Part shown: piece by piece, positions 1 to 64,000 of the stretch | Position numbering within the stretch: the first letter of the stretch is position 1 | Layout: each line of letters begins with the position of its first letter | Assembly (NCBI GenBank): GCA_001899775.1 | Contig: MKWN01000010.1 | Location: 1 to 64,000, forward strand | DNA length: 64,000 nucleotides | Direction: 5' to 3' | Source of the DNA: Thiobacillus sp. 65-29 | Lineage (GTDB): Bacteria > Pseudomonadota > Gammaproteobacteria > Burkholderiales > Thiobacillaceae | Notes under the pieces: generated by a model | Database searches by the model: none | Told to the model about the DNA's origin: nothing | What the model saw: the letters and a program-made list of their open reading frames with translations, nothing else | Made by a program: the position numbers and the translations under genes

Positions 1-162
1 GTCTTCGGTGAGCGCGCCGATGATGCCGTTGCGGCCGGCGTAGACCTTGCCGATCTTGTCCTTGTGCTTGCGTGCGGTTTCGATCACGCCGCATGCGGAG
101 GCGTTGATGACGGCGGTCACCCCGCCGGATTGCGCATAGAAGGCGTTCATTTTCTTCGCCAT
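1..162 (-). CDS. pfp: PPi-dependent 6-phosphofructokinase, N-terminal part
   Basis: Only the first 54 codons lie in the window; the gene continues past base 1. The protein begins MAKKMNAFYAQSGGVTAVIN and continues with a GRNGIIGAL stretch. These are the nucleotide/PPi-binding Gly-rich N-terminus and following loop of PfkA-superfamily enzymes of the PPi type, which reversibly phosphorylate fructose 6-phosphate in the cytoplasm. A clear AGGAGA ribosome-binding site lies 6-7 bases before the ATG. PPi-type rather than ATP-type is inferred from the GGVTAVIN form of the loop. Confidence is limited by truncation. Confidence 0.8.
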   Translation of the reverse strand, partial: MAKKMNAFYAQSGGVTAVINASACGVIETARKHKDKIGKVYAGRNGIIGALTED

Positions 163-361
163 GAATTTCTCTCCTGGTACCACGCTATAAAAAATTCCTT
201 GCAACGCTCCTGCGATTCGCCGCCCCATGACATGAAACGGCGACTCGCCATGAACGTTCCCCTCTCCCCGCCCTCTCCCGCAAGCGGAAGAGGGGGACGA
301 GGTCTCGCTTCGCGAGTGTCACACCAACAAAAAGCCAGCGATAGCGCTGGCTCTCGAAAAA
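163..361. repeat. Intergenic region with short palindrome
   Basis: About 200 bases between pfp and the next gene. It holds a C/T-rich stretch and an inverted repeat, CCCTCTCCCGCAAGCGGAAGAGGG in outline, at about 270-293. This is the kind of small extragenic palindrome common in betaproteobacterial genomes. No gene is seen here. Confidence 0.5.
328..352 (-). terminator. Rho-independent terminator for the adk-side operon
   Basis: On the minus strand a perfect 8-bp stem (AGCCAGCG / CGCTGGCT, loop CTAT, bases 333-352) is followed directly by TTTTTGTT. It sits about 10 bases after the stop codon at 362, so it ends the minus-strand operon running from exbB down to this point. Confidence 0.85.
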
Positions 362-727
362 TCAGGAATTGCCGGACGCGCCCTCCTCGGCCAGTCGACG
401 TGCTTCCTCGTCCGCCTGCATTTTCAGCAGGGTGGTGACGCAGTCGCCGACGTCGTCATACTCCTCGCGCCCGGTCGCGAAACGGTCACGCACGCGGTAG
501 AAGAACATGCTGCGGTAGCGCGAGTCACCGGTCTTCGACAGCACGAAGTGGCAGCCGTGTTCCTTCCAGTACAAACCGGGGCACAGCGTCAGTTCGCGGT
601 CCTCGACGTGGAGGCGGATTTCCGTCTCCACGTCCTGCATGTCGATCGCCCTGCCATAGCGCTCGTTCACCGCCTGCTGGACGACCCAGCGTTCGGTGTC
701 GGTCATGGGGGCGATCGTCTGCGGCAT
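362..727 (-). CDS. Conserved hypothetical protein downstream of adk
   Basis: A 121-residue cytoplasmic protein if started at MPQTIAPMTDTER, 7 bases after the adk stop; a second ATG at 706 is also possible and neither has a strong ribosome-binding site. No signal peptide or membrane segment is visible. The middle (WKEHGCHFVLSKTGDSRYRS) and the acidic C-terminus are soluble in character. I do not recognise the family. It is the last gene of the adk operon, just before a terminator, so it is probably co-expressed with adenylate kinase. Confidence 0.7.
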   Translation of the reverse strand: MPQTIAPMTDTERWVVQQAVNERYGRAIDMQDVETEIRLHVEDRELTLCPGLYWKEHGCHFVLSKTGDSRYRSMFFYRVRDRFATGREEYDDVGDCVTTLLKMQADEEARRLAEEGASGNS

Positions 728-734
728 TGCCTGG

Positions 735-1430
<696 letters not shown>

Positions 1431-1488
1431 CTAAGCCATGCCTGCCTCAAGCAACACTCAAAAAATTTTATTCGCCGATTCATCCGGC

Positions 1489-2256
1489 TCAAACCTCTCC
1501 ATCTGCGGCGACCCGCGCGCGCACCCGCTCGAGGTCTTCCGCGGTATCCACCCCCGGCGCGGGGGCACCCGCCACCAGGCCGAGGCTGATACGGTGACCG
1601 TGCCACAGCACACGCAACTGCTCCAGCATTTCGTGACGCTCCAGCGGCGACGGCGCGAGGCTTGCGTAGGTACGCAGGAAGCCCGCACGATAGGCATACA
1701 GGCCGATATGGCGCAATGCGCCAAGCTCGTGCGGCATCGCCTCGCCGGCGGCGAAGGCGTCACGCGGCCAGGGAATGGGGGCGCGGCTGAAGTAGAGGGC
1801 GTACCCCGCCTGGTCCGCCACCACCTTGACCACGTTCGGATTGACGAAGTCAGCGGGATCGTGGATCGCATGAGCCAGTGTCGCCATCACGGCATCCTCG
1901 TGCAGCACGAGCTGCCGCGCGGCCTCGCGGATCAGCGCGGGGTCGATCAGCGGCTCGTCACCCTGCACGTTGACCACGAGGGTATCGTCCGGCCAGCCGA
2001 GCGTCTCGACGACTTCGACCAGGCGTTCGGTCCCCGACTGGTGCGCGGGCGAAGTCAGCACTGCGGCATGGCCCGCCGCCTCCACCGCCTGCTGCACGCG
2101 CGCGTCGTCGGTGGCAACGATGACCGTCTCGGCACCGGCACGCAGTGCCTGATCGAGCACGCGCAGCACCATCGGGCGGCCGCCGATGTCCGCCAGCGGC
2201 TTGCCCGGCAGCCGGCTGGACGCATAGCGCGCGGGAATGACGACACGAAAGCGCAC
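1489..2256 (-). CDS. kdsB: 3-deoxy-manno-octulosonate cytidylyltransferase
   Basis: This enzyme activates Kdo with CTP to CMP-Kdo for lipopolysaccharide inner-core synthesis. The start is a GTG giving [20 protein letters not shown], which matches the family N-terminus with the nucleotide-binding SSRLPGKPL motif. It lies 5 bases after the stop of the Trm112-like gene, which suggests translational coupling. [10 protein letters not shown] and the HIGLYAYR motif are present. The length of 255 residues is normal. The longer upstream extension in this frame is non-coding because it overlaps the trm112 gene. Confidence 0.95.
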
Positions 2257-2261
2257 GAGGG

Positions 2262-2447
2262 TTATTGACCGTGGATTTCGTCGACACCCAGGGTGCGCGC
2301 CTCTTCCGGCAGCATCACCGGAATGTCGTCGCGGATCGGATAGGCCAGGCGACACGCGTGGCAGATCAGTTCCTGTGCGGATTTCTTCCATTCCAGCGGG
2401 CTTTTGCACACGGGGCAGACGAGGATTTCAAGAAGCTTCGGGTTCAT
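2262..2447 (-). CDS. Trm112/YcaR-type zinc-ribbon protein
   Basis: A 61-residue protein with the pattern [16 protein letters not shown] and a second CHAC pair, giving a four-cysteine zinc ribbon typical of the YcaR (Trm112) family. Homologues are found next to kdsB and lpxK in many Proteobacteria, as here. The molecular role in bacteria is not well established. The first 20 bases overlap the end of the upstream GGDEF gene, so the two are probably coupled. Confidence 0.9.
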
Positions 2448-3531
2448 GGGCGAGAGTCCTGTAAACGGTTGCGTCAGCCGCGTCCGGCTGTTGCGACTTG
2501 CTATGGTAGAGGCGGATGTCGGCGATCGACAGCAGCGTCATGAGATCGTGGCCGTCGCGTGGCGCATGGGCGACGCCCAGGCTTGCGGCCATCGGCAGGC
2601 CGTTGCCCTGGCTCCACGCGGCTACGCGCGCCTCGATGCGCGCGAAGATCTGGCGTACCGCAGCGGCGTCCCGCTCCGGCAGGAGGGCGACGAACTCGTC
2701 GCCGCCCCAGCGCCCGCACACGCCCATCTCCGCCGATTCGCTGAAGATTTGCGCGAATTCCGCGAGCACCCGGTCGCCCACGCCGTGTCCATAGCGGTCG
2801 TTGATCGCCTTGAACTGGTTGAGGTCGGCGAACAGCACTGTGGCGGGCACACCACGATCCGCGCGGTCGAAGACCTGCTCGGATGCCGCCAGCAGGCCAT
2901 GGCGGTTGAGCAGGCCGGTCAGGCTGTCGAAGCGGCTGCGGTAGTCGAGCTGGCGCCGCTGTCCTTCGATGTGCCCCATTAGGATGTAGGCATACACTGC
3001 AAGCGTGACCCAGAACACGCCGAAAAAGACGTCCCCTGCACCGATCGAGAAACCGCCCAGGCGATAGCGGAAAGCGAAGGCGACCGCCATGCCGAGGAAG
3101 GCGCCACCGAGCACTTCTGCGAACAGGCGCATGCCGTAACGCATGCCGTTGCCGAGCAGCACCATGAGAAACGCCAGCGCCGACGGCGGGATCGGGTTGG
3201 GATCGTGAATCACGCACAGGGTCACGATGAGCAGATCGGCCGCCATCGCGCTGCGGATCTTCAGCAGCGTCACGTCCTGCAGGGCGAGACGGAAGAACCA
3301 GCTGTTGATGACGAAATAGACACCGAGCGCGATCAGCAGTTGCTCGACGGTGAAGAACACCGGCGGCACCGCGTCCAGGGTGGAGAAATAAATCACCGCC
3401 AGCGAGAAGAACAGGTAGCGGGTGAAGAACTGGGTGAGGATTTCGGAGCGCTGCGGTACCCAGAAGCCATCCTCGCCTTCCGTCACCCAGCGGCAGGGAT
3501 GGCGCCGATCCGTCCAGTTCGAAGTCTGCAT
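2428..3531 (-). CDS. Membrane-anchored GGDEF diguanylate cyclase
   Basis: This 367-residue protein has about six hydrophobic segments in residues 35-200, then a GGDEF domain with intact catalytic motif RWGGDEF. The substrate-side [18 protein letters not shown] stretch is also present, so it should make cyclic di-GMP. No RxxD inhibitory site is visible upstream of GGDEF. The ATG at 3531 has a good AGGGGA site; an in-frame ATG at 3573 would overlap the lpxK stop. It sits between lpxK and trm112, where these two are normally neighbours, so it looks inserted into the lipid A/Kdo operon. Confidence 0.85.
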
Positions 3532-3569
3532 TCGATGTCCCCTCGTCGGCGCACCCATTGTTTTTATTG

Positions 3570-4550
3570 TCATCGTGGGATGCGCGCATCCAGCCAATCG
3601 ACCAATGCCGGCTCCGGCGCGGCTTCGAGCTCCACCGCCCACCAATCGGCCCCGGCAAAATCCCGGCATTTTACCGCGTCTTTCTCCGTCATCAGCACCC
3701 GCCCGTCGGTGGGCAGGTCGGCCGGGGTGAAGGGGTGGTGGTCGGGAAAGGCGCGCGGCGTGAAACGCACGCCGTGGAGGGCAAGCAGATCGAAGAACCC
3801 CTCGGGCCGACCGATGCCCGTGGCGGCGAGCCAGTCGCCGTGCGGCAACGCTTGCAGCGGCCGCCGCGCGTCAGGCGTGCGCAGGGGCCAGGCTTGCCCA
3901 GCCACGAAGTCGGCGCGCCATGCGGCCAGCTCGCGCGGTCGTGCACCGGGCCGCACCACCTGGATCAGCGCGTCGGCTGCGCGCAGGCGGCTGCGCGGCT
4001 CGCGCAGGGGGCCGGCCGGCAGCGGCCAGCCGTTGCCGAAGCCGGCGGCGGCATCGACGACCACGAGTTCGACGTCGCGCGCGAGGCGATAGTGCTGCAG
4101 GCCGTCGTCCGCCACGATGAGGTCGATACCCGGATGCCGCGCCAGCAGGGTGCGCGCGGCGGCGACGCGATCACGCCCGACGACCACCGGTGCGCCGGTT
4201 TTCAGATGGATCAGCAGGGGCTCGTCGCCCACCTCGGCGGGCGAGCCGCTCGCACTCACCTCGACGCAGCCGCGTGCCTCGCCGCCATAACCGCGGCTGA
4301 CCACACCCGGCCGGTAGCCACGCGCGCGCAGACGATTCACCAGCCAGATCGTCATCGGTGTCTTGCCGCTGCCGCCGGCCGTGATGTTGCCGACGATGAT
4401 CACCGGTACGCCGATGCGAACCGTCGCCAGCCAGCGGCGCCGGTAGGCGAGTCGGCGCAGCGCGGCGACAGCGGCGAACAGTGCGGAAAATGGAAGCAGC
4501 AGCAGCGTGAGCGCACCGGTGCGCGCCCACAGCCGCCGGGAGAACAGCAT
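3570..4550 (-). CDS. lpxK: Tetraacyldisaccharide 4'-kinase
   Basis: This enzyme phosphorylates the 4' position of the lipid A disaccharide at the inner membrane. The protein has 326 residues with an N-terminal hydrophobic anchor, then VGNITAGGSGKTPMTIWL, the family's modified P-loop. SRGYGG and VADDGLQH, two LpxK hallmarks, follow. The gene begins 11 bases after exbD, consistent with the common exbB-exbD-lpxK operon. Confidence 0.95.
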   Translation of the reverse strand: MLFSRRLWARTGALTLLLLPFSALFAAVAALRRLAYRRRWLATVRIGVPVIIVGNITAGGSGKTPMTIWLVNRLRARGYRPGVVSRGYGGEARGCVEVSASGSPAEVGDEPLLIHLKTGAPVVVGRDRVAAARTLLARHPGIDLIVADDGLQHYRLARDVELVVVDAAAGFGNGWPLPAGPLREPRSRLRAADALIQVVRPGARPRELAAWRADFVAGQAWPLRTPDARRPLQALPHGDWLAATGIGRPEGFFDLLALHGVRFTPRAFPDHHPFTPADLPTDGRVLMTEKDAVKCRDFAGADWWAVELEAAPEPALVDWLDARIPR

Positions 4551-4561
4551 TGGCGGCCCCG

Positions 4562-4978
4562 TCAGGGAGGCGTCTGGGTGGCGAAGGTGATGCGCACCAG
4601 ACCGACGCGGCGCGCGGCTTCCATCACGTTCACCACCGCCTGGTGGGTGGCCCGCGCGTCGGCGTTGATCACCACCACGGGATCGGTCTGGCTGGCGGCG
4701 GCCGCCTGCAGCGCCGTGGCCAGCGTGTCGATGTTGGCGTCACCGAGCGCACGCTCGTCGATCTGGTAACGGCCATCCTCCGCCACCGCGACCTCGATCT
4801 GCTTCGGCTGCGTCGGCGTCTGCTCGGCAGTGCTGGTGGGCAGGTTGATCTTGAGTTCGGCGAAGCGCGCGTAGGTGGTCGTCACGGCGAGAAAGATGAC
4901 GATGACGAGCAGGATGTCGATGAACGGAATCAGGTTGATTTCCGGGTAATCCTCGCGGCGGCCTCTTCTGAAGTTCAT
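4562..4978 (-). CDS. exbD: Biopolymer transport protein ExbD/TolR
   Basis: A 138-residue protein with a short cytoplasmic N-terminus, one membrane helix starting INLIPFIDILLVIVIFL that includes the conserved channel aspartate, and a periplasmic domain. It pairs with the ExbB encoded 3 bases upstream to form a proton-driven motor. In this operon context it is commonly present in betaproteobacteria. A separate, unrelated ExbB/ExbD pair occurs at 37-38 kb in this window. Confidence 0.93.
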   Translation of the reverse strand: MNFRRGRREDYPEINLIPFIDILLVIVIFLAVTTTYARFAELKINLPTSTAEQTPTQPKQIEVAVAEDGRYQIDERALGDANIDTLATALQAAAASQTDPVVVINADARATHQAVVNVMEAARRVGLVRITFATQTPP

Positions 4979-4981
4979 GGC

Positions 4982-5587
4982 TTATTTCCGGTCACCCTGG
5001 ACGATCTCGACCAGCTTGACCGCCTGCTGTTCCATGTCGACCACCAGGCGCTCGACCTTGGCGCGGAAGTAGCGATAGAAGATCATCGCGGGAATCGCGA
5101 TGATGAGGCCGAACGCGGTGTTGTACAGGGCGATCGAGATGCCGTGCGCAAGCTGGCCGGGATTGGTGCCGGTCGCGGTCTGCGCACCGAAGATCTCGAT
5201 CATGCCGACCACGGTGCCGAACAGGCCGAGCAGCGGCGCCATGCTCGCCACCGTGCCGAGCGAAGTGAGGAAGCGGTCGAGTTCGTGCGTGACGGCGCGC
5301 CCGGATTCCTCGATCGACTCGCGCATCACTTCGCGCGAGTTGTGCGCGTTCTTCAGGGCCGTCGCAAAAATCCGTCCCAGTGGCGAGCTCTCGGTGAGTT
5401 TGCTCAGCAGTTCCGTCGTCACCCCGCGTTCCTGATACGTCTTGACCGTCTCGGCCAGCAGCCCCTCCGGTGCCACCTCGCGGTTGCGCAGGCTGTAAAG
5501 GCGCTCGATGATGATGGCCACGGCGATGATCGACGCCAGGATCAACGGCCAGATTGGCCAACCGGCGGCCTCGATGATGGCAAGCAC
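4982..5587 (-). CDS. exbB: MotA/TolQ/ExbB proton channel protein
   Basis: A 201-residue protein if started at the GTG at 5587, which has a GGGAG site 7-8 bases upstream; an upstream in-frame extension has no family resemblance. It shows the ExbB pattern: an N-terminal helix, a cytoplasmic loop, then two helices with MAPLLGLFGTVVGMIEIF and LIIAIPAMIFY. It forms the channel with ExbD and is the first gene of the exbB-exbD-lpxK-kdsB-adk operon. Confidence 0.93.
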   Translation of the reverse strand: MLAIIEAAGWPIWPLILASIIAVAIIIERLYSLRNREVAPEGLLAETVKTYQERGVTTELLSKLTESSPLGRIFATALKNAHNSREVMRESIEESGRAVTHELDRFLTSLGTVASMAPLLGLFGTVVGMIEIFGAQTATGTNPGQLAHGISIALYNTAFGLIIAIPAMIFYRYFRAKVERLVVDMEQQAVKLVEIVQGDRK

Positions 5588-5689
5588 TGGATTCCACTCC
5601 CGATGAACACAACAAACGAAATGTAGCGCCCGCACGCGGGTTTGAGCAAGCGCCCGCAACAAATCGGTGAGCGCGGGAAACGCGACCGA

Positions 5690-5714
5690 GTTCTCCACAA
5701 TTCATGTGGATAAC
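5690..5714. promoter_or_regulatory. Inverted pair of DnaA-box-like sequences
   Basis: GTTCTCCACA and TGTGGATAAC face each other with a 5-base gap; the right half contains a perfect DnaA box (TGTGGATAA, complement TTATCCACA). It lies about 100 bases upstream of exbB on that gene's promoter side and 210 bases before xseA. It could bind DnaA as a transcription regulator. Nothing here resembles a full origin. Confidence 0.45.
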
Positions 5715-5801
5715 TCTGTGAGAAAGTCGCACGCGTGCCACCTAAGCGCCCGCCCGCAAAGGGATTTCACTTGGGGCCCAAAAACTAACCACGTCGCTTT
5801 T

Positions 5802-5830
5802 TTGCGTAAAATCAAGAAGTTACATAAATA
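5802..5830 (+). promoter_or_regulatory. Probable sigma-70 promoter of xseA
   Basis: TTGCGT, a 17-base spacer, then TAAATA give a reasonable -35/-10 pair in an AT-richer stretch of an otherwise GC-rich region. Transcription would begin near 5837, about 50-90 bases before the xseA start. The rest of the 5588-5925 intergenic region holds no gene. Confidence 0.5.
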
Positions 5831-5925
5831 CGTGTGCCGTCAATAGGGGCAAACCGGATTCTCCCGCGATAGGTGGGCGGCTGTGCATGAAGCGGCTCAC
5901 GTGCAAACCCGCTATGCTCCGTCAC

Positions 5926-7281
5926 ATGGATCTTTTCGACGACGCTCCCGCAGCCGAATCCGCCCTCCCCGTGCTCAGCGTGAGCGAGCTCAACCGCATG
6001 GCGCGCCGCGCACTGGAAGCGCAACTGCCCTTGCTGTGGGTCGAGGGCGAGGTCTCCAATTTCATCCGCGCGGCGTCCGGACACTGGTATTTCGCCATCA
6101 AGGATGCCAGCGCTCAGGTGCGCTGCGTAATGTTCCGTGGCCGCAACCAGTTCGCCGACTTCACGCCCGCCAACGGCGACCACGTTGAGGTGCGCGCCCT
6201 GCCTTCGCTGTACGAAGCGCGCGGCGAATTCCAGCTCGGCGTCGAGCAGATCCGCCGCGCCGGCGCCGGCCGCCTGTACGAGGCGTATCTCAGGCTAAAG
6301 GCGAAGCTGGAAGCGGAAGGCCTGTTCGACCCGGCAACGAAGCGTCCCCTGCCCCGTTTTCCGCACCGGCTCGGCATCGTCACCTCACCGCAGGCCGCCG
6401 CGCTGCACGACGTGCTGACCGCGTTGGCGCGGCGCATGCCGGGGCTGCCGGTGGTCATTTACCCCGCGCCGGTGCAGGGCGCCGGCGCCGGCGCGCAGAT
6501 CGCCACAGCGATCCGCACCGCGGGCGCGCGCGCCGAGTGCGACGTGCTGCTGGTATGCCGCGGTGGCGGTTCGCTGGAAGACCTGTGGGCGTTCAACGAC
6601 GAGGCGGTGGCGCGTGCGATCGCCGCGAGCCCGATTCCGGTGGTAAGCGGCGTCGGTCACGAGACCGACTTCACGCTCGCCGATTTCGCCGCCGACCTGC
6701 GCGCGCCGACCCCCACCGCCGCCGCCGAACTCGCCAGCCCGCTGCGCGCGGATCTGCTGCACGCGCTGGCCAGCCACGCGCAACGCCTGCGCCAGCACTT
6801 CGAGCGTCGCCTGCAAGCCGGCATGCAGCAGCTGGACTATCTGGCACGCCGTCTGGTGCATCCGGCCGAGCAGTTGCGCCGCCGCCGGGATGAGCTCGCG
6901 CAATACGCGCGCCACCTGGCCGGGGCCCAGCGCCTGCGACTGGCGCGCGAAGCGACCCGTCTGGAAACGCTCGGCCGGCGCCTGGTCAGCCCCGCCTCTC
7001 TGCTGCAGCGTCACGCCATGCAGCTCGATGCGCTGGCACTGCGCCAACGGCGCGCCATGGCGGGCAGCCTCGCGCAGCGACGGCTCGATCTTGCACGTTA
7101 CGCCGCCAGCCTTGCCCACCTCAATCCCGACAATGTGCTCGCACGTGGCTACAGCATCGTGCAGCGCCCGGACGGGCGCGTGGTACACGACGCCGCCACG
7201 CTCGCCACGGGTGACGCGCTCGACCTGCGCTTCAGCAAGGGTACGGCGCGCGCGCGGGTAGACTCGGTCAAGCCGGATTGA
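5926..7281 (+). CDS. xseA: Exodeoxyribonuclease VII large subunit
   Basis: With XseB this degrades single-stranded DNA in the cytoplasm. The protein has 451 residues from MDLFDDAP, with the OB-fold N-terminus ([13 protein letters not shown]) and [19 protein letters not shown]. The catalytic region follows: [34 protein letters not shown] and [23 protein letters not shown] pieces. A long coiled-coil C-terminal half comes last. An upstream in-frame ATG at 5887 is possible, but the added residues are not family-like. The 3' end overlaps miaA by 14 bases (convergent). Confidence 0.95.
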
Positions 7282-8224
7282 ACGCTGCGTGCAGATGCGC
7301 ACGCACGCAGGCCGTCGCCTGCGCTTCCAGATCGTCCGCCAGACAATCCAGTGCCACCGCGCCGGGCCACGAGCGCAACCAGGTCAGCTGTCGCTTGGCG
7401 AGCTGGCGTGTCGCGGCGATGCCCTGTTCACGTAAGGCTTCCAGCGTGATCGCGCCGTCGAGATACGCCCAGGCCTGGCGATAGCCGACGGCGCGCATGG
7501 CCGGCAGATCCGGCGTCAGGCGGGGATCGGCACGCAGGCGCCGCACTTCATCGAGCAGGCCCTCGGCCAGCATGGCATCGAAGCGCGCGGCGATGCGCCG
7601 GTGCAGGTTGGCGCGATCGGACGGAATGAGCGCGAGTTGCAGCACGTCGTAAGGCAGCGCCGCCTCGGCACGGGCGAGCAGCGCCGACATTGGCTGGCCG
7701 CTCAGACGAAAGATTTCCAGTGCGCGGCCGATGCGCTGCGCGTCGTTCGGCGCCAGGCGCGCGGCGGTCACCGCATCGACAACAGCCAGATCGGCGTGCA
7801 GCGCCGGCCAGCCACGCGCCGCGGCGTCGGCTTCGATGCTGCGGCGCAGCGCGGCGTCGGCACCCGGCAGGTCGTCCAGTCCTTTGAGCAGCGCGCGAAA
7901 ATACAGCATGGTGCCGCCGACCAGGAACGGCACGCGACCGCGCGCGCTGATATCGGCCATGAGGCGCAGCGCGTCGGCGCGAAAGGCGGCTGCGGAATAG
8001 CTCTCCGTGGGGTCGCGGATGTCGATGAGATGGTGCGGCGCGCGCGCCAGCGTGGCGGCGTCGGGCTTGGCGCTGCCGATGTCCATGCCGCGGTACACCA
8101 GCGCGGAATCGACGCTGATGATCTCCAGCGGAAAGCGTTCGGCGAGCGCCACCGCCAGCGCGGTCTTGCCGCTGGCGGTCGGCCCCATGAGGAAGACAGC
8201 GGGCGGCAGGACGGGAGCGGGCAT
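7268..8224 (-). CDS. miaA: tRNA dimethylallyltransferase
   Basis: This enzyme adds the isopentenyl group to A37 of tRNAs reading UNN codons. The 318-residue protein begins with the P-loop [18 protein letters not shown], followed by [39 protein letters not shown] and [18 protein letters not shown], all family signatures. The length is normal. It is encoded convergently to xseA. Confidence 0.96.
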
Positions 8225-8249
8225 GGGGCGATTATGCCCGCCCCGCGTT

Positions 8250-8747
8250 TCAGAACAAGGGTATCAGCTTGTAGCCCTGGGTCTGCCAGCCGATCAGGGA
8301 AATGAAGCCGTCGCCGACGAGCGACAGTTGCGGCAGCAGATTCGCGTTGTCGACCTTGAACGCGCGCGTGGCGATGTTGCACACCTCCTGACGCACGCCC
8401 AGCGCGGCCAGCGCCTCGACGTGCCCGGCGATCGCCTGCAGGCTCGCGTCGTGGTCGATCACCAGTTCCTCGTCCGGCACGCGGGTCAGAAAGCGCACGG
8501 TGGGGCCGATGTAGACGATGACCAGATCCGGTTTCACCCCCTGGCGCTTCAACCCGGCGTGGGTGCCACGGATGATGTCCAGATAGAACGCGGTCTTGCG
8601 CGGCTCGGTGAAATCGATGAGGAACACGCCCTTGCCCTCTTTCACGCCACGCAGTGCGGCGCGGTCGTCGATGGTGGATTCGGCCGGAGCAAGGCCGTGG
8701 AAAGCGAGCAGGACGAGCGTGGCGAGGGACAGCAGGAAACGTTTCAT
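8250..8747 (-). CDS. Secreted DsrE-like protein
   Basis: A 165-residue protein with an N-terminal signal peptide ([22 protein letters not shown]). The mature part is DsrE/DsrF-like in layout, with [15 protein letters not shown], a central [16 protein letters not shown] carrying the one cysteine, and a C-terminal GYKLIPLF. Proteins of this kind are found in sulfur-metabolising bacteria, but the exact role is unknown. The start has a GGAG site 8 bases upstream. The longer in-frame extension upstream runs through repeat DNA and is not credible. Confidence 0.8.
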
Positions 8748-8859
8748 GGTAATTCTCCATAAGGTGAAGTGCGCACCGCGACATTTGTTTCCCTTGCCGC
8801 CTTTGAGGCGGTCGCGGGAGCCCGAATATCGCGACGAGGGTACCGGTGCGTAGTCCGAA

Positions 8860-8980
8860 AATCGCGGCGGGGGCGCCGCTCCTACAGGGAGGGCGCGCTG
8901 TTGTAGGAGGGCCGCCCTCGGCCCGATGAGGTGACGGTTGTTCCGCCCAAATCGCGGCGAGGGCGCCGCTCCTGCACTTG
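8860..8980. repeat. Dispersed hairpin repeats, family A
   Basis: Alternating modules of the type TGTAGGAGCGGCGCCCTCGC / ATCGCGGCGAGGGCGCCGCT and TGTAGGAGGGCCGCCCTCGG fill the gap between the DsrE-like gene and the small cysteine protein. Each module can fold into a GC-rich hairpin. The same modules recur at 62.75-62.91 kb. The remainder of 8748-8991 shows only a degenerate further copy near 8820-8860. Confidence 0.8.
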
Positions 8981-8991
8981 GGCGAGAGCAA

Positions 8992-9207
8992 TCAGATCCG
9001 CGCTCCCATGGCACGCAGGTCCACGAGGCTGCAGCTGGTCTTGCGGCTGCCCAGACAGTCGGGGCTGCCCGGTGCGTGCTCGAACGCGCAGGTACGTGCC
9101 TGCAACATCGTCCAGTCGTCGTCCGCGTAGGCCTGACGTGGCAGATTGGGCGGGTAGTAGACACAGCCGGCGCACAGGTCGTCGGGCGGCTGAAAAATTT
9201 CATTCAT
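8992..9207 (-). CDS. Small cysteine-rich protein coupled to a TetR gene
   Basis: A 71-residue protein, MNEIFQPPDDLCAGCVYYPP at the start, with five cysteines including a CxxC pair at residues 12-15 and others at 40, 51 and 59. This suggests metal or iron-sulfur binding or disulfides. There is no signal peptide. Its ATG overlaps the stop of the TetR gene (ATGA), with GAGGAAATC just upstream, so the two are translationally coupled. I do not recognise the family. Confidence 0.75.
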   Translation of the reverse strand: MNEIFQPPDDLCAGCVYYPPNLPRQAYADDDWTMLQARTCAFEHAPGSPDCLGSRKTSCSLVDLRAMGARI

Positions 9208-9818
9208 GCGGATTTCCTCCTGCGTGAGGGTTGCGAGGCGCCTGCCGCGACGGCGCGCCAGGCGCAGGCCCAGATTTCGTCGAGGTAGGTGGGCAACGGT
9301 TCGGGCACGATGCCGTCGAGGCGCGAGGTGATCATGCGGAACGCACCGCCGAACAGACTCGAAGACGCGACCAGCACATCCATGCGGCGCACCTCGCCCC
9401 GTCCCATGCCGCGTTCGACGAGTGCGCGCAGCATGACGAAGGGGCGCGACGAGCACACCGGTGGCTCATCGGGCAGGAACTCACGATGACGCGCGTAGAA
9501 CAGAAACGCCATGGTGCGCGGCTCGGCCTCGGTCATGGCGAACAGGCGGGCGATCAGTTCGCGTGACTGCGCGCGACAGGTGTCGTGGCGCGCGCCCACG
9601 TCGGCGACCATCCAGGCCATGCGTTCGGACAGGTGCGCATACAGCGCGCGGGCGACGCCTTCCTTGTCGCCGAAATGGTGATAGATCGAGCCGATGCTCA
9701 CGCCGGCGGCGCGCACGAGGTCGTGCACCGAAGTATTGAAATAACCCGCTTCGGAGAACAGATCGAGTGCGGCGTCGAGGACGAGCGCTCGGGTATCGGG
9801 GCGGACGGCTGGCTGCAT
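9204..9818 (-). CDS. TetR/AcrR-family transcriptional regulator
   Basis: A 204-residue regulator. Residues 10-55 form the TetR helix-turn-helix: LDLFSEAGYFNTSVHDLVRA followed by AGVSIGSIYHHFGDKEGVAR. The C-terminal ligand domain is of the AcrR/NemR-like type and gives no clue to the ligand. A 16-base palindrome lies 12 bases upstream of the start, so autorepression is likely. It follows the MFS gene in the same direction and overlaps the small cysteine protein gene. Confidence 0.92.
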   Translation of the reverse strand: MQPAVRPDTRALVLDAALDLFSEAGYFNTSVHDLVRAAGVSIGSIYHHFGDKEGVARALYAHLSERMAWMVADVGARHDTCRAQSRELIARLFAMTEAEPRTMAFLFYARHREFLPDEPPVCSSRPFVMLRALVERGMGRGEVRRMDVLVASSSLFGGAFRMITSRLDGIVPEPLPTYLDEIWACAWRAVAAGASQPSRRRKSA

Positions 9819-9829
9819 GGCAGACACTA

Positions 9830-9845
9830 GAACGAACGTTCGTTC
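9830..9845. promoter_or_regulatory. Palindromic TetR operator
   Basis: GAACGAACGTTCGTTC is a perfect 16-base inverted repeat centred in the 67-base gap between the MFS stop and the TetR start. Its position 12 bases from the TetR start codon and its symmetry fit a binding site for the encoded regulator. Confidence 0.8.
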
Positions 9846-9885
9846 CAGTCTGCGCAAAATCGGAGGTGCTGTCAACACTGCCGGC

Positions 9886-11184
9886 TCAGCCTTCCCGCCC
9901 GTCGCGCGCGAAGCGCTGTGCCGCACGCCAGCCACGCCCCGCTTCGATGCCGCGCAGGGCGAGCAGGCCGGCGACGAAGAAGCTGCCGGTGACAAGCAGC
10001 GCCCGCCGGTGGTCACCCGCGCTGATCCAGCTCGCCGCGCCATAGGTCAGCGGCCCGAGGATCGAGGCGAGTTTCACCGCCAGGCCCCACAGGCCGAAAA
10101 ACTCCGCCTGCTGCGCCGGCGGCGCCAGCAGGCCGACCATTGCCCGCGCGGCGGACTGCGATGCGCCCATGCACAGGCCGGCGAGGTTGGCGGCGATCCA
10201 GAACAGGGTTTCATCGGGCGCCGCCCACGCCAGCAGCACCATGCCGATCCAGCCGAGGAGCGTGAGCGCGATCGCGCGCACGTGGCCGATGCGGTCCTGC
10301 ACGTGACCGAAGAAGAACGCACCGAGTGCGGCGGTGACGTTCACCACCAGCACCAGCTGGATGGTACGCGCGGTGTCGAAGTGGAACACCTGGTTCGCGT
10401 AGATCGCCGCCAGGGTGATCACCGCCTGGATGCCCGCCTGGTACAGCACCGTGCATACGAGGAAGCGGCGCAGATCGGGCAGCCGGCGCAAGTGGCCGAG
10501 CGTGTGGCGCACCTGCGCCCAGGCGTTGCGCGCACGCTGCGCGGGCTGCGGCACGGCACGCTCGCGCAGCAGCAGGAGAGTCGGCAGGCTGGCGACGAGA
10601 AACAGCGCGGCGGTGATCACCATGCTCACCCGCACGAAGTCGTCCGCTCCCAGTCCATGGTCCTGCGCCCAGCCGATCCAGGCGAGACTCGCCGCCAGCG
10701 AAACCAGGCCGCCGACGTAGCCCAGCGACCAGCCCCAGCCCGACACGCGCCCGAGCGCGCGCGGTCGGGCGAGCTCGGGCAGGAAGGCGGCGATGAGGTT
10801 CTCGCCGGTGCCGAAAAAATAATTCGACGCCACCAGCGCGATGATCGCCAGCGCCAGCGCGCCGGGGCCGGCCCAATACAGCAGCGCGGTGAAGCCGACG
10901 CAGCCGAGCGTGGTGAGCCAGAGCAGTCTCTTCTTGCCGGCATGGGCATCGGCCCAGGCGCCGATGAGCGGCGCGGTGAGCATGATGAGCCCATAGGACA
11001 CCGACAGCGCGAGCGTCCAGGCAAAGGTCGCCCACGGCGCGTTGCCGGCGACACCGGCGACGAAATATGCGCCGAACACGGCGGTGATGACCACGGTCGT
11101 ATAGCCCGAGTTGGCGAAGTCGTACATCGCCCAGGCCCACACTTCCCGCACGCGCACACCGGGCTGCAGGAGCGGCGCGCTCAC
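9886..11184 (-). CDS. UMF1/Atg22-like MFS transporter
   Basis: A 432-residue inner-membrane protein with about 12 helices. The start REVWAWAMYDFANSGYTTVV and the motif GAWADAHAGKKRLL are typical of the UMF1 (vacuole effluxer Atg22-like) branch of the major facilitator superfamily. The substrate is unknown. The start is taken as the GTG that overlaps the TGA of the upstream ABC transporter gene (GTGA), with GGAGG upstream, so the two are coupled. Confidence 0.88.
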   Translation of the reverse strand: MSAPLLQPGVRVREVWAWAMYDFANSGYTTVVITAVFGAYFVAGVAGNAPWATFAWTLALSVSYGLIMLTAPLIGAWADAHAGKKRLLWLTTLGCVGFTALLYWAGPGALALAIIALVASNYFFGTGENLIAAFLPELARPRALGRVSGWGWSLGYVGGLVSLAASLAWIGWAQDHGLGADDFVRVSMVITAALFLVASLPTLLLLRERAVPQPAQRARNAWAQVRHTLGHLRRLPDLRRFLVCTVLYQAGIQAVITLAAIYANQVFHFDTARTIQLVLVVNVTAALGAFFFGHVQDRIGHVRAIALTLLGWIGMVLLAWAAPDETLFWIAANLAGLCMGASQSAARAMVGLLAPPAQQAEFFGLWGLAVKLASILGPLTYGAASWISAGDHRRALLVTGSFFVAGLLALRGIEAGRGWRAAQRFARDGREG

Positions 11185-12980
11185 CCCTCCTCCGCCTCGT
11201 GTTGCTGTTGCTGCAGCGCCCACATGTGGGCATAGGCGCCATCGCGTGCCAGCAGGTCGACGTGACGGCCGCGCTCGACGATGCGTCCGGCCTCGAACAC
11301 CAGGATTTCATCGGCCTCGACCACGGTCGACAGGCGATGCGCGATGATGAGACTGGTGCGGCTACGCGCAATCTCCAGCAGCTCCGCCTGGATCGCCTTT
11401 TCCGTACGGGTGTCGAGTGCCGAAGTCGCCTCGTCGAGGACGAGGATGAGCGGGTTTTTCAGCAGCGCACGCGCGATCGCCACGCGTTGCTTCTCACCAC
11501 CGGAAAGTTTCAGTCCACGCTCGCCGACCACGGTATCCCAGCTCTGCGGCAAGGACTCGATGAAGTCAAGGATGCGTGCGGCACGCGCGGCGGCGATCAC
11601 GTCGTCGCGCGGAGCATCCGGGCGACCGTAGGCGATGTTGTAGTAGATGCTGTCGTTGAACAGCACAGTATCCTGCGGCACCACGCCGATGGCGGCACGC
11701 AGCGAATCCTGCGTAACCGCGCGGATATCCTGGCCATCGATACGGATGCTTCCGGCGCCGACGTCGTAAAAACGGAACAGCAGCCGCGCCAGCGTCGACT
11801 TGCCGGCGCCGCTCGCCCCCACGGCGGCGACGCTGCGACCGGCCGGAATGGTGAAGCTGACGTCGTGCAGGATGGGACGGTCCGGGTTGTAGGCGAAGCT
11901 CACCTGCTCGAAGACCACCTCGCCGGCGGTGATCTCCAGCGCACGCGCACCCGGTGCATCCTCGACCTCGCGCGGGCGTTGCAACAGGCCGCACATGCGT
12001 TCGACGTCGGCGAGTGATTCCTTGACCTGGCGGTACATCACACCGAGAAAACCAAGCGGCTGGAACATCTGCAGCAGAAAAGCGTTGACCATCACCAGGT
12101 CACCCAAAGTCAGCGTGCCGTTCACCACCCCCGCAGCGGCGCGCAGCACCATCAGGGTGACGCCGATGGCGATCACGCCGGCCTGAGCGATGTTGAGCAG
12201 GCCGAGCGTGCGCTGCGACTTCATCGCCATGTTTTCCCACTCGACGAGACTGCGGTCGTAGCGGCGCGCTTCGTAGTTTTCGTTGCCGAAATACTTCACC
12301 GTCTCGTAGTTCAGCAGGCTGTCGATGGCGCGGCCATAGGCTTGCGAATCGAGCGTGTTGGCGCGCCGCACGAACTGCGTGCGCCATTCGGTAATGGTGA
12401 CGGTGAAGCCGATGTAGGCGGTGAGCGTTGCCAAAGTGATGAAGCCGAACACCCAGTCGAGCTTGACGAAAAGGATGCCGGCGACCATGACGATTTCCAG
12501 CACGGTCGGCGTGATGCGGAACAGCAGGTAGCCGACCAGGTTCGACACCGCCTTGGCACCGCGTTCGATGTCGCGCGTGATGCCGCCGGTGTGGCGCTCC
12601 AGATGAAAGCGCAGCGACAAAGCGTGCAGATGCTCGAACACCGCCATGCTGATGCGGCGCATCGCGCGCTGCGTGACCTTGGCGAACACCACGTCACGCA
12701 GGTCGGCGAAGGTCGTGCTGGCGAAGCGCAACACGCCATAGCCGAGAATGAGCGCGAGCGGCAGCACCAGTTCGGGGCGTGGGCGATCGAGTGCGTCGAC
12801 GATATGCTTCAGCACCAGTGGCACCGCCACCGAAGCGAGCTTCGCCCCGATCAACAACGCCAGTGCCAGCAGCACGCGCCCGCGGAATTCCCACATGTAG
12901 GGAAACAGGCGGTTGATCGAGCGCAGGTCGGGGTTCGCTGGCGGCGCATCGTCGACAACGAAATGAGAGGTGGGATGCAT
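11181..12980 (-). CDS. Atm1-type ABC exporter (fused membrane and ATPase domains)
   Basis: A 599-residue half-transporter. Residues 30-320 hold six membrane helices with the Atm1/ABCB7 signatures YLLFRITPTVLEIV and NYETVKYFGNE. The ATPase domain has Walker A GASGAGKST, signature LSGGEKQRVAIARALLK and Walker B LILVLDEATSALD. Relatives export glutathione-linked or metal-linked compounds from the cytoplasm; the substrate here is not evident. The ATG at 12980 is preferred over the GTG one codon earlier. Confidence 0.92.
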   Translation of the reverse strand: MHPTSHFVVDDAPPANPDLRSINRLFPYMWEFRGRVLLALALLIGAKLASVAVPLVLKHIVDALDRPRPELVLPLALILGYGVLRFASTTFADLRDVVFAKVTQRAMRRISMAVFEHLHALSLRFHLERHTGGITRDIERGAKAVSNLVGYLLFRITPTVLEIVMVAGILFVKLDWVFGFITLATLTAYIGFTVTITEWRTQFVRRANTLDSQAYGRAIDSLLNYETVKYFGNENYEARRYDRSLVEWENMAMKSQRTLGLLNIAQAGVIAIGVTLMVLRAAAGVVNGTLTLGDLVMVNAFLLQMFQPLGFLGVMYRQVKESLADVERMCGLLQRPREVEDAPGARALEITAGEVVFEQVSFAYNPDRPILHDVSFTIPAGRSVAAVGASGAGKSTLARLLFRFYDVGAGSIRIDGQDIRAVTQDSLRAAIGVVPQDTVLFNDSIYYNIAYGRPDAPRDDVIAAARAARILDFIESLPQSWDTVVGERGLKLSGGEKQRVAIARALLKNPLILVLDEATSALDTRTEKAIQAELLEIARSRTSLIIAHRLSTVVEADEILVFEAGRIVERGRHVDLLARDGAYAHMWALQQQQHEAEEG

Positions 12981-13061
12981 CACGTCGGTTAGAATCTTTA
13001 CATTTGTATTGGAATGATTCTACGTCCTGTTGCCGCCAAGGCGGCCTGGACGATACCGCAC

Positions 13062-13409
13062 ATGAAGCTTTACGGCATTCCCAACTGTACGACAGTCAAG
13101 AAAGCACGCGCCTGGCTCGTCGCGCACGGGCACGACGTCGCGTTTCACGACTTCCGCAAGGATGGCGTCGACGCAGCATGGTTGCACGACGTCATCCGCG
13201 AAACCGGCTGGCAGGCCCTGCTCAACACCCGTGGCACCACCTGGCGCAAGCTCGCCGACGCCGACAAGGCGGCCGCCGACAACGAGGCCGGCGCCATCGC
13301 GCTGATGCTCGCGCAGCCGAGCGTGATCAAGCGCCCGGTGCTGGAGCGCGCGGGACGCTATCATGTCGGTTTTTCCGAAGACCAGTACCATGCCTTTTTC
13401 GGAGACTGA
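13062..13409 (+). CDS. ArsC/Spx-like protein (YffB type)
   Basis: A 115-residue thioredoxin-fold protein beginning [19 protein letters not shown]. The single N-terminal cysteine sits where arsenate reductase-like proteins have theirs, and IKRPVLE is the usual C-terminal family motif. The neighbour dapE starts 8 bases after its stop; yffB-dapE is a widespread pair. The biological role of YffB proteins is unclear, although glutathione-dependent thiol reductase activity has been proposed. The upstream in-frame ATG at 13014 is less likely. Confidence 0.88.
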
Positions 13410-13416
13410 TACCGCG

Positions 13417-14547
13417 ATGAAACAGGACACGCTCGATCTCGCGCTGGAACTGTTGCGACGCAAATCGCTGACACCGGACGACGCCGGCTGTCAGGACGTG
13501 ATCGCCGCGCGTCTGGAAGCGCTCGGCTTTCACATCGAGCGCCATCGCCATCAGGGTGTCGACAACCTGTGGGCGCGCAAGGGGGGCGCCGCGCCGGTGG
13601 TGTGTCTGGCCGGCCATACCGATGTCGTGCCGCCCGGCCCGCTCGACCAGTGGACGTCCGATCCGTTCGACCCCGTCGTGCGTGAGGGCATGCTCTACGC
13701 ACGCGGTGCCGCCGACATGAAGACCTCGCTCGCCGCCTTCGTCACCGCGACCGAACGCTTTCTCGCCACGCACCCCGATCACACGGGCTCGATCGCCTTC
13801 CTGCTCACCTCCGACGAGGAAGGCCCGGCCACCGACGGCACCGTCAAGGTGGTCGACGCGCTGCGCGCGCGCGGCGAGACGCTCGACTACTGCATCGTCG
13901 GCGAACCCACCAGCGCCGCCGAGTTCGGCGACACCATCAAGAACGGCCGGCGCGGCTCGCTGTCCGGCACGCTGCGCGTGAAGGGCGTGCAGGGACACAT
14001 CGCCTACCCGCATCTGGCGAAGAACCCGATTCATCTGGTGGCGCCCGCCATCGCCGAACTCGCCGACACGATGTGGGACGAAGGCAATGCCTGGTTCCCG
14101 CCGACCACCTGGCAGATCTCCAACATCCATGGCGGCGCCGGCGCGACCAACGTAATTCCGGGCGAAGTCGAAATCCTGTTCAATTTCCGCTACGCCACCG
14201 CCAGCAGCGCCGAAGGCCTCAAGGACGCGATGCACGAAATCCTCGACAGCCACGGCCTCGACTACGAAATCGACTGGAACCTGTCGGCCAAGCCTTTCGT
14301 CACGCCGCGTGGTGTCCTGTGCGAGCGGCTTGCTGAAGCAATCCGCGAAGTGACCGGCGTCTCCCCCGGATTGTCCACCTCCGGCGGCACCTCGGACGGT
14401 CGGTTCATCGCCGAAATCTGCCGCGAAGTGGTCGAGTTCGGCCCCCTGAACGCGAGCATCCACAAGCTGAACGAGTGTGTCGCGGTGGAAGACATCGAGC
14501 GCCTGGCGGCGATCTACGAGAAGACGCTGGTGAAGCTCCTGGGGTGA
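13417..14547 (+). CDS. dapE: Succinyl-diaminopimelate desuccinylase
   Basis: This enzyme hydrolyses N-succinyl-LL-diaminopimelate in lysine and peptidoglycan synthesis. The 376-residue M20 metallopeptidase has the zinc ligands in [36 protein letters not shown] and the C-terminal [21 protein letters not shown] and [11 protein letters not shown] (dimerisation domain) are also typical. A GGAGA site precedes the ATG. dapC and dapD lie 13 kb away. Confidence 0.96.
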
Positions 14548-14555
14548 TTTTTTTG

Positions 14556-14673
14556 TCCGCGAAGAACGCGAAGGCGCGCGAAGATGAAAAACGCAAAATC
14601 GCCTGGATGCGGGCAACACCCAATATCCAGCCGTTTCAAGATTTTCTTCGCGTCCCTTCGCGTCCTTCGCGGA
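14556..14673. repeat. Long imperfect inverted repeat, family C
   Basis: Left arm 14556-14585 and right arm 14644-14673 are 30-base inverted copies that match at 26 of 30 positions. They are built from repeats of CGCGAAG, with a loop of about 58 bases. The element fills the dapE-prmB gap. Related elements with the sequence ACCACAGAG replacing CGCGAAG occur at 53.84-53.96 and 62.55-62.68 kb. Confidence 0.75.
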
Positions 14674-14695
14674 TAAACGCTTTTCCGAACCAGAC

Positions 14696-15595
14696 ATGAC
14701 ACACTTCGACGACACCGAATCCCTCGTTACCGTGCGCGACTGGTTGCGCTTCGCCGTGTCGCGTTTCAACGAAGCGGGACTGTTCTTCGGGCATGGATCG
14801 GACAACGCCTTCGACGAGGCGGCCTATCTCATCCTGCATACCCTGCACCTGCCGCTCGACCGCCTCGAACCCTTCCTCGACGCCAGTCTCACCCACGGCG
14901 AGGCCGAGGCGGTGCAGGCCGTGCTGGAACGGCGCGTGAGCGAACGTGTGCCAGCGGCGTATCTCACGCGCGAGGCGTGGCTCGCCGGACACCGCTTCTA
15001 TGTCGATGAACGCGTGATCGTGCCGCGTTCCTTCATCGCCGAACTGCTACAGGAACAGCTCGCACCCTGGATCGACGATGCCGACGCGGTGACGCGCGTG
15101 CTCGATCTGTGCACCGGCTCGGGCTGCCTCGCTATCCTGGCCGCGCTGGCCTTTCCGGGGGCCACGGTCGACGCCGCCGACCTGTCCGCGGACGCGCTGG
15201 CGGTGGCGCAAAGGAACATTACCGACTATGGGCTGGAGGCGCGCATCACGCCGGTCGAATCGGATCTCTTCGCCGCACTCGGCGCCCGCCGCTACGATCT
15301 CATCCTCAGCAACCCGCCCTACGTGAACGCCGCATCGGTCGCCAGCCTGCCGCCGGAATACCTTGCGGAACCCGCCATGGCGCTGGGTTCGGGCGAAGAC
15401 GGCCTGGACGCCACGCGCAAGATTCTCGCCGCGGCGAAGGCGCATCTCAATCCCGGCGGCCTGCTGGTCGTCGAGATCGGCCACAACCGCGACGCGCTCG
15501 AAGCGGCCTACCCTGCCCTGCCCTTCACCTGGCTCGACACGGCGGGCGGCGATCAGTTCGTCTTCCTGCTGCGGCGCGAGGAGTTGCCGGACTGA
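14696..15595 (+). CDS. prmB: Ribosomal protein L3 N5-glutamine methyltransferase
   Basis: The 299-residue SAM-dependent methyltransferase has the RVIVPRSFIAELL motif, the SAM-binding VLDLCTGSGCLAI and the catalytic NPPYVN that binds the glutamine side chain. Together with the helical N-terminus (FGHGSDNAFDEAAYLILH) these identify PrmB rather than the release-factor enzyme PrmC. The last 43 bases overlap the convergent hydrogenase protease gene. Confidence 0.94.
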   Translation: MTHFDDTESLVTVRDWLRFAVSRFNEAGLFFGHGSDNAFDEAAYLILHTLHLPLDRLEPFLDASLTHGEAEAVQAVLERRVSERVPAAYLTREAWLAGHRFYVDERVIVPRSFIAELLQEQLAPWIDDADAVTRVLDLCTGSGCLAILAALAFPGATVDAADLSADALAVAQRNITDYGLEARITPVESDLFAALGARRYDLILSNPPYVNAASVASLPPEYLAEPAMALGSGEDGLDATRKILAAAKAHLNPGGLLVVEIGHNRDALEAAYPALPFTWLDTAGGDQFVFLLRREELPD

Positions 15596-16068
15596 GCCCA
15601 AGCTTGCCGGTCTCGGAGCCCGCGTTGCAGCAAACCGGCAAGCTGATCGGCAAGCTGCTCCACCGCCGCGCACACGGCCGCATCAGGCAACGCGCCCGGT
15701 TCGAGCGAGGCGATCTCGATGCCGTACACCTCCAGTCGCGGCGGCAACGCCTGCAAGGCCCGCGCCAGCGCGAGCGCATCGAACACGCCGAAACCGTGGC
15801 TCGACAGGCTGCCGCGGCCGTGCGCCCACTCGCTTTCGCGAAGATGATGGATGTGGCCCGGTGCGTCGCCGCTGCACACCGCATCGACCAGGATCACACA
15901 GTCAGCGTCGGCGAAGCGCTCGATGAGCGCGGCACCGGGACGGTCGAGCTTTTCGAGCAAAATTTCATGCGGTCCACCAAGTCCCCGCGCCGTCAGCGCA
16001 TCGACCACGCGCCAGCCGGCTTGGTCGTCGCCCGAGGGCGAGCCGATGCCGATGACGCGCACCCTCAT
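15553..16068 (-). CDS. Hydrogenase maturation protease
   Basis: A 171-residue HyaD/HycI-type endopeptidase that removes the C-terminal tail of the hydrogenase large subunit after nickel insertion. The N-terminal IGIGSPSGDDQAGWRVVD supplies the first acidic nickel-sensing residue, ILVDAVCSG the second, and SSHGFGVFDAL the conserved histidine. Its ATG overlaps the stop of the large-subunit gene it should process, so the pair is coupled. The 3' end overlaps prmB on the other strand. Confidence 0.9.
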   Translation of the reverse strand: MRVRVIGIGSPSGDDQAGWRVVDALTARGLGGPHEILLEKLDRPGAALIERFADADCVILVDAVCSGDAPGHIHHLRESEWAHGRGSLSSHGFGVFDALALARALQALPPRLEVYGIEIASLEPGALPDAAVCAAVEQLADQLAGLLQRGLRDRQAWAQSGNSSRRSRKTN

Positions 16069-17360
16069 CGGCTGACGTTCAGGCGCAGGAAATGGGTGGC
16101 GCAGGAAATGCAGGGGTCATAGTTGCGGATCACCTTCTCGCAATGCAGGCGCAGCGCATCGTCGGCATGATCGAGACCGAAGTTGAGCAGCGACAGACGC
16201 AGATCCTCCTCGATGCGTGCCTGGTTCTGCGCGGTCGGCGGTACGATGCGCGCGCTGCGCACCAGGCCGTCGGCATCGATTTCGTAGCGGTGCCACAAAA
16301 GGCCGCGCGGCGCCTCGGTGCAGCCGACCGCCACGCCGGCACGCGGCTTCGCAGCGACCCAGGGCGCTGCCGGCACCCGATAATCCGCGAACAGGCGCAG
16401 CGCCTCGCGCAGCGCGAGCAGGATTTCCACCGCACGCGCCAGCATGCTGTGGAACACGTTGCCGCTTGGCAGCGCGAAGCCGACCTCGGCGAGCAGCGCC
16501 TGCACGTCGTCCGGCAGCCGGTCGCGGTTGAGGTTGAGGCGTGCCAGCGGGCCGACCAGATAGGGCGCGCCGCGGTAGCTGCTGAACAGCGCCGTCGAAT
16601 GCGGTTCGTGGCGCTCGACGAAATGTTCCGGATAGGCGGCGGCATCAATCAGCAGCCCGTCGCTGGCAGCGATCCCGCCGTGCTCGATGGCGTAATCGAC
16701 CGGATCGCGCATCGCCACCGAGACGAAGTCCTGTGCGTCCGGCGGGAGCGCGATACCGGCTGTCCAGCGCACCAGCGCCTCGGCCTCCGGCAGCGCGGCG
16801 GCAAGCCGCTCGCGCATGGCGTGGATGCGCTCCGGCGACGGTGCCGCGTGAAATCCGCCGACGCGCACCCCGACCGGATGCACCGAGCGCGCGCCGAACA
16901 ACTCCATCAGTTCGTTGCCCAGCGCCTGCAGGCGCAGGCCGCGCCGCACTTCCTCGGGGGCGATCCGCGCCAGCTCGATGGCGTTGCCGCAGCCGAAGAA
17001 ATCCGGTGCCGCGAGCAGGTGGATGTGCAGGCTGTGGCTCTGGATCCATTCGCCGCAATAGAACACGCGGCGCATCGCACGCGCCCACGGGCCGATGTCG
17101 AGATCGAACAGCGCTTCCAGCGCCTGCGCGGCGGTGACCTGGTAGGCCACCGGGCAGATGCCGCAAATGCGCGCGACGAAATCCGGGACTTCCGCGTAAT
17201 GGCGGCCTTCGAGAAATTTCTCGAAGAAGCGTGGTGGCTCGAAAATGCGCAGGCGCAGTTCCTTGATGTCGCCCTGTTCGATGGCAAGATCGAGCGCGCC
17301 CTCGCCCTCCACGCGTGCGAGCACGGGCACCCGGATCGTGACGTTGCGCGACTCACTCAT
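16065..17360 (-). CDS. hydA: NiFe hydrogenase large (alpha) subunit, group 3b type
   Basis: This 431-residue protein holds the NiFe active site. The N-terminal ligand motif RICGICP and the C-terminal DPCISCATH, followed by an 8-residue tail FLRLNVSR to be cleaved after His, are both intact. Companion subunits upstream (beta, gamma, delta) show it belongs to the cytosolic NADP-linked group 3b, also called sulfhydrogenase. These enzymes couple H2 to NAD(P)H and in some archaea also reduce sulfur. The symbol follows archaeal naming. Confidence 0.93.
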   Translation of the reverse strand: MSESRNVTIRVPVLARVEGEGALDLAIEQGDIKELRLRIFEPPRFFEKFLEGRHYAEVPDFVARICGICPVAYQVTAAQALEALFDLDIGPWARAMRRVFYCGEWIQSHSLHIHLLAAPDFFGCGNAIELARIAPEEVRRGLRLQALGNELMELFGARSVHPVGVRVGGFHAAPSPERIHAMRERLAAALPEAEALVRWTAGIALPPDAQDFVSVAMRDPVDYAIEHGGIAASDGLLIDAAAYPEHFVERHEPHSTALFSSYRGAPYLVGPLARLNLNRDRLPDDVQALLAEVGFALPSGNVFHSMLARAVEILLALREALRLFADYRVPAAPWVAAKPRAGVAVGCTEAPRGLLWHRYEIDADGLVRSARIVPPTAQNQARIEEDLRLSLLNFGLDHADDALRLHCEKVIRNYDPCISCATHFLRLNVSR

Positions 17361-18150
17361 CGCCTGCCGTCCTCGTTCTCTCCGCCGCCAGGCGGAATAC
17401 CGGCGCCTGGCTGTTGATCGACTGGAAACGCCGCGCGATCGCCTGGGCATCGAGCCCGAGTCGCGCGAACTGCACGGACAGCGCGTTCGTGTTGGCGTTT
17501 TCCGCGGGACCGAAACAGCCGTAACAGTCGCGTCCGAGGCTCGGGCACAGCGCGCCGCAGCCGGTACGCGTCACCGGTCCCATGCACGGAATACCGTGTG
17601 TCACCAGCACGCAGGGGTGACCCTGACGCTTGCACTCGGTGCACACCTTGTCGGCATCATCGCGCGGGCTCACCCCGAGCAGCAGGGCGTTGACCACGCC
17701 AAGCACCTGGGTGCTGGTGACCGGACACCCCCACAGTTCGAAATCGACGGGAACGTGGGTGGCAATCGGTGTGGAATGTTCCAGGCTGGCGATCGCCGCG
17801 GGATGATCGTAGATCTGCGCCACCCACGACGCGCTGTCGACGCTGTTGCGCAAGCCCTGGATGCCGCCGGACACGGCGCACGCGCCGATCGCCACCAGCA
17901 CACGGCTGTGCGCGCGGATGCGCTGGATGCGTTCGAGATCCTCCGGTGTCGACACGCTGCCTTCGACGAAGGCGATATCGACCTCGGTATCGACATCCAG
18001 TGGCCCGGCCTCGGCGAAGTAGACAAGATCGACGCGCGCGGCGAGCGTGAGCAGGTCCTCGCCCAGGTTGAGGAAGGCGAGCTGGCAGCCGTCGCAGGAA
18101 CTGAATTTGTGCACCGCGACGCGCGGGCGGGATGGCGGGTGCGTGCTCAT
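17353..18150 (-). CDS. hydD: NiFe hydrogenase small (delta) subunit
   Basis: The 265-residue electron-transfer subunit binds iron-sulfur clusters next to the NiFe site. KFSSCDGCQLAFLN near the N-terminus and GACAVSGGIQ and ELWGCPVTSTQ in the middle are the proximal cluster ligands. The C-terminal CTECKRQGHPC, GCGALCPSLGRDCYGCFGP region carries further cysteines. Its ATG overlaps the stop of the gamma gene by one base and its end overlaps the start of the alpha gene. There is no Tat signal, so it is cytoplasmic. Confidence 0.93.
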   Translation of the reverse strand: MSTHPPSRPRVAVHKFSSCDGCQLAFLNLGEDLLTLAARVDLVYFAEAGPLDVDTEVDIAFVEGSVSTPEDLERIQRIRAHSRVLVAIGACAVSGGIQGLRNSVDSASWVAQIYDHPAAIASLEHSTPIATHVPVDFELWGCPVTSTQVLGVVNALLLGVSPRDDADKVCTECKRQGHPCVLVTHGIPCMGPVTRTGCGALCPSLGRDCYGCFGPAENANTNALSVQFARLGLDAQAIARRFQSINSQAPVFRLAAERTRTAGDE

Positions 18151-18995
18151 CAGAATCCCCGGTGGCCAAGCAGGCCCTTGACCTCGGCCCAGTTGAACAC
18201 GGGGCCGTTCTGGCAGACGAAGGCGCCGCCGAACTGGCAGTGACCGCAACGCCCGACCCCGCACTGCATGTTGCGTTCCATGCTGAGGTACAGGTGCGCC
18301 TCCGGCAGACCGCGGCCGAGCAGGCTTTCCGCCGCGGCGCGCATCATGCCTTCGGGACCGCACAGCATGGCCACCGCGCGCTCCGGATTGAAGCGCGCAA
18401 GGCCGAACAATTCCGTGACGCGGCCCACGTGCCATGGCCAGAACGCGGCACCCTGGCTCGCCGCGACCAGCACCTGCGTGTCGGGCAGTTTCGCCCATTG
18501 CTCGTACTGCATGCGCCAGATGAGGTCGTCGGCGTGCTTCACGCCCTGGATGATGACGAGCTTGCCGAAGCGCGCGCGGCGGCGCAGCACATAGTGGATC
18601 ACCGACACCGCGGGCGCGCAGCCGAGTCCGCCGGTGACCAGCACGACGTCGTTGCCGCCCAGGTCCTGCAGCGGCCAGCCACGTCCGAAGGGGCCGCGAA
18701 CGCCGACGCGATCGCCCGGCTGCAGGGCGGCCAGCCCGCGCGTGACGCGGCCGAGCGCACGGATGGTATGGCCGATGATGCCGTGCTCTTCCGGATCCGA
18801 CATGATCGATACCGGCACCTCGCCGACACCGTACAGATACAGCATGTTGAACTGCCCCGGCGCGAAGCGGAACGCGGCCTGCGCGGCGGCATCGTCGAGG
18901 CGCAGCCGCAGGGTGAAGATGGTCGGCGATTCCTGCACGCGCGACACCACGGTCGCGGCATGCGGGGGCCCGGCATCGATGGGCGCATGCGGCAT
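18150..18995 (-). CDS. hydG: Hydrogenase gamma subunit (FAD/NAD(P)-binding)
   Basis: The 281-residue protein resembles ferredoxin-NADP reductase: an N-terminal FAD barrel ([20 protein letters not shown]) and an NAD(P)-binding part starting [19 protein letters not shown]-terminal cysteine cluster, [17 protein letters not shown], binds a 2Fe-2S centre. It passes electrons between NAD(P)H and the beta/delta subunits. It is one base from the beta gene and part of the five-gene hydrogenase operon. Confidence 0.92.
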
Positions 18996-18996
18996 G

Positions 18997-20124
18997 TCAG
19001 GTCCCCTCCGCGCCGGAAGCGCCGGTCAGCGCCGCGACTTCCACGGTGAAGTCGATGCCCGCCGGACACCACGCGATGCAGCGTCCGCAGCCGACGCAGC
19101 CGCTACGCCCGAACTGGTCGTGCCAGCCGGCCAGCTTGTGGGTCAGCCACTGCCGGTAGCGCGTGCGGATGTCGGGGCGCACGTTGAAACCGTGCAGGTG
19201 GCCGTGCGTCTCGCCAAAACACGAATCCCACGCGCGTGCGTGAAGGCTCGACGTGCCGTCGAGGGCGGGCATCTCGTGCTCCGCATAGCAGAAACAGGTC
19301 GGACACACCGCCGTGCAGTTGCCACAGGCGAGGCAGCGCGCGGCGACGGCGTCCCACTGCGGATGTTTCAGCCGCGCCATCAGCACTTCGCGCAGGTCGC
19401 GACCGGGCAGGTGTCGCGTCTGTGCTGCGGCCGCGGCATCGCCCTGCGCCCGCGCCGCCGCGATCTGCGCCGGCGTGGCGGCAGCGAGGTCGAGGCCCTG
19501 CAGCACCGCGCGTCCAGGCGCGCTGCCCGCCACGACGACGAAGCCATCGTCGAGTTCGGCGAGCGCGAGGTCGTGGCCGGCGGTCGGTGTGGGTCCGTCG
19601 CCGGTGGAGGCGCAGAAGCATGTGGCAGCCGGCACGGCGCATTGCACCGCGACCAGAAAGAGCTGCGCGCGGCGCGCGGCATACTGGGCGTCGACGCGGT
19701 CCTTGCGCAGGAAGTGCGCATCCTGCAATGCAAGCGCTGCCAGATCGCAGGCGCGCACGCCGATCACAGCGAGCTTCGGTGCCTCCGGCACCACCGCCTC
19801 GAACGCCAGCGCGCCGTCGGTAGTCCGCACCACGCGCCACAGCGACTCCTGCGGCGCGAAAGTCAGCGGCTTGATCGCCTGCGGGCCATTGGCCCAGGCG
19901 AAGTAGCGCTGCCTGGCATCCGCAGCGAGCCGGTATTGCCCCGGCGCCTGTTCGGCCTGCAAGCCGCGCGGCAGGTCTTCGCCCTCGGCGAGCGGCGCCA
20001 TGACGATGGCGCCCTGCTCCACGCGCGGCCCCACGCACTGCCAGCCGCCGTCGCGGATGGCCGCGAGCAGCGCGGCCAGACGGTCGTGCGGAAGGAAAAC
20101 GCTGTGCTCGGCTTCGTTGAACAT
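18997..20124 (-). CDS. hydB: Hydrogenase beta subunit (two 4Fe-4S clusters)
   Basis: The 375-residue iron-sulfur protein is related to anaerobic sulfite reductase subunit A. Two four-cysteine motifs are clear: [16 protein letters not shown] in the middle and [14 protein letters not shown] near the C-terminus. It is the first gene of the operon beta-gamma-delta-alpha-protease. The start MFNEAEHS has no strong ribosome-binding site, and an upstream in-frame ATG at 20193 overlaps the promoter region. No accessory hyp genes are in the window. Confidence 0.9.
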
Positions 20125-20184
20125 ACGGGCGCGGCTTACTCGACTGTGTCCAGTGTATGCCCAAAATCCGTTGAGCGACAGCAA

Positions 20185-20224
20185 GCCCGCCACACAAAGG
20201 CGGGCAAAGTGCCGTGGTTATAAT
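20185..20224 (+). promoter_or_regulatory. Hairpin and -10 element between hydB and the channel-like gene
   Basis: A 7-bp stem GCCCGCC / GGCGGGC (20184-20205) and a perfect TATAAT at 20219-20224 lie in the divergent intergenic region. The TATAAT is about 34 bases before the downstream ATG at 20258 on the plus strand. No convincing -35 is seen at normal spacing, so an activator may be needed. Confidence 0.4.
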
Positions 20225-20257
20225 AAAAAAATCACCACAACGAAGGAGGCGTGCGCC

Positions 20258-20923
20258 ATGCAGCAGCAACTCGACGTATTCGTGGCTTCACTGACATCTT
20301 TCTGGACCCAGCTCGCAGGATTCGTCCCCCAGTTGCTGGCCGCTTTGGTTCTGCTGTTCGTCGGCTGGCTGTTCGCCAACCTGGTGCGCACCGGCGTCAC
20401 CAAGCTGCTCGACGTCCTGCGCTTCGATCACCTGGCCGAACGCACCGGCATCGAAGCATTCCTCAAGCAGGGCAATCTCGAAGTGAGCCTGTCGCGTCTG
20501 CTTGCCCGCCTCGCCTACTGGATCGTCATTTTCGTCGTCATCGTCACCGTCGCCAACAGCCTCGGCCTGCACATGGTCGCCGATCTGTTCAACAAGGTCG
20601 TGCTCTACATTCCGAATATCATCGTGGCCATTCTGGTGCTGGTGTTCGGCGTGCTCATCGCGCGCTTCATCAACCGCCTGGTGTTCGCCTACCTCAACAA
20701 CATCGGGGTGCAGGGCGCGCTGACGATCAGCACCCTTGCCGAATATGCGGTAATCATCTTCGTCGTCTTCGTCGCGCTGGAGCAACTGGCGATCGGCACC
20801 CAACTGCTCACCGCCGCGTTCCAGATCGGCTTCGGTGCGATCGGCCTCGCGTTCGCGCTGGCCTTCGGCCTGGGTGGCCGCGAATGGGCGGCCGGTGTGA
20901 TCAAGCGCTTGACGGAGAAATAG
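20258..20923 (+). CDS. Conserved-TM-helix membrane protein (small channel-like)
   Basis: A 221-residue inner-membrane protein with about five hydrophobic helices. It contains two repeats of the 'conserved TM helix' type (LLAALVLLFVGWLFANLV and IVAILVLVFGVLIARFIN) and ends LAFALAFGLGGREWAAGVI. This matches the membrane part of small mechanosensitive-channel-like proteins but lacks the MscS beta domain. GGAGG precedes the ATG by 8 bases. Function as an osmotic or ion channel is inferred only. Confidence 0.82.
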   Translation: MQQQLDVFVASLTSFWTQLAGFVPQLLAALVLLFVGWLFANLVRTGVTKLLDVLRFDHLAERTGIEAFLKQGNLEVSLSRLLARLAYWIVIFVVIVTVANSLGLHMVADLFNKVVLYIPNIIVAILVLVFGVLIARFINRLVFAYLNNIGVQGALTISTLAEYAVIIFVVFVALEQLAIGTQLLTAAFQIGFGAIGLAFALAFGLGGREWAAGVIKRLTEK

Positions 20924-20963
20924 GCGGTGCGTCCAGCGACGCCCGTACTGCGTGCAGGGGTCG

Positions 20964-21410
20964 CTAAAAGCTGAGGCTGGATCCCCCGTCCTGCGATTCG
21001 AGCAGGGCGGCCATGCCCCGCACCTTCAGCGAGGGCCAGCGGTGCCCCGGCGTACGGCTACCTGCCGGCGTGCAGAAGTGCTCACACGTCGAGCAGATCA
21101 ACAGCTCGCCGCCCAGTTCGAGGTATTCCCGGACCAGCTCGGCCAGCGACGGAAACCCCGCCATCCGCACGTCCTGCGCCTGCTCCGGGTCGCCCCAGAT
21201 GGCACCGTCGCCGGCCATGAACACCTGAACCGGACGCTCCATCGCGGCCGCACTCACGGCTGCGACGAAGGCCAGCGTCGCGCGCTTGCCGCCATCCTCC
21301 CTGCCGCTCATCAACATGATGGTCAGTAGGGACGTGGGAAACGCGACCGGCAGGGCAGCCGGAGCGATTGCGTGATCGATGCCTTGAGCGTTCATGTCGC
21401 GGGCGTTCAT
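20964..21410 (-). CDS. DsrE/DsrF-like sulfur-relay family protein
   Basis: A 148-residue cytoplasmic protein with the alpha/beta DsrE-like layout. LLTIMLMSGREDGGKRATLAF forms the first strand-helix unit, VQVFMAGDGAIWG the second, and LELGGELLICSTCEHFC carries a cysteine pair. Related proteins move persulfide sulfur or are of unknown role. A good AGGAGA site precedes the ATG. It stands alone, convergent with the channel-like gene. Confidence 0.82.
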   Translation of the reverse strand: MNARDMNAQGIDHAIAPAALPVAFPTSLLTIMLMSGREDGGKRATLAFVAAVSAAAMERPVQVFMAGDGAIWGDPEQAQDVRMAGFPSLAELVREYLELGGELLICSTCEHFCTPAGSRTPGHRWPSLKVRGMAALLESQDGGSSLSF

Positions 21411-21516
21411 GCCGTCGATTCTCCTGATGATTTCCGCAAGTCGCGGCGTGCAATCCGCCGCCCTGCACGATGGAAATTATCGGCCCGCGCCGCGGGCTGC
21501 GCATCGCCCGTACGGC

Positions 21517-23415
21517 TTATTCCGGAGGGTCAGGTGGCCTAGGCCGGGCAGCGACAAGTCGGCGCAGCAGCGCCGACAGGCGCGGGGGATGGACCGGCTT
21601 GTACAACACGTGAATACCCAAGGCAGCCAACTGCTGGACCGTATCGGCTCGCGTGTCACCGGTAATGACGATGGCGCCGACGTCTTGTCCCCAGCGCGCG
21701 CGCACGAACTCGATGACGTCCGGGCCCGTGACACCGTCGAGCAGCTGGTAATCGGCGAGAACCACGTCCGGCGGCTGCCGCAGCGTCTGTCGCACGGCTT
21801 CGAGACTGCCGAAGGTCTCGACGTCGATGCCCCATTGGGCCAATAGCCGCGCGACAGCGTCGCGCACGGCCGGCTCGTCGTCGACGACGACGATACGCAC
21901 GCCCGGTAATGGCGGGCAGGTCTCGGCCAGTTCCTCGGTGCATTCCGGGTCGTTGCCGCTCAGGGGCAGATCGAGCGAGAACACCGTGCCGCGTCCCGGG
22001 CGTGAGTCGAGCTGCAGCGGATGCGCGAGCAGCCGCGCCAGGCGCCGGACGATGGCCAGCCCCAGACCCAGACCGTGGCGGGACGTCCCGTTGCCGCGGG
22101 TATCGGTCTGGTAGAACTCCTCGAAGACGCGTGCCTGCTGCTCCGGCGGAATGCCGCAGCCGGTGTCCCACACCTGTACGCGCAGGTTTCCCCGCCACGG
22201 TCGGGCGGACAGCAGGACGCCACCGTGCGTCGTGTGCAGCAGCGCATTCGACAACAGATTGCGCAAGATGCGTTCGAGCAGGATGGGATCGCTTTCCACC
22301 CACGTGTCAGGCGCGCGAACGCGCAGCGAAAGCCCCTTGCGCTCCGCTTCCACCGCGAAGGCTTCCGCCAGCGCCAACAGCAGACGGCGGATGCGCACCG
22401 GTGCTGGCGCAGGCTGGATCACCCCCGCATCGAGCCGGGTGACGTCGAGGATGGCGTTGAACAGTTCCACCATCGACAGGATCGAACGCTCGATCTTCTC
22501 CAGGGTCGCCTCGCCGGCGCATCCGCGCAACTCCGGCTTCAGGCTCTCGACGTAAAGACTGATCGCGTGCATCGGCTGGCGCAGGTCATGGCTCGCCGCG
22601 GCCAGGAAGCGCGACTTTGCGAGGCTGGCCTGCTCCGCCTCGCGTTTCTTGCCGGCAAGCTCGGCGGTCACCGCGTCTACCCGCGCCAGCATGTCTTGCT
22701 GGTAGGCACGCAGCGATTCGCTCATGCGATTGACCATGATCTGTAGTTCGCGCAGTTCGGGCGACCCTGCCGTCACCGGCGTGTAGGCGCCGAACGCGCC
22801 CGAACTGATGCGCTTGACGGCAGCCACGATGTCGAGCAGCGGCTTCACGCCGGACAGGGCGAGGCGGTCGATCAGCACGACCGTGAGCAGCAGCCCGCCA
22901 AGCGTGAGGCCCAGACTCGCCAGTAGCAGTTCATGCGCCAGCACCTCTTTCTGCCGCTGGTCGATACCGATCACCGCCCAGCCCAGCGGTGCAGACGGCT
23001 GCCCGCCAGCCTGATCCAGGAAGGGGTCGGTCGCCCCGGGCGTTTCCACGGTCACGGCACTGGCGAACCATGCACGCTCGCCGTCGTGCCACGTCGCGTC
23101 GTTCCCGAGTTCCGGCAAGCGCCGGTTGGGCTGGCCACGGGACAGCCGGGTGTGATCGGGCCACACCAGTATCGCGCTGGACACCCAGGGCTCCTTCATG
23201 GTCTGCTCCAGCAGGTTTTCCAGCGCCGCAGCGTTGCCGCTGAACATCCCGTATTCGGCGGCGATGGCGAGATGGCGGGCCATGGCTACCCCCTGCTGCG
23301 TCATCGTCTTGTCCAGGTCCGTAAGGCGGCTGTGGATATGGAACGCCGTGAGGACCACCGCCGCCAGCAAGGTTGGCAGCAGCCCGAGAAGGAACGCGCG
23401 CGTCCGGATTTTCAC
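21517..23415 (-). CDS. Hybrid sensor histidine kinase with C-terminal receiver
   Basis: A 632-residue membrane sensor. The N-terminal helix (about 8-25) and a second helix (about 165-185) bracket a periplasmic domain of roughly 140 residues. A HAMP-like linker and then a HisKA domain with ASHDLRQPMHAI (phospho-His) follow. The HATPase domain has NLLSNALLHT, DTGCGIP and GLGLAIV, and the receiver has VVVDDEPAVRD and VLADYQLL (phospho-Asp). The start is a GTG. The ligand is unknown and no response-regulator partner is adjacent. Confidence 0.9.
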   Translation of the reverse strand: MKIRTRAFLLGLLPTLLAAVVLTAFHIHSRLTDLDKTMTQQGVAMARHLAIAAEYGMFSGNAAALENLLEQTMKEPWVSSAILVWPDHTRLSRGQPNRRLPELGNDATWHDGERAWFASAVTVETPGATDPFLDQAGGQPSAPLGWAVIGIDQRQKEVLAHELLLASLGLTLGGLLLTVVLIDRLALSGVKPLLDIVAAVKRISSGAFGAYTPVTAGSPELRELQIMVNRMSESLRAYQQDMLARVDAVTAELAGKKREAEQASLAKSRFLAAASHDLRQPMHAISLYVESLKPELRGCAGEATLEKIERSILSMVELFNAILDVTRLDAGVIQPAPAPVRIRRLLLALAEAFAVEAERKGLSLRVRAPDTWVESDPILLERILRNLLSNALLHTTHGGVLLSARPWRGNLRVQVWDTGCGIPPEQQARVFEEFYQTDTRGNGTSRHGLGLGLAIVRRLARLLAHPLQLDSRPGRGTVFSLDLPLSGNDPECTEELAETCPPLPGVRIVVVDDEPAVRDAVARLLAQWGIDVETFGSLEAVRQTLRQPPDVVLADYQLLDGVTGPDVIEFVRARWGQDVGAIVITGDTRADTVQQLAALGIHVLYKPVHPPRLSALLRRLVAARPRPPDPPE

Positions 23416-23861
23416 GGCCGCGCCCCCACCGGACGCCCCGGCATGGCCACGACCGGAATTTCACGTCTGCGCGGATCGCAGCGCGAAGATGCCGTTCGCA
23501 GGCGGGCCACCGGCACGCGTCGCGGGCCTGGACTGCCCACGCGCTCGCGGCACACGCACGGGCGGCCTGACTGGGGACAGCTGGGATCGAAGGCCACGTT
23601 TCAGCGGAACGACCGTACCGGCTTGCTTCCGCGCCTCCCGGCATTGAAAGGGATACTCTCCATATAGGCCAAGCGGCCTAGTCCCGCCAGCCCACCAGGC
23701 CTTCTGGCGCGCCATACGGCCGATTCCGGCGCGCGGGCGAGGGGCCAGACTGCGGGCATCACCATCCCGGCTACGGGACGTCGATGAAAGCAGCGAACTT
23801 TGCGTGCGGTGCGTCGGGGTCAACCTGCGGCCTGGCCGCCACATTCCCGGAGGGCACGAAC
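23416..23861. other. Intergenic region without a recognised gene
   Basis: About 450 bases between the hybrid kinase and a small secreted-protein gene. Open frames here have no family-like features. A short palindrome TAGGCCAAGCGGCCTA lies at 23665-23680. No convincing promoter was found. Confidence 0.5.
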
Positions 23862-24164
23862 ATGAACACATCCATCACTGAATTCCCTCGGCAAACTTCT
23901 CCTTCCCGGAGGATCTGCCGGCTGTGCGGCCTGCTGCTGGCGCTGCACGTCGGCGTACCGCCCCTTGCGGGTGCCGATGACGCACGCACGGTTCCGCAAC
24001 GCGGCGAATCCACCGGCGAAGGGCGCGTCACCGACCCGTACCCAAGCCAGGCGGGCCGCAGCGAACAGCCGCGCCAACCCCGAACGAGCCGGGCGCTGCC
24101 AGCGGAGACAACGCACCCCGGTATCCCGCCCCGCGCCGCGCCGCAATCGTCGGACTGCCTGTGA
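23862..24164 (+). CDS. Possible small secreted protein, unknown function
   Basis: The 100-residue product MNTSITEFPRQTSPSRRICR... has a positively charged start, a hydrophobic stretch (LCGLLLALHVGVPPLAGA) and a plausible signal-peptidase site before DDARTV. The mature part is Pro/Arg/Ser-rich and looks disordered. GGAGGG lies about 8 bases upstream of the ATG. No family is recognised, and it could be a spurious frame in GC-rich DNA. Confidence 0.45.
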   Translation: MNTSITEFPRQTSPSRRICRLCGLLLALHVGVPPLAGADDARTVPQRGESTGEGRVTDPYPSQAGRSEQPRQPRTSRALPAETTHPGIPPRAAPQSSDCL

Positions 24165-24175
24165 TCCGCGGGCGA

Positions 24176-24925
24176 TCATCCGAGAATCAGTTTCAAGCCG
24201 ATAAGGACCGTTACGCTCTCGAACGCCCGCTTGATCCACAGGTTGCCCTTCCGGATCGCCAGATGGCTGCCCAGGTAGCCGCCCAGGATGGAGCCCGCCA
24301 GCAGCGCCGGCATCCAGTCCCACGCGACCGTGCCGATCAGGCCCAGCACCAGCGCGCCGGTGCCGTTCCACACCAGGCCGCACAGGATCAGCGTGTACGC
24401 CACGGCGCGGGTGTAGTCGAGGCCGAACCAGCGGATCAGCCACAGCGTCAGGAACAGCCCGGTGCCGCTGGTGATCGAGCCGTTGAGAAAACCCACCACG
24501 AACAACCCGCCCATACCGGCGGCCAGGCCCCCGCCGGAGCGGTTGCGCGGCGCGTGGTCCATGCCGAGCCGGGGCTTGAACACGGAATACAGGCCCAGCC
24601 CCAGCGTCAGCACGCCGAGCGCAAGCGTGGCGGCGCGTTCCGGGATGTGCAGGATGGTCACCGCGCCCAGCACCACGCCCGGCAGGCCGGCGCCCAGGAT
24701 GACGAGCGAGAAGCGGCGTTCCAGATGCGATTCGCGCAGGTGGCGCAAGGTCGCGCCGAGGCCGAGCGCGACGCTGGCGACCTTGTGCGTGGCCAGCGCC
24801 ACGCCGAAAGGCAGCCCGAGAAAGATCAGCATGGGAAACTGGATCAGGCCCGCACCGCCGCCAGACAGCGCGGAAAAGAAATTCGCCGCCAGCGAAGCGA
24901 CGAACAGGATCAGTTGCTCCAGCAT
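24176..24925 (-). CDS. TauE/SafE-type sulfite/anion exporter family protein
   Basis: A 249-residue membrane protein with about eight helices. ANFFSALSGGGAGLIQFPML and the second-repeat GFLNGSITSGTGLFLTLWLI are the paired half-repeats of the TSUP family, which move sulfur-containing or other organic anions across the inner membrane. The substrate is not evident. It lies 25 bases downstream of the VOC gene in the same direction. Confidence 0.88.
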   Translation of the reverse strand: MLEQLILFVASLAANFFSALSGGGAGLIQFPMLIFLGLPFGVALATHKVASVALGLGATLRHLRESHLERRFSLVILGAGLPGVVLGAVTILHIPERAATLALGVLTLGLGLYSVFKPRLGMDHAPRNRSGGGLAAGMGGLFVVGFLNGSITSGTGLFLTLWLIRWFGLDYTRAVAYTLILCGLVWNGTGALVLGLIGTVAWDWMPALLAGSILGGYLGSHLAIRKGNLWIKRAFESVTVLIGLKLILG

Positions 24926-24950
24926 GGACGAGGGTCTTTCGGCAGCGCCA

Positions 24951-25325
24951 TCACTCCACGGCGACGAATTCGAGCGCGTTGCCGTCGGGGTCGCGGCAGA
25001 ACAGCGCCGCCCGCCCCGAGCGGCTGGCGGTGCAGGCGATCCCCGCCGCATCCAGGCGGTCCCTCAGCGCGTCGAGATCGCGTACCGCGAAGGCGATATG
25101 GCGGTCGCGCCCGCCGTGTTCAGGCCGCACGCTGCCCGCGTCGGGGTCGGGCAATTGCATGAGGTGCAGTTGCCGGCCATCGCCCAGCGCGTACCAGACG
25201 CCCGGATAGGGCAGTTGCGGGCGCGCGCACGGTTCCAGGCCGAGCACCGTTTCGTAGAACGCCCGCGCCCGTACGAGGTCCGCCACCAGCAGGCCGGCGT
25301 GCAGCAGCGCGGTAATGTCAGGCAT
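24951..25325 (-). CDS. Glyoxalase/VOC-family protein
   Basis: A 124-residue vicinal-oxygen-chelate protein with two beta-alpha-beta-beta-beta modules. It begins LLHAGLLVADLVRARAFYE, with a middle HLMQLPDPD and HIAFAVRDLDALRDRL, and ends FCRDPDGNALEFVAVE. The metal-ligand pattern (His, His, Glu) is consistent with a metal-dependent lyase or dioxygenase, but the substrate is unknown. Its first 8 bases overlap the end of the EamA transporter gene, so the two are probably coupled. Confidence 0.88.
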   Translation of the reverse strand: MPDITALLHAGLLVADLVRARAFYETVLGLEPCARPQLPYPGVWYALGDGRQLHLMQLPDPDAGSVRPEHGGRDRHIAFAVRDLDALRDRLDAAGIACTASRSGRAALFCRDPDGNALEFVAVE

Positions 25326-26226
25326 GCGCAGGTTCCTTCGACGCAGCATCCTGCATGTGGCCGGAGAACAGGCTGGCGGTCACGATCATCGCCGCGCCCA
25401 GCCATTCCTGCAGGCCCATGCGCTCATGCGACAGGAAATAGGCCGCCACCGCGGCCACCACCAGTTCGACCAGGAAGATGACGATGGCCTGGTTGGCGGG
25501 GACGCGCGCGAGGCCGTACTGCACCGTATACGTCACGCTGGCGATCGCCGCCCCCACACCGAGCAGCAGCGCCCAGGGCCGCCAGTCGCCCTGACCGACG
25601 AATGCGAGCCCGCCCTCGGTCAGGTTGAGCCCGATGGCGGTCAGCACGACGACACCCGCCCACACCGCGGTCGAGCGCGCACCTTCGCCGACCTCGCCGA
25701 GATGCCGGCTGATGACGTTGCTCAGGGCGAACATCATGCCCGCCGACAGTGCGATCCATTCGGCGCGGCTGGCCGGCAGCGGCCACTCGTCCGCCTGCCA
25801 CAGCATGGTCACCGCCCCGCCCGCGGCGAGCGTCATCACCGCACCCCCCGCGCGATTGAGCCGCTCACCCAGCAGCACGCGCGAGAACAACACCGTCCAC
25901 AGCGGCGACAGGAAGAACAGCAGCAGCACGCGCACCACCTCGCCCTCCAGCATGGCCAGCACATAGGCGAGGTTGGTCCAGCCCGCCGCCAGCGCCAGCG
26001 CCACCAGCCACAGACGCTGCCGCGGCCCGCGCACCCGGGCAAGCTCGCGCCCATGCAGCCAGCCCAGCGCGGCCAGCGGCACGGCATAGGTGAAGAAGGT
26101 CGAGGCGAGGCCGCCGACGCCGGCCTCGTCGAGCAGGCGGTAGGGATACCACATCAGCCCCCACATGCTGGCCGCATAGAGAAGACTGCCGAGGGCGAGG
26201 GAGCGCTGCACGCGGGGTGATGACAT
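25318..26226 (-). CDS. EamA/DMT-family transporter
   Basis: A 302-residue inner-membrane protein with ten predicted helices in two EamA repeats (first about residues 10-140, second about 155-290). Typical motifs include FFLSPLWTVLFSRVLLGERL and FLVELVVAAVAAYFLSHERM. Drug/metabolite exporters of this kind move amino acids or other small compounds; the substrate is unknown. It is divergent from dapC with only 43 bases between the start codons. Confidence 0.88.
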   Translation of the reverse strand: MSSPRVQRSLALGSLLYAASMWGLMWYPYRLLDEAGVGGLASTFFTYAVPLAALGWLHGRELARVRGPRQRLWLVALALAAGWTNLAYVLAMLEGEVVRVLLLFFLSPLWTVLFSRVLLGERLNRAGGAVMTLAAGGAVTMLWQADEWPLPASRAEWIALSAGMMFALSNVISRHLGEVGEGARSTAVWAGVVVLTAIGLNLTEGGLAFVGQGDWRPWALLLGVGAAIASVTYTVQYGLARVPANQAIVIFLVELVVAAVAAYFLSHERMGLQEWLGAAMIVTASLFSGHMQDAASKEPAHA

Positions 26227-26233
26227 GGGGCCT

Positions 26234-26239
26234 TATAAT
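26234..26239 (+). promoter_or_regulatory. Possible -10 element of dapC
   Basis: A perfect TATAAT 31 bases upstream of the dapC ATG. The matching -35 region is GC-rich and weak. It lies inside the short divergent region shared with the EamA gene. Confidence 0.4.
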
Positions 26240-26269
26240 ATTCTGTTCTGCAATGCGTTGCGTCCGTCG

Positions 26270-27466
26270 ATGAATCCGCGTCTCGATCAACTCCATCCCT
26301 ACCCGTTCCAGAAACTGCGCGAACTCTTTGCCGGGGTGACGCCGAATCCCGGACGCGCGCCGATCAACCTGTCGATCGGCGAGCCGAAGCACACGACGCC
26401 GCAATTCATCAAGGATGCGCTCGTCGGCGGGCTCGACGGCCTGGCGCATTATCCCGTCACGCAGGGCATGGAAACGCTGCGGCAGGCCATCGCTGGCTGG
26501 GCAGAACGCCGCTACGGCGTGGCGCTCGACCCGGCGACGCAGATCCTGCCGGTCAATGGCTCGCGCGAAGCGCTGTTCGCCTTCGCCCAGGCGGCCGTCG
26601 ATTCCACCCGCCACGGCCGGCGCACGGTGGTCTCGCCAAATCCCTTCTATCAGATCTACGAAGGCGCGGCGCTGCTCGCCGGCGCGCGTCCGTTCTTTCT
26701 CAACACCCTGCCGAAAAATGGCTTTCGCATGGACTGGGCGCGCGTGCCGGAGGATCTGTGGGAGACCATCAGCCTGGTCTATGTGTGCTCCCCAGGCAAT
26801 CCCACCGGCAAAGTCATGACGCTTGACGACTGGCGTGAACTGTTCGCATTGTCGGACCGGCATGGTTTCGTCATCGCCGCCGACGAATGTTATTCCGAGA
26901 TTTACTTCCGCGAGGGCGACGCCCCCCTGGGTGCACTAACCGCGACGCGGCAACTCGGCCGTGATTTGCACAATCTGGTGGTGTTCAATTCGCTGTCCAA
27001 GCGTTCCAACGTGCCCGGCCTGCGCTCCGGCATGGTGGCGGGCGATGCCGAGGTGATGAAGAAATTCCTGCTCTACCGCACCTACCACGGCAGCGCGATG
27101 AGCCCGGCCGTGCAGGCGGCCAGCGTCGCGGCCTGGAACGACGAGGCCCACGTGGTCGAGAACCGCCGCCAGTACGCGGAAAAATTCGCCGCCGTGATGC
27201 CGTTGCTGCGGGACGTGCTCGCCTTCGACGCCCCGGATGCCGCGTTCTATCTGTGGGCCAGGGTACCGGGCGGCGACGATACCGCGTTCGCGCGCGGCCT
27301 CTACGAAAAACAGCACGTCACCGTGCTGCCCGGCAGCTACCTCGCGCGCGACGCCGCCGGCACCAATCCCGGCAAGGGGTTCATCCGCATCGCGCTGGTC
27401 GACAGCCTGCCCGCCTGCGTCGATGCCGCCGGGCGCATCGCGGCCTACGCACACGAGACGGCATGA
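26270..27466 (+). CDS. dapC: Succinyldiaminopimelate transaminase
   Basis: The 398-residue PLP enzyme of class I aminotransferases makes N-succinyl-LL-diaminopimelate from the keto precursor. NLSIGEPKHTTP, ILPVNGSREALFAF, SPGNPTGKVM, ADECYSEIYF and the lysine-bearing FNSLSKRSNVPGLRSGMV are all present, the last holding the PLP Schiff-base Lys. The start MNPRLDQLHPYPF is the family N-terminus. The neighbour dapD supports this assignment over other aminotransferases. Confidence 0.94.
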   Translation: MNPRLDQLHPYPFQKLRELFAGVTPNPGRAPINLSIGEPKHTTPQFIKDALVGGLDGLAHYPVTQGMETLRQAIAGWAERRYGVALDPATQILPVNGSREALFAFAQAAVDSTRHGRRTVVSPNPFYQIYEGAALLAGARPFFLNTLPKNGFRMDWARVPEDLWETISLVYVCSPGNPTGKVMTLDDWRELFALSDRHGFVIAADECYSEIYFREGDAPLGALTATRQLGRDLHNLVVFNSLSKRSNVPGLRSGMVAGDAEVMKKFLLYRTYHGSAMSPAVQAASVAAWNDEAHVVENRRQYAEKFAAVMPLLRDVLAFDAPDAAFYLWARVPGGDDTAFARGLYEKQHVTVLPGSYLARDAAGTNPGKGFIRIALVDSLPACVDAAGRIAAYAHETA

Positions 27467-27738
27467 AGCGACTCGTCGCACTGCCCCTGCTGCTGCCCGG
27501 CCTTGTCTGGGCGGACGCCGCCACGGACGCGGAGCGGGCTGCCGAGCGCGTGCTGGTGGAAGCGAACGTGCTGCACGTGTACTTCACCGCCAACGACGCG
27601 GGCCGACTGACCTTGCTGTTCGGCCGTCAGGTCGCGGGCTGGCAGGCCGAGACTGTGCTGCGCGCACTCGAACGGGAGGCAGCCATCCACGGCATCACCC
27701 ACGCGCGCGTGGACACCGACTACTGCCCCATCCGATAA
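27463..27738 (+). CDS. Small secreted protein between dapC and dapD
   Basis: A 91-residue product with a signal peptide (MKRLVALPLLLPGLVWADA) and a mature part of about 73 residues that looks folded: ERVLVEANVLHVYFTANDAG, then a central RQVAGWQAETVLRAL, ending DTDYCPIR with one cysteine. Its ATG overlaps the dapC stop (ATGA) and dapD follows 27 bases later, so it is co-transcribed with lysine genes. I do not recognise the family. Confidence 0.75.
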   Translation: MKRLVALPLLLPGLVWADAATDAERAAERVLVEANVLHVYFTANDAGRLTLLFGRQVAGWQAETVLRALEREAAIHGITHARVDTDYCPIR

Positions 27739-27765
27739 TCGGCATTTAACTCACAGGAACTCACC

Positions 27766-28590
27766 ATGCACGAACTGCAAGCCACCATCGAAGACGCTTT
27801 CGAACGCCGCGCCGAGCTCACGCCCCGCAACGCCCCACCCCAGGTCAAGGATGCCGTCATGGCGGTGATCGACCTGCTCGACATGGGCCAGTTGCGCGTC
27901 GCCGAGCGCAGTGACGGGCAGAACTGGATCACCCATCAGTGGATCAAGAAGGCCGTGCTGCTATCCTTCCGCCTGGAAGACAACCAGTTCATCAAGGGCG
28001 GCCACACCAACTACTACGACAAGGTGCCGTCCAAGTTCGCCGATTTCAACTCGAAGGATTTCCGCGAAGGCGGCTTCCGCGTCGTGCCGCCCGCCGCCGC
28101 GCGCAAGGGCGCCTACATCGCGAAGAACGTCGTGCTGATGCCGTCCTACGTCAATATCGGCGCCTACGTCGACGACGGCACCATGGTCGATACCTGGGCC
28201 ACCGTCGGCTCCTGCGCGCAGCTCGGCAAGAACGTGCACCTTTCCGGCGGCGTCGGCATCGGCGGCGTACTCGAGCCGGTACAGGCCAACCCCACCATCA
28301 TCGGCGACAACTGTTTTATCGGCGCGCGCTCGGAAGTGGTCGAGGGCGTCATCGTCGAGGACAACTGCGTCATCTCCATGGGTGTGTACATCGGCCAGTC
28401 CACCAAGATCTACGACCGCGAGACCGGCGAAGTGCACTTCGGCCGCGTCCCCGCCGGCTCGGTGGTGGTGTCCGGCAACCTGCCTTCGAAGGACGGCAAG
28501 TACAGCCTGTACTGCGCAGTGATCGTGAAGAAGGTCGACGAGAAGACCCTGTCCAAGGTCGGCATCAACGAACTCCTGCGCGGAATCTGA
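27766..28590 (+). CDS. dapD: Tetrahydrodipicolinate N-succinyltransferase
   Basis: The 274-residue hexapeptide-repeat acyltransferase uses succinyl-CoA on tetrahydrodipicolinate in lysine/diaminopimelate synthesis. [20 protein letters not shown] leads into the left-handed beta-helix ([38 protein letters not shown]). [20 protein letters not shown] is the DapD C-terminal signature. An AGGAACT site precedes the ATG. Confidence 0.97.
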
Positions 28591-28653
28591 GACCAAGCCA
28601 TGGTTCAAGCCAAAAAGTCCGTTGAACATCCGTACGTAACGAACCAACGGGAT

Positions 28654-28719
28654 GTAGGTCGGGTTTCAACCCGACACAACGGTCGGCTGAGGGCCAGTCG
28701 GGCTGAAGCCCGACCTACG
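28654..28719. repeat. Dispersed hairpin repeat, family B
   Basis: Two short hairpins in inverted orientation, GTAGGTCGGGTTTCAACCCG at one end and the matching CGGGCTGAAGCCCGACCTAC at the other, with 22 bases between. It fills the dapD to M48-protease gap. A more compact copy lies at 62371-62415. Such REP-like units are extragenic and may act as transcription or mRNA-stability elements. Confidence 0.8.
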
Positions 28720-28751
28720 GGCTATTGGATAATCCGGGCTCAAGGATGCAC

Positions 28752-29528
28752 ATGAAAAAGATCTCTCTCGCCGCCGTACTGTTCGCAGCGACGCTGGTCG
28801 GCTGCCAGGCCAACCCCGTGTCGGGGCGCAAGCAGCTCGTGCTGGTGTCCGAGGAACAGGCGCAGTCCTCCTCGGCACAGGCCTATGCGCAGACCCTCGA
28901 CGAAGCGCAGAAGAAGGGCAAGCTCAGCACCGACGCGGCGTTGAATGCGCGCGTCAAGCGCATCACCGACCGCCTCATCGTGCAGGCAGGCCAGATGTAT
29001 GCGCCGAGCCGGCAATGGAACTGGTCGGTCGCCGTGCTCGACGAACCCACGCTCAACGCCTGGTGCATGCCCGGCGGCAAGATGGCGATCTACACCGGCA
29101 TCATCCACAAGCTCAAACTCACGGATGACGAGATCGGCCAGATCATGGGCCACGAGATCGCCCATGCCCTGCTCGGCCACGGCCGCGAGCGCATGTCGCG
29201 CGCCATCGCCATGCAGGGCGGCATCCTGCTCGGTTCGGCGGTCGCCGGGCGCGATCTGAGCGGGCTGACGCCGGTGGCCGACATCGCGCTGACCCTGCCC
29301 AACAGCCGCGAAGGCGAAACCGAAGCCGACCGCTACGGCATCGAACTCGCCGCACGCGCCGGCTTCGACCCGCGCGCCGCCGTGCAGCTGTGGGAGAAAA
29401 TGAGCACCGCCAGCGGCAACGGCCCGCCGCAGTTTCTCAGCACCCACCCCTCGCCCACCAACCGCATGCAGGCGCTCAACGCCCTCGTGCCACAGATGAT
29501 GCCGCTCTACGAGAGAGCACGCCCATGA
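28752..29528 (+). CDS. M48-family metalloprotease lipoprotein
   Basis: A 258-residue outer-membrane-type lipoprotein with a signal peptide ending in the lipobox LVGC. Residues about 105-150 hold the zinc-protease motif HEIAHALLGHGRE (HExxH) and a downstream EGETEADRYGIELAARAG that supplies the third ligand Glu. Loss of misfolded outer-membrane proteins is the role of the LoiP/BepA branch; this smaller protein is nearer to LoiP. AAGGA lies 5 bases before the ATG chosen. Confidence 0.9.
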   Translation: MKKISLAAVLFAATLVGCQANPVSGRKQLVLVSEEQAQSSSAQAYAQTLDEAQKKGKLSTDAALNARVKRITDRLIVQAGQMYAPSRQWNWSVAVLDEPTLNAWCMPGGKMAIYTGIIHKLKLTDDEIGQIMGHEIAHALLGHGRERMSRAIAMQGGILLGSAVAGRDLSGLTPVADIALTLPNSREGETEADRYGIELAARAGFDPRAAVQLWEKMSTASGNGPPQFLSTHPSPTNRMQALNALVPQMMPLYERARP

Positions 29529-29872
29529 CGACCGACTTCACCCCCGAGGCCGACAAGCTCGCGAGCCTGAAGACGCTCACCACCGTCATCTATGGTCTTT
29601 ACGCGCTGTCGCTGGTGTTTGGCGTGACGGCCATCATCGCCATCGTCCTCAACTACATCAAGAAGGACGAAGCCCGCGGCACCTGGCTCGACAGCCATTT
29701 CACCTGGCAGATCCGCACCTTCTGGTGGGGCGTCGTCTGGTTCGTGCTCGGCGGCCTCACCTGGATCATCTTCATTGGCGGGATCGTCTGGGGCGTCGCC
29801 TATGTCTGGTTCATCTACCGCATCGCAAAGGGCTGGCTCAACCTCAACGACAACAAGCCCATGCCGATCTGA
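29525..29872 (+). CDS. DUF4870-like membrane protein
   Basis: A 115-residue protein with a hydrophilic start and three hydrophobic helices: TVIYGLYALSLVFGVTAIIAIVLNY, then WGVVWFVLGGLTWIIFIGGIVWG and VAYVWFIYRIAKGW. The HFTWQIRTFWW segment is common in DUF4870 proteins. The ATG overlaps the stop of the M48 protease gene (ATGA), so they are co-translated. Function unknown. Confidence 0.82.
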   Translation: MTTDFTPEADKLASLKTLTTVIYGLYALSLVFGVTAIIAIVLNYIKKDEARGTWLDSHFTWQIRTFWWGVVWFVLGGLTWIIFIGGIVWGVAYVWFIYRIAKGWLNLNDNKPMPI

Positions 29873-29978
29873 ATCCAGCAGTAACGGTCAGCGGGTCCGC
29901 GATACAAGCCTGTCAGCGTTCGTGCGGACACACTCGTGACAGCACCCGGCAGATGTCACGCATCTCGCCTCGCGGCGG

Positions 29979-30524
29979 TCAATTGGCAGTGGCAGCGGGC
30001 GCGTGGAACTCGATCGCATGCCGGGTGTCGCCCGCCGTCTCTCCTGCCTTGAGCGGCGGTCGTTCCGGAGGCGCGGAATAGAACATCTGATCTTTTTCGT
30101 CGCCCTCCATTCCGTAACGCTGATTGCGCTTGAACGGATGCTTCATTACCACCGTTCCCCCCTGCTGGCCAGCCTCGAGCTGTGCGATTTCCAGTTCTTC
30201 GGCGGCCCGCCCACTCCACGGCATCACGTAATAGGCGGGAGCCGCCTGATTCGGCAACTGCAGCCACAAATAAATCGATTCGCCATCCCGCTCGCGTGTT
30301 GCCAGCACCACAGCCTCGGTCGCCTTGGAAAAATATTCCTGCTCGATCGGCCGTGGCCGGGACAACAACTGGTTATAAAAATACAGCGCCAAGCCAACCG
30401 ACACCAGCAAATACAGGAGCGCGACCAGTCTCAAGGCATTACTTCGGGTGGTCTTCATCGAAAACAGCGCATAGCCCAGGGACACAACCAGATACGCAAG
30501 CAGCAACGCAAGCAGGATGTTCAT
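29979..30524 (-). CDS. Unknown membrane protein at the end of the thiocyanate-type operon
   Basis: A 181-residue protein with two N-terminal hydrophobic helices (LLALLLAYLVVSLGYALF and LVALLYLLVSVGLALYFY). A soluble domain of about 120 residues follows, predicted outside the cytoplasm. The domain has EYFSKATEAVVLATRERDGE and an acidic middle. Its ATG overlaps the stop of the ExbD-like gene, and the two share an operon with an ExbB-like protein, so it is probably a third subunit of that module. No family recognised. Confidence 0.8.
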   Translation of the reverse strand: MNILLALLLAYLVVSLGYALFSMKTTRSNALRLVALLYLLVSVGLALYFYNQLLSRPRPIEQEYFSKATEAVVLATRERDGESIYLWLQLPNQAAPAYYVMPWSGRAAEELEIAQLEAGQQGGTVVMKHPFKRNQRYGMEGDEKDQMFYSAPPERPPLKAGETAGDTRHAIEFHAPAATAN

Positions 30525-31174
30525 TTGTACGCCCCGAAGTTGTAGCCGCCAGGCGCATCCGTGCGGAGTTGCTTCGGTGCCGCGCTGACGCTGGATGGCA
30601 CCAGCTCGCCTTTCTCATCCAGCTTGAAACGGAACACCGTCACCTCTTCTCCCTGCTTGTGCAGTTCGACGTCGGATACCAGAATCTGCCGGCTTACACG
30701 CGACGTACCACTGGGTTTGATCGTTGACACCAGCACCTTGGTCTTGAGCGGCCAGACGTCGGCGCGATTGAAATACATGTGCAGATTGACGGTGTATTCC
30801 CCCGCAGGGATATCGCGCGAAAACGCGTTCTCGTAGTTGAGGTTCGAAGCGTCATTCCGGAAGCCGATATCGTCCCGCAGCAGATTGAAAACACGTCCAC
30901 CCAGGTTGGAATAGCCGACCGGGACATCATCCGGCGCCTGCACCCAAAGATCGACGTCGGCGTCGATTCCATCGTCCCAGCGCGCCTCGACAATGACGTT
31001 GCCGGGCGCGGATACTTCCTTGCGCTCGTCCTGTTTCTTTTCGGGCGGATTGATGTGGGGCAGCATGATGACGACCAGCGAGACGAACCCGAGTAGCGCC
31101 AGAGTGATGACGTCGCGAAACACCACATCGGAGTCGTCCTCCGCTTCCGCGTCAAACGAAAAATGCTTGCTCAT
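30521..31174 (-). CDS. ExbD/TolR-like protein with a beta-rich periplasmic domain
   Basis: A 217-residue protein. The N-terminal layout is ExbD-like: an acidic start, then one helix beginning FRDVITLALLGFVSLVVIML with an aspartate where ExbD/MotB carry the proton site. The periplasmic part is not the usual ExbD fold. It has DADVDLWVQAPDD and the sheet-like NLNYENAFSRDIPAGEYTVN, reminiscent of DUF2135/YfaP-type domains. It follows the ExbB-like gene by 10 bases, so the pair is likely an ion-driven motor. Confidence 0.8.
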   Translation of the reverse strand: MSKHFSFDAEAEDDSDVVFRDVITLALLGFVSLVVIMLPHINPPEKKQDERKEVSAPGNVIVEARWDDGIDADVDLWVQAPDDVPVGYSNLGGRVFNLLRDDIGFRNDASNLNYENAFSRDIPAGEYTVNLHMYFNRADVWPLKTKVLVSTIKPSGTSRVSRQILVSDVELHKQGEEVTVFRFKLDEKGELVPSSVSAAPKQLRTDAPGGYNFGAYK

Positions 31175-31184
31175 CGAAGTTCAG

Positions 31185-31784
31185 CTATTGCTGATCCGGT
31201 GATTCGAGGATGGCGGCGATGAGGTTCACCACGCCGGTGCGCAACATGTTGTAGTTGGCGTTGAGCCACAGGTTGGTTATGGCCCCAACCAGCGTGGTAT
31301 AGAGCGCTACCCCCATCCCCTTGGTGAGAGCTCCCACCAGCTTGCCGACCTGGGCAGCGTCGCCCACTGCATTGGCCGGAATATTGGTCAGCACCATGAT
31401 GAAGCCGATCACGGTGCCAAGCAGCCCCAGCATCACCAGACTCGAGGAGATGTATTTGACGAAGGTAATGCGCGCAAACAGCTTGATTTCGAATGCTTCC
31501 TTCACGCTCTCCCGATCGGCCTGCCTGCTGCGGTCGGCGAAGTCCTTGAGCTTGCCCTTGTCGCCACGCTTGACGAAATTCAGTTCGCGGCTGGTTTTCC
31601 ACACGCGGTAACCGCATAGCGCCATGCCATACAGAAAGAGTCCGGCAATCACGTACACGATGTAGGACGAGTCCGCGAGAAAAACGGGCACGACCATGCC
31701 ATTCATGTAAAACACCCACAGGATGGCAAACCCAACCGTGTTCAGTGCGAGCCAGCGATAGAAAAGCAGGTTATTCCAGTTCAT
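31185..31784 (-). CDS. MotA/TolQ/ExbB-like proton channel protein
   Basis: A 199-residue inner-membrane protein with four hydrophobic segments. Two are N-terminal, a basic cytoplasmic loop (KLKDFADRSRQADRESV) follows, and the C-terminal pair contains SSLVMLGLLGTVIGFIMVL and GMGVALYTTLVGAITNLWL. These match the MotA_ExbB core. It is distinct from the ExbB proteins at 5 kb and 38 kb, which have three helices. It forms a module with the two genes below it and lies downstream of the SoxXA genes. Confidence 0.85.
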   Translation of the reverse strand: MNWNNLLFYRWLALNTVGFAILWVFYMNGMVVPVFLADSSYIVYVIAGLFLYGMALCGYRVWKTSRELNFVKRGDKGKLKDFADRSRQADRESVKEAFEIKLFARITFVKYISSSLVMLGLLGTVIGFIMVLTNIPANAVGDAAQVGKLVGALTKGMGVALYTTLVGAITNLWLNANYNMLRTGVVNLIAAILESPDQQ

Positions 31785-31815
31785 GCTGCCGATTTCTCCG
31801 GCGATAGTCGACTAA

Positions 31816-31834
31816 CCTGGGCACTGCGCCCAGG
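31816..31834 (-). terminator. Hairpin between soxK-like and exbB-like genes
   Basis: A 7-bp stem CCTGGGC / GCCCAGG with a 5-base loop lies in the 104-base gap after the SoxK-like gene. There is no T-run, so it may attenuate rather than end transcription, letting the SoxXA genes be expressed more than the channel genes below. Confidence 0.4.
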
Positions 31835-31888
31835 CCCGAAGGCCAGCCCGTGCCGACCCTTTGTTCCGCCGGGTTCACGGGCGGCGCC

Positions 31889-32218
31889 TCAGTACCTTCC
31901 CATGAGCGGATAGGCGAGCTGCCCCATTCCGAGGGACGCCTGTTCGCTGGCGGTTGCCGCGTGCGCGATCACCGCCACACTGTCCTGCTTCTTGGCGGCT
32001 TCCTGGGCCTGCGCCAGGGCCGCGGCTGCGGTCGTCCATAGAACGCCATTGCTCTGTGCCAGCGCGACAGCCGCTTCCGCGTTCGACAGCGCCCAACTCG
32101 CCTCTGGTGTCAGGGCGGCACCCGCCTCGTCACCGGCCGCCTGCGCGCCGGAACCCACGATACCCAGCAACACGATGCCTCCACCCAATACCCTGGCAAC
32201 ACCCTTGACTAGTTTCAT
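31889..32218 (-). CDS. soxK: SoxXA-binding protein (SoxK-like)
   Basis: A 109-residue secreted protein with a signal peptide ending GSGAQA. The mature helix-rich, alanine-rich chain has LWTTAAAALAQAQEAAKKQD and ASEQASLGMGQLAYPLMGRY. This resembles the SoxK/SAXB proteins that bind SoxXA and raise its activity. The order soxX-soxA-soxK is the usual one and supports the call. The ATG chosen has AGGAG seven bases upstream. The alternative is a generic Ala-rich periplasmic protein. Confidence 0.75.
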   Translation of the reverse strand: MKLVKGVARVLGGGIVLLGIVGSGAQAAGDEAGAALTPEASWALSNAEAAVALAQSNGVLWTTAAAALAQAQEAAKKQDSVAVIAHAATASEQASLGMGQLAYPLMGRY

Positions 32219-32255
32219 CACTGTTCTCCTTTGAATTCCCGAGGGATCGACACGA

Positions 32256-33089
32256 TCACTTCCTGAATACCGAGGCCTTGAGCGGCAGCCCGTTACTCAG
32301 GTAGCTGTGGTAGTACTCGAGGTTGTTGTATTCCTCCCCACCGATTTCCAGTGGGACGAGGCGAACCATTTGATGGCATGCGGCGTAACGGCGCTGCAGG
32401 GTGAACAAGGTGTAATCGCCGCCACGAAACGCCGGCCAGTGGGTGGCTTGGCCAGGTGCCATCGAAAGATATTCGGTACGCAGAACGCTACCGACGTAGT
32501 TGATGTGACAGCCCGCACACGAGAAATTGAGTTGGCCACGGCGCTGGTGAAAGAGTCGCTTGCCCGCCTCATAGGCGGCCAGCGCATCCTTGCCTTCCAC
32601 CTTGATGTTCATTTTCATGCCATCGGACAGCGTACGTGCATAGGCCGTCAGCAGGCCCATGGTGTTCATGTCGCTGTGCTTGTAAGGCGCCTCTCCGTTG
32701 TCCGTACGGCACCGGTTGATCGCCATTTCGAAGGTCACCACCTTCTTCGCGGCGTTATCGAACATCGGGTAGTTGCCAGCGACATCCTTGCCAGCACGGG
32801 GGAAGCAGTCCGCGTAGCGCTTGCCGCTCTTGAACGGGGTGTTCCACATCCTGGCGCCCTTGTCGATCTCTGCTTCGTATGGCGGAAAAGTCATGACGGC
32901 GTCGTACTGGGCCTTGGCATCGGGGCTGAAGGCCAGCGCGCCGTACACGTAGTCCTCGACTTTGATGTTTGGATATTTTTCCTGCACCGCCTGTACCACG
33001 CTCCGCCGGTCATCCTCGGGAGACGCCTGCGCGCCTCCCGCGGCCACCAGACATCCCAGGCCAGACAGGAACCAGATCAGTTTTTTCAT
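32256..33089 (-). CDS. soxA: Sulfur-oxidising c-type cytochrome SoxA
   Basis: A 277-residue periplasmic cytochrome with a signal peptide (to about residue 22). A single haem motif CAGCH is at 191-195. Cys95 and Cys127 replace the lost first haem as a disulfide. The C-terminal APGQATHWPAFRGGDYTLFT and ACHQMVR (Cys238) match SoxA; Cys238 is the haem ligand and persulfide site in known enzymes. SoxXA joins thiosulfate or another sulfur compound to SoxYZ, but no soxYZ or soxB is nearby. Confidence 0.93.
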   Translation of the reverse strand: MKKLIWFLSGLGCLVAAGGAQASPEDDRRSVVQAVQEKYPNIKVEDYVYGALAFSPDAKAQYDAVMTFPPYEAEIDKGARMWNTPFKSGKRYADCFPRAGKDVAGNYPMFDNAAKKVVTFEMAINRCRTDNGEAPYKHSDMNTMGLLTAYARTLSDGMKMNIKVEGKDALAAYEAGKRLFHQRRGQLNFSCAGCHINYVGSVLRTEYLSMAPGQATHWPAFRGGDYTLFTLQRRYAACHQMVRLVPLEIGGEEYNNLEYYHSYLSNGLPLKASVFRK

Positions 33090-33128
33090 TTCGTTCTCCG
33101 TATGCTCTTGTGAATAAGTACGCAGCCG

Positions 33129-33497
33129 TTACAGTCCGTACACGTAGTCCACCACCTTGTTGAGCTCGTCGTCGCTAAGAATTCTGTGTTTGCCAAAGGG
33201 CGGCATCAGGGAGTCAGCCTTGGCCTTCGTTGCGTCCCAGACCTGGGCGTAGAGCTTCGCGCGCTCCGGAAAGCGCTCCTTCATGCTGACCAGCGGTGGG
33301 GCAATATCGGTGCTCGTGACGGCCTGGGCATCACTTGGCATGCTGTGACATGCCAGGCAATTGCCCTTGCGGTTATCGAAAGCCAGTTCCTGCCCGGTAA
33401 GCGCCTTGGGACCGTTGGCATGCACCGACTGCGCAAAACCTGCCATCAGGATCAGGCACGCGCCCGCGGCACGGATGGGTGTTGGAATCTGATACAT
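33129..33497 (-). CDS. soxX: Sulfur-oxidising c-type cytochrome SoxX
   Basis: A 122-residue periplasmic monohaem cytochrome with a signal peptide (to about 27), haem motif NCLACH at 46-51 and the axial methionine in LMPPFGKH (Met98). The C-terminal LSDDELNKVVDYVYGL is typical of SoxX. AGGAG precedes the ATG. It pairs with the SoxA encoded 39 bases downstream and lies in an operon with the thiocyanate dehydrogenase-type gene, so it may pass electrons from either reaction. Confidence 0.93.
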   Translation of the reverse strand: MYQIPTPIRAAGACLILMAGFAQSVHANGPKALTGQELAFDNRKGNCLACHSMPSDAQAVTSTDIAPPLVSMKERFPERAKLYAQVWDATKAKADSLMPPFGKHRILSDDELNKVVDYVYGL

Positions 33498-33535
33498 ATC
33501 TGCTCCTTGGTATGACCGGATATCGCTATCCGGTG

Positions 33536-34192
33536 TCATTGAAAAGCACATGGGCCAGGCTTCAGGTCCGGGCACGTTGTGCTGGCATCAGTCTGCATTT
33601 CCGAGACCTCCACGTCGCTGAAATCGGCTTCGTGGAGATTCGCGCCCACGAAGTTCGTATCGCCCATCACGGCGAACAGGAAGCGGGCCTCGTAGAGATC
33701 GGCATCCTTGAAATTCGTGCGCCTCAGGTCAGCGCCTTCCATGTCGGCGTGTTCCAGCAGCGCACCGCTGAAATCGACAGCCGTCAGGTTGGCCTGGGTA
33801 AAGCTTGTGCGATTGCCGTTCGTCCCCGTCAAATTGCTGCCGCGCAGGTCGGCACCGTTCATCACCACGCCCGCGACCACGGCACCGCGCAAATCGGACT
33901 CGACCAGACGCGCACCCTGCAAGTTGGCGCCGGTAAGAAACGCACCGCGCAAATCGGCACCGGAAAGATCCGCCCGCTGCAGATCGGCGCCCAGAAGATT
34001 GCGGCCAGACAGATCCACACCCCTCAGATCGCAGCCGACACAGGCGTTGGTGGTGAGCAGGCGATCCAGATTCGGCGTCGACGCCTGCTCCAGCGAAGCG
34101 CCCTCCGACTCCTTCCAATGCCCGACCAGCACGGCAAGCATCAGGCCGGTCGCAAGCAAAGGGATCAGCACTGGGATACCCGTGTGTTTCAT
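33536..34192 (-). CDS. Pentapeptide-repeat protein with N-terminal membrane anchor
   Basis: A 218-residue protein with one hydrophobic N-terminal segment (IPVLIPLLATGLMLAVLVGHW) and, from about residue 58, roughly 25 repeats of the A(D/N)LxG type, for example LLGADLQRADLSGADLRGAF. These form a right-handed quadrilateral beta-helix, here probably facing the periplasm. Two cysteines, CVGC, precede the repeats. Function is unknown; pentapeptide proteins act as protein-binding scaffolds or DNA mimics. The TcDH-type operon context argues for a periplasmic scaffold. Confidence 0.85.
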   Translation of the reverse strand: MKHTGIPVLIPLLATGLMLAVLVGHWKESEGASLEQASTPNLDRLLTTNACVGCDLRGVDLSGRNLLGADLQRADLSGADLRGAFLTGANLQGARLVESDLRGAVVAGVVMNGADLRGSNLTGTNGNRTSFTQANLTAVDFSGALLEHADMEGADLRRTNFKDADLYEARFLFAVMGDTNFVGANLHEADFSDVEVSEMQTDASTTCPDLKPGPCAFQ

Positions 34193-34255
34193 CAGATATG
34201 CTCCCGCCAATTCATCGACATTCCACCGTAATGGCGAGGTTCCGCCCCGTTGCCG

Positions 34256-34684
34256 TCAATTCAGGCTGAAGCGGATATGCTGCGACGCTTCACCATTCAT
34301 GCTGACGGTCAACACCAGCTTCATGCCTTTTTCCGGCCTGATCCGTGCATCCTTGATCGCCAGCCCGTTGCTGCCGGTCGGTGCCATGCTCAGGGAAAAC
34401 GTCTGGTTTCCACTGACGATACGCAGCGTGCTGACCGCACCTTTTGTCGCCTGCGGGACGTCCCCGTGGTCGGTCACCCAGACATTGGCCTCGCCGTTCT
34501 TGATAAGCAGCTCGAAGTGATAGTTACCGGCCATGCGCAACATGCCGCCATGCGCACCTTTCATCGTTGCCAGGTGTTCGTTGCTGTGCGCCCATGCCAG
34601 GATGGGCAAACCCAACAAAGCCATCAGGAATATGCGTATTGCCGCATAGGCCAGATGACTCGGATTCAGGGTACTGACATTCAT
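34256..34684 (-). CDS. Small periplasmic protein, possible metal binder
   Basis: A 142-residue protein with a signal peptide (to about AWA) and a mature start HSNEHLATMKGAHGGMLRMA rich in His and Met, which suggests copper binding. The HGG...YHFELLIKNGEANVWVTD pattern resembles the small beta-domain found in heavy-metal RND adaptors. GAGGAG precedes the ATG. It lies between the TcDH-type gene and the pentapeptide gene, so a copper-delivery role is plausible but inferred. Confidence 0.78.
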   Translation of the reverse strand: MNVSTLNPSHLAYAAIRIFLMALLGLPILAWAHSNEHLATMKGAHGGMLRMAGNYHFELLIKNGEANVWVTDHGDVPQATKGAVSTLRIVSGNQTFSLSMAPTGSNGLAIKDARIRPEKGMKLVLTVSMNGEASQHIRFSLN

Positions 34685-34759
34685 TTTCGATCTCCTCGCG
34701 TGCATCATTGAAGCCATCCAGAGTGCCGCCGGCAGCGCACACTGCCGGCGGCTTGTCCG

Positions 34760-36226
34760 TTACACCGAAGTGCTTCGGGAGTACTTCAGGCCTTCCCAGC
34801 TTTCGGGAACGACGACGTGGTCATGCATGCCGCCCGGACACGGGAGACGCGCCTCGATCTTGTCGCTTTCAATGTTGATGAAGACAATGCCCGACTGACC
34901 CGCCTGGTGTCCGGAGTAGACGGTCGTCATGTACTTGCCGTCCACGGTGCAGTCGCAGGTGTGGGGATCCGGACCCGTATCCCACTTGGCGGTCACCTTC
35001 CAGGTCTTGGTGTCCACCTTGCAGATGTAGCCGTTGTTCGGCTTGCGCGCCCACATCGTGAAGTAGGCGAAGCGCGAGTCCGGGACGTTACCCATGTGGA
35101 GCGGGAGGAACTTGGTACCGAAGCCCTCGACGAAATTCTCCTTCTTCCACTTGGTCGGGTCTTCATTCGTCGAACGATAGACGGCGATGTTGTTCTGCAG
35201 CACGTTGTTGCAGGCGAGGAAGTATTCACCGCTGGTAATGAAGCCGGCTTCGTGCAGCGGCGTCAGAACGGACGGCACCGCAAACGTCCAGGTGAAACCG
35301 CTTTGCTTCACGAGGGGGAAGTTGTCCGGGGCACCCTTTGCGGTGGACAGCAGGGCAACGACCTCCCAGGTTCGGGTATCGACGATGGCACAGCAGCCTA
35401 GACGACGAATCAGGATGGCACCGAACGGCAGGGTCGGGTGCCAGGTGAAGGCGTCAACGAAAACCGCGGTCGGGTCAGCCGGCATCAGTTCTTCGCCGAG
35501 CATGGCTTCGTGCGAAGTTTTCATGCCCTTGCGGCCGATGTAGTCGAACTTTCCGGTCGTCGCGTCGGGGAAGACCTGGCTCACGTTCAACTGACGCGCA
35601 ATGGGATCGTAGTCAGCGCGGAACGCCTTGACGATCTTTGGGTTGTCGTCGATGGTCGTGATCAGCACCATGTCCTTCTGACCGTCCGCAAACGCAACGT
35701 ACTTGTTTGCGTTTTCGCCCACACCGATCGACACGTGCACGCCGAGCGCCATGCCGGTGGTCGCCGAGATGTCGTTCACCACGGTGATCGAGTTCTGCTT
35801 GCCGCTACCGTCGTAGCGCATCTTGAACATCTTGAAGTCACCGCGGTTGCGCCACTCGGGGGAGTTCTCGTTGACGTAGGGCGCTGCAGGCGGCTGCATC
35901 GTCTGATAGAAGTCGAAGCCCTTGTACGGATCAGCAGACGGCATTGCAGCAATGTGGTGGGGAATCGGCATGTCGATGCCGTAGAGGCCATAGGGGTACC
36001 AGGCAAGGGTTTCAGGAACGGACGGATCCATCGCCTGCACGTAGCCACCGTACTTGCTGGGAAGCAGGATGACGTTGCCTTTGAACTTCCTGAACAAATC
36101 GGCCTGCGCCTCGCCCACCGGGTCGTGTACCGCCGCGAACGCGTTGCTCGATCCCAGCATTGTCGCGGTTCCGGCCATACCTGCCGTGAGCGCGCCCTTC
36201 ATGAACTGCCTTCTGTTGATACTCAT
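34760..36226 (-). CDS. Thiocyanate dehydrogenase-type copper enzyme (Tat-exported beta-propeller)
   Basis: A 488-residue secreted protein. The signal has the Tat motif NRRQFMKG, a hydrophobic stretch and an AFA-A site. The mature chain shows propeller features and many conserved His residues. Candidate copper ligands and active-site residues are K58, H90, H164, E240, H325, H377, H422 and H468. The spacings K58-H90 (32), H377-H422 (45) and H422-H468 (46) equal those I recall for Thioalkalivibrio thiocyanate dehydrogenase (K103, H135, H437, H482, H528). That enzyme makes cyanate and elemental sulfur from thiocyanate in the periplasm. Family membership is strong; substrate is inferred. Confidence 0.85.
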   Translation of the reverse strand: MSINRRQFMKGALTAGMAGTATMLGSSNAFAAVHDPVGEAQADLFRKFKGNVILLPSKYGGYVQAMDPSVPETLAWYPYGLYGIDMPIPHHIAAMPSADPYKGFDFYQTMQPPAAPYVNENSPEWRNRGDFKMFKMRYDGSGKQNSITVVNDISATTGMALGVHVSIGVGENANKYVAFADGQKDMVLITTIDDNPKIVKAFRADYDPIARQLNVSQVFPDATTGKFDYIGRKGMKTSHEAMLGEELMPADPTAVFVDAFTWHPTLPFGAILIRRLGCCAIVDTRTWEVVALLSTAKGAPDNFPLVKQSGFTWTFAVPSVLTPLHEAGFITSGEYFLACNNVLQNNIAVYRSTNEDPTKWKKENFVEGFGTKFLPLHMGNVPDSRFAYFTMWARKPNNGYICKVDTKTWKVTAKWDTGPDPHTCDCTVDGKYMTTVYSGHQAGQSGIVFINIESDKIEARLPCPGGMHDHVVVPESWEGLKYSRSTSV

Positions 36227-36261
36227 CACATTCTCCTAAGTTTTAGCGATCCAAATCCGCT

Positions 36262-36900
36262 TCAGATGTCGCCGCTCTTCCAGTTCTGCGGGCCCACGAA
36301 TACCTTCTCGACCACGCCGGTGGCGCTGATCACGAAGGAAGTCGGCAGTCCGCGAAAGCCCAGACGGTTCGAGACCCCCTCTCCGCTCAAGGCATCGTTG
36401 GGTGCCACGTACAACTGCGTGGTCCGCAGATTTTTTTCCTTCTTGATGACATGCATGGTCTTCACGGTGTTGGGAATGGCAGCCTTCGGCCCGCCCTGCA
36501 GCGCGGAGCCAACAGTGTCGGCGTTGACGTACACGACGTTGATCCCCTTGCCGTCAGCACGCACGAAATCCTCGATCTTGGGCAGTTCCGCAACGGAAAC
36601 CGGGACCGCAGAAATGAAGAACACCACCATCGATCGCTTTCCTGAAACCAGTTTGGCGAGATCGACCTTATTGCCGTTCAGGTCGTACGTATCGAAATCA
36701 AGCGGCAATTTCTTGCCGACCGCCACCGGCTCGACATAAACCTCACCGCCCACCTGTTCCGCAGTAGGAAAAGTACCGTCCACGCTGTCTGCCAATACGC
36801 TGCCCGCGGGGAGGAAGGCTAGCCCGCCTGCCAGCGACATGACCGCATAGGTGGACTTGATCCGCCCGCTCATCCTGTGTGTTGCTGCTCGAATTTGCAT
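36262..36900 (-). CDS. Redoxin-fold periplasmic protein lacking the CxxC motif
   Basis: A 212-residue secreted protein (signal to about VLA) with an AhpC/TlpA-type thioredoxin fold: KKLPLDFDTYDLNGNKVDLA, then SMVVFFISAVPVSVAELPKI. The position of the redox CxxC is SAVPVS, so both cysteines are missing. FRGLPTSFVISATGVVEKVF holds the cis-proline (LPTSF). AAGGAGCGG precedes the ATG. It is the first gene of the TcDH-type operon, 100 bases from a sigma-54 promoter. A non-redox chaperone or copper-related role is likely. Confidence 0.8.
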   Translation of the reverse strand: MQIRAATHRMSGRIKSTYAVMSLAGGLAFLPAGSVLADSVDGTFPTAEQVGGEVYVEPVAVGKKLPLDFDTYDLNGNKVDLAKLVSGKRSMVVFFISAVPVSVAELPKIEDFVRADGKGINVVYVNADTVGSALQGGPKAAIPNTVKTMHVIKKEKNLRTTQLYVAPNDALSGEGVSNRLGFRGLPTSFVISATGVVEKVFVGPQNWKSGDI

Positions 36901-37003
36901 AATTCCGCTCCTTAAGGTTCTCCCCCATCCCACGTGAGCCGGCCGACTGACAGACCTATTCAAATTGGATCGAGGCGCGACAAAATGTCGCTGAACCAAA
37001 GCC

Positions 37004-37020
37004 AAGCATTCATCGTGCCA
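37004..37020 (-). promoter_or_regulatory. Sigma-54 promoter of the TcDH-type operon
   Basis: Minus-strand TGGCACGATGAATGCTT: the -24 element TGGCACG is perfect and the GG-N10-GC spacing is exact. Transcription should start near 36995, giving a leader of about 95 bases to the redoxin gene. The next block up the strand ends at 37249, and a TGTTTC-N5-GGAACG motif lies about 65 bases upstream. Confidence 0.85.
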
Positions 37021-37083
37021 GATGATGTTTATGGTGTGGTTTCAATCACTTGCCTGATTTCAAGCGCGGCTTGTTTCGAAGTT

Positions 37084-37101
37084 TGTTTCACGTTGGAACG
37101 A
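37084..37101. promoter_or_regulatory. Probable activator site 1
   Basis: TGTTTCACGTTGGAACGA is a near-palindrome of the type TGTTYC-N5-GGAACG. It lies about 65 bases upstream of the -24 element at 37020, the normal place for a sigma-54 activator. The same motif occurs at 43683-43700 and 53764-53781. The remaining bases of the 36901-37248 gap hold no gene. Confidence 0.65.
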
Positions 37102-37213
37102 CCTCATGCGCTCGCTGAAAAAAACTGCCAACACGGAACGCGATAAGAAACGAAGCGAACGGGTTCTTTCAGGCGGGAACGTATCTGTTCGGCGACTGCG
37201 TTCGATGAAACGC

Positions 37214-37234
37214 GCGTCCGGCGCATCCGGACGC
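37214..37234 (-). terminator. Possible terminator hairpin after exbD
   Basis: An 8-bp stem GCGTCCGG / CCGGACGC with a 5-base loop lies 15 bases after the stop of the island exbD. Only a short GCGTTTC follows on the minus strand, so it is a weak terminator candidate ending the block that starts at the 44.29-kb promoter. Confidence 0.45.
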
Positions 37235-37248
37235 GGGCGGCGGGCTTC

Positions 37249-37668
37249 TCAGCGACGCGCCGGGTCGGTCACGAAGGCAATGCGCACCAGTCCCGCCGTG
37301 GCCGCCGCGGACATTACCTGCGCCACCTTTTCGTACTCCACATGGCGGTCGGCGCGGATGTGCAATTCCGGCTGAGGCTGCCTGGCTGCTTCTGCCGCAA
37401 AGCGGCCGGCGAGTTCCTGCTCGCTCACCGGCGCACCGTTCCAGTAGAGCGTCCCGTCCTCGCGGATACCGAACTCGATATGCTCGGGGCGCGTAAGGTT
37501 GGCGCTACTGCTGGCCTTGGGCAGGTCGATCTTCACCGAGTGTGTCAACAGGGGCGTGGTGATGATGAAAATCACCAGTAGGACGAGCATGACGTCGACC
37601 AGCGGCACGACGTTGATTTCCGCCATCGGCCCCTGCTGCCGGCGCGCATCGAAACTTCCCATCGCCAT
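37249..37668 (-). CDS. exbD: ExbD-type biopolymer transport protein of the island
   Basis: A 139-residue protein with a cytoplasmic start, one helix MAEINVVPLVDVMLVLLVIF containing the channel Asp, and a periplasmic domain ending VRIAFVTDPARR. With the ExbB and TonB genes directly upstream it makes the energising complex for the TonB-dependent receptor of this island. It differs clearly in sequence from the housekeeping ExbD at 4.6 kb. ExbB stops 4 bases before its start. Confidence 0.93.
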   Translation of the reverse strand: MAMGSFDARRQQGPMAEINVVPLVDVMLVLLVIFIITTPLLTHSVKIDLPKASSSANLTRPEHIEFGIREDGTLYWNGAPVSEQELAGRFAAEAARQPQPELHIRADRHVEYEKVAQVMSAAATAGLVRIAFVTDPARR

Positions 37669-37672
37669 GTCG

Positions 37673-38425
37673 TCACCCTTCCGCGGCAGCGCGCGCTTCC
37701 AGTTTCACGGCGGGGCGCAGCGAACGCGCCTCGCCGGCCGGGCCGTTCACTCTTTCGCCCACGGTAAGCACCGTATAGAGATCGTGTGCGAAGGCATCGA
37801 GTCGCGCCAGCCAGACGCGGTTGCGCCGGGTGAACGCGTTGAAGGCGAGAACCGCGGGAATCGCGACGGCGAGGCCGATGGCGGTCATGATGAGTGCCTC
37901 ACCGACCGGCCCGGACACCTTGTCGAGCGTGCCCTGCCCGGCGAGGCCAATGTTGACGAGCGCATGATAGATTCCCCAGACCGTGCCGAACAATCCGATG
38001 TACGGTGCAGCGGAGCCGGCCGAGGCCATCACCGTGAGACCGCGCTCGATACGCGTCGCCTCCTGGTCGATGCCATTGCGCAGGAGACGCGTAAGAAACT
38101 CACTCAAGCCGCCCGCGGCAGCAAGCTTCTGCAGTCCGTGCTGATGGGTATTACGGACCGCTTCGAGGGCCTCGTGGGCAAGCTGCGCAAAGGCGTTGTC
38201 CAGCGACTGCTGGCGCAGCGTATCGCCAAGCTCCCGCAGCGAGTCGGCTGCCCAGAACTGCTTGAGGAAGGCATCGGCACGGCGGCCCGCCAGATAATTC
38301 GCGACCGCCTTGGTCGCGATCAGGTACCAGCTCGCCACCGACAGCGCGAGCAGCAGCAGCAGCACGATGCGGCCCAGCGTATCAGTTTGCGCGAGAAAAT
38401 GGGCAAAGCCCAAGCTGTTTTCCAT
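37673..38425 (-). CDS. exbB: ExbB-type proton channel protein of the island
   Basis: A 250-residue protein with three helices in the ExbB order: IVLLLLLALSVASWYLIAT, then AAPYIGLFGTVWGIYHALV and MTAIGLAVAIPAVLAFNAF. It is encoded between tonB (2 bases upstream) and exbD. It powers the TonB-dependent receptor encoded 700 bases away. Confidence 0.94.
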   Translation of the reverse strand: MENSLGFAHFLAQTDTLGRIVLLLLLALSVASWYLIATKAVANYLAGRRADAFLKQFWAADSLRELGDTLRQQSLDNAFAQLAHEALEAVRNTHQHGLQKLAAAGGLSEFLTRLLRNGIDQEATRIERGLTVMASAGSAAPYIGLFGTVWGIYHALVNIGLAGQGTLDKVSGPVGEALIMTAIGLAVAIPAVLAFNAFTRRNRVWLARLDAFAHDLYTVLTVGERVNGPAGEARSLRPAVKLEARAAAEG

Positions 38426-38427
38426 GA

Positions 38428-39099
38428 TTAGCGTCCTTCGAGAGTGAATTTGAATGGCTGCATCGCCACCGCGCGAACGGCCTGCCCGTCGCGCCGCGCA
38501 GGCTCACAACGCCAACTCCTGACCGCCGCGAGCGCCGCTTCGTCGAGACGGATGAAGCCGCTACTGGTCATGATCTGCGCGGCGCTGACACGGCCGGTTT
38601 CGTCAAGTTCGACGCGCAGAACGGCCTTCCCTGTCTCGCCCAGCCTACGCGACAGGGGCGGATAGAGCGGTGGGGGGCGTGCCGCACAGCTCACCGCCAG
38701 TTCCGTCGCCAGCGTGACCGGCCCGGCTGGCTGGGGAGGCGCGGGTGGGGGAGGTGCTGGCGGCGGCGGGGCGGCCTCGGGGACAACCGGGGGCGGCGGC
38801 TCGACCGCCTCGGTGGGTGAAACGATGGGTGCGTTCGCGGCGATGTGCGGGTGCGGCTTTTCCGGCACGGGTCTTTCCGGGACCGGCCGCACCGGCTTCG
38901 GTTTCGGCGGCGGCTCGGCACGGCGCTCGGGCGGCGGGGGTTCTGGACTGACGAAGCTGACAAACAGCTTCGTCATCGCGGCCGGTGGAGCGATCACGCG
39001 GGCGCTCCACAGCGCGTAGAGCATGACACCGTGCAGCGCCAGCACGACCAGAAGGCCAATGGCGCGATTCCAGTCCAGCCGCCCCGCCATTCCGCTCAT
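38428..39099 (-). CDS. tonB: TonB energy-transducing protein
   Basis: A 223-residue protein with an N-terminal membrane anchor (NRAIGLLVVLALHGVMLYAL), a proline-rich spacer (about residues 55-135, many PxP and PPxP units) and a C-terminal domain. The latter has YPPLSRRLGETGKAVLRVEL and the final RSWRCEPARRDGQ, typical of TonB C-terminal domains. It spans the periplasm to contact the TonB box of the receptor. The start ATG at 39099 overlaps nothing; the receptor ends at 39125. Confidence 0.93.
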   Translation of the reverse strand: MSGMAGRLDWNRAIGLLVVLALHGVMLYALWSARVIAPPAAMTKLFVSFVSPEPPPPERRAEPPPKPKPVRPVPERPVPEKPHPHIAANAPIVSPTEAVEPPPPVVPEAAPPPPAPPPPAPPQPAGPVTLATELAVSCAARPPPLYPPLSRRLGETGKAVLRVELDETGRVSAAQIMTSSGFIRLDEAALAAVRSWRCEPARRDGQAVRAVAMQPFKFTLEGR

Positions 39100-39124
39100 G
39101 GCATCCGAACTCCCATCGCACCGC

Positions 39125-41263
39125 CTACCACCTGGCCTGCAAGCCAACGACAGTCAGCCGTGCCAGCCCGGCGGTATACGTCGGCGCAGCACCCGTCCCA
39201 TCGGCGGTCTCGGCATAGCGTTTGTCGAACAGATTGCTGATGCTGCCGAACACCTCCATCCCCTTGCCGAATGGATAGTTCGCGCGCAGGTTCACCAGGT
39301 CATGGCCATCGTATTTTCCTGTGTTGGCCGCATCCAGCCAGTAGCTTCCCAACCGCACCCATTCCAGCTGCACACGGCCGCCGTTCAGGGCGCCGGGGGC
39401 GTAGCCGAGGCGCGTGTTGGCGATGGTGCGCGGCGCGCTTTCCATTTCCTTGCCGCTGTAATCCGCCGCTCCGGAAACCACCCACATCTCATAGGTATGT
39501 TTCGCGTAAGACAGGCTGGCGTCGATCTGCCAGTCCCGCGCAAAGAGCAACCCGAATCCCAGCTCGAAGCCGCGATGCAGGGTTTCGCCCGCGTTAACCA
39601 CGGTTCGCTGTGTGCTGATCGGATCGACATGGCTGACGATGTCATCCTGCTTTCTCATGCGATAGACCGAGGCCTCGTAGCGCAGTGCACCGGCTTTGCC
39701 ACGCAGGCCGACTTCCGCGCTGTCGACGATCACCGGCTTCAGGTTCAATAGCGATTCCGCGGCGGTCTGCGCTTTGAGCGCGGTGGCTTCGCGGCTGCCG
39801 CGGAACACCTGCCCTTCGGAGGGCGCGCGGAACGAATTGGTGTACGAGGCGAATCCGTTCAGATCGTCGCTGAAGCTGTAGGTGGCCCCCAGCTTGGGGC
39901 CCCAATGGCTGTAATCGACTTTGGTACTGGCGACGTGGCCATACCACCCACCCGCCGGAAAGGCGCCGGGCGCACCCTGCGTCGCACCGGCCACCCCGTT
40001 GTTGAAGCGGTTCTTGTAGTCATACCGCATGTCGTCGTAACGCAGGCCGCCATTCAGGCGCAGCCTGTCGGTCAGCGAGGCCTCGCCATGAACGTAGGGC
40101 GAGATACCACGATACGTCACGTCGTAGTCATAGATCCTGACCGGCGCGACGGCGGTGTCCAGGGTGTAGCGTGTCCCGCCGTTGGCGTTCGTCGTCTTGT
40201 TGAGCTTGACGGAATCCTCCTCACGCGCTCCGGGACTGTAGTCGAAATCGACGCCGAGGATGATGCGTGCCCGCAGGGGTTCGAAGTCGCGACGGTATTT
40301 GCCGAGGAAGCCGAAGGACCGGTTTTCCGTCACGTAGCGACTGGGGTCGTAACTGACGCTCCAGTTGGGAATGATCTCCATGCTGTTGTCTCGCACGTAC
40401 GGCGTGAGGGACACCAGCGAGTTGGCGGTTTCCCTTTCGTAGGCCGTCGACAGACGGAAGGCGTCGACCTGACGGTAGGAGAACGGAACGTTGTTGGTAC
40501 GCGGCGCGAGATCGAGTTCGTTGCGGGTGAGCTTGCCGACGTGCTGCTGGTCGACCCTGGAAAACGACAGCACGGTCTTCAGCAGCGCGTCACTGCCGAG
40601 GGCGCGGTCCCAGCGCACGGTACCCGTCTGGCGGTCGTAGCCGGCGTCATCCTGCCAACCGTCGGTGCGCGTCAGGTTGAGACTGGCGCGCCAGGCATCG
40701 TCACCGCTGGCATTGCCGCCGCCCATCAGCAGGCGCCCCCAGCCGTACGAACCCGCCTCCCCGCTCAATTCGAACTCGGCCTCTTTCGGGGGTGTGCGGG
40801 TCAGTACGTTGATTGTCCCGCCGATCGCGTCCGAACCGTACAAGGCGCTGCCAGGCCCCTTCATGATTTCGATACCACCCGACTGCGGCACGTTGATCTC
40901 ATACAGTGCGTTGTGGTTGAAAAAGCCGGTCGACCGGGTCGGGATGCCGTCCTCAAGGTAGAGGTAGACCGGACTGGTCGTCAGTGGCTGGCGGATTGCG
41001 GTCGAGTGCCCTTCGCCCGACAGGTTGCTGACCCACACGCCGGGCACCTGATTGAGGACGTCCTTCGGGTGGGTGGGCCGGACTTCACGCAGGGTCTGCG
41101 CCTTGATGATCCCCACTGTCGCCGGCGTTTCGCTCAGCAAGGCACCCTCGCGCGTCCCGGTTACAGTCATTTCCGGCAATGCCGAGACAGCCGAATCCTC
41201 TGCCCACGCCGCCGGTGCACACAGAATGCCGCTCAGGGCAAGCGAAATAGTGCCATGTTTCAT
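39125..41263 (-). CDS. TonB-dependent outer-membrane receptor
   Basis: A 712-residue receptor with signal peptide (to AWA), TonB box region EMTVTGTRE, and plug domain with VLNQVPGVWVSNLSGEG and PGSALYGSDAIGGTINVLTR. A 22-strand-type beta-barrel ends in a C-terminal W. Ligands of relatives are siderophores, cobalamin, copper chelates or saccharides. The context of copper-binding proteins and a copper-enzyme operon favours a copper chelate, but the sequence does not show it. Confidence 0.9.
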   Translation of the reverse strand: MKHGTISLALSGILCAPAAWAEDSAVSALPEMTVTGTREGALLSETPATVGIIKAQTLREVRPTHPKDVLNQVPGVWVSNLSGEGHSTAIRQPLTTSPVYLYLEDGIPTRSTGFFNHNALYEINVPQSGGIEIMKGPGSALYGSDAIGGTINVLTRTPPKEAEFELSGEAGSYGWGRLLMGGGNASGDDAWRASLNLTRTDGWQDDAGYDRQTGTVRWDRALGSDALLKTVLSFSRVDQQHVGKLTRNELDLAPRTNNVPFSYRQVDAFRLSTAYERETANSLVSLTPYVRDNSMEIIPNWSVSYDPSRYVTENRSFGFLGKYRRDFEPLRARIILGVDFDYSPGAREEDSVKLNKTTNANGGTRYTLDTAVAPVRIYDYDVTYRGISPYVHGEASLTDRLRLNGGLRYDDMRYDYKNRFNNGVAGATQGAPGAFPAGGWYGHVASTKVDYSHWGPKLGATYSFSDDLNGFASYTNSFRAPSEGQVFRGSREATALKAQTAAESLLNLKPVIVDSAEVGLRGKAGALRYEASVYRMRKQDDIVSHVDPISTQRTVVNAGETLHRGFELGFGLLFARDWQIDASLSYAKHTYEMWVVSGAADYSGKEMESAPRTIANTRLGYAPGALNGGRVQLEWVRLGSYWLDAANTGKYDGHDLVNLRANYPFGKGMEVFGSISNLFDKRYAETADGTGAAPTYTAGLARLTVVGLQARW

Positions 41264-41279
41264 GTTGCCTCCCTTGTGT

Positions 41280-41768
41280 TCAATTCGCCACGCGATGTCG
41301 CCTGAGCCAGGCGCGCAGGCGCTGCTCGCTCAGGATGCCAACGATGGTTTCGCGCCGATGTTCCCCGTCGTAAAGATAGGTGCGAGGAAGTTCGCCGTAC
41401 CACGATGGATCGATGGCACGACGCAACCGTTCGGGAACGGGATCATCGAACACCCAGCTATCGACGCCGGCCAACCCGAGGGGCGTGAGGATTTTCTGCA
41501 TGGCCGCTCCCTGGGCGGGCGTGTCGGTCGCCACCAGCACTAGCGGCAGCGACCTGTGTGTGCGCGCGAGTTTGCCCAGCATGGTCAGTTCGTCGATGCA
41601 GTAGCTGCATTCGCTGACCGACCACATGCCGAGAATGAAGGGACGGCCGGCATATTGCGCCTTGATCTTCGCCAGACTGTCGACCGTGAACGCAGCCGGC
41701 TCAGCCGCACGAACCGGCATGGCGAAAGCCAGCACCGCCACGAAGCCGCAAAGGAAGCGGCCGATCAT
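41280..41768 (-). CDS. TlpA-like thiol:disulfide protein
   Basis: A 162-residue secreted protein with a signal peptide (ends VRA) and a thioredoxin fold. The active site is SVSECSYCIDEL (CxxC), and LPRTYLYDGE is the cis-Pro region. It could keep periplasmic copper-site cysteines reduced. Its ATG overlaps the stop of the BNR-repeat gene (ATGA), so they are coupled; the TonB receptor follows 16 bases later. In contrast to the redoxin at 36.3 kb, it keeps both cysteines. Confidence 0.85.
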   Translation of the reverse strand: MIGRFLCGFVAVLAFAMPVRAAEPAAFTVDSLAKIKAQYAGRPFILGMWSVSECSYCIDELTMLGKLARTHRSLPLVLVATDTPAQGAAMQKILTPLGLAGVDSWVFDDPVPERLRRAIDPSWYGELPRTYLYDGEHRRETIVGILSEQRLRAWLRRHRVAN

Positions 41769-42952
41769 TTCGGCGCATCCGGGTCGAGCGGGAGGATGCG
41801 CACCCCTTCGGCAGCGCTGTTCCACACCACCATGGATCGCTTGCCGTCGGTCAGTGGCAACGGGTAGTCGGCCGCTCCGCCGCTCTCCGCAAGGCGTTGT
41901 GGCGAACTCCACGTTGCACCACCATCGGTCGAGCGAATCGCCTGCACGACGTAGCCACGGCCGTCGAACTCGCGCCAGGCAATGAGCACCATACCGCCGG
42001 CCGCGGCCACTGCGGCATGGCCCGCCTGCGCTTCCGCACTACCCAGAGACATCGGCGGCGACGCTCGGCCATCCTCGATGCGGCGGTAGAACAGTCCCTG
42101 GCGCGCCCTGCCCTGGGTAAACCAGACCATGTGCACAATACCGCGGCCGTCGACCGCAAGCCCACCGCCGTGGTGGGGGCAGGCATCGATCTGCCATTCG
42201 TCGTCGGTGACGCGCCGCTGTTTTCCAGTATCGAGATTGGCGAGCGCAAAGTCGCGCGTGTTGGTGCCGTAAAGATTGCGCCAGAGCGCCACCGGCCCCT
42301 CGGCGGTCCAGACCAGGGCGGTACGGCAGCATTCGCAGGTATGCCCGGCGAGCCTGCGGTTGGCATCGAAACGGGCGCCGTTGTCGGCAGACTGCGCGAA
42401 GTAGAGCGACGACCCGACGAAGGTGCCGCCCGCTTCCCTCGCCGCGTCACGATCGCGCCCGTCCAGCCACACGACGGCCACCCGCCCCGCCCCGTCGATC
42501 GCCAGCGCGTCGAAGCTGTGGCTGGTGACGCGACCGTCGTCGTTCAGGGTGCGCGGCGCGGAAAAACTGCGGCCACCGTCGGTGGAGCGAGAAAAACGCA
42601 CATTGCCGGTGAATTTTTTCGGCAGCACCTCGCTCCAACTGAGGAGCACAGTACCATCGCGTGCGACGGCGATCTTGGGACGGTTTTCCGCGTTGGCAGC
42701 AATCTCCTCCGGCACGGAAGAGACCACCACGGGCGCCGAAAAATGTCGCCCACCGTCAGCCGACGAGGACACCCAGAGCCACCGGTCTTCCACTCTTGCC
42801 AGCCAGAGACGCCCGCTTTCGTCGAGTGTGGCACCGATCGCCAGGGTAGACCTGGACTCCACCGGTGGCACGTGCCGGTGTTCCGTCGCAGTAGCCGGTC
42901 CCGCCATCAGCACCAGCGCAGCGAGGATCGTTACGGAAACCATACGGTTCAT
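41765..42952 (-). CDS. Secreted BNR-repeat (sialidase-like propeller) protein with CECC motif
   Basis: A 395-residue secreted protein (signal ends ATA). At least four BNR/Asp-box units (SSSADGGRHFSAP, SRSTDGGRSFSAP, AQSADNGARFDAN, IRSTDGGATWSSP) indicate a six-bladed propeller. Between blades lie HTCECCRTALVW and DACPHHGGGLAV, rich in Cys and His and likely metal-binding. No catalytic sialidase pattern (RIP) was seen. Position in the sigma-54 block between SodC and a TlpA-like protein suggests copper handling. Confidence 0.78.
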   Translation of the reverse strand: MNRMVSVTILAALVLMAGPATATEHRHVPPVESRSTLAIGATLDESGRLWLARVEDRWLWVSSSADGGRHFSAPVVVSSVPEEIAANAENRPKIAVARDGTVLLSWSEVLPKKFTGNVRFSRSTDGGRSFSAPRTLNDDGRVTSHSFDALAIDGAGRVAVVWLDGRDRDAAREAGGTFVGSSLYFAQSADNGARFDANRRLAGHTCECCRTALVWTAEGPVALWRNLYGTNTRDFALANLDTGKQRRVTDDEWQIDACPHHGGGLAVDGRGIVHMVWFTQGRARQGLFYRRIEDGRASPPMSLGSAEAQAGHAAVAAAGGMVLIAWREFDGRGYVVQAIRSTDGGATWSSPQRLAESGGAADYPLPLTDGKRSMVVWNSAAEGVRILPLDPDAPK

Positions 42953-43035
42953 GGAATTGCGTTCCCGGTTCTGCAGCGTCGCAACGGCGTCCCGCGCGTC
43001 CATGGGCCTGGCCGAGCGTCGTGTCCCGATCGCGA

Positions 43036-43641
43036 TCACATGCGCATCATGTCGGCTTCGATCACGCCGCACGCCACGCGCGCACCCGAATTCCCCACCG
43101 GATCGGAGAAATCGTCTTCCTTGGCATGAATCACGATGGCACGACCGTCGATGGACCCGGGCCCCATCAACGCGAGGCTGACGCCGGCAGCGATCACGTC
43201 GACGTTGGCGCGCCCGCCTGCATCGGCAACGATGTTGCCGAGATCTCCCATATGGTGCTCCTTGGCGTCGGGTGCGCCGTGCTTTCCCCCCGCAGGAGAA
43301 AAATGGCCACCGGCACTCATGCCGTCGGGCGAATCACAGTTGCCGTTTACATGGATATGGAAACCATGCTTGCCGAGCGTGAGGCCGGTTACGGTACCCG
43401 TGATATGGACGATACGATCTTCGATCTCACGAAATTTCAAGGTGCCGCTGACGGAGCTCCCGGATGTGGCGACCAGAATGGCAGTAGAGGTAATCATGCC
43501 CCCATGCCCATGCACGTGCAATTGCTCCTGCATATTCATATGCTCATGCCCATGCATCTGGCCACTGACAGGCAGAGGGCTCGCGATGCACAGCAAGGCA
43601 GTCAACATAGAAACACGATGGCTACGCAATATCGATTTCAT
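43036..43641 (-). CDS. sodC: Periplasmic Cu/Zn superoxide dismutase
   Basis: A 201-residue secreted enzyme. The mature N-terminus is Met/His-rich (HGHEHMNMQEQLHVHGHGGM), like copper-loading tails. Copper and zinc ligands are present: GFHIHVNGNCDS (two His), GGHFSPAGGKHG, HHMGDLGN and AIVIHAKEDDFSD, and the disulfide partner in RVACGVI. It converts superoxide to peroxide and oxygen. GGGAG precedes the ATG. It lies in the sigma-54 block that starts with the DUF302 gene. Confidence 0.93.
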   Translation of the reverse strand: MKSILRSHRVSMLTALLCIASPLPVSGQMHGHEHMNMQEQLHVHGHGGMITSTAILVATSGSSVSGTLKFREIEDRIVHITGTVTGLTLGKHGFHIHVNGNCDSPDGMSAGGHFSPAGGKHGAPDAKEHHMGDLGNIVADAGGRANVDVIAAGVSLALMGPGSIDGRAIVIHAKEDDFSDPVGNSGARVACGVIEADMMRM

Positions 43642-43682
43642 TTGAAAATCTCCCGGGGTTGATCAAACGACACGTTTCGTCA

Positions 43683-43700
43683 TGTTTCAAAATGGAACGA
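43683..43700. promoter_or_regulatory. Probable activator site 2
   Basis: TGTTTCAAAATGGAACGA, the same TGTTYC-N5-GGAACG palindrome as at 37.08 and 53.76 kb. It sits between DUF302 and sodC, 42 bases before sodC, with no -24/-12 element between it and sodC. It may act on the promoter at 44.29 kb from downstream or be a remnant. Confidence 0.55.
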
Positions 43701-43706
43701 ACACCT

Positions 43707-44219
43707 TCAGAACGCTCCGCTCGCCAGCTCGGTCAGCATGGCTTTCAGGTCACGATCGAACGTCTGCAGCGCGTCCTTTCCCTCCTTGGACAGAGCAGGA
43801 TTGCGGGCGAGGATGCTGAGCACGTAAGCAGGGCGCAGCACCATCACCGTGGTCTTGCCGTCCCTCTCGAAAAGTGCCAGGCGACAAGGCGCGAACATCT
43901 CGAAGTCCGGTACGTGCCGGGTGATGGTGTAGGCCTTGGTCAGGTTGCAGAACTCGATCAGCTTGAGCGGGTGTGCCTTGATACCGCGGGCAGCCAGGCC
44001 TTCCTGGACGTCGAGCTGATTGATGATCGCGTAGTTTCTCGCCTCCAGAGCCGAGACGAGGGTGTCCAGCACCGACGCGATCGAGTCGTCGACCGTAACC
44101 TCGTATTTGACGGGCGTGACGACGACGGCAGGCGGCTTCGCCCACAGTGCAGCCGGTTGCAGCGCACACAGCGTGACCAGCACCATGCTCCAGCGAAACA
44201 GACGATACGTGGCAAACAT
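43707..44219 (-). CDS. Secreted DUF302-family protein
   Basis: A 170-residue protein with a signal peptide (to LWA) and a DUF302 domain. The pattern VDDSIASVLDTLVSALEARN, HPLKLIEFCNLTKAYTITRH and FAPCRLALFERDGKTTVMVL fits. Members are widespread in sulfur and metal-stress genes with unknown function; a chaperone- or ligand-binding role is proposed. GAGGAG precedes the ATG. It is the first gene after a strong sigma-54 promoter. Confidence 0.85.
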   Translation of the reverse strand: MFATYRLFRWSMVLVTLCALQPAALWAKPPAVVVTPVKYEVTVDDSIASVLDTLVSALEARNYAIINQLDVQEGLAARGIKAHPLKLIEFCNLTKAYTITRHVPDFEMFAPCRLALFERDGKTTVMVLRPAYVLSILARNPALSKEGKDALQTFDRDLKAMLTELASGAF

Positions 44220-44236
44220 GCTTCCATCTCCTCTCG

Positions 44237-44253
44237 TGTTCCAAAACGGCCGA
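44237..44253. promoter_or_regulatory. Degenerate copy of the activator-type motif
   Basis: TGTTCCAAAACGGCCGA keeps the left half TGTTCC and the spacing but has GGCCGA instead of GGAACG. It lies in the DUF302 leader, about 25-40 bases downstream of the -12 element. It may be non-functional. Confidence 0.3.
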
Positions 44254-44275
44254 TCCGAGGGCCTCACCATGGGTG

Positions 44276-44293
44276 AAAGCAAATCCCGTACCA
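44276..44293 (-). promoter_or_regulatory. Sigma-54 promoter of the DUF302-sodC-BNR-TonB block
   Basis: Minus-strand TGGTACGGGATTTGCTTT: exact GG-N10-GC spacing with a consensus -12 TTGCTT. Start near 44268 gives a leader of about 50 bases before the DUF302 ATG. The block below (DUF302, sodC, BNR, TlpA-like, receptor, tonB, exbB, exbD) has no other obvious promoter. Confidence 0.88.
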
Positions 44294-44313
44294 GCAGGAG
44301 ATGGGGGTGACCG

Positions 44314-45690
44314 TCAGCGGGGGCGCGCCCCCGTATCGAACTGTAGGCCGTACTCGCGCATCTTGCGCCAGAGGGTGGTGCGGCCGATTCCGAGCGTCCG
44401 CGCCGCCTCTCCGATATTGACCGAACGAAGGAGCGCCGCCTCGATCATGCGTCGTTCCGATTCCGCGATGTTGCCGGTCATTTCAGGTGCGGACGCATGA
44501 CTTTCGACGGATTGGATGGATGGCGGGTGCTGAAGCAAATCCTCGGGCAGGGCCTCAACATCGATGCGACCGGCGTCGTCGGCGAACACCGCCATCTGTT
44601 CGACGAAGCTCTCCAACTGGCGTACGTTGCCCGGATACGCGTATCCCAGCACATAGGTCTCCGCTCGCGGTGTCAGACGCAAGGTGCCACGGCCATACTT
44701 TTTTCCGTACGTCGCGAGAAAATTCTGCAGAAGGCGTTGCAGGTCGTGGCCGCGCTCGCGCAGCGGCGGCAGGTGCAGCCGTATTCCATTGAGCCGAAAA
44801 TAAAGATCGGAACGGAAATGTCCCTTGTCGATGAGGTGACCAAGATCCTGATTGCTGGCCGACATGACCCGGATGTCGACCTTCTTGCCCTTGTTCGATC
44901 CCACGCGGCGAATGATCTTTTCCTGAAGCACCGAAAGAAGTTTGGCCTGCATGGTCAGCGAAAGCGTATCGACCTCGTCCAGAAAGAGGCTGCCGCCATC
45001 CGCCTCCTCGAACAGGCCCGCGCGGGATTCGGTCGCTCCGGTAAAGCTGCCCTTCATGTGGCCGAACAGTTCGCTCTCCAGCAGATTTTCCGGCAGGCTC
45101 GCGCAGTTGATGCTGACAAACGGCGCGTGGCTGCGCGCACTGTTGTCGTGAATGAAGCGCGCCACCCGGGTTTTTCCGGTGCCGGTTTCACCGGTGACCA
45201 GGACGCTGATATCCGTCCGCGCAATGCGCTCGGCCTTGATCAAGGTGGCACGCATCTGCGGCGTCTCGGCGACGATGTCGTTTGCCTTGCGGGGTGGCTC
45301 CGCCGTTTCCGACGCGGTCACCCGCGCGGCTGCACGGACAGCCTGGCTGGCATGGATTTTCTCGAGCATGTCCTGCTCACGAAAGGGCTTGGTCAGATAG
45401 TCAAAGGCGCCCAGGCGCATGGCGTCCACCGCGGAATCGATGCTGCCGTAGGCCGTAATGAGGATCACCGGCATCACCGGTGCGATCTTCTTGATTTTGC
45501 GCAACAGGTCGATGCCCGACATGCCTTCCATGCGCAAATCCGTAATGACCAGGTCGCAGGAGTGCTCCGCCAGATGGCGCAGCGCCTCCTCGCCGCTCTC
45601 CGCTTCCTCCGTTTCGAAGCCCGCACCCTGGAGCATCAGCGACAGGCTGCGACGCAGGCTTCGTTGGTCATCCACCAGCAGGATACGCAT
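44314..45690 (-). CDS. NtrC-family sigma-54-dependent response regulator
   Basis: A 458-residue activator with three domains. The receiver (residues 1-115) has acceptor Asp in VITDLRM. The AAA+ domain has GETGTGKTRVAR (Walker A), GSFTGA loop, and LFLDEVDTL (Walker B). A C-terminal Fis-type helix-turn-helix has ARTLGIGRTTLWRKMREYGL. The usual GAFTGA is GSFTGA here, which is seen in other active members. It needs sigma-54 and fits the three -24/-12 promoters around it. Its kinase is encoded directly upstream; the stop of one touches the start of the other. Confidence 0.95.
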   Translation of the reverse strand: MRILLVDDQRSLRRSLSLMLQGAGFETEEAESGEEALRHLAEHSCDLVITDLRMEGMSGIDLLRKIKKIAPVMPVILITAYGSIDSAVDAMRLGAFDYLTKPFREQDMLEKIHASQAVRAAARVTASETAEPPRKANDIVAETPQMRATLIKAERIARTDISVLVTGETGTGKTRVARFIHDNSARSHAPFVSINCASLPENLLESELFGHMKGSFTGATESRAGLFEEADGGSLFLDEVDTLSLTMQAKLLSVLQEKIIRRVGSNKGKKVDIRVMSASNQDLGHLIDKGHFRSDLYFRLNGIRLHLPPLRERGHDLQRLLQNFLATYGKKYGRGTLRLTPRAETYVLGYAYPGNVRQLESFVEQMAVFADDAGRIDVEALPEDLLQHPPSIQSVESHASAPEMTGNIAESERRMIEAALLRSVNIGEAARTLGIGRTTLWRKMREYGLQFDTGARPR

Positions 45691-48351
45691 TCAGGCCACC
45701 TCGCGCCCAATGAAGGTTTCCTCGACCCGGGCGGGTACCCGCACGAAAAACGCCGTCCCGTGGCCCACTTCGCTACGCAGCCGGATACGGCCGCCCCATT
45801 CCCGCACCAGGCGCTGGACAATGGCCAAGCCCAGGCCGGCACCCAGCGGTCGCTGCGAGTAGAAAGGCTCGAAAATCCGGGCCCGGCTGCCGGGTGCGAT
45901 GCCTTTCCCGAAATCGCTCACCGCCAGCAGGAAACAGCCCGGATAACAGCGCAGGGCCACTTCGATTCGTCCCGGGCCGGGGATGGCCTGGGTGGCGTTC
46001 AGCAGGAGATTCCAGATCACCGTCTCAAGCCCATCGGAGTCGAACACCAGCAGCGACGAGATGGGTTCGATCTGCCGCATGACCACGATGGGCAGCCCCT
46101 CCTGGCTGATGTGCCGCTCCAGCAGGGCGCAGGTTTTCTCGATCGTCCGCTCCAGCACGATCGGCTTGTTGATCGGCGTGCGTGGTTTGCCAAAAGACAG
46201 GAAATTGCTGGTGAGCCCGGTCAGGCGTTCCACTTCGCCCTGAATGATCTCCAGCGCGGCATGGGCACGTGACGGTTCTGCAACGTCCGCACGCAACACC
46301 GCCAGGCAGTTGTTGATGGCCGAGAGAGGATTGCGCACTTCGTGCGCCACCGAGGCGGCCATCTGCCCCATGACCGCCATCCGTTCGCTGCGCAACTTGG
46401 TCTCCTCGGCCACCCTGAGTTGTCGATTGAACTCGGCAAGCCGTGCATAGCTACGTGCATTGTTGATGGCGATCCGCACCTGGCCGGCCAGCAACTCGCC
46501 CTTGCCCAGCGTGGCAGCGCTGAAGCGCACCGGCTCCTTGCGCGCCAGCACCATCACGCCGACGAGATCATTGCCGTCGAGCAAGGGAAACAGGGCGAGC
46601 GCCTCCCATGGACAGCCTGCGGGCTTGCCGAACGGGGTCGGCATCGAATCGTCGCGCCACAGGATGCCGAGAGGCAGGTAATGTCCGCCAATGCCGCGGA
46701 GCAGTGCGGCGCACTGGTCACGATCCCCGCACCAGGCCTTGAGCTCCGCCGACACCTGCTGGTCCGTCTCGGAAAACCATCCTGCCGCAAGAGAGTATTG
46801 CTCGCGGGTTTCGTCGTCGGGCAGCCAGACCAGCGCGGCGTCGCTTTCAAACAGACCCGCGCTTTCCTTGCACACCGCATGCAGCACGCGGTCCAGGTCC
46901 AGGGTCGAGGTGAGCATGGTGGATACCCGCAACAAGGCCGTGCGGAAATCGTTGGCGTCCTGGCGCTGCTGGTAAAGCAGTTTGTCGTGCACAATGGCGC
47001 TGACCTCCACGACGAGTGCGCGCACGACATCCGCGTGCCGGGGCTCCAGCCCCGGCCCCCTCGCCAGCAAACGCAGTCGACCGATCTCCTCACCGTTGGC
47101 ACTGAGCGGCAGACACACGGACGTACAACCCGCATCCCGCCAATTGCATTGCACGAGCCCAGGTATCGACAGGACGGGCCGACAGCTCGCGGGATTGCAG
47201 GTACTCGACGCGCGCTGGGCACACACCGGCCAACGGGCGCTCAGCCGGCGTATGCGGCGATTGAATTCGTCGACTTCGTCCTCGGGCACATGCAGGGCGA
47301 GCTCGGACAGGGTGAACCCCAAGAGCTGACGTATCGCCCGGGAAACGGCGTCCAGGGCCTCGTCGAGATTCCGCGTGAGCATGCCCTCCTGGAACAAGCG
47401 GTTGCGAATCGTGAGCTCCTGGTTGAACACCTGGGCCGTCCGCCGGGAGCGCGCAAGGCTGCGGTTGGCGCGGGCAAGCAAGTGGCGCGAATTCTCGATA
47501 GCCCGCAAGGCGAGCAGAAAGCCGACGAACACGATCAGCATGGTACCCAGATAGAACAGGAGTTTGGTGCCGTGCCACACCCACCATGTCAGGTTCCACA
47601 GGCTGGAGAAGCTGAAGAGGTAGGCACTTTGCGCGAACACAATCAACAGGCTCGCCACCAGCAACGCCAGAGCCTGGCGATGCACACGAAAATGGCGAAA
47701 GAACGCGATGGCCGCCAGCACATAGAACACACCAGCCAGATAATGGACGATATGAACCTGCGCAGGGAACGTGCCGCCGCTTGCGGAGAAAAGTTCCGGG
47801 ATATAGTGCCGATACAGCCACGCCACACCGGCCATCACGGCCAGCCCGACGGCAAACGTCATGAGGTCGGCCCTGGAAAATCCATGATCGCGCTCGCCTG
47901 CAATACGCACGAGCGTACCCGCCAGGATGAGGACACTGCCGAAAAAGGTCGAGAGCGTGTGATACAGCACGAAATCCGCAAAATCGCGGTGCGGATCCGT
48001 CCATGCATGCAGCATGTCGAAGATGCCCATGATCAGGAATCCCAGTCCGAACATGAGCATACTCAGGCTGCGCCGTCTCAGGCAGATCGACAGGATCATC
48101 GCGGAAACCGTCAGGGCGGTGAAACCGCAGAAGGTCTCGACGAGAAGATGGCTTTGCGGTTCCGGATATGCCTGCTCCAGTGCGGAAAGCGAGAGCTGCG
48201 GAAACACGGCAAGCGGCGCGGCCAGCAGCAGCACCAGCCACAGGAACGCCCCGACTTCCGGCAGGCTGACGAGCGGGCCCCGCTGTCTCGCAGCGCCATG
48301 GTCCCCGGTCAGAAAAGCCGCCAGGTAGGAAACGGGTGATTGGGTGAACAT
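45691..48351 (-). CDS. Membrane sensor histidine kinase with two GAF-like domains
   Basis: About 886 residues if started at the ATG with GGGGCGG upstream. The N-terminus has about eight helices of the MASE3 type (residues 20-290). A GAF-like domain carries a cysteine-rich stretch (CAQRASSTCNPASC, QCNWRDAGC, roughly residues 375-415). A second GAF-like domain follows (about 485-640). The HisKA has VAHEVRNPLSAI and the HATPase DFGKGIAPG and GAGLGLAIV. It feeds the response regulator below. The cysteine cluster could sense metal or redox state. Confidence 0.9.
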   Translation of the reverse strand: MFTQSPVSYLAAFLTGDHGAARQRGPLVSLPEVGAFLWLVLLLAAPLAVFPQLSLSALEQAYPEPQSHLLVETFCGFTALTVSAMILSICLRRRSLSMLMFGLGFLIMGIFDMLHAWTDPHRDFADFVLYHTLSTFFGSVLILAGTLVRIAGERDHGFSRADLMTFAVGLAVMAGVAWLYRHYIPELFSASGGTFPAQVHIVHYLAGVFYVLAAIAFFRHFRVHRQALALLVASLLIVFAQSAYLFSFSSLWNLTWWVWHGTKLLFYLGTMLIVFVGFLLALRAIENSRHLLARANRSLARSRRTAQVFNQELTIRNRLFQEGMLTRNLDEALDAVSRAIRQLLGFTLSELALHVPEDEVDEFNRRIRRLSARWPVCAQRASSTCNPASCRPVLSIPGLVQCNWRDAGCTSVCLPLSANGEEIGRLRLLARGPGLEPRHADVVRALVVEVSAIVHDKLLYQQRQDANDFRTALLRVSTMLTSTLDLDRVLHAVCKESAGLFESDAALVWLPDDETREQYSLAAGWFSETDQQVSAELKAWCGDRDQCAALLRGIGGHYLPLGILWRDDSMPTPFGKPAGCPWEALALFPLLDGNDLVGVMVLARKEPVRFSAATLGKGELLAGQVRIAINNARSYARLAEFNRQLRVAEETKLRSERMAVMGQMAASVAHEVRNPLSAINNCLAVLRADVAEPSRAHAALEIIQGEVERLTGLTSNFLSFGKPRTPINKPIVLERTIEKTCALLERHISQEGLPIVVMRQIEPISSLLVFDSDGLETVIWNLLLNATQAIPGPGRIEVALRCYPGCFLLAVSDFGKGIAPGSRARIFEPFYSQRPLGAGLGLAIVQRLVREWGGRIRLRSEVGHGTAFFVRVPARVEETFIGREVA

Positions 48352-48405
48352 GGACCGCCCCGTCATCAAGCCGATAAAGTGTTATGTTAGGCCGTAACCG
48401 GCTCC

Positions 48406-48421
48406 GGCCATAGCCATGCCA
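48406..48421 (-). promoter_or_regulatory. Weak sigma-54-like element upstream of the kinase gene
   Basis: Minus-strand TGGCATGGCTATGGCC keeps GG-N10-GC but lacks a good -12 TTGC. It lies 55 bases before the kinase start, just after the end of the RND pump gene. It may be a chance match; the kinase could equally be transcribed from the 53.67-kb promoter. Confidence 0.3.
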
Positions 48422-48434
48422 GGAAGGCGGCCGC

Positions 48435-51400
48435 TCAGGCACTCATCTTCGCGAACCGACCTGGCCAGCGGGAAGCCAGCCATGCGAACAAGGTGGGGAT
48501 GACCACCAGATTCAGCAAGGTCGAACTCAGCATGCCCCCCAGCAGGACGATCGCGAGGGGACGTTCCATTTCCTTGCCGGTGGGATCGCCGAAAATCAGC
48601 GGCGTCACGGCCAGCGCCGCGGTGAAGGCCGTCAGCAGGATCGGCACCAGGCGGTCACACGCGCCCCGGACGGCAATTTCGGCCAGAGCGGCCTGCGGCT
48701 GGTCGTGCATCAGGTGCTGGTAGCGGGAAACGAGCAGAAGGCTGTTGCGGGTTGCTACGCCGAACAGGGCCACCATACCGATCATCGACGAAACGTTCAG
48801 GGTTTCACCAGCCAGGGCGAGGGCGAAGACGCCGCCGATCAAGGCAAGTGGCAGGTTCAGCATGACCAGCGTCACCAGCGGCCAGTTGCGGAACGCCTGG
48901 AACATGATGAGCGTCATCAGCACCAGAGCGGCAGCGCCGGACAGCAGCAGGGCACGCGTGGCGCGCTGCTGCCCCTCGAAATCCCCGCCGATCTCCAGCG
49001 CGTACCCGGGCGGCAGCTTGACCTTCGCCTTGATGCGAGCCTGCGCCTCGCGCACCACACTGTCGAGATCGCGCCCGTCGGTGTTCCACTGCACGACCGC
49101 ACGGCGCGCGCCGGTATCCCGGTTGATCATGTAGGGCTCCTGCACGGAGACCAGTTGCGCCAGATCCCGCAGCGGCACGACGACACCTTCCGGTGAAATC
49201 AGTGGCATGCTACCCAACGTCCGGATGTTGGCACGGGTCGCCTCGTCGATGCGCAGGAACAGGTCGAAGGTGCGGTCCTGCTCCAGCACCCTGGAAATCG
49301 CCACGCCGTTGAAGGCCTGCTCAACCTGAGCCACGATGGCGCCGGGCGAGAACCCGTAGGACGCCGCTACGGCCCGCTCGACCCGAACATCGATACCCGG
49401 CACGAGAATCATCGGTTCCATCTGCAGATCGACGATTCCAGCGATGCCCTGCACCGCTGCATGGATCTCCTGTTGCTTCTGCTGCAACACCGCGAAATCC
49501 TGGCCGTAGATCTTGATCGCCACCTGGGATCGCACGCCCGAGAGAATTTCCGACATGCGGTGGGTGATGAATTGCGAGACGTTCGTCGACATCCCGGGAA
49601 TCTGTGCAAGCCGCTCGCGGATTCGCTGCATGACCTCCGGTACGTTCGCCGTCCCGGGTTTCAGGGCAATGTCGAACTCGCTGAAATTGACCGGCTGGGC
49701 ATCCTCGTCGAGCCGCGATCGGCCGGCACGCTGCGCCAGGCTCGCGACCTCCGGCATGTCGCCGATCAGCTTTTCCACCTCGCGGCCCATGCGCAGGTTT
49801 TCTTCCAGCGAGGTGCCCGGCATCATCGTGGTGGCAATCACCAGATTGCCCTCATGAAAAGGCGGAATGAAGGAACGACCGAGCCCCGAAAAAACGAATG
49901 CCGCGGCGGCCACCAGCGCCAGGGTACCTACCATCACCGGAAGTGGCCACGTCAGCAGGCGTCGCAGGAGGCCGCGATAGCGTACCAGCAGGAATTCCGA
50001 TACCGGCCCGAGGCCGTATTCGTGCCGCGTGCGGCCCATGAAATAGTAGCTCAGCACCGGCACCAGGGTGACGGCGACGATCAGCGAACTCGCGATGGCG
50101 GCCAGGTAGGCGATGGCCATCGGCTGAAAAATCCTTCCCTCGATCCCCTGCAGGAAGAAAATCGGGGAGAACGCGACAAGAATGATGAGCGTGGCGAACA
50201 CCACCGAGTTGCGAATTTCCCGGGAACCCTCATAGACGATGTCCAACGCCGGAACGGGCGCGGCTGCGGCCTTGTTCTCGCGCAGCCGACGCAGGATGTT
50301 TTCCACGTCGATGATGGCATCGTCCACCACCTCGCCGATGGCGAACACCAGACCACCCAGGGTGAGTGCGTTGATGCTGATGTCGAGCATCCACAGCACG
50401 AGCACGCCAGCGAGCAGGGAAGTGGGAATTGCAACCAGGCTGATCGCCGTCGGCCGCCAGCGGAACAGGAACAGTAGCAGGACGAGCGCGACGATGACGG
50501 ACGAATGCAGCAGCGCATCGCGCAGGTTGTCGATCGACGCCTCGATGAAACTGGCCTGACGGAACAGATTGGGGATCAGTTGCACGTCCTCGGGCAGGTT
50601 TTCGGCCATGGCGGCCAGCACCTTTTCGACGTTGCGCGTGGTCTCCATCGTGTCCGCACCCCACAATTTGGACACCGTCCCGATGATCGCCGGGCCACCA
50701 AATATCTGCCCATCCCCGCGCTTCACCTCGCTGCCAAAGCGAACCTCCGCGACATCTCCGACATGAATTGGCTGGCCGTCGCGCATCACCACCAGCGTGT
50801 CCGTCACATCGCGCAGGCTGGTCACCTTGCCGTTGGCGCGGATGAAATATTCCTCCTCCGCACTCGGATAAACGAATCCTCCCGGCGCCACCAGATTGGC
50901 GGCGCGCAGCGCCTGCGCGACCATCCCGGCGGACACGCCGTACTTGCGCATGCGCAGGGGATCGAGCAAGACCTGGTACTGCTTGACCCCACCCCCCACC
51001 GCAACCACCGATGCCACCCCCGGCTGCGCCAGAAGCCGGTTGCGGATATCCCAATCGACCAGCGTGCGCAACTCGTGTTCGCGATTGGCGCCGGACCAGT
51101 CCACCAGACCGAATTTGAGCAGCCAGCTCACCGCCGATGTCACCGGCATCATCTGCGGCGTCTGGGCGCCGGAAGGAAGCTGGCCCTGCACGGTCTGGAT
51201 ACGTTCCTGGACGATCTGGCGCGCGCGGTAGATATCGACACCCCATTTGAACACGATGGTGATGCGAGACAGGCCAACGGAGGAGTTGGAACGGATATGC
51301 TCGATGTAGGGAGCACCCTGGAGCACGACCTCGATCGGTCGCGTAACCAGCGTTTCCACATCGTTGGCGGAGTAGCCCGGAACCTCGGTCTGGATCTGCA

Positions 51401-51539
51401 CCTGCGGCGGCGCGAACTCCGGAAACACGTCCACCGCCATGTTCAGCGCCGCGACAATACTCGCGCCCGCAAGAATCACATACAGCGCGATCACCGTCAG
51501 TCGGTTCCGCAGAGACCATCGGATTGCCCAATCGAACAT
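48435..51539 (-). CDS. Heavy-metal efflux RND pump (CusA/CzcA family)
   Basis: A 1034-residue inner-membrane RND protein with 12 helices and two large periplasmic loops. The N-terminus (IRWSLRNRLTVIALYVILAG), ETVLQGAPYIEHIRSNSSVG-like region and the TM4 motif AIGEVVDDAIIDVENIL place it in the heavy-metal branch. The TM4 motif differs from both Zn/Co-type CzcA and Cu/Ag-type CusA as I know them, so the metal is not certain. It pumps metal from periplasm to outside with two adaptors upstream; no outer-membrane factor is encoded nearby. Confidence 0.92.
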   Translation of the reverse strand: MFDWAIRWSLRNRLTVIALYVILAGASIVAALNMAVDVFPEFAPPQVQIQTEVPGYSANDVETLVTRPIEVVLQGAPYIEHIRSNSSVGLSRITIVFKWGVDIYRARQIVQERIQTVQGQLPSGAQTPQMMPVTSAVSWLLKFGLVDWSGANREHELRTLVDWDIRNRLLAQPGVASVVAVGGGVKQYQVLLDPLRMRKYGVSAGMVAQALRAANLVAPGGFVYPSAEEEYFIRANGKVTSLRDVTDTLVVMRDGQPIHVGDVAEVRFGSEVKRGDGQIFGGPAIIGTVSKLWGADTMETTRNVEKVLAAMAENLPEDVQLIPNLFRQASFIEASIDNLRDALLHSSVIVALVLLLFLFRWRPTAISLVAIPTSLLAGVLVLWMLDISINALTLGGLVFAIGEVVDDAIIDVENILRRLRENKAAAAPVPALDIVYEGSREIRNSVVFATLIILVAFSPIFFLQGIEGRIFQPMAIAYLAAIASSLIVAVTLVPVLSYYFMGRTRHEYGLGPVSEFLLVRYRGLLRRLLTWPLPVMVGTLALVAAAAFVFSGLGRSFIPPFHEGNLVIATTMMPGTSLEENLRMGREVEKLIGDMPEVASLAQRAGRSRLDEDAQPVNFSEFDIALKPGTANVPEVMQRIRERLAQIPGMSTNVSQFITHRMSEILSGVRSQVAIKIYGQDFAVLQQKQQEIHAAVQGIAGIVDLQMEPMILVPGIDVRVERAVAASYGFSPGAIVAQVEQAFNGVAISRVLEQDRTFDLFLRIDEATRANIRTLGSMPLISPEGVVVPLRDLAQLVSVQEPYMINRDTGARRAVVQWNTDGRDLDSVVREAQARIKAKVKLPPGYALEIGGDFEGQQRATRALLLSGAAALVLMTLIMFQAFRNWPLVTLVMLNLPLALIGGVFALALAGETLNVSSMIGMVALFGVATRNSLLLVSRYQHLMHDQPQAALAEIAVRGACDRLVPILLTAFTAALAVTPLIFGDPTGKEMERPLAIVLLGGMLSSTLLNLVVIPTLFAWLASRWPGRFAKMSA

Positions 51540-51558
51540 TTGTCAGCCCGTCATCGGT

Positions 51559-52791
51559 TCAGTGATCATGGTGGTGGGTATCGGCAGCCCCGCCGGCGCC
51601 GGTCGAAATGCGATGAAAACCTTCCAGCATCATTTTGCCGGCCACCACCACCTTGGCGCCCGCCTCCACCCCATCCACCCGCAACAGTTCGGTGGATTCG
51701 TCCAGCACCGCCACCGGCGTGCGCCGGTAGCGGCCCGGTGCGATTTTTACGTAGACCACGGGCCGGACCGCCTGCCCGAGCACGGCCTGGCGCGGCACCC
51801 AGACCCCCGTGCGCGCGTCCAGGCGCAAGCTGAGATCCACGGCCTGGCCCATTGCCAGCCCCACCGGCGCCCGACCCAGATCGACCAGAAAACGCGCGCG
51901 CTGCGTGTTCGGGTCCACGATGGGTAGCACCTGGGTGATGTGACGCTCAAGCTGACGGCCGTCCGCCAGTCCGACGCGCACGGGCAAGCCCGGCCGCAAC
52001 AACGCGCGCTGGTCGGGATAGACATAACCCTCCACCCACGGCGCGGCCTGGGCAGATACCATCCGCGCCACGGCCTTGCCGACCACCACGAACTGTTTCA
52101 TGGTTCTGTCGCCGGCATTCACCACAGAGCCCGGCTGTACGAAGAGCGCCGTGACGAACCCGTCGGCGGGTGCATCGAGCGTGATGTGGTCGACGACCTT
52201 GCCATGCTCGATGAGATCACTGATCTGCCGGTCGTTCATGCCCCACCAGCGCAGATTCTCCTTCGCATCCTTCAGATAGTTCGGTAACCGCCCCTCTTCG
52301 CGCAGCGCCTGTAGTTTTTCCTCGTTCTTCAGGAATTCGAGATGGCCTCGCTGCGTCGTGATGAACTCGGGGTTGAAGATCGAGATGATGGGCTGGCCCT
52401 TGCGCACGCTGTCCCCCACACGGACATGCACATCCTTCACTTGGCCACTGACGATGAGATTCACGTCAAGCATGGCCTGCGCATTGGGAACAACCAGACC
52501 ATAAGTCTTTACCGTCGACGCCTGTGATCCGGCCTGGGATTCGGCCAGCGTGAACAGACTGAGTTCCTGCCCCGCCACACCGGGCGGCAACTGCACCTCA
52601 CTGGCAACCGCGGCCGGTGTGGCCGCCGCAGCCCCCGCCTGGCCGAACATGCGGGGATCGCTATGCCCCGAAGCCTGCTGTGCCAGCATGACGAGCAACC
52701 CGCTGCAAGCCAGCGCGCAAACGCCTCCTCGCCACGGCTTGTGCCACACGGACGCCCGGCGCCTCTCCCCCGCCTCAATGCGCATGATCAC
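51559..52791 (-). CDS. RND efflux periplasmic adaptor, CusB-type (long)
   Basis: A 410-residue secreted adaptor. A signal peptide (ends ASG) leads to HSDPRMFG at the mature start. A lipoyl/barrel-sandwich part (VSGQVKDVHVRVGDSVRKGQ) and the CusB-type helical segment follow (QRGHLEFLKNEEKLQALREE). The beta-barrel and membrane-proximal domains end with a His-rich tail, HHHDH. The GTG start overlaps the TGA of the short adaptor gene; the ATG two codons on is also possible. Confidence 0.9.
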   Translation of the reverse strand: MIMRIEAGERRRASVWHKPWRGGVCALACSGLLVMLAQQASGHSDPRMFGQAGAAAATPAAVASEVQLPPGVAGQELSLFTLAESQAGSQASTVKTYGLVVPNAQAMLDVNLIVSGQVKDVHVRVGDSVRKGQPIISIFNPEFITTQRGHLEFLKNEEKLQALREEGRLPNYLKDAKENLRWWGMNDRQISDLIEHGKVVDHITLDAPADGFVTALFVQPGSVVNAGDRTMKQFVVVGKAVARMVSAQAAPWVEGYVYPDQRALLRPGLPVRVGLADGRQLERHITQVLPIVDPNTQRARFLVDLGRAPVGLAMGQAVDLSLRLDARTGVWVPRQAVLGQAVRPVVYVKIAPGRYRRTPVAVLDESTELLRVDGVEAGAKVVVAGKMMLEGFHRISTGAGGAADTHHHDH

Positions 52792-53639
52792 CCCCCCACA
52801 CTCACACTTGCCTGCAGGCCAGCCGGCAAAGCCATCCCGTTCGGCGGATTGCCCATCAGCCGCAGTCGCACACGCTGACGCTGGTTGATCGGGTTAACGA
52901 AGGCAAAGACACGCTGCACGAGAGCCGGGATCGCGACCTCGCCGCGGCGCGCGTCGACCACATACATGGTCGCCGGCTGCCCCGGCCTCAGCTTGCCCGC
53001 CACCTTCGCCGGCAGACTGGCTTCCACCTGCATCGCCGCCGGGCGGGCGATCGTCAGAATGGTCGTCCCCGTCGCGGTGTACTGCCCGACTTGCCCGCTC
53101 GTATTCAGAATCTGGTTGTTGACGACGTTCAGGCCATAGATGTAGCCGGTCTCCGGCGACTTGATGCGGATCCTCTTCAAGGGCTCGCCCCGCGTTTCCA
53201 GCAACTTGATGTCCTCTTCGGACATTCCCCGCCAACTCAGCCCCATGCGGGCGTCGATGAGCTTCTCGTTGCCCGTCATGGAGAATTCCCGCACCGCCTC
53301 CATGTTCGCGAACAAGCCCAGATACGTGCCCTGAATGGTCTCCAGTTCGGCGCTTTCCATTTCACCCAGCACCTCGCCGCGCGTCACGCGCTTTCCCACA
53401 TACAGGTTGTTCAGCCGGGTGATGCGCGCGTTGATCTTGATGGTCACGTCCACCAGTTGCCGCGGGTCAAAAATCACCGACGCCGGATAGCGCGCGGCCG
53501 CCTCCACCGGGTGATCATGATGGTCCGCCGCGGACGTCGTCCCGCCGAACATCGACGCATCGGAATGCGCATGCGCCGCCGCAGGCGCGCTCACGAGCAG
53601 GAACGCCACGAAAATCCGTTGAAGCAGCATTTTCTTCAA
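52788..53639 (-). CDS. RND efflux periplasmic adaptor, short
   Basis: About 283 residues (TTG start; ATG three codons later also possible). A signal peptide leads to HSDASMFGG at the mature start, then HHDHPVEAAAR. These share the HSDxxMFG and His cluster with the long adaptor, but the rest has a shorter single-domain layout (RITRLNNLYVGKRVTRGEV). It is the first gene after the 53.67-kb sigma-54 promoter. Whether it works with, or instead of, the long adaptor is unknown. Confidence 0.85.
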   Translation of the reverse strand: MKKMLLQRIFVAFLLVSAPAAAHAHSDASMFGGTTSAADHHDHPVEAAARYPASVIFDPRQLVDVTIKINARITRLNNLYVGKRVTRGEVLGEMESAELETIQGTYLGLFANMEAVREFSMTGNEKLIDARMGLSWRGMSEEDIKLLETRGEPLKRIRIKSPETGYIYGLNVVNNQILNTSGQVGQYTATGTTILTIARPAAMQVEASLPAKVAGKLRPGQPATMYVVDARRGEVAIPALVQRVFAFVNPINQRQRVRLRLMGNPPNGMALPAGLQASVSVGG

Positions 53640-53663
53640 TCAGGGGAAGTCGATACACGACAA

Positions 53664-53681
53664 AAAGCAAATCTCATGCCA
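53664..53681 (-). promoter_or_regulatory. Sigma-54 promoter of the RND pump operon
   Basis: Minus-strand TGGCATGAGATTTGCTTT has exact GG-N10-GC spacing and the same -12 sequence TTTGCTTT as the DUF302 promoter. Expected start near 53656, 17 bases before the adaptor start codon. A perfect TGTTCC-N5-GGAACG site lies about 85 bases upstream. Confidence 0.88.
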
Positions 53682-53763
53682 TGTTCTTACGTCACTGTTT
53701 TTTCAGTTGAACTTTGCCCACAACGGGTCGTGGCAAGAGAAACGCGGGCGCCTGATGTTTCAC

Positions 53764-53781
53764 GTGTTCCGAAATGGAACG
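53764..53781. promoter_or_regulatory. Probable activator site 3
   Basis: TGTTCCGAAATGGAACGT, the best palindrome of the set (TGTTCC-N5-GGAACG). It lies about 85 bases upstream of the RND-operon -24 element. A TGTTTCACG half-like sequence directly precedes it. Confidence 0.65.
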
Positions 53782-53843
53782 TCGCCGTGCCGGTTCCAGA
53801 CCCTTGTGCGCGTCATTACGATTCAACCTGGAAAAAGGCGGTC

Positions 53844-53962
53844 GAGCCACGGAAGCACAGAGAACACGACGCAAAAACATGGACTTGTGTCGTTTTCATG
53901 GACCATCCGATGGGCGGGACGACGAACACCCTGTTTTTCACGCTTCTCCGCGTCTCTGTGGT
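53844..53962. repeat. Imperfect inverted repeat, family C variant
   Basis: Left arm near 53846-53878 (CCACGGAAGCACAGAGAACA, then ACGACGCAAAAAC) and right arm 53933-53962 (complement ACCACAGAGACGCGGAGAAG, then CGTGAAAAAC) pair imperfectly around a loop of about 55 bases. The sequence mixes the ACAGAG and CGCGAAG types of the other two copies. Apart from this and the promoter sites the 53640-54123 gap holds no gene. Confidence 0.6.
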
Positions 53963-54123
53963 GGGGATTGCCGGTTCACAAGGACGGACCTGAGCAAGGT
54001 GCCGAGCGGACGCTCACCCCAAAATAGCCCCCCTTTTCCCGTCCTAATCCGGCCTTTGCCCCGGTCCCGATCGCCCTACGATGCGAGGCATGACAAATGC
54101 CTCCATGGGCCCGAAGCACTGAC

Positions 54124-55698
54124 ATGGCCGAGCCGACCGCAAAAATCAATCCCGCCAACCCAACGGAAGTCGCACGCGAGGCCTTGCGCCGTCTGGCAAT
54201 GCGCAAGATCGCGCCGACGCCGGACAACTATCAGGCCCTGTACGAAGAAATCGTCGGCAAGCCCGCCACGCCCCCCACCACGGCTGCCGACGGCGCGGCG
54301 GCGGCGCTGTCAGGACTGGTCACCGACCTGAACCTGCACCACCCCACGCTCGGCAGCGTGGTCGACGTGCTCGGCGACGCCGTGCGCAAGTCCGACTGGA
54401 AGCTCGCGCGCAAGCAACTGGGTCTGGTGTCGCTGCAACTGAAGAAGCAGTCCGACAGCGGATCCGAGACCGAAAGCCTGGCGACGCTGCGCGAACTGCT
54501 GGCGAAGACGCTGGAACTGGCGCTGGCGGCGCTGCTCGGCCATGTGCCGAAGCTGGCGGAAGATGCCCAGCGCCTGGCCGGCGAGGTGCGCGCGGCTCAC
54601 AGCGCCGCGGCGCTGCGCGAGGCGACGGCCGGGCTGAAGACGCTGTGGTTCCACGTCGACCTCAACGCCACGCAGTTGCTCGACCAGCAGGAGATGCTCA
54701 AGCGCATCCTCCTGCTGCTGGTGGAAAACATCGGCGAACTGCTCGACGACGACACCTGGCTGCGCGGCCAGATCGACATGGTGCAGGAACTGCTCACCGG
54801 CAGCCTGCGCGTGCCGACCCTGCAGGACGTGGAAAAGCGCCTCAAGGAAGTGGTCTACAAGCAGGGGCTGGTGAAACACAGCCTGCGCGAGGCCACCGCC
54901 ACCCTCAAGGCCACCATGACGACTTTCGTTGCGCGCCTCTCCGACGCGGTGGTCACCAGCGACGAGTTCCAGACCAAGCTCGCCGGCCACATCGAACATA
55001 TCAGCCATACCGAGGACGTGCTCGAACTCAACCGCATCCTGGAAAACCTGCTGCACGACACCCGCGCCGCGCAGACCGACACCCAGCGCGCGCGCGACCA
55101 GTTAATTCTCGAACGCGACGCCGCGCAGATGGCCGAGGCGCGCATCCGCCAACTCGAAGGTGAACTGGCGCAGATGAGTGCATTGGTGCGCGAGGATCCC
55201 CTCACCCACAGCCTCAACCGGCGCGGCCTGGACGAGGAGTTCGTGCGCGAGATGGCGCGTGCCGACCGCTACCAGACGGCGTTCTCCGTTGCCGTGCTCG
55301 ATATCGACAACTTCAAGGCGCTGAACGACCTGCGCGGGCACCAGACCGGCGACGAGGCGCTGATCCACCTGGTCAAGGTGGCGAAAGAGGCGCTGCGCGT
55401 CACCGACCACATCGCGCGGCTCGGCGGCGAGGAATTCCTCATCCTCATGCCCAACACCGGCATCGACGAGGCGCAGCGCACCGTCGCCCGCCTGCAGCGT
55501 ACGCTGACCAAGCAGTATTTCCTGCATAACAACGAACGCGTACTCATCACCTTCAGCGCCGGCGTCGCCGAGCGCGCCAGCGGCGAAGCACAGGACGCCC
55601 TCGTCGCCCGCGCCGACGCCGCCATGTACCAGGCCAAGCAGGCCGGCAAGAACCGCGTGCTCAAGGCGCCTGCCGCGCCCACGGACGCCAGCCGATGA
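54124..55698 (+). CDS. GGDEF diguanylate cyclase with long helical N-terminus
   Basis: A 524-residue cytoplasmic protein. Residues 1-360 are helical with coiled-coil character and no membrane segment. The GGDEF domain has FSVAVLDIDNFKALNDLRGH and the catalytic ARLGGEEFLIL. An RxxD inhibitory site (RVTD) lies five residues before GGEEF, so product inhibition is expected. It precedes the flagellar genes in the same direction, which fits control of motility by cyclic di-GMP. Confidence 0.92.
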   Translation: MAEPTAKINPANPTEVAREALRRLAMRKIAPTPDNYQALYEEIVGKPATPPTTAADGAAAALSGLVTDLNLHHPTLGSVVDVLGDAVRKSDWKLARKQLGLVSLQLKKQSDSGSETESLATLRELLAKTLELALAALLGHVPKLAEDAQRLAGEVRAAHSAAALREATAGLKTLWFHVDLNATQLLDQQEMLKRILLLLVENIGELLDDDTWLRGQIDMVQELLTGSLRVPTLQDVEKRLKEVVYKQGLVKHSLREATATLKATMTTFVARLSDAVVTSDEFQTKLAGHIEHISHTEDVLELNRILENLLHDTRAAQTDTQRARDQLILERDAAQMAEARIRQLEGELAQMSALVREDPLTHSLNRRGLDEEFVREMARADRYQTAFSVAVLDIDNFKALNDLRGHQTGDEALIHLVKVAKEALRVTDHIARLGGEEFLILMPNTGIDEAQRTVARLQRTLTKQYFLHNNERVLITFSAGVAERASGEAQDALVARADAAMYQAKQAGKNRVLKAPAAPTDASR

Positions 55699-55727
55699 AA
55701 AACATGCAGATTTTTGCGCAACGGGCC

Positions 55728-55754
55728 TTAACTTTCTCCGACCCCCGACGATTC
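55728..55754 (+). promoter_or_regulatory. Possible sigma-28 promoter of the flagellin gene
   Basis: TTAA, a 15-base spacer and GACGATTC approximate the flagellar sigma-28 pattern TAAA-N15-GCCGATAA (3 of 4 and 5 of 8). It starts about 108 bases upstream of the flagellin ATG. The match is imperfect. Confidence 0.4.
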
Positions 55755-55835
55755 CTCACACAACGGCAGCTCACACCGACCAGCATTGAAGGGTCAAGCA
55801 AGCCGGAATCATCGACCCTCTAAAGGAGAAACATC

Positions 55836-56552
55836 ATGGCACAGGTAGTCAACACCAACGTCGCCTCGCTCTTCGCCGGTGCGGCCCTCAACAAATCGGC
55901 CATCGGCCTGCAGACCGCCCAGGAGCGTCTGTCCTCCGGCCTGCGCATCAACAGCGCCAAGGACGACGCCACCGGCCTCAAGACCGCCACCACCTACGAC
56001 TCCAAGATTCGTGGTGCGAACATGAACATGCGCAAGGCCAACGACGGCATTTCCGCCGCCCAGATCAACGACGGCTACCTGGCGCAGATCCAGGAAAACA
56101 CCCAGCGTCTGCGCGAGATCTACATCCAGACCGGCGCGATCACCAACGAGGAGTCCGTCGCACTCAAGGCGGAAAACGACCGTCTGGACGCCCTGGTCAC
56201 CGCCAGCACCGCGGTGTCGGTCGACGAATCCGGCGGCACCGCCGGCGGCTACGGCAAAACCTTCACCGCCACCTCGACGTTCGCCGACGTGGCCGCCTTC
56301 GACACCGCACTCGCCGGCATCGTCACCGCCCGCGCCGAATTCGGCGCCGACATGGCCGCGCTGTCCTCGGCGGTCGGCAGCCTGCAGGTCGCCTCGGTGA
56401 ACTTCTCGGCCTCCTACAGCCGCGTGATGGACACCGACTATGCCGCGGAAACCGCTGCCCAGGCACGCAACAGCATCCTGCAGCAGGCAGGCAGCGCGGT
56501 GCTGGCCCAAGCCAACCAGAACACGCAGACGGTATTGACGCTGCTGCGATAG
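55836..56552 (+). CDS. fliC: Flagellin (short form)
   Basis: The 238-residue filament protein has the conserved N-terminal domain (MAQVVNTNVASLFAGAALNK, AQERLSSGLRINSAKDDATG) and C-terminal domain ending LAQANQNTQTVLTLLR. The central surface domain is almost absent, so the filament would have a thin surface. AAAGGAGAA precedes the ATG. FlaG, FliD, FliS and FliT genes follow in order. Confidence 0.96.
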   Translation: MAQVVNTNVASLFAGAALNKSAIGLQTAQERLSSGLRINSAKDDATGLKTATTYDSKIRGANMNMRKANDGISAAQINDGYLAQIQENTQRLREIYIQTGAITNEESVALKAENDRLDALVTASTAVSVDESGGTAGGYGKTFTATSTFADVAAFDTALAGIVTARAEFGADMAALSSAVGSLQVASVNFSASYSRVMDTDYAAETAAQARNSILQQAGSAVLAQANQNTQTVLTLLR

Positions 56553-56623
56553 ACTTGGCCGCTGAGTGAGACCAATCCCCGACCGGCGTGGCTGGCCGGG
56601 GATTACACACGAAGGAGATCAGC

Positions 56624-56977
56624 ATGATCATCCAGACCACGAACCTCTCCACGCCCCAGGCTGCGCAGCCCGAGGCGCGCGTTTCCAGTGCCGCGCCCGC
56701 CAAGCTGCCGGCCGCCGACGTGCCGTCAGTGCAGCCGGTCCAGCCCGCCTCAGCGGAAGCGGTGAAGCAGGCGGTGAGTGCGATCAATCAGGCCTTGCAG
56801 CAATCCAGCCGCAACCTCGAATTCAGTGTGGACAGCGATACCACTCAGACCGTGGTCCGGCTGTTCGACACCAGCACCGGTGAGCTGATCCGCCAGTATC
56901 CCTCGGAAGCGACCCTCGCCATTGCACGCGAAATCGAAGCCATGCAGCAGGGCCTGCTGCTGAAGCAGAAAGCCTGA
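56624..56977 (+). CDS. flaG: FlaG-family flagellar protein
   Basis: A 117-residue protein with a variable N-terminus and the conserved FlaG core FSVDSDTTQTVVRLFDTSTG, ELIRQYPSEATLAI. FlaG proteins affect filament length in polarly flagellated bacteria. GAAGGAGAT lies upstream of the ATG. It sits between flagellin and fliD as usual. Confidence 0.93.
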   Translation: MIIQTTNLSTPQAAQPEARVSSAAPAKLPAADVPSVQPVQPASAEAVKQAVSAINQALQQSSRNLEFSVDSDTTQTVVRLFDTSTGELIRQYPSEATLAIAREIEAMQQGLLLKQKA

Positions 56978-56991
56978 ACCGGGAGCCGACC

Positions 56992-58413
56992 ATGGCCATC
57001 ACGTCTTCCACGCAGACCGCATTCGATGTCCCCAAGCTCGTGTCGCAGTTGATGGCGGTCGAGCGCCGTCCCATCGACCAGCTCCAGACCCGGGTCAGCA
57101 GCCACGAAGCGAAGATTTCGTCGTGGGGCACCCTGAGCAGCCTGGTGTCGACTTTCCAGAGCGCCACCAAGACCCTCGGCGGCTCGCTCGAAAAGCTCGC
57201 CGCGACATCGTCCGACACCGGCGCCTTCACGGCGAGCGCCGCCAGCAACGCCGTACCCGGCAGCTACAGCGTCAGCGTGAACAAACTCGCCCAGGCGCAG
57301 AACCTGGTGGCGGCGGGTCAGGCCAGCAGCAGCACCGCCATCGGCGACGGCAGCGCCACCACCCTCACCTTCGAGTTCGGCACCATCAGCGGGGGCACGC
57401 TTACCGACGGCATCTACAGCGGCGCCAGCTTCACCGCCAACGGCAGCGGCCCCGCCAGCATCACCATCGACAGCAGCAACAACACCCTGGAAGGCATCCG
57501 CGACGCAATCAACGCCGCCAATCTGGGTGTCACCGCCACCCTGGTCAACGACGGCAGCACCACGCCCTACCGGCTCGCGCTGACCTCGACCAGCACCGGC
57601 GAGACGCAAAGCATGCGCATCTCCACCAGCGGAGGCGACGGCTCGATCGGTGCGTTGCTGAATTACGATCCGGCAGGCACGCAGAACCTCAGCCAGACCC
57701 AGGCTGCACAGAATGCGGCACTCAAGGTCAACGGCATCGCCATCACGAGTGCCACCAACACGGTGAGCGACGCGATCCAGGGCGTGACGCTCAGCCTCAA
57801 GAACACCACCGCCGCACCCGCCACGCTCGCGGTCGCGCGCGACACTGCGGCGATCACCGCCGCTGCGACAAGTTTCGTCGACGCCTACAACGCCATGGCG
57901 AGCCAGATGAAATCGCGCTTCGCCTACGGTAGCAAGACCACGGCAGCGGGGGCCCTCGCCGGCGACGGTACGCTGCGCACGATGCAGGAACAATTGCGCG
58001 GCATCTTCAATACACCGGCGACGGGGGGCACGCTGACCGCGCTCGCACAGGTCGGCATCAGCATGCAGAAGGATGGCTCGCTGGCGCTGGACAGCGGCAA
58101 GCTGACGAACGCCCTGGCAACGAACCACAGTGACGTCGTCAACCTGTTCAACTCACCAAGCGGCTTCGCCACCCGCTTCGATGCCTGGGCCAAGGAGACG
58201 GTCAATCCCGGGGGCCTCATCGACACGCGCACGACGAATCTGAAAAGCAACGTCAGCAACTTCAACACGGAAATCGACCGTCTGGAAAACCGGATGGCAG
58301 CGCTCGAACGGAAATACACCAAGGAATACACGAACCTGAACATGCTGCTGAGCAGCATGAACACCACCAGCACCTATCTGACCCAGCAGCTGAGCGGCAG
58401 CTCGACCAAATAG
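56992..58413 (+). CDS. fliD: Flagellar filament cap protein FliD
   Basis: The 473-residue hook-associated cap protein has the typical N-terminus (FDVPKLVSQLMAVERRPIDQ) and a mid-region of repeats. The C-terminal TEIDRLENRMAALERKYTKE coiled coil is followed by LLSSMNTTSTYLTQQLSG. It assists flagellin polymerisation at the filament tip and is secreted by the flagellar export apparatus. Confidence 0.96.
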   Translation: MAITSSTQTAFDVPKLVSQLMAVERRPIDQLQTRVSSHEAKISSWGTLSSLVSTFQSATKTLGGSLEKLAATSSDTGAFTASAASNAVPGSYSVSVNKLAQAQNLVAAGQASSSTAIGDGSATTLTFEFGTISGGTLTDGIYSGASFTANGSGPASITIDSSNNTLEGIRDAINAANLGVTATLVNDGSTTPYRLALTSTSTGETQSMRISTSGGDGSIGALLNYDPAGTQNLSQTQAAQNAALKVNGIAITSATNTVSDAIQGVTLSLKNTTAAPATLAVARDTAAITAAATSFVDAYNAMASQMKSRFAYGSKTTAAGALAGDGTLRTMQEQLRGIFNTPATGGTLTALAQVGISMQKDGSLALDSGKLTNALATNHSDVVNLFNSPSGFATRFDAWAKETVNPGGLIDTRTTNLKSNVSNFNTEIDRLENRMAALERKYTKEYTNLNMLLSSMNTTSTYLTQQLSGSSTK

Positions 58414-58430
58414 AAGAGGAGACCATCGCA

Positions 58431-58853
58431 ATGTACGCCAATGCCCTCCACAGCGCCCAGGCCTACACCCATGTCGGCCTCGAAACGAACATTTTGGGGG
58501 CCAGCCCGCACCGACTGATCGTGTTGCTCTATGAAGGGGCCGAGCTGTCCATTCGCATGGCCATCAAGCACATCAACGACGGCGATCTGATGAAGAAATC
58601 CGCCGCCATCACCAAGGCCAGCAGCATCATTCACGACGGCTTGCGCGCGGCCCTCGACCCACATGGGGGGCCGATCAGCCAGCAACTCGATGCGCTGTAC
58701 GATTACATGAACAAGCGCCTGATGCTCGCACATCTGCGCAACGACACCGTGCCGCTCGAAGAGGTACTTGGGCTGCTGCGCGAACTGCGCCACGCCTGGC
58801 AGCAAATCGGTGCCGTGCCCCAGCCCGCCCCCCTTCAACCCGTCGCCATCTGA
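58431..58853 (+). CDS. fliS: Flagellar export chaperone FliS
   Basis: A 140-residue helical chaperone that keeps flagellin from polymerising in the cytoplasm. Characteristic features are Y/H-rich NALHSAQAYTHVGLETNILG, SPHRLIVLLYEGAELSIRMA and LYDYMNKRLMLAHLRND. The start has GAGGAG upstream. It lies between fliD and fliT. Confidence 0.95.
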   Translation: MYANALHSAQAYTHVGLETNILGASPHRLIVLLYEGAELSIRMAIKHINDGDLMKKSAAITKASSIIHDGLRAALDPHGGPISQQLDALYDYMNKRLMLAHLRNDTVPLEEVLGLLRELRHAWQQIGAVPQPAPLQPVAI

Positions 58854-58864
58854 CCGGAGCCGCC

Positions 58865-59194
58865 ATGACCAGCCACGAAATGCTCAATACCTATGAAACA
58901 CTCACCGAGCTCACCGGCGTCATGCTCGATGCCGCGCGCCAGGGCGAGTGGGATCATCTGGCCGAACTGGAACAGCGCTGCCGCCGTCATGTGACCAGCC
59001 TGATGCAGGCGGCGCCGGCGACACTCAACGAATCCGAACAGCGTGCGCGTAACGCAAGCATCCGCGCCATCCTGCAGAACGACGCGGAAATCCGCGCCCT
59101 GGCCGAACCACGCCTGAACGAACTCCAGCAGCGTCTGCACGCAATCCGCGCAGGCCGCCACGGCACTCAGGCCTACGCCGCACAACGTATCTAA
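58865..59194 (+). CDS. fliT: FliT-like flagellar chaperone
   Basis: A 109-residue helical protein (MLNTYETLTELTGVMLDAAR, GEWDHLAELEQRCR, QNDAEIRALAEPRLNELQQR) with the size and position of FliT, the chaperone of the cap protein FliD. The sequence is weakly conserved in the family, so the call leans on context. Confidence 0.85.
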   Translation: MTSHEMLNTYETLTELTGVMLDAARQGEWDHLAELEQRCRRHVTSLMQAAPATLNESEQRARNASIRAILQNDAEIRALAEPRLNELQQRLHAIRAGRHGTQAYAAQRI

Positions 59195-59205
59195 GCCCGC
59201 TACTC

Positions 59206-60216
59206 GTGTACCCTCAGCCCCTGCCTCGCGTCTTCGCCGTCCAGCCTGTGCTGGACGGGTTGCAACGCGACCAGGCGGGGCCGCGCGCGAGTTTCGCCTT
59301 CCAGCATCTGGCGCAGGGCCAGAAGCTCGCCGGCCAGGTCCTCTCGCAGGACAAGGGGATGTCGCTGGTCTCGGTCGCCGGTCAGACCGTGGCGATGCGC
59401 CTGCCCCCCGGCGTGGTGACGGGTGACACCCTGAAACTGAGCTTCGCAGGACACGTTCCGCAACCGGTTTTCCTGCTGGAAACGCCTGGCGCGGATGGGG
59501 CCGATGCGCCGCAACTCAGCCACACCGCACGCATGCTGAGCGAGGTCATGCAGCGCGTCCCCGAACGCACCCCCCCGACGCTGACGCCCCCCGCTCCCCT
59601 CCTTGACCACCCAACCGTGCATTCACCGGAACTGGCACTCGCACTGCGCACCGCACTGGTGCGCAGCGGGCTGTTCTACGAATCGCATCTCGCCAACTGG
59701 GTGGCCGGTCAGGATACGCTCGAAGGCCTGCTCCAGGAGCCGCAGAACCGTGCGTCCGCAACCGAATCGCGCGGTAGCGCGGCGTACCCCAGCGGCACAT
59801 CGGAAAGCGCTGCGGGGAAGCCCGCCAATCCGCTGCACACCCTGATGACCCAGCAATTGCAGGTGCTCGAATCGCCCCAGTTCGTGTGGAAGGGCGAACT
59901 GTGGCCCGGCCAGCCGCTGGAATGGGCCCTGTCCCGCAGCGAGGACGAGGCACCGGGTGACGCCTCCCAGGCGTCGGCCAACAGCGAGGATGGAAGCTGG
60001 GAATCGACCCTGCGCATCACCCTGCCGCAGCTCGGCAGCCTGACACTGCACATCCGCCTCGACGCGCAGCAGAACTTCCGCATCCGCGTGGCGCCGGATG
60101 CACCCGATTCCATACCGCTGCTGCAATACCAGCAGGGACAGGTCCTGCAGCGCCTCGCCGATGCGGGTTGCGCGGTCCACAGTTTCCAGGTGACGCATGA
60201 ACCTGCCGAGACCTGA
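59206..60216 (+). CDS. Flagellar hook-length control (FliK C-terminal domain) protein
   Basis: A 336-residue protein with a GTG start 12 bases after fliT. The C-terminal half contains a FliK-type domain (WESTLRITLPQLGSLTLHIR, QNFRIRVAPDAPDSI), and the N-terminal part is Pro/Ala-rich. It is shorter than classical FliK, and its position in the late cluster differs from that gene, so a second FliK-like protein is possible. Its stop overlaps the next gene by 20 bases. Confidence 0.82.
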   Translation: MYPQPLPRVFAVQPVLDGLQRDQAGPRASFAFQHLAQGQKLAGQVLSQDKGMSLVSVAGQTVAMRLPPGVVTGDTLKLSFAGHVPQPVFLLETPGADGADAPQLSHTARMLSEVMQRVPERTPPTLTPPAPLLDHPTVHSPELALALRTALVRSGLFYESHLANWVAGQDTLEGLLQEPQNRASATESRGSAAYPSGTSESAAGKPANPLHTLMTQQLQVLESPQFVWKGELWPGQPLEWALSRSEDEAPGDASQASANSEDGSWESTLRITLPQLGSLTLHIRLDAQQNFRIRVAPDAPDSIPLLQYQQGQVLQRLADAGCAVHSFQVTHEPAET

Positions 60217-60496
60217 CCCGCAACGCGCCGCCGCGGCACTCGCCTACCACGAGGGCGATCTTGCTCCACGCGTCGTGGCCAAGGGCCGCGGCCTGCTGGC
60301 TGAACGCATCATCGAGCAGGCGCGCGCCTCCGGCGTGTACGTGCACGAGTCGCGCGAATTGCTCGCGCTCCTCATGCAGATCGATCTCGACAGCCACATT
60401 CCGCCGCAACTCTACATCGCCGTGGCCGAACTCCTCGCCTGGCTGTACCGCCTGGAACAGAGCGGCGAGCCATTGCCCGCAACACCACACCTTTGA
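60197..60496 (+). CDS. FlhB C-terminal-like (FlhX) protein
   Basis: A 99-residue soluble protein that corresponds to the cytoplasmic tail of FlhB: AALAYHEGDLAPRVVAKGRG, LLAERIIEQARASGVYVHES and ELLALLMQIDLDSHIPPQLY. The NPTH autocleavage site of full FlhB is not present. Stand-alone tails of this kind occur near fliK-like genes and may modulate substrate switching. Overlaps the FliK-like gene by 20 bases. Confidence 0.9.
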   Translation: MNLPRPDPQRAAAALAYHEGDLAPRVVAKGRGLLAERIIEQARASGVYVHESRELLALLMQIDLDSHIPPQLYIAVAELLAWLYRLEQSGEPLPATPHL

Positions 60497-60500
60497 CCGC

Positions 60501-61265
60501 ATGACGACAGCCGCCGCCCCCACACCCGCCGGTTCCAGCCACGACGACCTGCTCGCACGCTATGGCATCCGCTCACGCAAGGAAATCGTGTTCCTGCTGC
60601 GCCAGGTCCAGCAGCGCAAGCTGCTGGTGAACCTCGATCTGCCGAACAGTCGCCAGATTATCGTGACCTCGGTGCTTGCCGTAGACGAAGTCCATAACGC
60701 GGTCATCCTGGACAGTGCGCGTGGCGATGCGCTGAACCGCGAACTCCTGTCCGGCCCCGGCGCCGAATTCGTCACCCAGCTGGAAGGTGTGACCCTCTCT
60801 TTCTTCACGGGGGCGGTCACCTTCTGCGACTACGAAAAGCTGCCTGCCCTGCGCATCGCCCTGCCCAAGGCGCTGGTCCGGCTCCAGCGGCGCGAACATT
60901 TTCGCGTACCCATGCCCATTGCGCGCCCCGTGAAATGCATGGTGCCTCCGCAAGCCGAAGACGACGCCGAGTCGATCACCACGCATCTCGTCGACCTGAG
61001 CTGCGGCGGCGTCGCGCTGGCCGACATCGCCGGCCGCATCAGCCCCGACCCGGGCCGGCGTTTGCCCGATTGCCACATCCTGCTGCCGGAGGTCCCGCCC
61101 GTGGTCGCCACCCTGGAAATCCGCAACAGCGCCCAGATCCGCCTGCACAACGGCGCATTCCAGACGCGCCTGGGATGCCAGTTCATCAATCTGCCCAACG
61201 ACATGGCGGCTCCACTCCAGCGCTTCGTGATGGAAATCGAACGCGCACGCCGCGCCAATCTTTAG
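60501..61265 (+). CDS. ycgR: YcgR-like flagellar brake, PilZ domain
   Basis: A 254-residue protein with the YcgR N-domain (GIRSRKEIVFLLRQVQQRKL) and a C-terminal PilZ domain. The cyclic di-GMP ligands are in LQRREHFRVPMPIA (RxxxR) and VDLSCGGVAL (D/NxSxxG). On binding cyclic di-GMP it slows the flagellar motor. A start ATG 5 bases after the FlhB-tail gene suggests co-transcription, and the GGDEF gene upstream can supply the signal. Confidence 0.92.
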   Translation: MTTAAAPTPAGSSHDDLLARYGIRSRKEIVFLLRQVQQRKLLVNLDLPNSRQIIVTSVLAVDEVHNAVILDSARGDALNRELLSGPGAEFVTQLEGVTLSFFTGAVTFCDYEKLPALRIALPKALVRLQRREHFRVPMPIARPVKCMVPPQAEDDAESITTHLVDLSCGGVALADIAGRISPDPGRRLPDCHILLPEVPPVVATLEIRNSAQIRLHNGAFQTRLGCQFINLPNDMAAPLQRFVMEIERARRANL

Positions 61266-61297
61266 AGCCGCCATCCACGACAACCAGGAGACACCTC

Positions 61298-62251
61298 ATG
61301 CAAGCCATCCAGCAGGAAATCGACGAACGCACCCAACTGACCAGCTCGAACAAGCTGGAACTGCTGCTGTTCCGCCTCGGTCACGATCCGCAACTGGACC
61401 GCAGCGAGCTTTTCGGCATCAACGTGTTCAAGGTACGCGAGATCATTCCCATGCCGACGATCACCGCGGTGGCCGGCTCGCCACCCAACATGATGGGCGT
61501 AGTCGACCTGCGCGGGCAGATCCTGCCGGTGATCAATCTCTCTGCCGTCGCGGGCTGCACCCCGCGCGGTGGGCTCAACATCCTGCTCATCACCGAATAC
61601 GCACGCACGACCCAGGCCTTCGCCGTCGAATCGGTCGAGGACATCGTGCGTCTCGACTGGCGTCAGGTTCTGTCGGCCGAAGGCAACGCTTCCAGCGGTA
61701 TGGTCACCAGCATCGCGCGCCTCGACGGCGACAACAGCGACCGCCTCGCCCAGGTGCTCGATGTCGAGACCATCCTGCGCGAAGTCATGCCGTCCAACGA
61801 GCTCGCTGTTGATCCCGAAACCATCGGCCCCAAGGTGACCATCAAGCCCGGTACCGTCATCCTCGCCGCCGACGATTCCCTGATCGCGCGCACCATGATC
61901 GAGGAAGGCCTGACCGCAATGGGCCTGCCCTACATCATGTGCAAGACCGGCAAGGAAGCGTGGGAGCAGCTCCAGGCCCTCTCCGCCCAGGCCCAGAACG
62001 ACGGAAAGCGCGTGCAGGATCGCGTGGCGCTGGTGCTGACCGACCTGGAAATGCCGGAAATGGACGGTTTCACCCTGACGCGCAACGTCAAGCAGGATCC
62101 GCGCTTCAGCTCGATCCCCGTGGTGATCCATTCCTCGCTCACCGGTGCTGCCAACGAGGCTCACGTCAAGAAAGTGGGTGCCGACGGCTACGTCGCCAAG
62201 TTCGTTGCGGAAGACCTCGCCCAGGCACTACGCCAGGCGCTCGCGGCGTAA
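61298..62251 (+). CDS. cheV: Chemotaxis coupling protein CheV
   Basis: The 317-residue protein joins a CheW-like domain (residues 1-165, LLLFRLGHDP, FGINVFKVREIIPMP, GVVDLRGQILPVINL) to a receiver domain (VILAADDSLIARTMIEEGLT, with acceptor Asp in VLTDLEMPEMDG). It links chemoreceptors to CheA and tunes adaptation. An AGGAG site precedes the ATG. It is the last gene before the repeat-rich gap. Confidence 0.95.
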   Translation: MQAIQQEIDERTQLTSSNKLELLLFRLGHDPQLDRSELFGINVFKVREIIPMPTITAVAGSPPNMMGVVDLRGQILPVINLSAVAGCTPRGGLNILLITEYARTTQAFAVESVEDIVRLDWRQVLSAEGNASSGMVTSIARLDGDNSDRLAQVLDVETILREVMPSNELAVDPETIGPKVTIKPGTVILAADDSLIARTMIEEGLTAMGLPYIMCKTGKEAWEQLQALSAQAQNDGKRVQDRVALVLTDLEMPEMDGFTLTRNVKQDPRFSSIPVVIHSSLTGAANEAHVKKVGADGYVAKFVAEDLAQALRQALAA

Positions 62252-62256
62252 AACAA

Positions 62257-62285
62257 TTCCGCAGGAACCGTGTGTTCCTGCGGAA
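62257..62285 (+). terminator. Terminator hairpin after cheV
   Basis: A perfect 12-bp stem TTCCGCAGGAAC / GTTCCTGCGGAA with a 5-base loop begins 6 bases after the cheV stop. No T-run follows directly, so it is a strong stem but not a textbook intrinsic terminator. Confidence 0.65.
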
Positions 62286-62370
62286 CGCGGGACGCGGGAC
62301 ACCTATAAAAGTCGTCTGCCCTGGCACCCAGGGCGACGCTGAATGCGTCGAACGGATTATCCGATAGACC

Positions 62371-62415
62371 GTAGGTCGGACCTCAACCCGACAGTCGGGT
62401 TAAAACCCGACCTAC
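62371..62415. repeat. Dispersed hairpin repeat, family B
   Basis: GTAGGTCGGACCTCAACCCG and the inverted half TCGGGTTAAAACCCGACCTAC frame a compact 45-base unit. The copy at 28654-28719 has the same outer ends with a longer middle. It is non-coding. Confidence 0.8.
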
Positions 62416-62547
62416 AACCCGTTGATGCCGGATTGTCCATCAGGCGGCAGGAGGCCCGCTTGCGGACCGAATCCGGATCTCACTCGATGCAACGGCCCAT
62501 TTCGCACCGCAAGGGAGACGCTGATTAATCCAGAAAAAAGCAGTTGA

Positions 62548-62683
62548 ACCACAGAGAACACAGAGAACACAGAATAAAAACATGTGCTTGCATTCTTTCC
62601 ATAGCTCACCCGCTGGGTGAGTCGAGATAAGCGCGGCAAATGTATGTTTTTCGGGTTCCTCTGTGTCTCTGTGCCTCTGTGGT
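62548..62683. repeat. Imperfect inverted repeat, family C
   Basis: Arms 62548-62583 (ACCACAGAGAACACAGAGAA, then CACAGAAT and AAAAACAT) and 62644-62683 (complement of ACCACAGAGGCACAGAGACA, then CAGAGGAACCCG and AAAAACAT) pair around a 60-base loop. The design matches the copy at 14.56 kb though the arm sequence differs. Confidence 0.75.
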
Positions 62684-62749
62684 GAGGAATTCAGGATGAA
62701 TTGGTAACAGCCACGCACCCGCGCCTTTATGCTCTCCGGGTGCTCGCCG

Positions 62750-62910
62750 CGATTTTCAGACGGTGGAACCTCCACCCCATCGGGCCGAGGGCGGCCCTCC
62801 TACAACACCACTCCCCCTGTAGGAGCGGCGCCCTCGCCGCGATTTTCGGACGCCACAACCCTCACCCCATCGGGCCGGGGGCGGCCCTCCTGCAACCGCG
62901 TCCCCTATAC
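62750..62910. repeat. Dispersed hairpin repeats, family A cluster
   Basis: Alternating modules (CATCGGGCCGAGGGCGGCCC with TCCTACA, TGTAGGAGCGGCGCCCTCGC with CGCGATTTTC, then CATCGGGCCGGGGGCGGCCC) repeat the units found at 8.86-8.98 kb in the opposite orientation. The rest of 62286-63057 holds no gene that I can support. Confidence 0.8.
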
Positions 62911-63057
62911 GAGCACCCGCAAGGGGCGGGTGCGTGAGCCCGCGTGCCAGCGGGTGCGTAGCGGACTCGCCCGGCAGGTGAAGGTTGGTAAGGACGCAAA
63001 AGCCTGTATTCATGCGCGTTGGTGAGCGTATGAAACGGTCAACTGCGGTTTTTAGGA

Positions 63058-64000
63058 TTATTCATCGGCTCCCTGGAGCCCTTCTGCGATTCCGATAATC
63101 GCCTGCAATGCCGGCCGGTCGATCTTCCCGTTCGCGTTCTTCGGCAGCGGATCGATGAGCGTCACGCGCCGCGGCACCATGTAGGCCGGCACGATTGCGG
63201 CGACCTGCTTCAGCAGGTCTTCGGGGGCCACGGCCGCATGCGTGGCGGCGAAGGCGAGGATCTGCCCCAGGCCGTCGCCGAGTCGCTGATAGATGACGGC
63301 GCATTCCTTGACCGCCGACAGGCTGTTGAACGCGGCCTCGATCTCCTCCAGCTCGATGCGATAGCCCATGTGCTTGATCTGGTAGTCGGCACGCCCCCTG
63401 AAATGCAGCCAGCCCTTCGCATCGCGCTGCACCAGGTCACCGGTACGGTAGCCGATGTCGGTATAGCGCATGTGCTGCGGGTTCTGCACGAAGGCCCGCG
63501 CGGTGCGCTCGGGATCGTTGTAATAGCCCAGTCCCACCTGCGGGCCGCGCAGAAAGAGCTCACCGAAGTCGGGATTGCTCCCGTCGAGTGGCAGGATCTC
63601 ATAATCGAAATTCTCGGCGAGCAAGCCGAGTGGCGCGAGACCCTGCATGTCGTCGAAATCGGCCGTACGGATGGCATGCGCGGAGCAGATGCAGGTGCAC
63701 TCGGTGGGACCGTAGACATTCTCCAGTTCAGCGCGCTCACCGAACAGCTCGTACAGTTGGCGCAGCTTGCTCTTGGGGAAACCCTCGCCGCCGAAGATGA
63801 TCTTGCGTATTGCGGGGAAGTCCGTCGCCGCAAGCGCACGCGTGGTGAGCAGATAAACGAGCAGCGAGGGCACCGAGAACCAGATCGTGCATCCGGCCTC
63901 GTTGACGAGGCGCACCAGCCGGCGCGTATCGCGCACCTGTTCGGCGCTGACGGGCATCAACGCGGCACCGGAGAACAGCGCCGAGTAGAAGTCGAACACC
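63058..64000 (-). CDS. AMP-binding ligase (acyl/aminoacyl adenylating enzyme), C-terminal part
   Basis: At least 313 residues; the gene continues past the window end. It shows the ANL-superfamily core: FGGEGFPKSKLRQL, VYGPTECTC, FGELFLRGPQVGLGYYNDPE, TGDLVQRDAKGWLHFRGRAD and the C-terminal catalytic Lys in LPKNANGKIDR. The YGPTE form and HFRGRADYQIKHMGYRIELE resemble D-alanine-carrier ligase (DltA)-like enzymes. The acid substrate is not clear. It is on the opposite strand to the flagellar cluster, and a role in modifying flagellin or polysaccharide would be a guess. Confidence 0.82.
   Translation of the reverse strand, partial: VFDFYSALFSGAALMPVSAEQVRDTRRLVRLVNEAGCTIWFSVPSLLVYLLTTRALAATDFPAIRKIIFGGEGFPKSKLRQLYELFGERAELENVYGPTECTCICSAHAIRTADFDDMQGLAPLGLLAENFDYEILPLDGSNPDFGELFLRGPQVGLGYYNDPERTARAFVQNPQHMRYTDIGYRTGDLVQRDAKGWLHFRGRADYQIKHMGYRIELEEIEAAFNSLSAVKECAVIYQRLGDGLGQILAFAATHAAVAPEDLLKQVAAIVPAYMVPRRVTLIDPLPKNANGKIDRPALQAIIGIAEGLQGADE

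Follow-up and report, generated by a model that had tools for sequence, protein, structure and literature searches.

An acquired 24-kb island of Thiobacillus carries a thiocyanate dehydrogenase-family gene and a distinct type of SoxA

We analyzed a 64,000-nucleotide stretch of the genome of Thiobacillus sp. 65-29, hereafter the window. Gene calling found 23 genes between 53639 and 29979, all of them encoded by the minus strand, which bears out the one-strand block of ~53.6 to 30.0 kb described in the initial annotation (Table 1). Neighboring genes overlap or are separated by at most 104 bp, except for 243 bp upstream of the unit composed of a thioredoxin-like (Trx) protein and a thiocyanate dehydrogenase (TcDH). 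A close relative, L083 (G013:C44), lacks the island: its sequence aligns to the window through 29872 and again from 54013, with 17 bp between the flanks and 88 to 91% identity beside the edges. Another near relative, the third (G004), also has no island, its right flank not adjoining its left flank in the stretch compared. The GC content is 0.620 in the island versus 0.667 and 0.645 in the flanks, and GC3 is 0.759 versus 0.838 in the flanks (P = 6e-7). Since a close relative lacks this stretch and its GC3 is lower, we conclude that the island is a horizontally acquired insertion in Thiobacillus. The edges deduced from the empty site are sharper than the earlier limits of 29979..53681.

Table 1. 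Features of the island and its borders in the window
Feature	Position	Strand	Basis and remarks
M48 peptidase	28725-29528	+	flanks the island
Acquired island	29873..54012	.	limits from empty-site comparison, accurate to a few bases
Small membrane-type protein	29979..30524	-	no Pfam/NCBIfam family
Protein with a single N-terminal hydrophobic stretch	30521..31174	-	no Pfam/NCBIfam family
ExbB/MotA-like membrane protein of three-gene module	31185..31784	-	PF01618
SoxK/SAXB-like small periplasmic protein	31889..32221	-	NF052674, 24.2 bits, below cut-off of 95
SoxA, TcDH-linked paralogue	32256..33089	-	TIGR04484, 206.2 bits, cut-off 110
SoxX	33129..33575	-	TIGR04485, 78.3 bits, cut-off 61; real start probably an internal ATG
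Pentapeptide-repeat protein	33536..34210	-	Pfam Pentapeptide; hydrophobic N terminus, N- and C-terminal Cys pairs
Periplasmic beta-sandwich, CrdA/FetP-like fold	34256..34717	-	fold comparison
TcDH-type copper propeller with Tat-like signal	34760..36229	-	phmmer, active site, tree, model
Thioredoxin-fold protein (redoxin), cysteine-free	36262..37005	-	Pfam Redoxin; likely start an internal ATG near 36900
Sigma-54-type site before Trx-TcDH unit	37005..37020	-	1 mismatch
ExbD/TolR-type protein	37249..37668	-	PF02472
ExbB/TolQ-type protein	37673..38425	-	PF01618
TonB	38428..39147	-	PF03544
TonB-dependent receptor	39125..41263	-	PF00593, PF07715
TlpA-like exported thioredoxin	41280..41768	-	named by reading the sequence; longer frame without Pfam match
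BNR-repeat (sialidase-like) protein	41765..43072	-	PF13088
Cu/Zn superoxide dismutase SodC	43036..43641	-	PF00080
DUF302 protein	43707..44282	-	PF03625; internal ATG start likely
Sigma-54-type site before DUF302-SodC unit	44278..44293	-	1 mismatch
Sigma-54-dependent response regulator	44314..45690	-	PF00158, PF00072, PF02954; GSFTGA for the usual GAFTGA
Membrane histidine kinase	45691..48369	-	GAF domain; MASE3-like domain just below cut-off
CusA/CzcA-type heavy-metal RND pump	48435..51539	-	TIGR00914, 785 bits, cut-off 701
CusB-like adaptor 2	51559..52791	-	PF16576
CusB-like adaptor 1	52788..53639	-	PF16576
Sigma-54-type site before cusB-cusA-histidine kinase-regulator unit	53666..53681	-	1 mismatch
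GGDEF gene	54097-55698	+	flanks the island

By sequence comparison and modeling, the propeller is a member of the TcDH family (EC 1.8.2.7), as had been proposed. When the PDB was searched with phmmer, all nine sequences below an E-value of 0.001 were TcDHs or TcDH mutants by title (1.7e-79 for 8q9x and 1.1e-68 for 5f75), and the identity to characterized TcDHs was 33 to 38%. The 13 copper and active-site residues taken from the legend of Fig. 4 in PMC6504805 (K103, H135, H136, Q156, H206, E288, D314, H381, H437, H482, H528, D529, and R544) were all found in the aligned window protein. An AF2 model (pLDDT 86) matched solved TcDHs in Foldseek, where the best 20 of the 50 matches listed were all TcDHs (TM 0.85 to 0.91) and the remainder fell below 0.6. 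The protein is predicted to bind copper and to convert SCN- to cyanate and S0. Its N terminus carries the RR motif NRRQFMK, with Tat scores of 20.1 bits versus a Pfam cut-off of 22.7 and 16.5 bits versus an NCBIfam cut-off of 16.7.

The TcDH tree did not include tpTcDH, for which Thioalkalivibrio thiocyanoxidans stood in; the fragmented Paracoccus S-4012 TcDH and the partial L041 were excluded from both the tree and the active-site table. The window protein belongs to a group, clade N, that lies opposite the Thioalkalivibrio and Pelomicrobium sequences across a midpoint root, placed with no outgroup, and the tree gave no placement with a propeller family of another known function. Two cysteines, C340 and C425, are specific to clade N (25/25, versus 0/23 outside), and one of them sits two residues from a copper ligand. 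The active-site residues are kept across very different phyla; as the relatives were collected via two motifs, one being the H135-H136 stretch, conservation at that stretch is not independent.

The initial annotation regarded a TcDH in a betaproteobacterial background as notable, which is right only in part: 13 of the 56 genomes of the genus Thiobacillus contain the gene, it also occurs in Thiohalobacter, Guyparkeria, Afipia, and Paracoccus, reaching into the Gamma- and Alphaproteobacteria, and the gene order is largely published. The genus Pelomicrobium was formerly classed in the Betaproteobacteria. A solved TcDH is known from this genus, which NCBI places in the class Hydrogenophilia. Moreover, PMC6504805 had already mentioned the T. 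thioparus record carrying this locus, on account of its cusB genes.

The window TcDH is 78 to 86% identical to its relatives in Afipia and in reported thiocyanate users, namely, Thiohalobacter and Guyparkeria SCN-R1, as stated in PMC6504805, and T. thioparus DSM 505; for Afipia, thiocyanate use is a prediction made in PMC8061750. The close relatives come from thiocyanate-using organisms and thiocyanate reactors. Such identity to proteins of thiocyanate users supports thiocyanate as the likely substrate of the window propeller. T. thioparus DSM 505 also encodes a hydrolase-type subunit (PF02979), for which 13 of the 56 Thiobacillus genomes have a match, but nine of the 13 TcDH-bearing genomes, some of them incomplete, have none. 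The window host is among these nine, and we rejected a carbonyl-sulfide route by ScnABC in this organism, as its 99.99% complete genome contains no match to this nitrile-hydratase-type subunit. The same genome has no match to cyanase (PF02560), which speaks against cyanate use via this enzyme in the host. Within Thiobacillus as a whole, the distribution of cyanase shows no clear relation to that of TcDH (9/13 genomes with TcDH and 23/43 without). By implication of the abstract of PMC6504805, cyanase is missing from Thioalkalivibrio as well.

Much of the gene order of the island reproduces a published cluster. For Thiohalobacter thiocyanaticus HRh1 and Guyparkeria SCN-R1, PMC6504805 describes the same succession, cusB-cusB-cusA-histidine kinase-sigma54 regulator-Trx-like-TcDH. 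Their TcDHs are 82% and 78% identical, respectively, to that of the window, their Trx proteins lack redox cysteines, and the downstream genes for the beta-sandwich and pentapeptide proteins are present. In contrast, the stretches compared gave no match to SoxXAK, the TonB system, or the BNR and DUF302 proteins, and SCN-R1 had only a 31% SodC match. The Thioalkalivibrio cluster, as described in PMC5328954 and PMC5744179, shares with the island a sigma54 two-component system and, in some strains, an outer-membrane receptor and a BNR gene, and its enzyme (5f75) shares the fold and the active site. However, the Thioalkalivibrio TcDHs are only 33 to 37% identical and occupy a separate part of the tree, copCD, tatA, fccAB, and ABC transporters are reported in place of Cus and Sox genes, and cytochrome c552 is given as the TcDH acceptor in T. 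paradoxus (PMC9456337). The best solved match, from Pelomicrobium methylotrophicum (8q9x and 8z75, TM 0.86 and 0.91, 36% identity), lies outside clade N and carries two insertions that the window protein lacks; the SoxA of this organism is on another contig. The "thiocyanate desulfurase" of Afipia in PMC8061750 resembles the window protein in its length of 489 amino acids. In Afipia sp. 64-13, whose TcDH belongs to clade N and is 79% identical to ours, soxZ-soxA is located upstream of cusB, and a near twin has soxXYZA.

Pfam and NCBIfam models recovered the TonB system, SodC, metal RND pump, and two-component system that had been listed for the island. The permease is confirmed as an HME-RND protein of a Cus-type pump by its TIGR00914 score, and Pfam revealed no outer-membrane factor CusC among the 23 genes. 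The best PDB matches of the TonB receptor are YncD and a PQQ transporter, and a function as a copper receptor is unsupported by its sequence (TIGR01778, 39.8 bits versus a cut-off of 472). The description of the accessory proteins as copper rich was loose. It suits the beta-sandwich protein, which shares its fold with copper proteins and is probably a copper chaperone. A first fold search gave nothing below an E-value of 0.001, and the fold call came from a second look; the alignment of the protein contains conserved H44 and H67 and a nearly invariant H84. It does not suit the pentapeptide protein, in which we saw no copper motif and which was matched in 21 of the 26 clade-N loci. The three-gene module at the downstream end is kept in four loci (L017, L020, L023, and L024). 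The Trx-like protein was proposed as a sulfur carrier in PMC6504805. We disfavor this role because its domain contains no cysteine in any of the 22 copies whose match spans the domain (of 26 loci with a match), so the protein would be unable to hold a cysteine persulfide.

A sigma-54-type site precedes each of three units (Table 1). Sites with at most two mismatches were found before the Trx gene in 14 of 21 relatives, several of the 14 being near-duplicates, versus 58 of 1000 controls. Since the pattern is not enriched window-wide (13 matches versus 15.6 expected), it is the placement and conservation of the sites that argue for them. Two Thiohalobacter loci (L027 and L029) contain the regulator and sites with three mismatches only. 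The island is probably regulated via sigma-54.

Of the SoxXAK proteins named in the initial annotation, SoxX and SoxA stand, both scoring above their NCBIfam cut-offs, while SoxK was matched weakly; the order with the SoxK-like gene after soxA recurs in 11 Thiobacillus loci. The SoxA type linked to TcDH is present in 13/13 Thiobacillus genomes with TcDH and in 0/43 without, and the linked proteins of the genus form one clade separate from core SoxA (support 100/99). The heme CxxCH motif, the Cys ligand, and the Arg are kept in linked SoxA, the heme motif and Cys in all 22 rows, one of which was a duplicate (L136) that we removed before building the SoxA tree. Core SoxA of Thiobacillus belongs to the same family, with one CxxCH and all ligands kept, but it is only 57 to 64% identical to the island type and lies in a soxXYZA-B cluster. 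The window contains no match to soxYZ, and the island holds soxXA(K) without soxYZB; the host genome has core soxYZ elsewhere, identified by inspection of the sequence.

The linkage recurs outside the genus. Among the 13 clade-N genomes of other genera, 7 have soxA or soxXYZ within 12 kb of TcDH, compared with none of the six genomes searched outside clade N (of 22), one of which had no SoxA and one a weak match only. The stretches around all 21 non-clade-N loci gave no Sox match with Thiobacillus queries, which may miss diverged genes. Under a simple model set up post hoc, in which Afipia and its near twin count as one, chance placement has a probability of ~1.5e-9, given a distance picked after seeing the data, REEB275 counted by its soxXYZ, and genomes assumed to be independent. 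New in the literature searched are the dedicated SoxA type tracking TcDH in Thiobacillus, the sox genes close to TcDH in these seven genomes, the cysteine-free Trx-like neighbor (22/22), and the sigma-54-type sites before the units.

With moderate confidence, we propose that the island serves thiocyanate oxidation and that its TcDH is coupled to the island SoxXA and to chromosomal SoxYZ. The Cus-type pump, SodC, the CrdA/FetP-like protein, and possibly the TonB receptor would handle copper. In the periplasm, the exported copper propeller would convert thiocyanate to cyanate and sulfane sulfur; the island SoxXA(K), a paralogue of core SoxXA, would accept the electrons and/or conjugate the sulfane to the cysteine of SoxY in chromosomal SoxYZ, thereby feeding the sulfur into the Sox pathway. 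Running counter to this mechanism are the absence of a cyanase match in the host, the SoxK score below its cut-off, and the report in PMC6934394 that neither cell-free extracts nor the purified TcDH from Thiohalobacter, a clade-N organism, degraded thiocyanate. We tentatively suggest, as a possibility of lower standing, that the TcDH of clade N makes up one half of a machine for sulfur transfer, in which the copper propeller would split thiocyanate and the dedicated SoxXA, as the other half, would oxidatively load sulfane directly onto SoxY (SCN- + H2O + SoxY-S- -> cyanate + SoxY-S-S-) and C340 and C425 could hold sulfur in transit. The propeller alone would be idle, which would explain why the preparations were reported as inactive and why an electron acceptor has been missing.

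A direct partnership of TcDH and SoxXA may also be illusory, a possibility that we consider real but clearly the lesser one: sox genes would then just gather in sulfur-oxidation islands and serve downstream thiosulfate or sulfur. Their position near TcDH could reflect no more than the need to oxidize the sulfur of thiocyanate further. In Thiohalobacter and Guyparkeria, no soxA is linked to TcDH, so SoxXA is not an obligatory neighbor. The soxXYZAB-type clusters that adjoin TcDH in Amaricoccus, Nevskiaceae, and REEB275 are as expected for general sulfur oxidation, and the use of cytochrome c552 by Thioalkalivibrio (PMC9456337) points the same way. Nor are the linked SoxAs one lineage, as the tree requires at least 4 to 5 changes, with the long branches of REEB275 and Nevskiaceae unsure in position; the linked SoxA of P. 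thiocyanatus groups with the other copy of the same genome and is no special lineage. What this explanation leaves unaccounted for is an island that holds soxXA(K) but no soxYZB, and a separate SoxA lineage that follows TcDH in every Thiobacillus genome of our set. These two observations favor the coupling of TcDH to SoxXA.

We regard it as unlikely that the enzyme of clade N is instead a thiocyanate hydrolase, copper dependent and made of a single subunit, that would yield carbonyl sulfide and ammonia and need no electron acceptor. In 2013, Hussain et al. reportedly described a thermostable thiocyanate-degrading enzyme from the alphaproteobacterium THI201. This close homologue is said to be a hydrolase making carbonyl sulfide, with 457 amino acids, a 32-residue Tat signal, and 83% identity to a T. 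denitrificans protein. In one review, it is listed with the solo-subunit nitrile hydratases, and Huddy et al. (PMC8061750) call the 489-residue Afipia protein "closely related" to it. A hydrolase would also fit the failure of purified clade-N TcDH to oxidize thiocyanate, the lack of a cyanase match in the window host, and the clade's own cysteines. However, every one of the 13 residues of the TcDH active site is present, cyanate accumulated in FOKN1 cultures according to PMC6934394, and the cytochrome pair SoxXA, of no use to a hydrolase, accompanies the gene in the genus. Turnover of a different small compound of sulfur or nitrogen, such as some other pseudohalide or a substrate of copper-sulfur detoxification, would agree with the low identity to characterized TcDHs, the clade-specific cysteines, and active-site residues conserved across very different phyla, but it is very improbable given that close relatives come from thiocyanate users and thiocyanate reactors.

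Thiocyanate is a pollutant from mining and coke ovens, and Thiobacillus is a prominent degrader, an ability usually credited to thiocyanate hydrolase. Because nine of the 13 TcDH-bearing genomes have no PF02979 match, breakdown through TcDH may commonly serve as an alternative in this genus. We know of no electron or sulfur acceptor so far for the neutrophilic TcDH branch, and the island SoxXA may be the missing partner. With the purified enzyme inactive in one study, the SoxXA association provides a concrete candidate partner to add to the TcDH assay.

The initial annotation had assigned the island's copper propeller to the thiocyanate dehydrogenase (TcDH) family, and this assignment held. 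PDB matches of the propeller were TcDHs, its active-site residues were identical at all 13 of the 13 published positions (T. paradoxus numbering), and an AlphaFold2 model (pLDDT 86, 32 sequences) gave TM scores of 0.85-0.91 to the Pelomicrobium and T. paradoxus enzymes at 33-36% identity. The next folds found with the model, NirN and cytochrome cd1, scored far lower. In a 47-row tree, the window TcDH fell in a clade of 25 rows (clade N), split from a second set with Thioalkalivibrio, Pelomicrobium, Nitrospirota, Melainabacteria, and Planctomycetota. Clade N holds Thiobacillus, two other betaproteobacterial MAGs, Thiohalobacter, a gammaproteobacterial MAG, Guyparkeria, and Nevskiaceae; its further rows are Rhodoplanes, a Hyphomicrobiales MAG, Afipia, Paracoccus, Amaricoccus, and Pseudaminobacter. 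The clade-N proteins come from three proteobacterial classes and share 77-82% identity with the window TcDH (Nevskiaceae, 60%), a pattern that fits horizontal spread of the gene. Two cysteines, C340 and C425, are specific to the clade (25/25 versus 0/23 outside), C425 lying two residues past the copper ligand H423. At loci L045, L051-L055, L057-L059, L061, and L062, which belong to Planctomycetota, Melainabacteria/Cyanobacteria MAGs, and a single Nitrospirota MAG, the TcDH relative has glutamine in place of the copper ligand H482, the same change as in the laboratory H482Q/H447Q mutants with solved structures.

Gene calling bore out a one-strand island of 23 genes, all on the minus strand from 53639 to 29979, between plus-strand neighbors (M48 peptidase on one side; GGDEF, flagellin, FlaG, and FliD on the other). 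In transcription order, the genes encode two CusB-like adaptors, a CusA/CzcA-type pump, a histidine kinase, and a sigma-54 regulator with the loop GSFTGA, followed directly by DUF302, SodC, a BNR protein, a TlpA-like thioredoxin, a TonB-dependent receptor, TonB, ExbB, and ExbD, then by a redoxin-fold protein (Trx), TcDH, the product of a further gene, a pentapeptide protein, SoxX, SoxA, a SoxK-like protein, and a membrane module (an ExbB/MotA-like and two uncharacterized proteins). A module of the same type follows soxK in Thiobacillus islands L017, L020, L023, and L024; other islands have a reduced one or none. In other sulfur oxidizers, DUF302 genes lie between soxA and soxB, according to PMC5248467.

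Selected features of the island
Feature	Position	Strand	Detail
Membrane module	29979-31784	-	three genes, 3' of soxK
Further gene	34256-34717	-	
DUF302 protein	43707-44282	-	
Sigma-54-type site	37005	-	one mismatch
Sigma-54-type site	44278	-	one mismatch
Sigma-54-type site	53666	-	one mismatch

We compared the flanks with a same-genus set that included loci of Thiobacillus and T. thioparus DSM 505. In relative G013, the matches to window positions ≤29872 and ≥54013 are joined with 17 bp between them; thus, the island is an insertion. Relative G054 carries a 1.2-kb insert at this site (L082 2037-3282; window position 29872/54013). The insert has two reading frames that look like a toxin-antitoxin pair and a small DNA-binding-like one, named by reading the proteins; the site is therefore a possible hot spot for insertions. 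Relative G004 has other genes after the left flank, the island of DSM 505 is ∼13.5 kb away from the same right flank, and the window's flanks had no match in the stretches of G010 compared. The GC content of the island is 0.620 versus 0.667 and 0.645 in the flanks, and its GC3 is 0.759 (22 genes) versus 0.838 in 26 flanking genes picked by hand from the gene calls (p 6e-7).

Within the genus, soxXAK lies directly 3' of the pentapeptide gene in 11 TcDH loci; loci L026 and L041 stop short of this position. The record of L026, a T. thioparus-type locus, is titled Rhizobium sp., probably wrongly, since the matching genome, G005, groups with Thiobacillus. A TcDH-linked SoxA (73-100% to the window's) was present in 13/13 TcDH-positive and 0/43 TcDH-negative genomes of Thiobacillus, the latter having core-type SoxA alone (57-64%) or none at the search threshold. 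It shares a contig with TcDH in 12 of the 13 genomes; the remaining one, G005, has TcDH at one contig's end and SoxA near another's start. The 14 linked Thiobacillus sequences formed one clade (100/99) separate from 17 core sequences (100/100). In TcDH-negative G013 and G054, soxZ and soxA are separated by an additional, divergent SoxA-like gene (L093 7343 and L094 3068), which clusters with a Thioalkalivibrio sequence.

Outside the genus, SoxA lies <12 kb from TcDH in 6 of 13 other clade-N genomes: Rhodoplanes (3.1 kb), Nevskiaceae (3.4), P. thiocyanatus (9.1), Hyphomicrobiales (11.8), Afipia (11.8), and Amaricoccus (11.9). REEB275 is a seventh linked genome, with soxXYZ after TcDH running to the contig end and another contig that opens with soxA-soxB and a TcDH-type pentapeptide gene. 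The linked sox genes vary in position: they lie upstream of Trx or cusB, downstream of cusA, or on the opposite strand. SoxA is unlinked in the Thiohalobacter assembly (637 kb away) and on contigs other than that of TcDH in the Guyparkeria, NAT125, GL140, and Pseudaminobacter assemblies; outside clade N, linkage was found in 0/6 genomes searched, one without SoxA and one with no more than a weak match. Also unlinked among the 13 is Paracoccus sp. S-4012, where a below-cutoff SoxA fragment is 17.7 kb distant from a broken TcDH; this locus (L040, G130:C49:139140-140592), with TcDH in pieces and a shortened CusA on the same contig, reflects either decay of the island or faulty assembly. The linked SoxAs of Rhodoplanes, Afipia, and Hyphomicrobiales form a clade (100/96) apart from those genomes' other SoxAs; by contrast, that of P. 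thiocyanatus pairs with the same genome's other copy (97/90), and together the linked SoxAs represent more than one lineage. The heme, Cys ligand, and Arg are retained in 22/22 linked SoxA rows, one a duplicate. Under a simple placement model, with the distance set post hoc and REEB275 scored by soxXYZ, 0.14 linked lineages were expected versus 6 seen, of 12.

The window has four sigma-54-type sites with one mismatch. Three of them are on the minus strand directly before the island's three presumed units (see the table), although the pattern showed no enrichment across the whole window. A pre-Trx site with ≤2 mismatches occurred in 14/21 loci versus 58/1000 random segments. Loci L033, L036, L037, and L040 have this site at 4 mismatches, and the regulator was not found in the stretches compared; L027 and L029 have the regulator, yet 3-mismatch sites only.

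TcDH and the PF02979 thiocyanate hydrolase-type subunit each occur in 13/56 genus genomes, and together in four; the window's own genome gave no match to this subunit or to cyanase. An even draw across the order yielded TcDH in 5/399 genomes, the window's own among them. One MAG, G037, has two TcDH loci (L018 and L020), the second followed by a SoxY gene at the contig end; the two may represent two strains, the MAG being 7% contaminated.

It is established that T. paradoxus TcDH converts thiocyanate to cyanate and sulfur, with electrons that can go to cytochrome c552 (PMC9456337), and PMC6934394 describes purified clade-N TcDH as inactive and its electron-transfer protein as yet unknown. In our proposal, SoxXA would be the electron acceptor for clade-N TcDH and would conjugate the sulfane onto SoxYZ. 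The redoxin-fold protein has no Cys and, judged from its sequence, is a poor sulfur carrier. The chief rival reading is that clade-N TcDH acts by hydrolysis of thiocyanate, because the related enzyme of the alphaproteobacterium THI201 was reportedly described as a thiocyanate hydrolase. The window enzyme and its cluster belong to a known system, already detectable in the genus; the new element is the TcDH-specific SoxXA.
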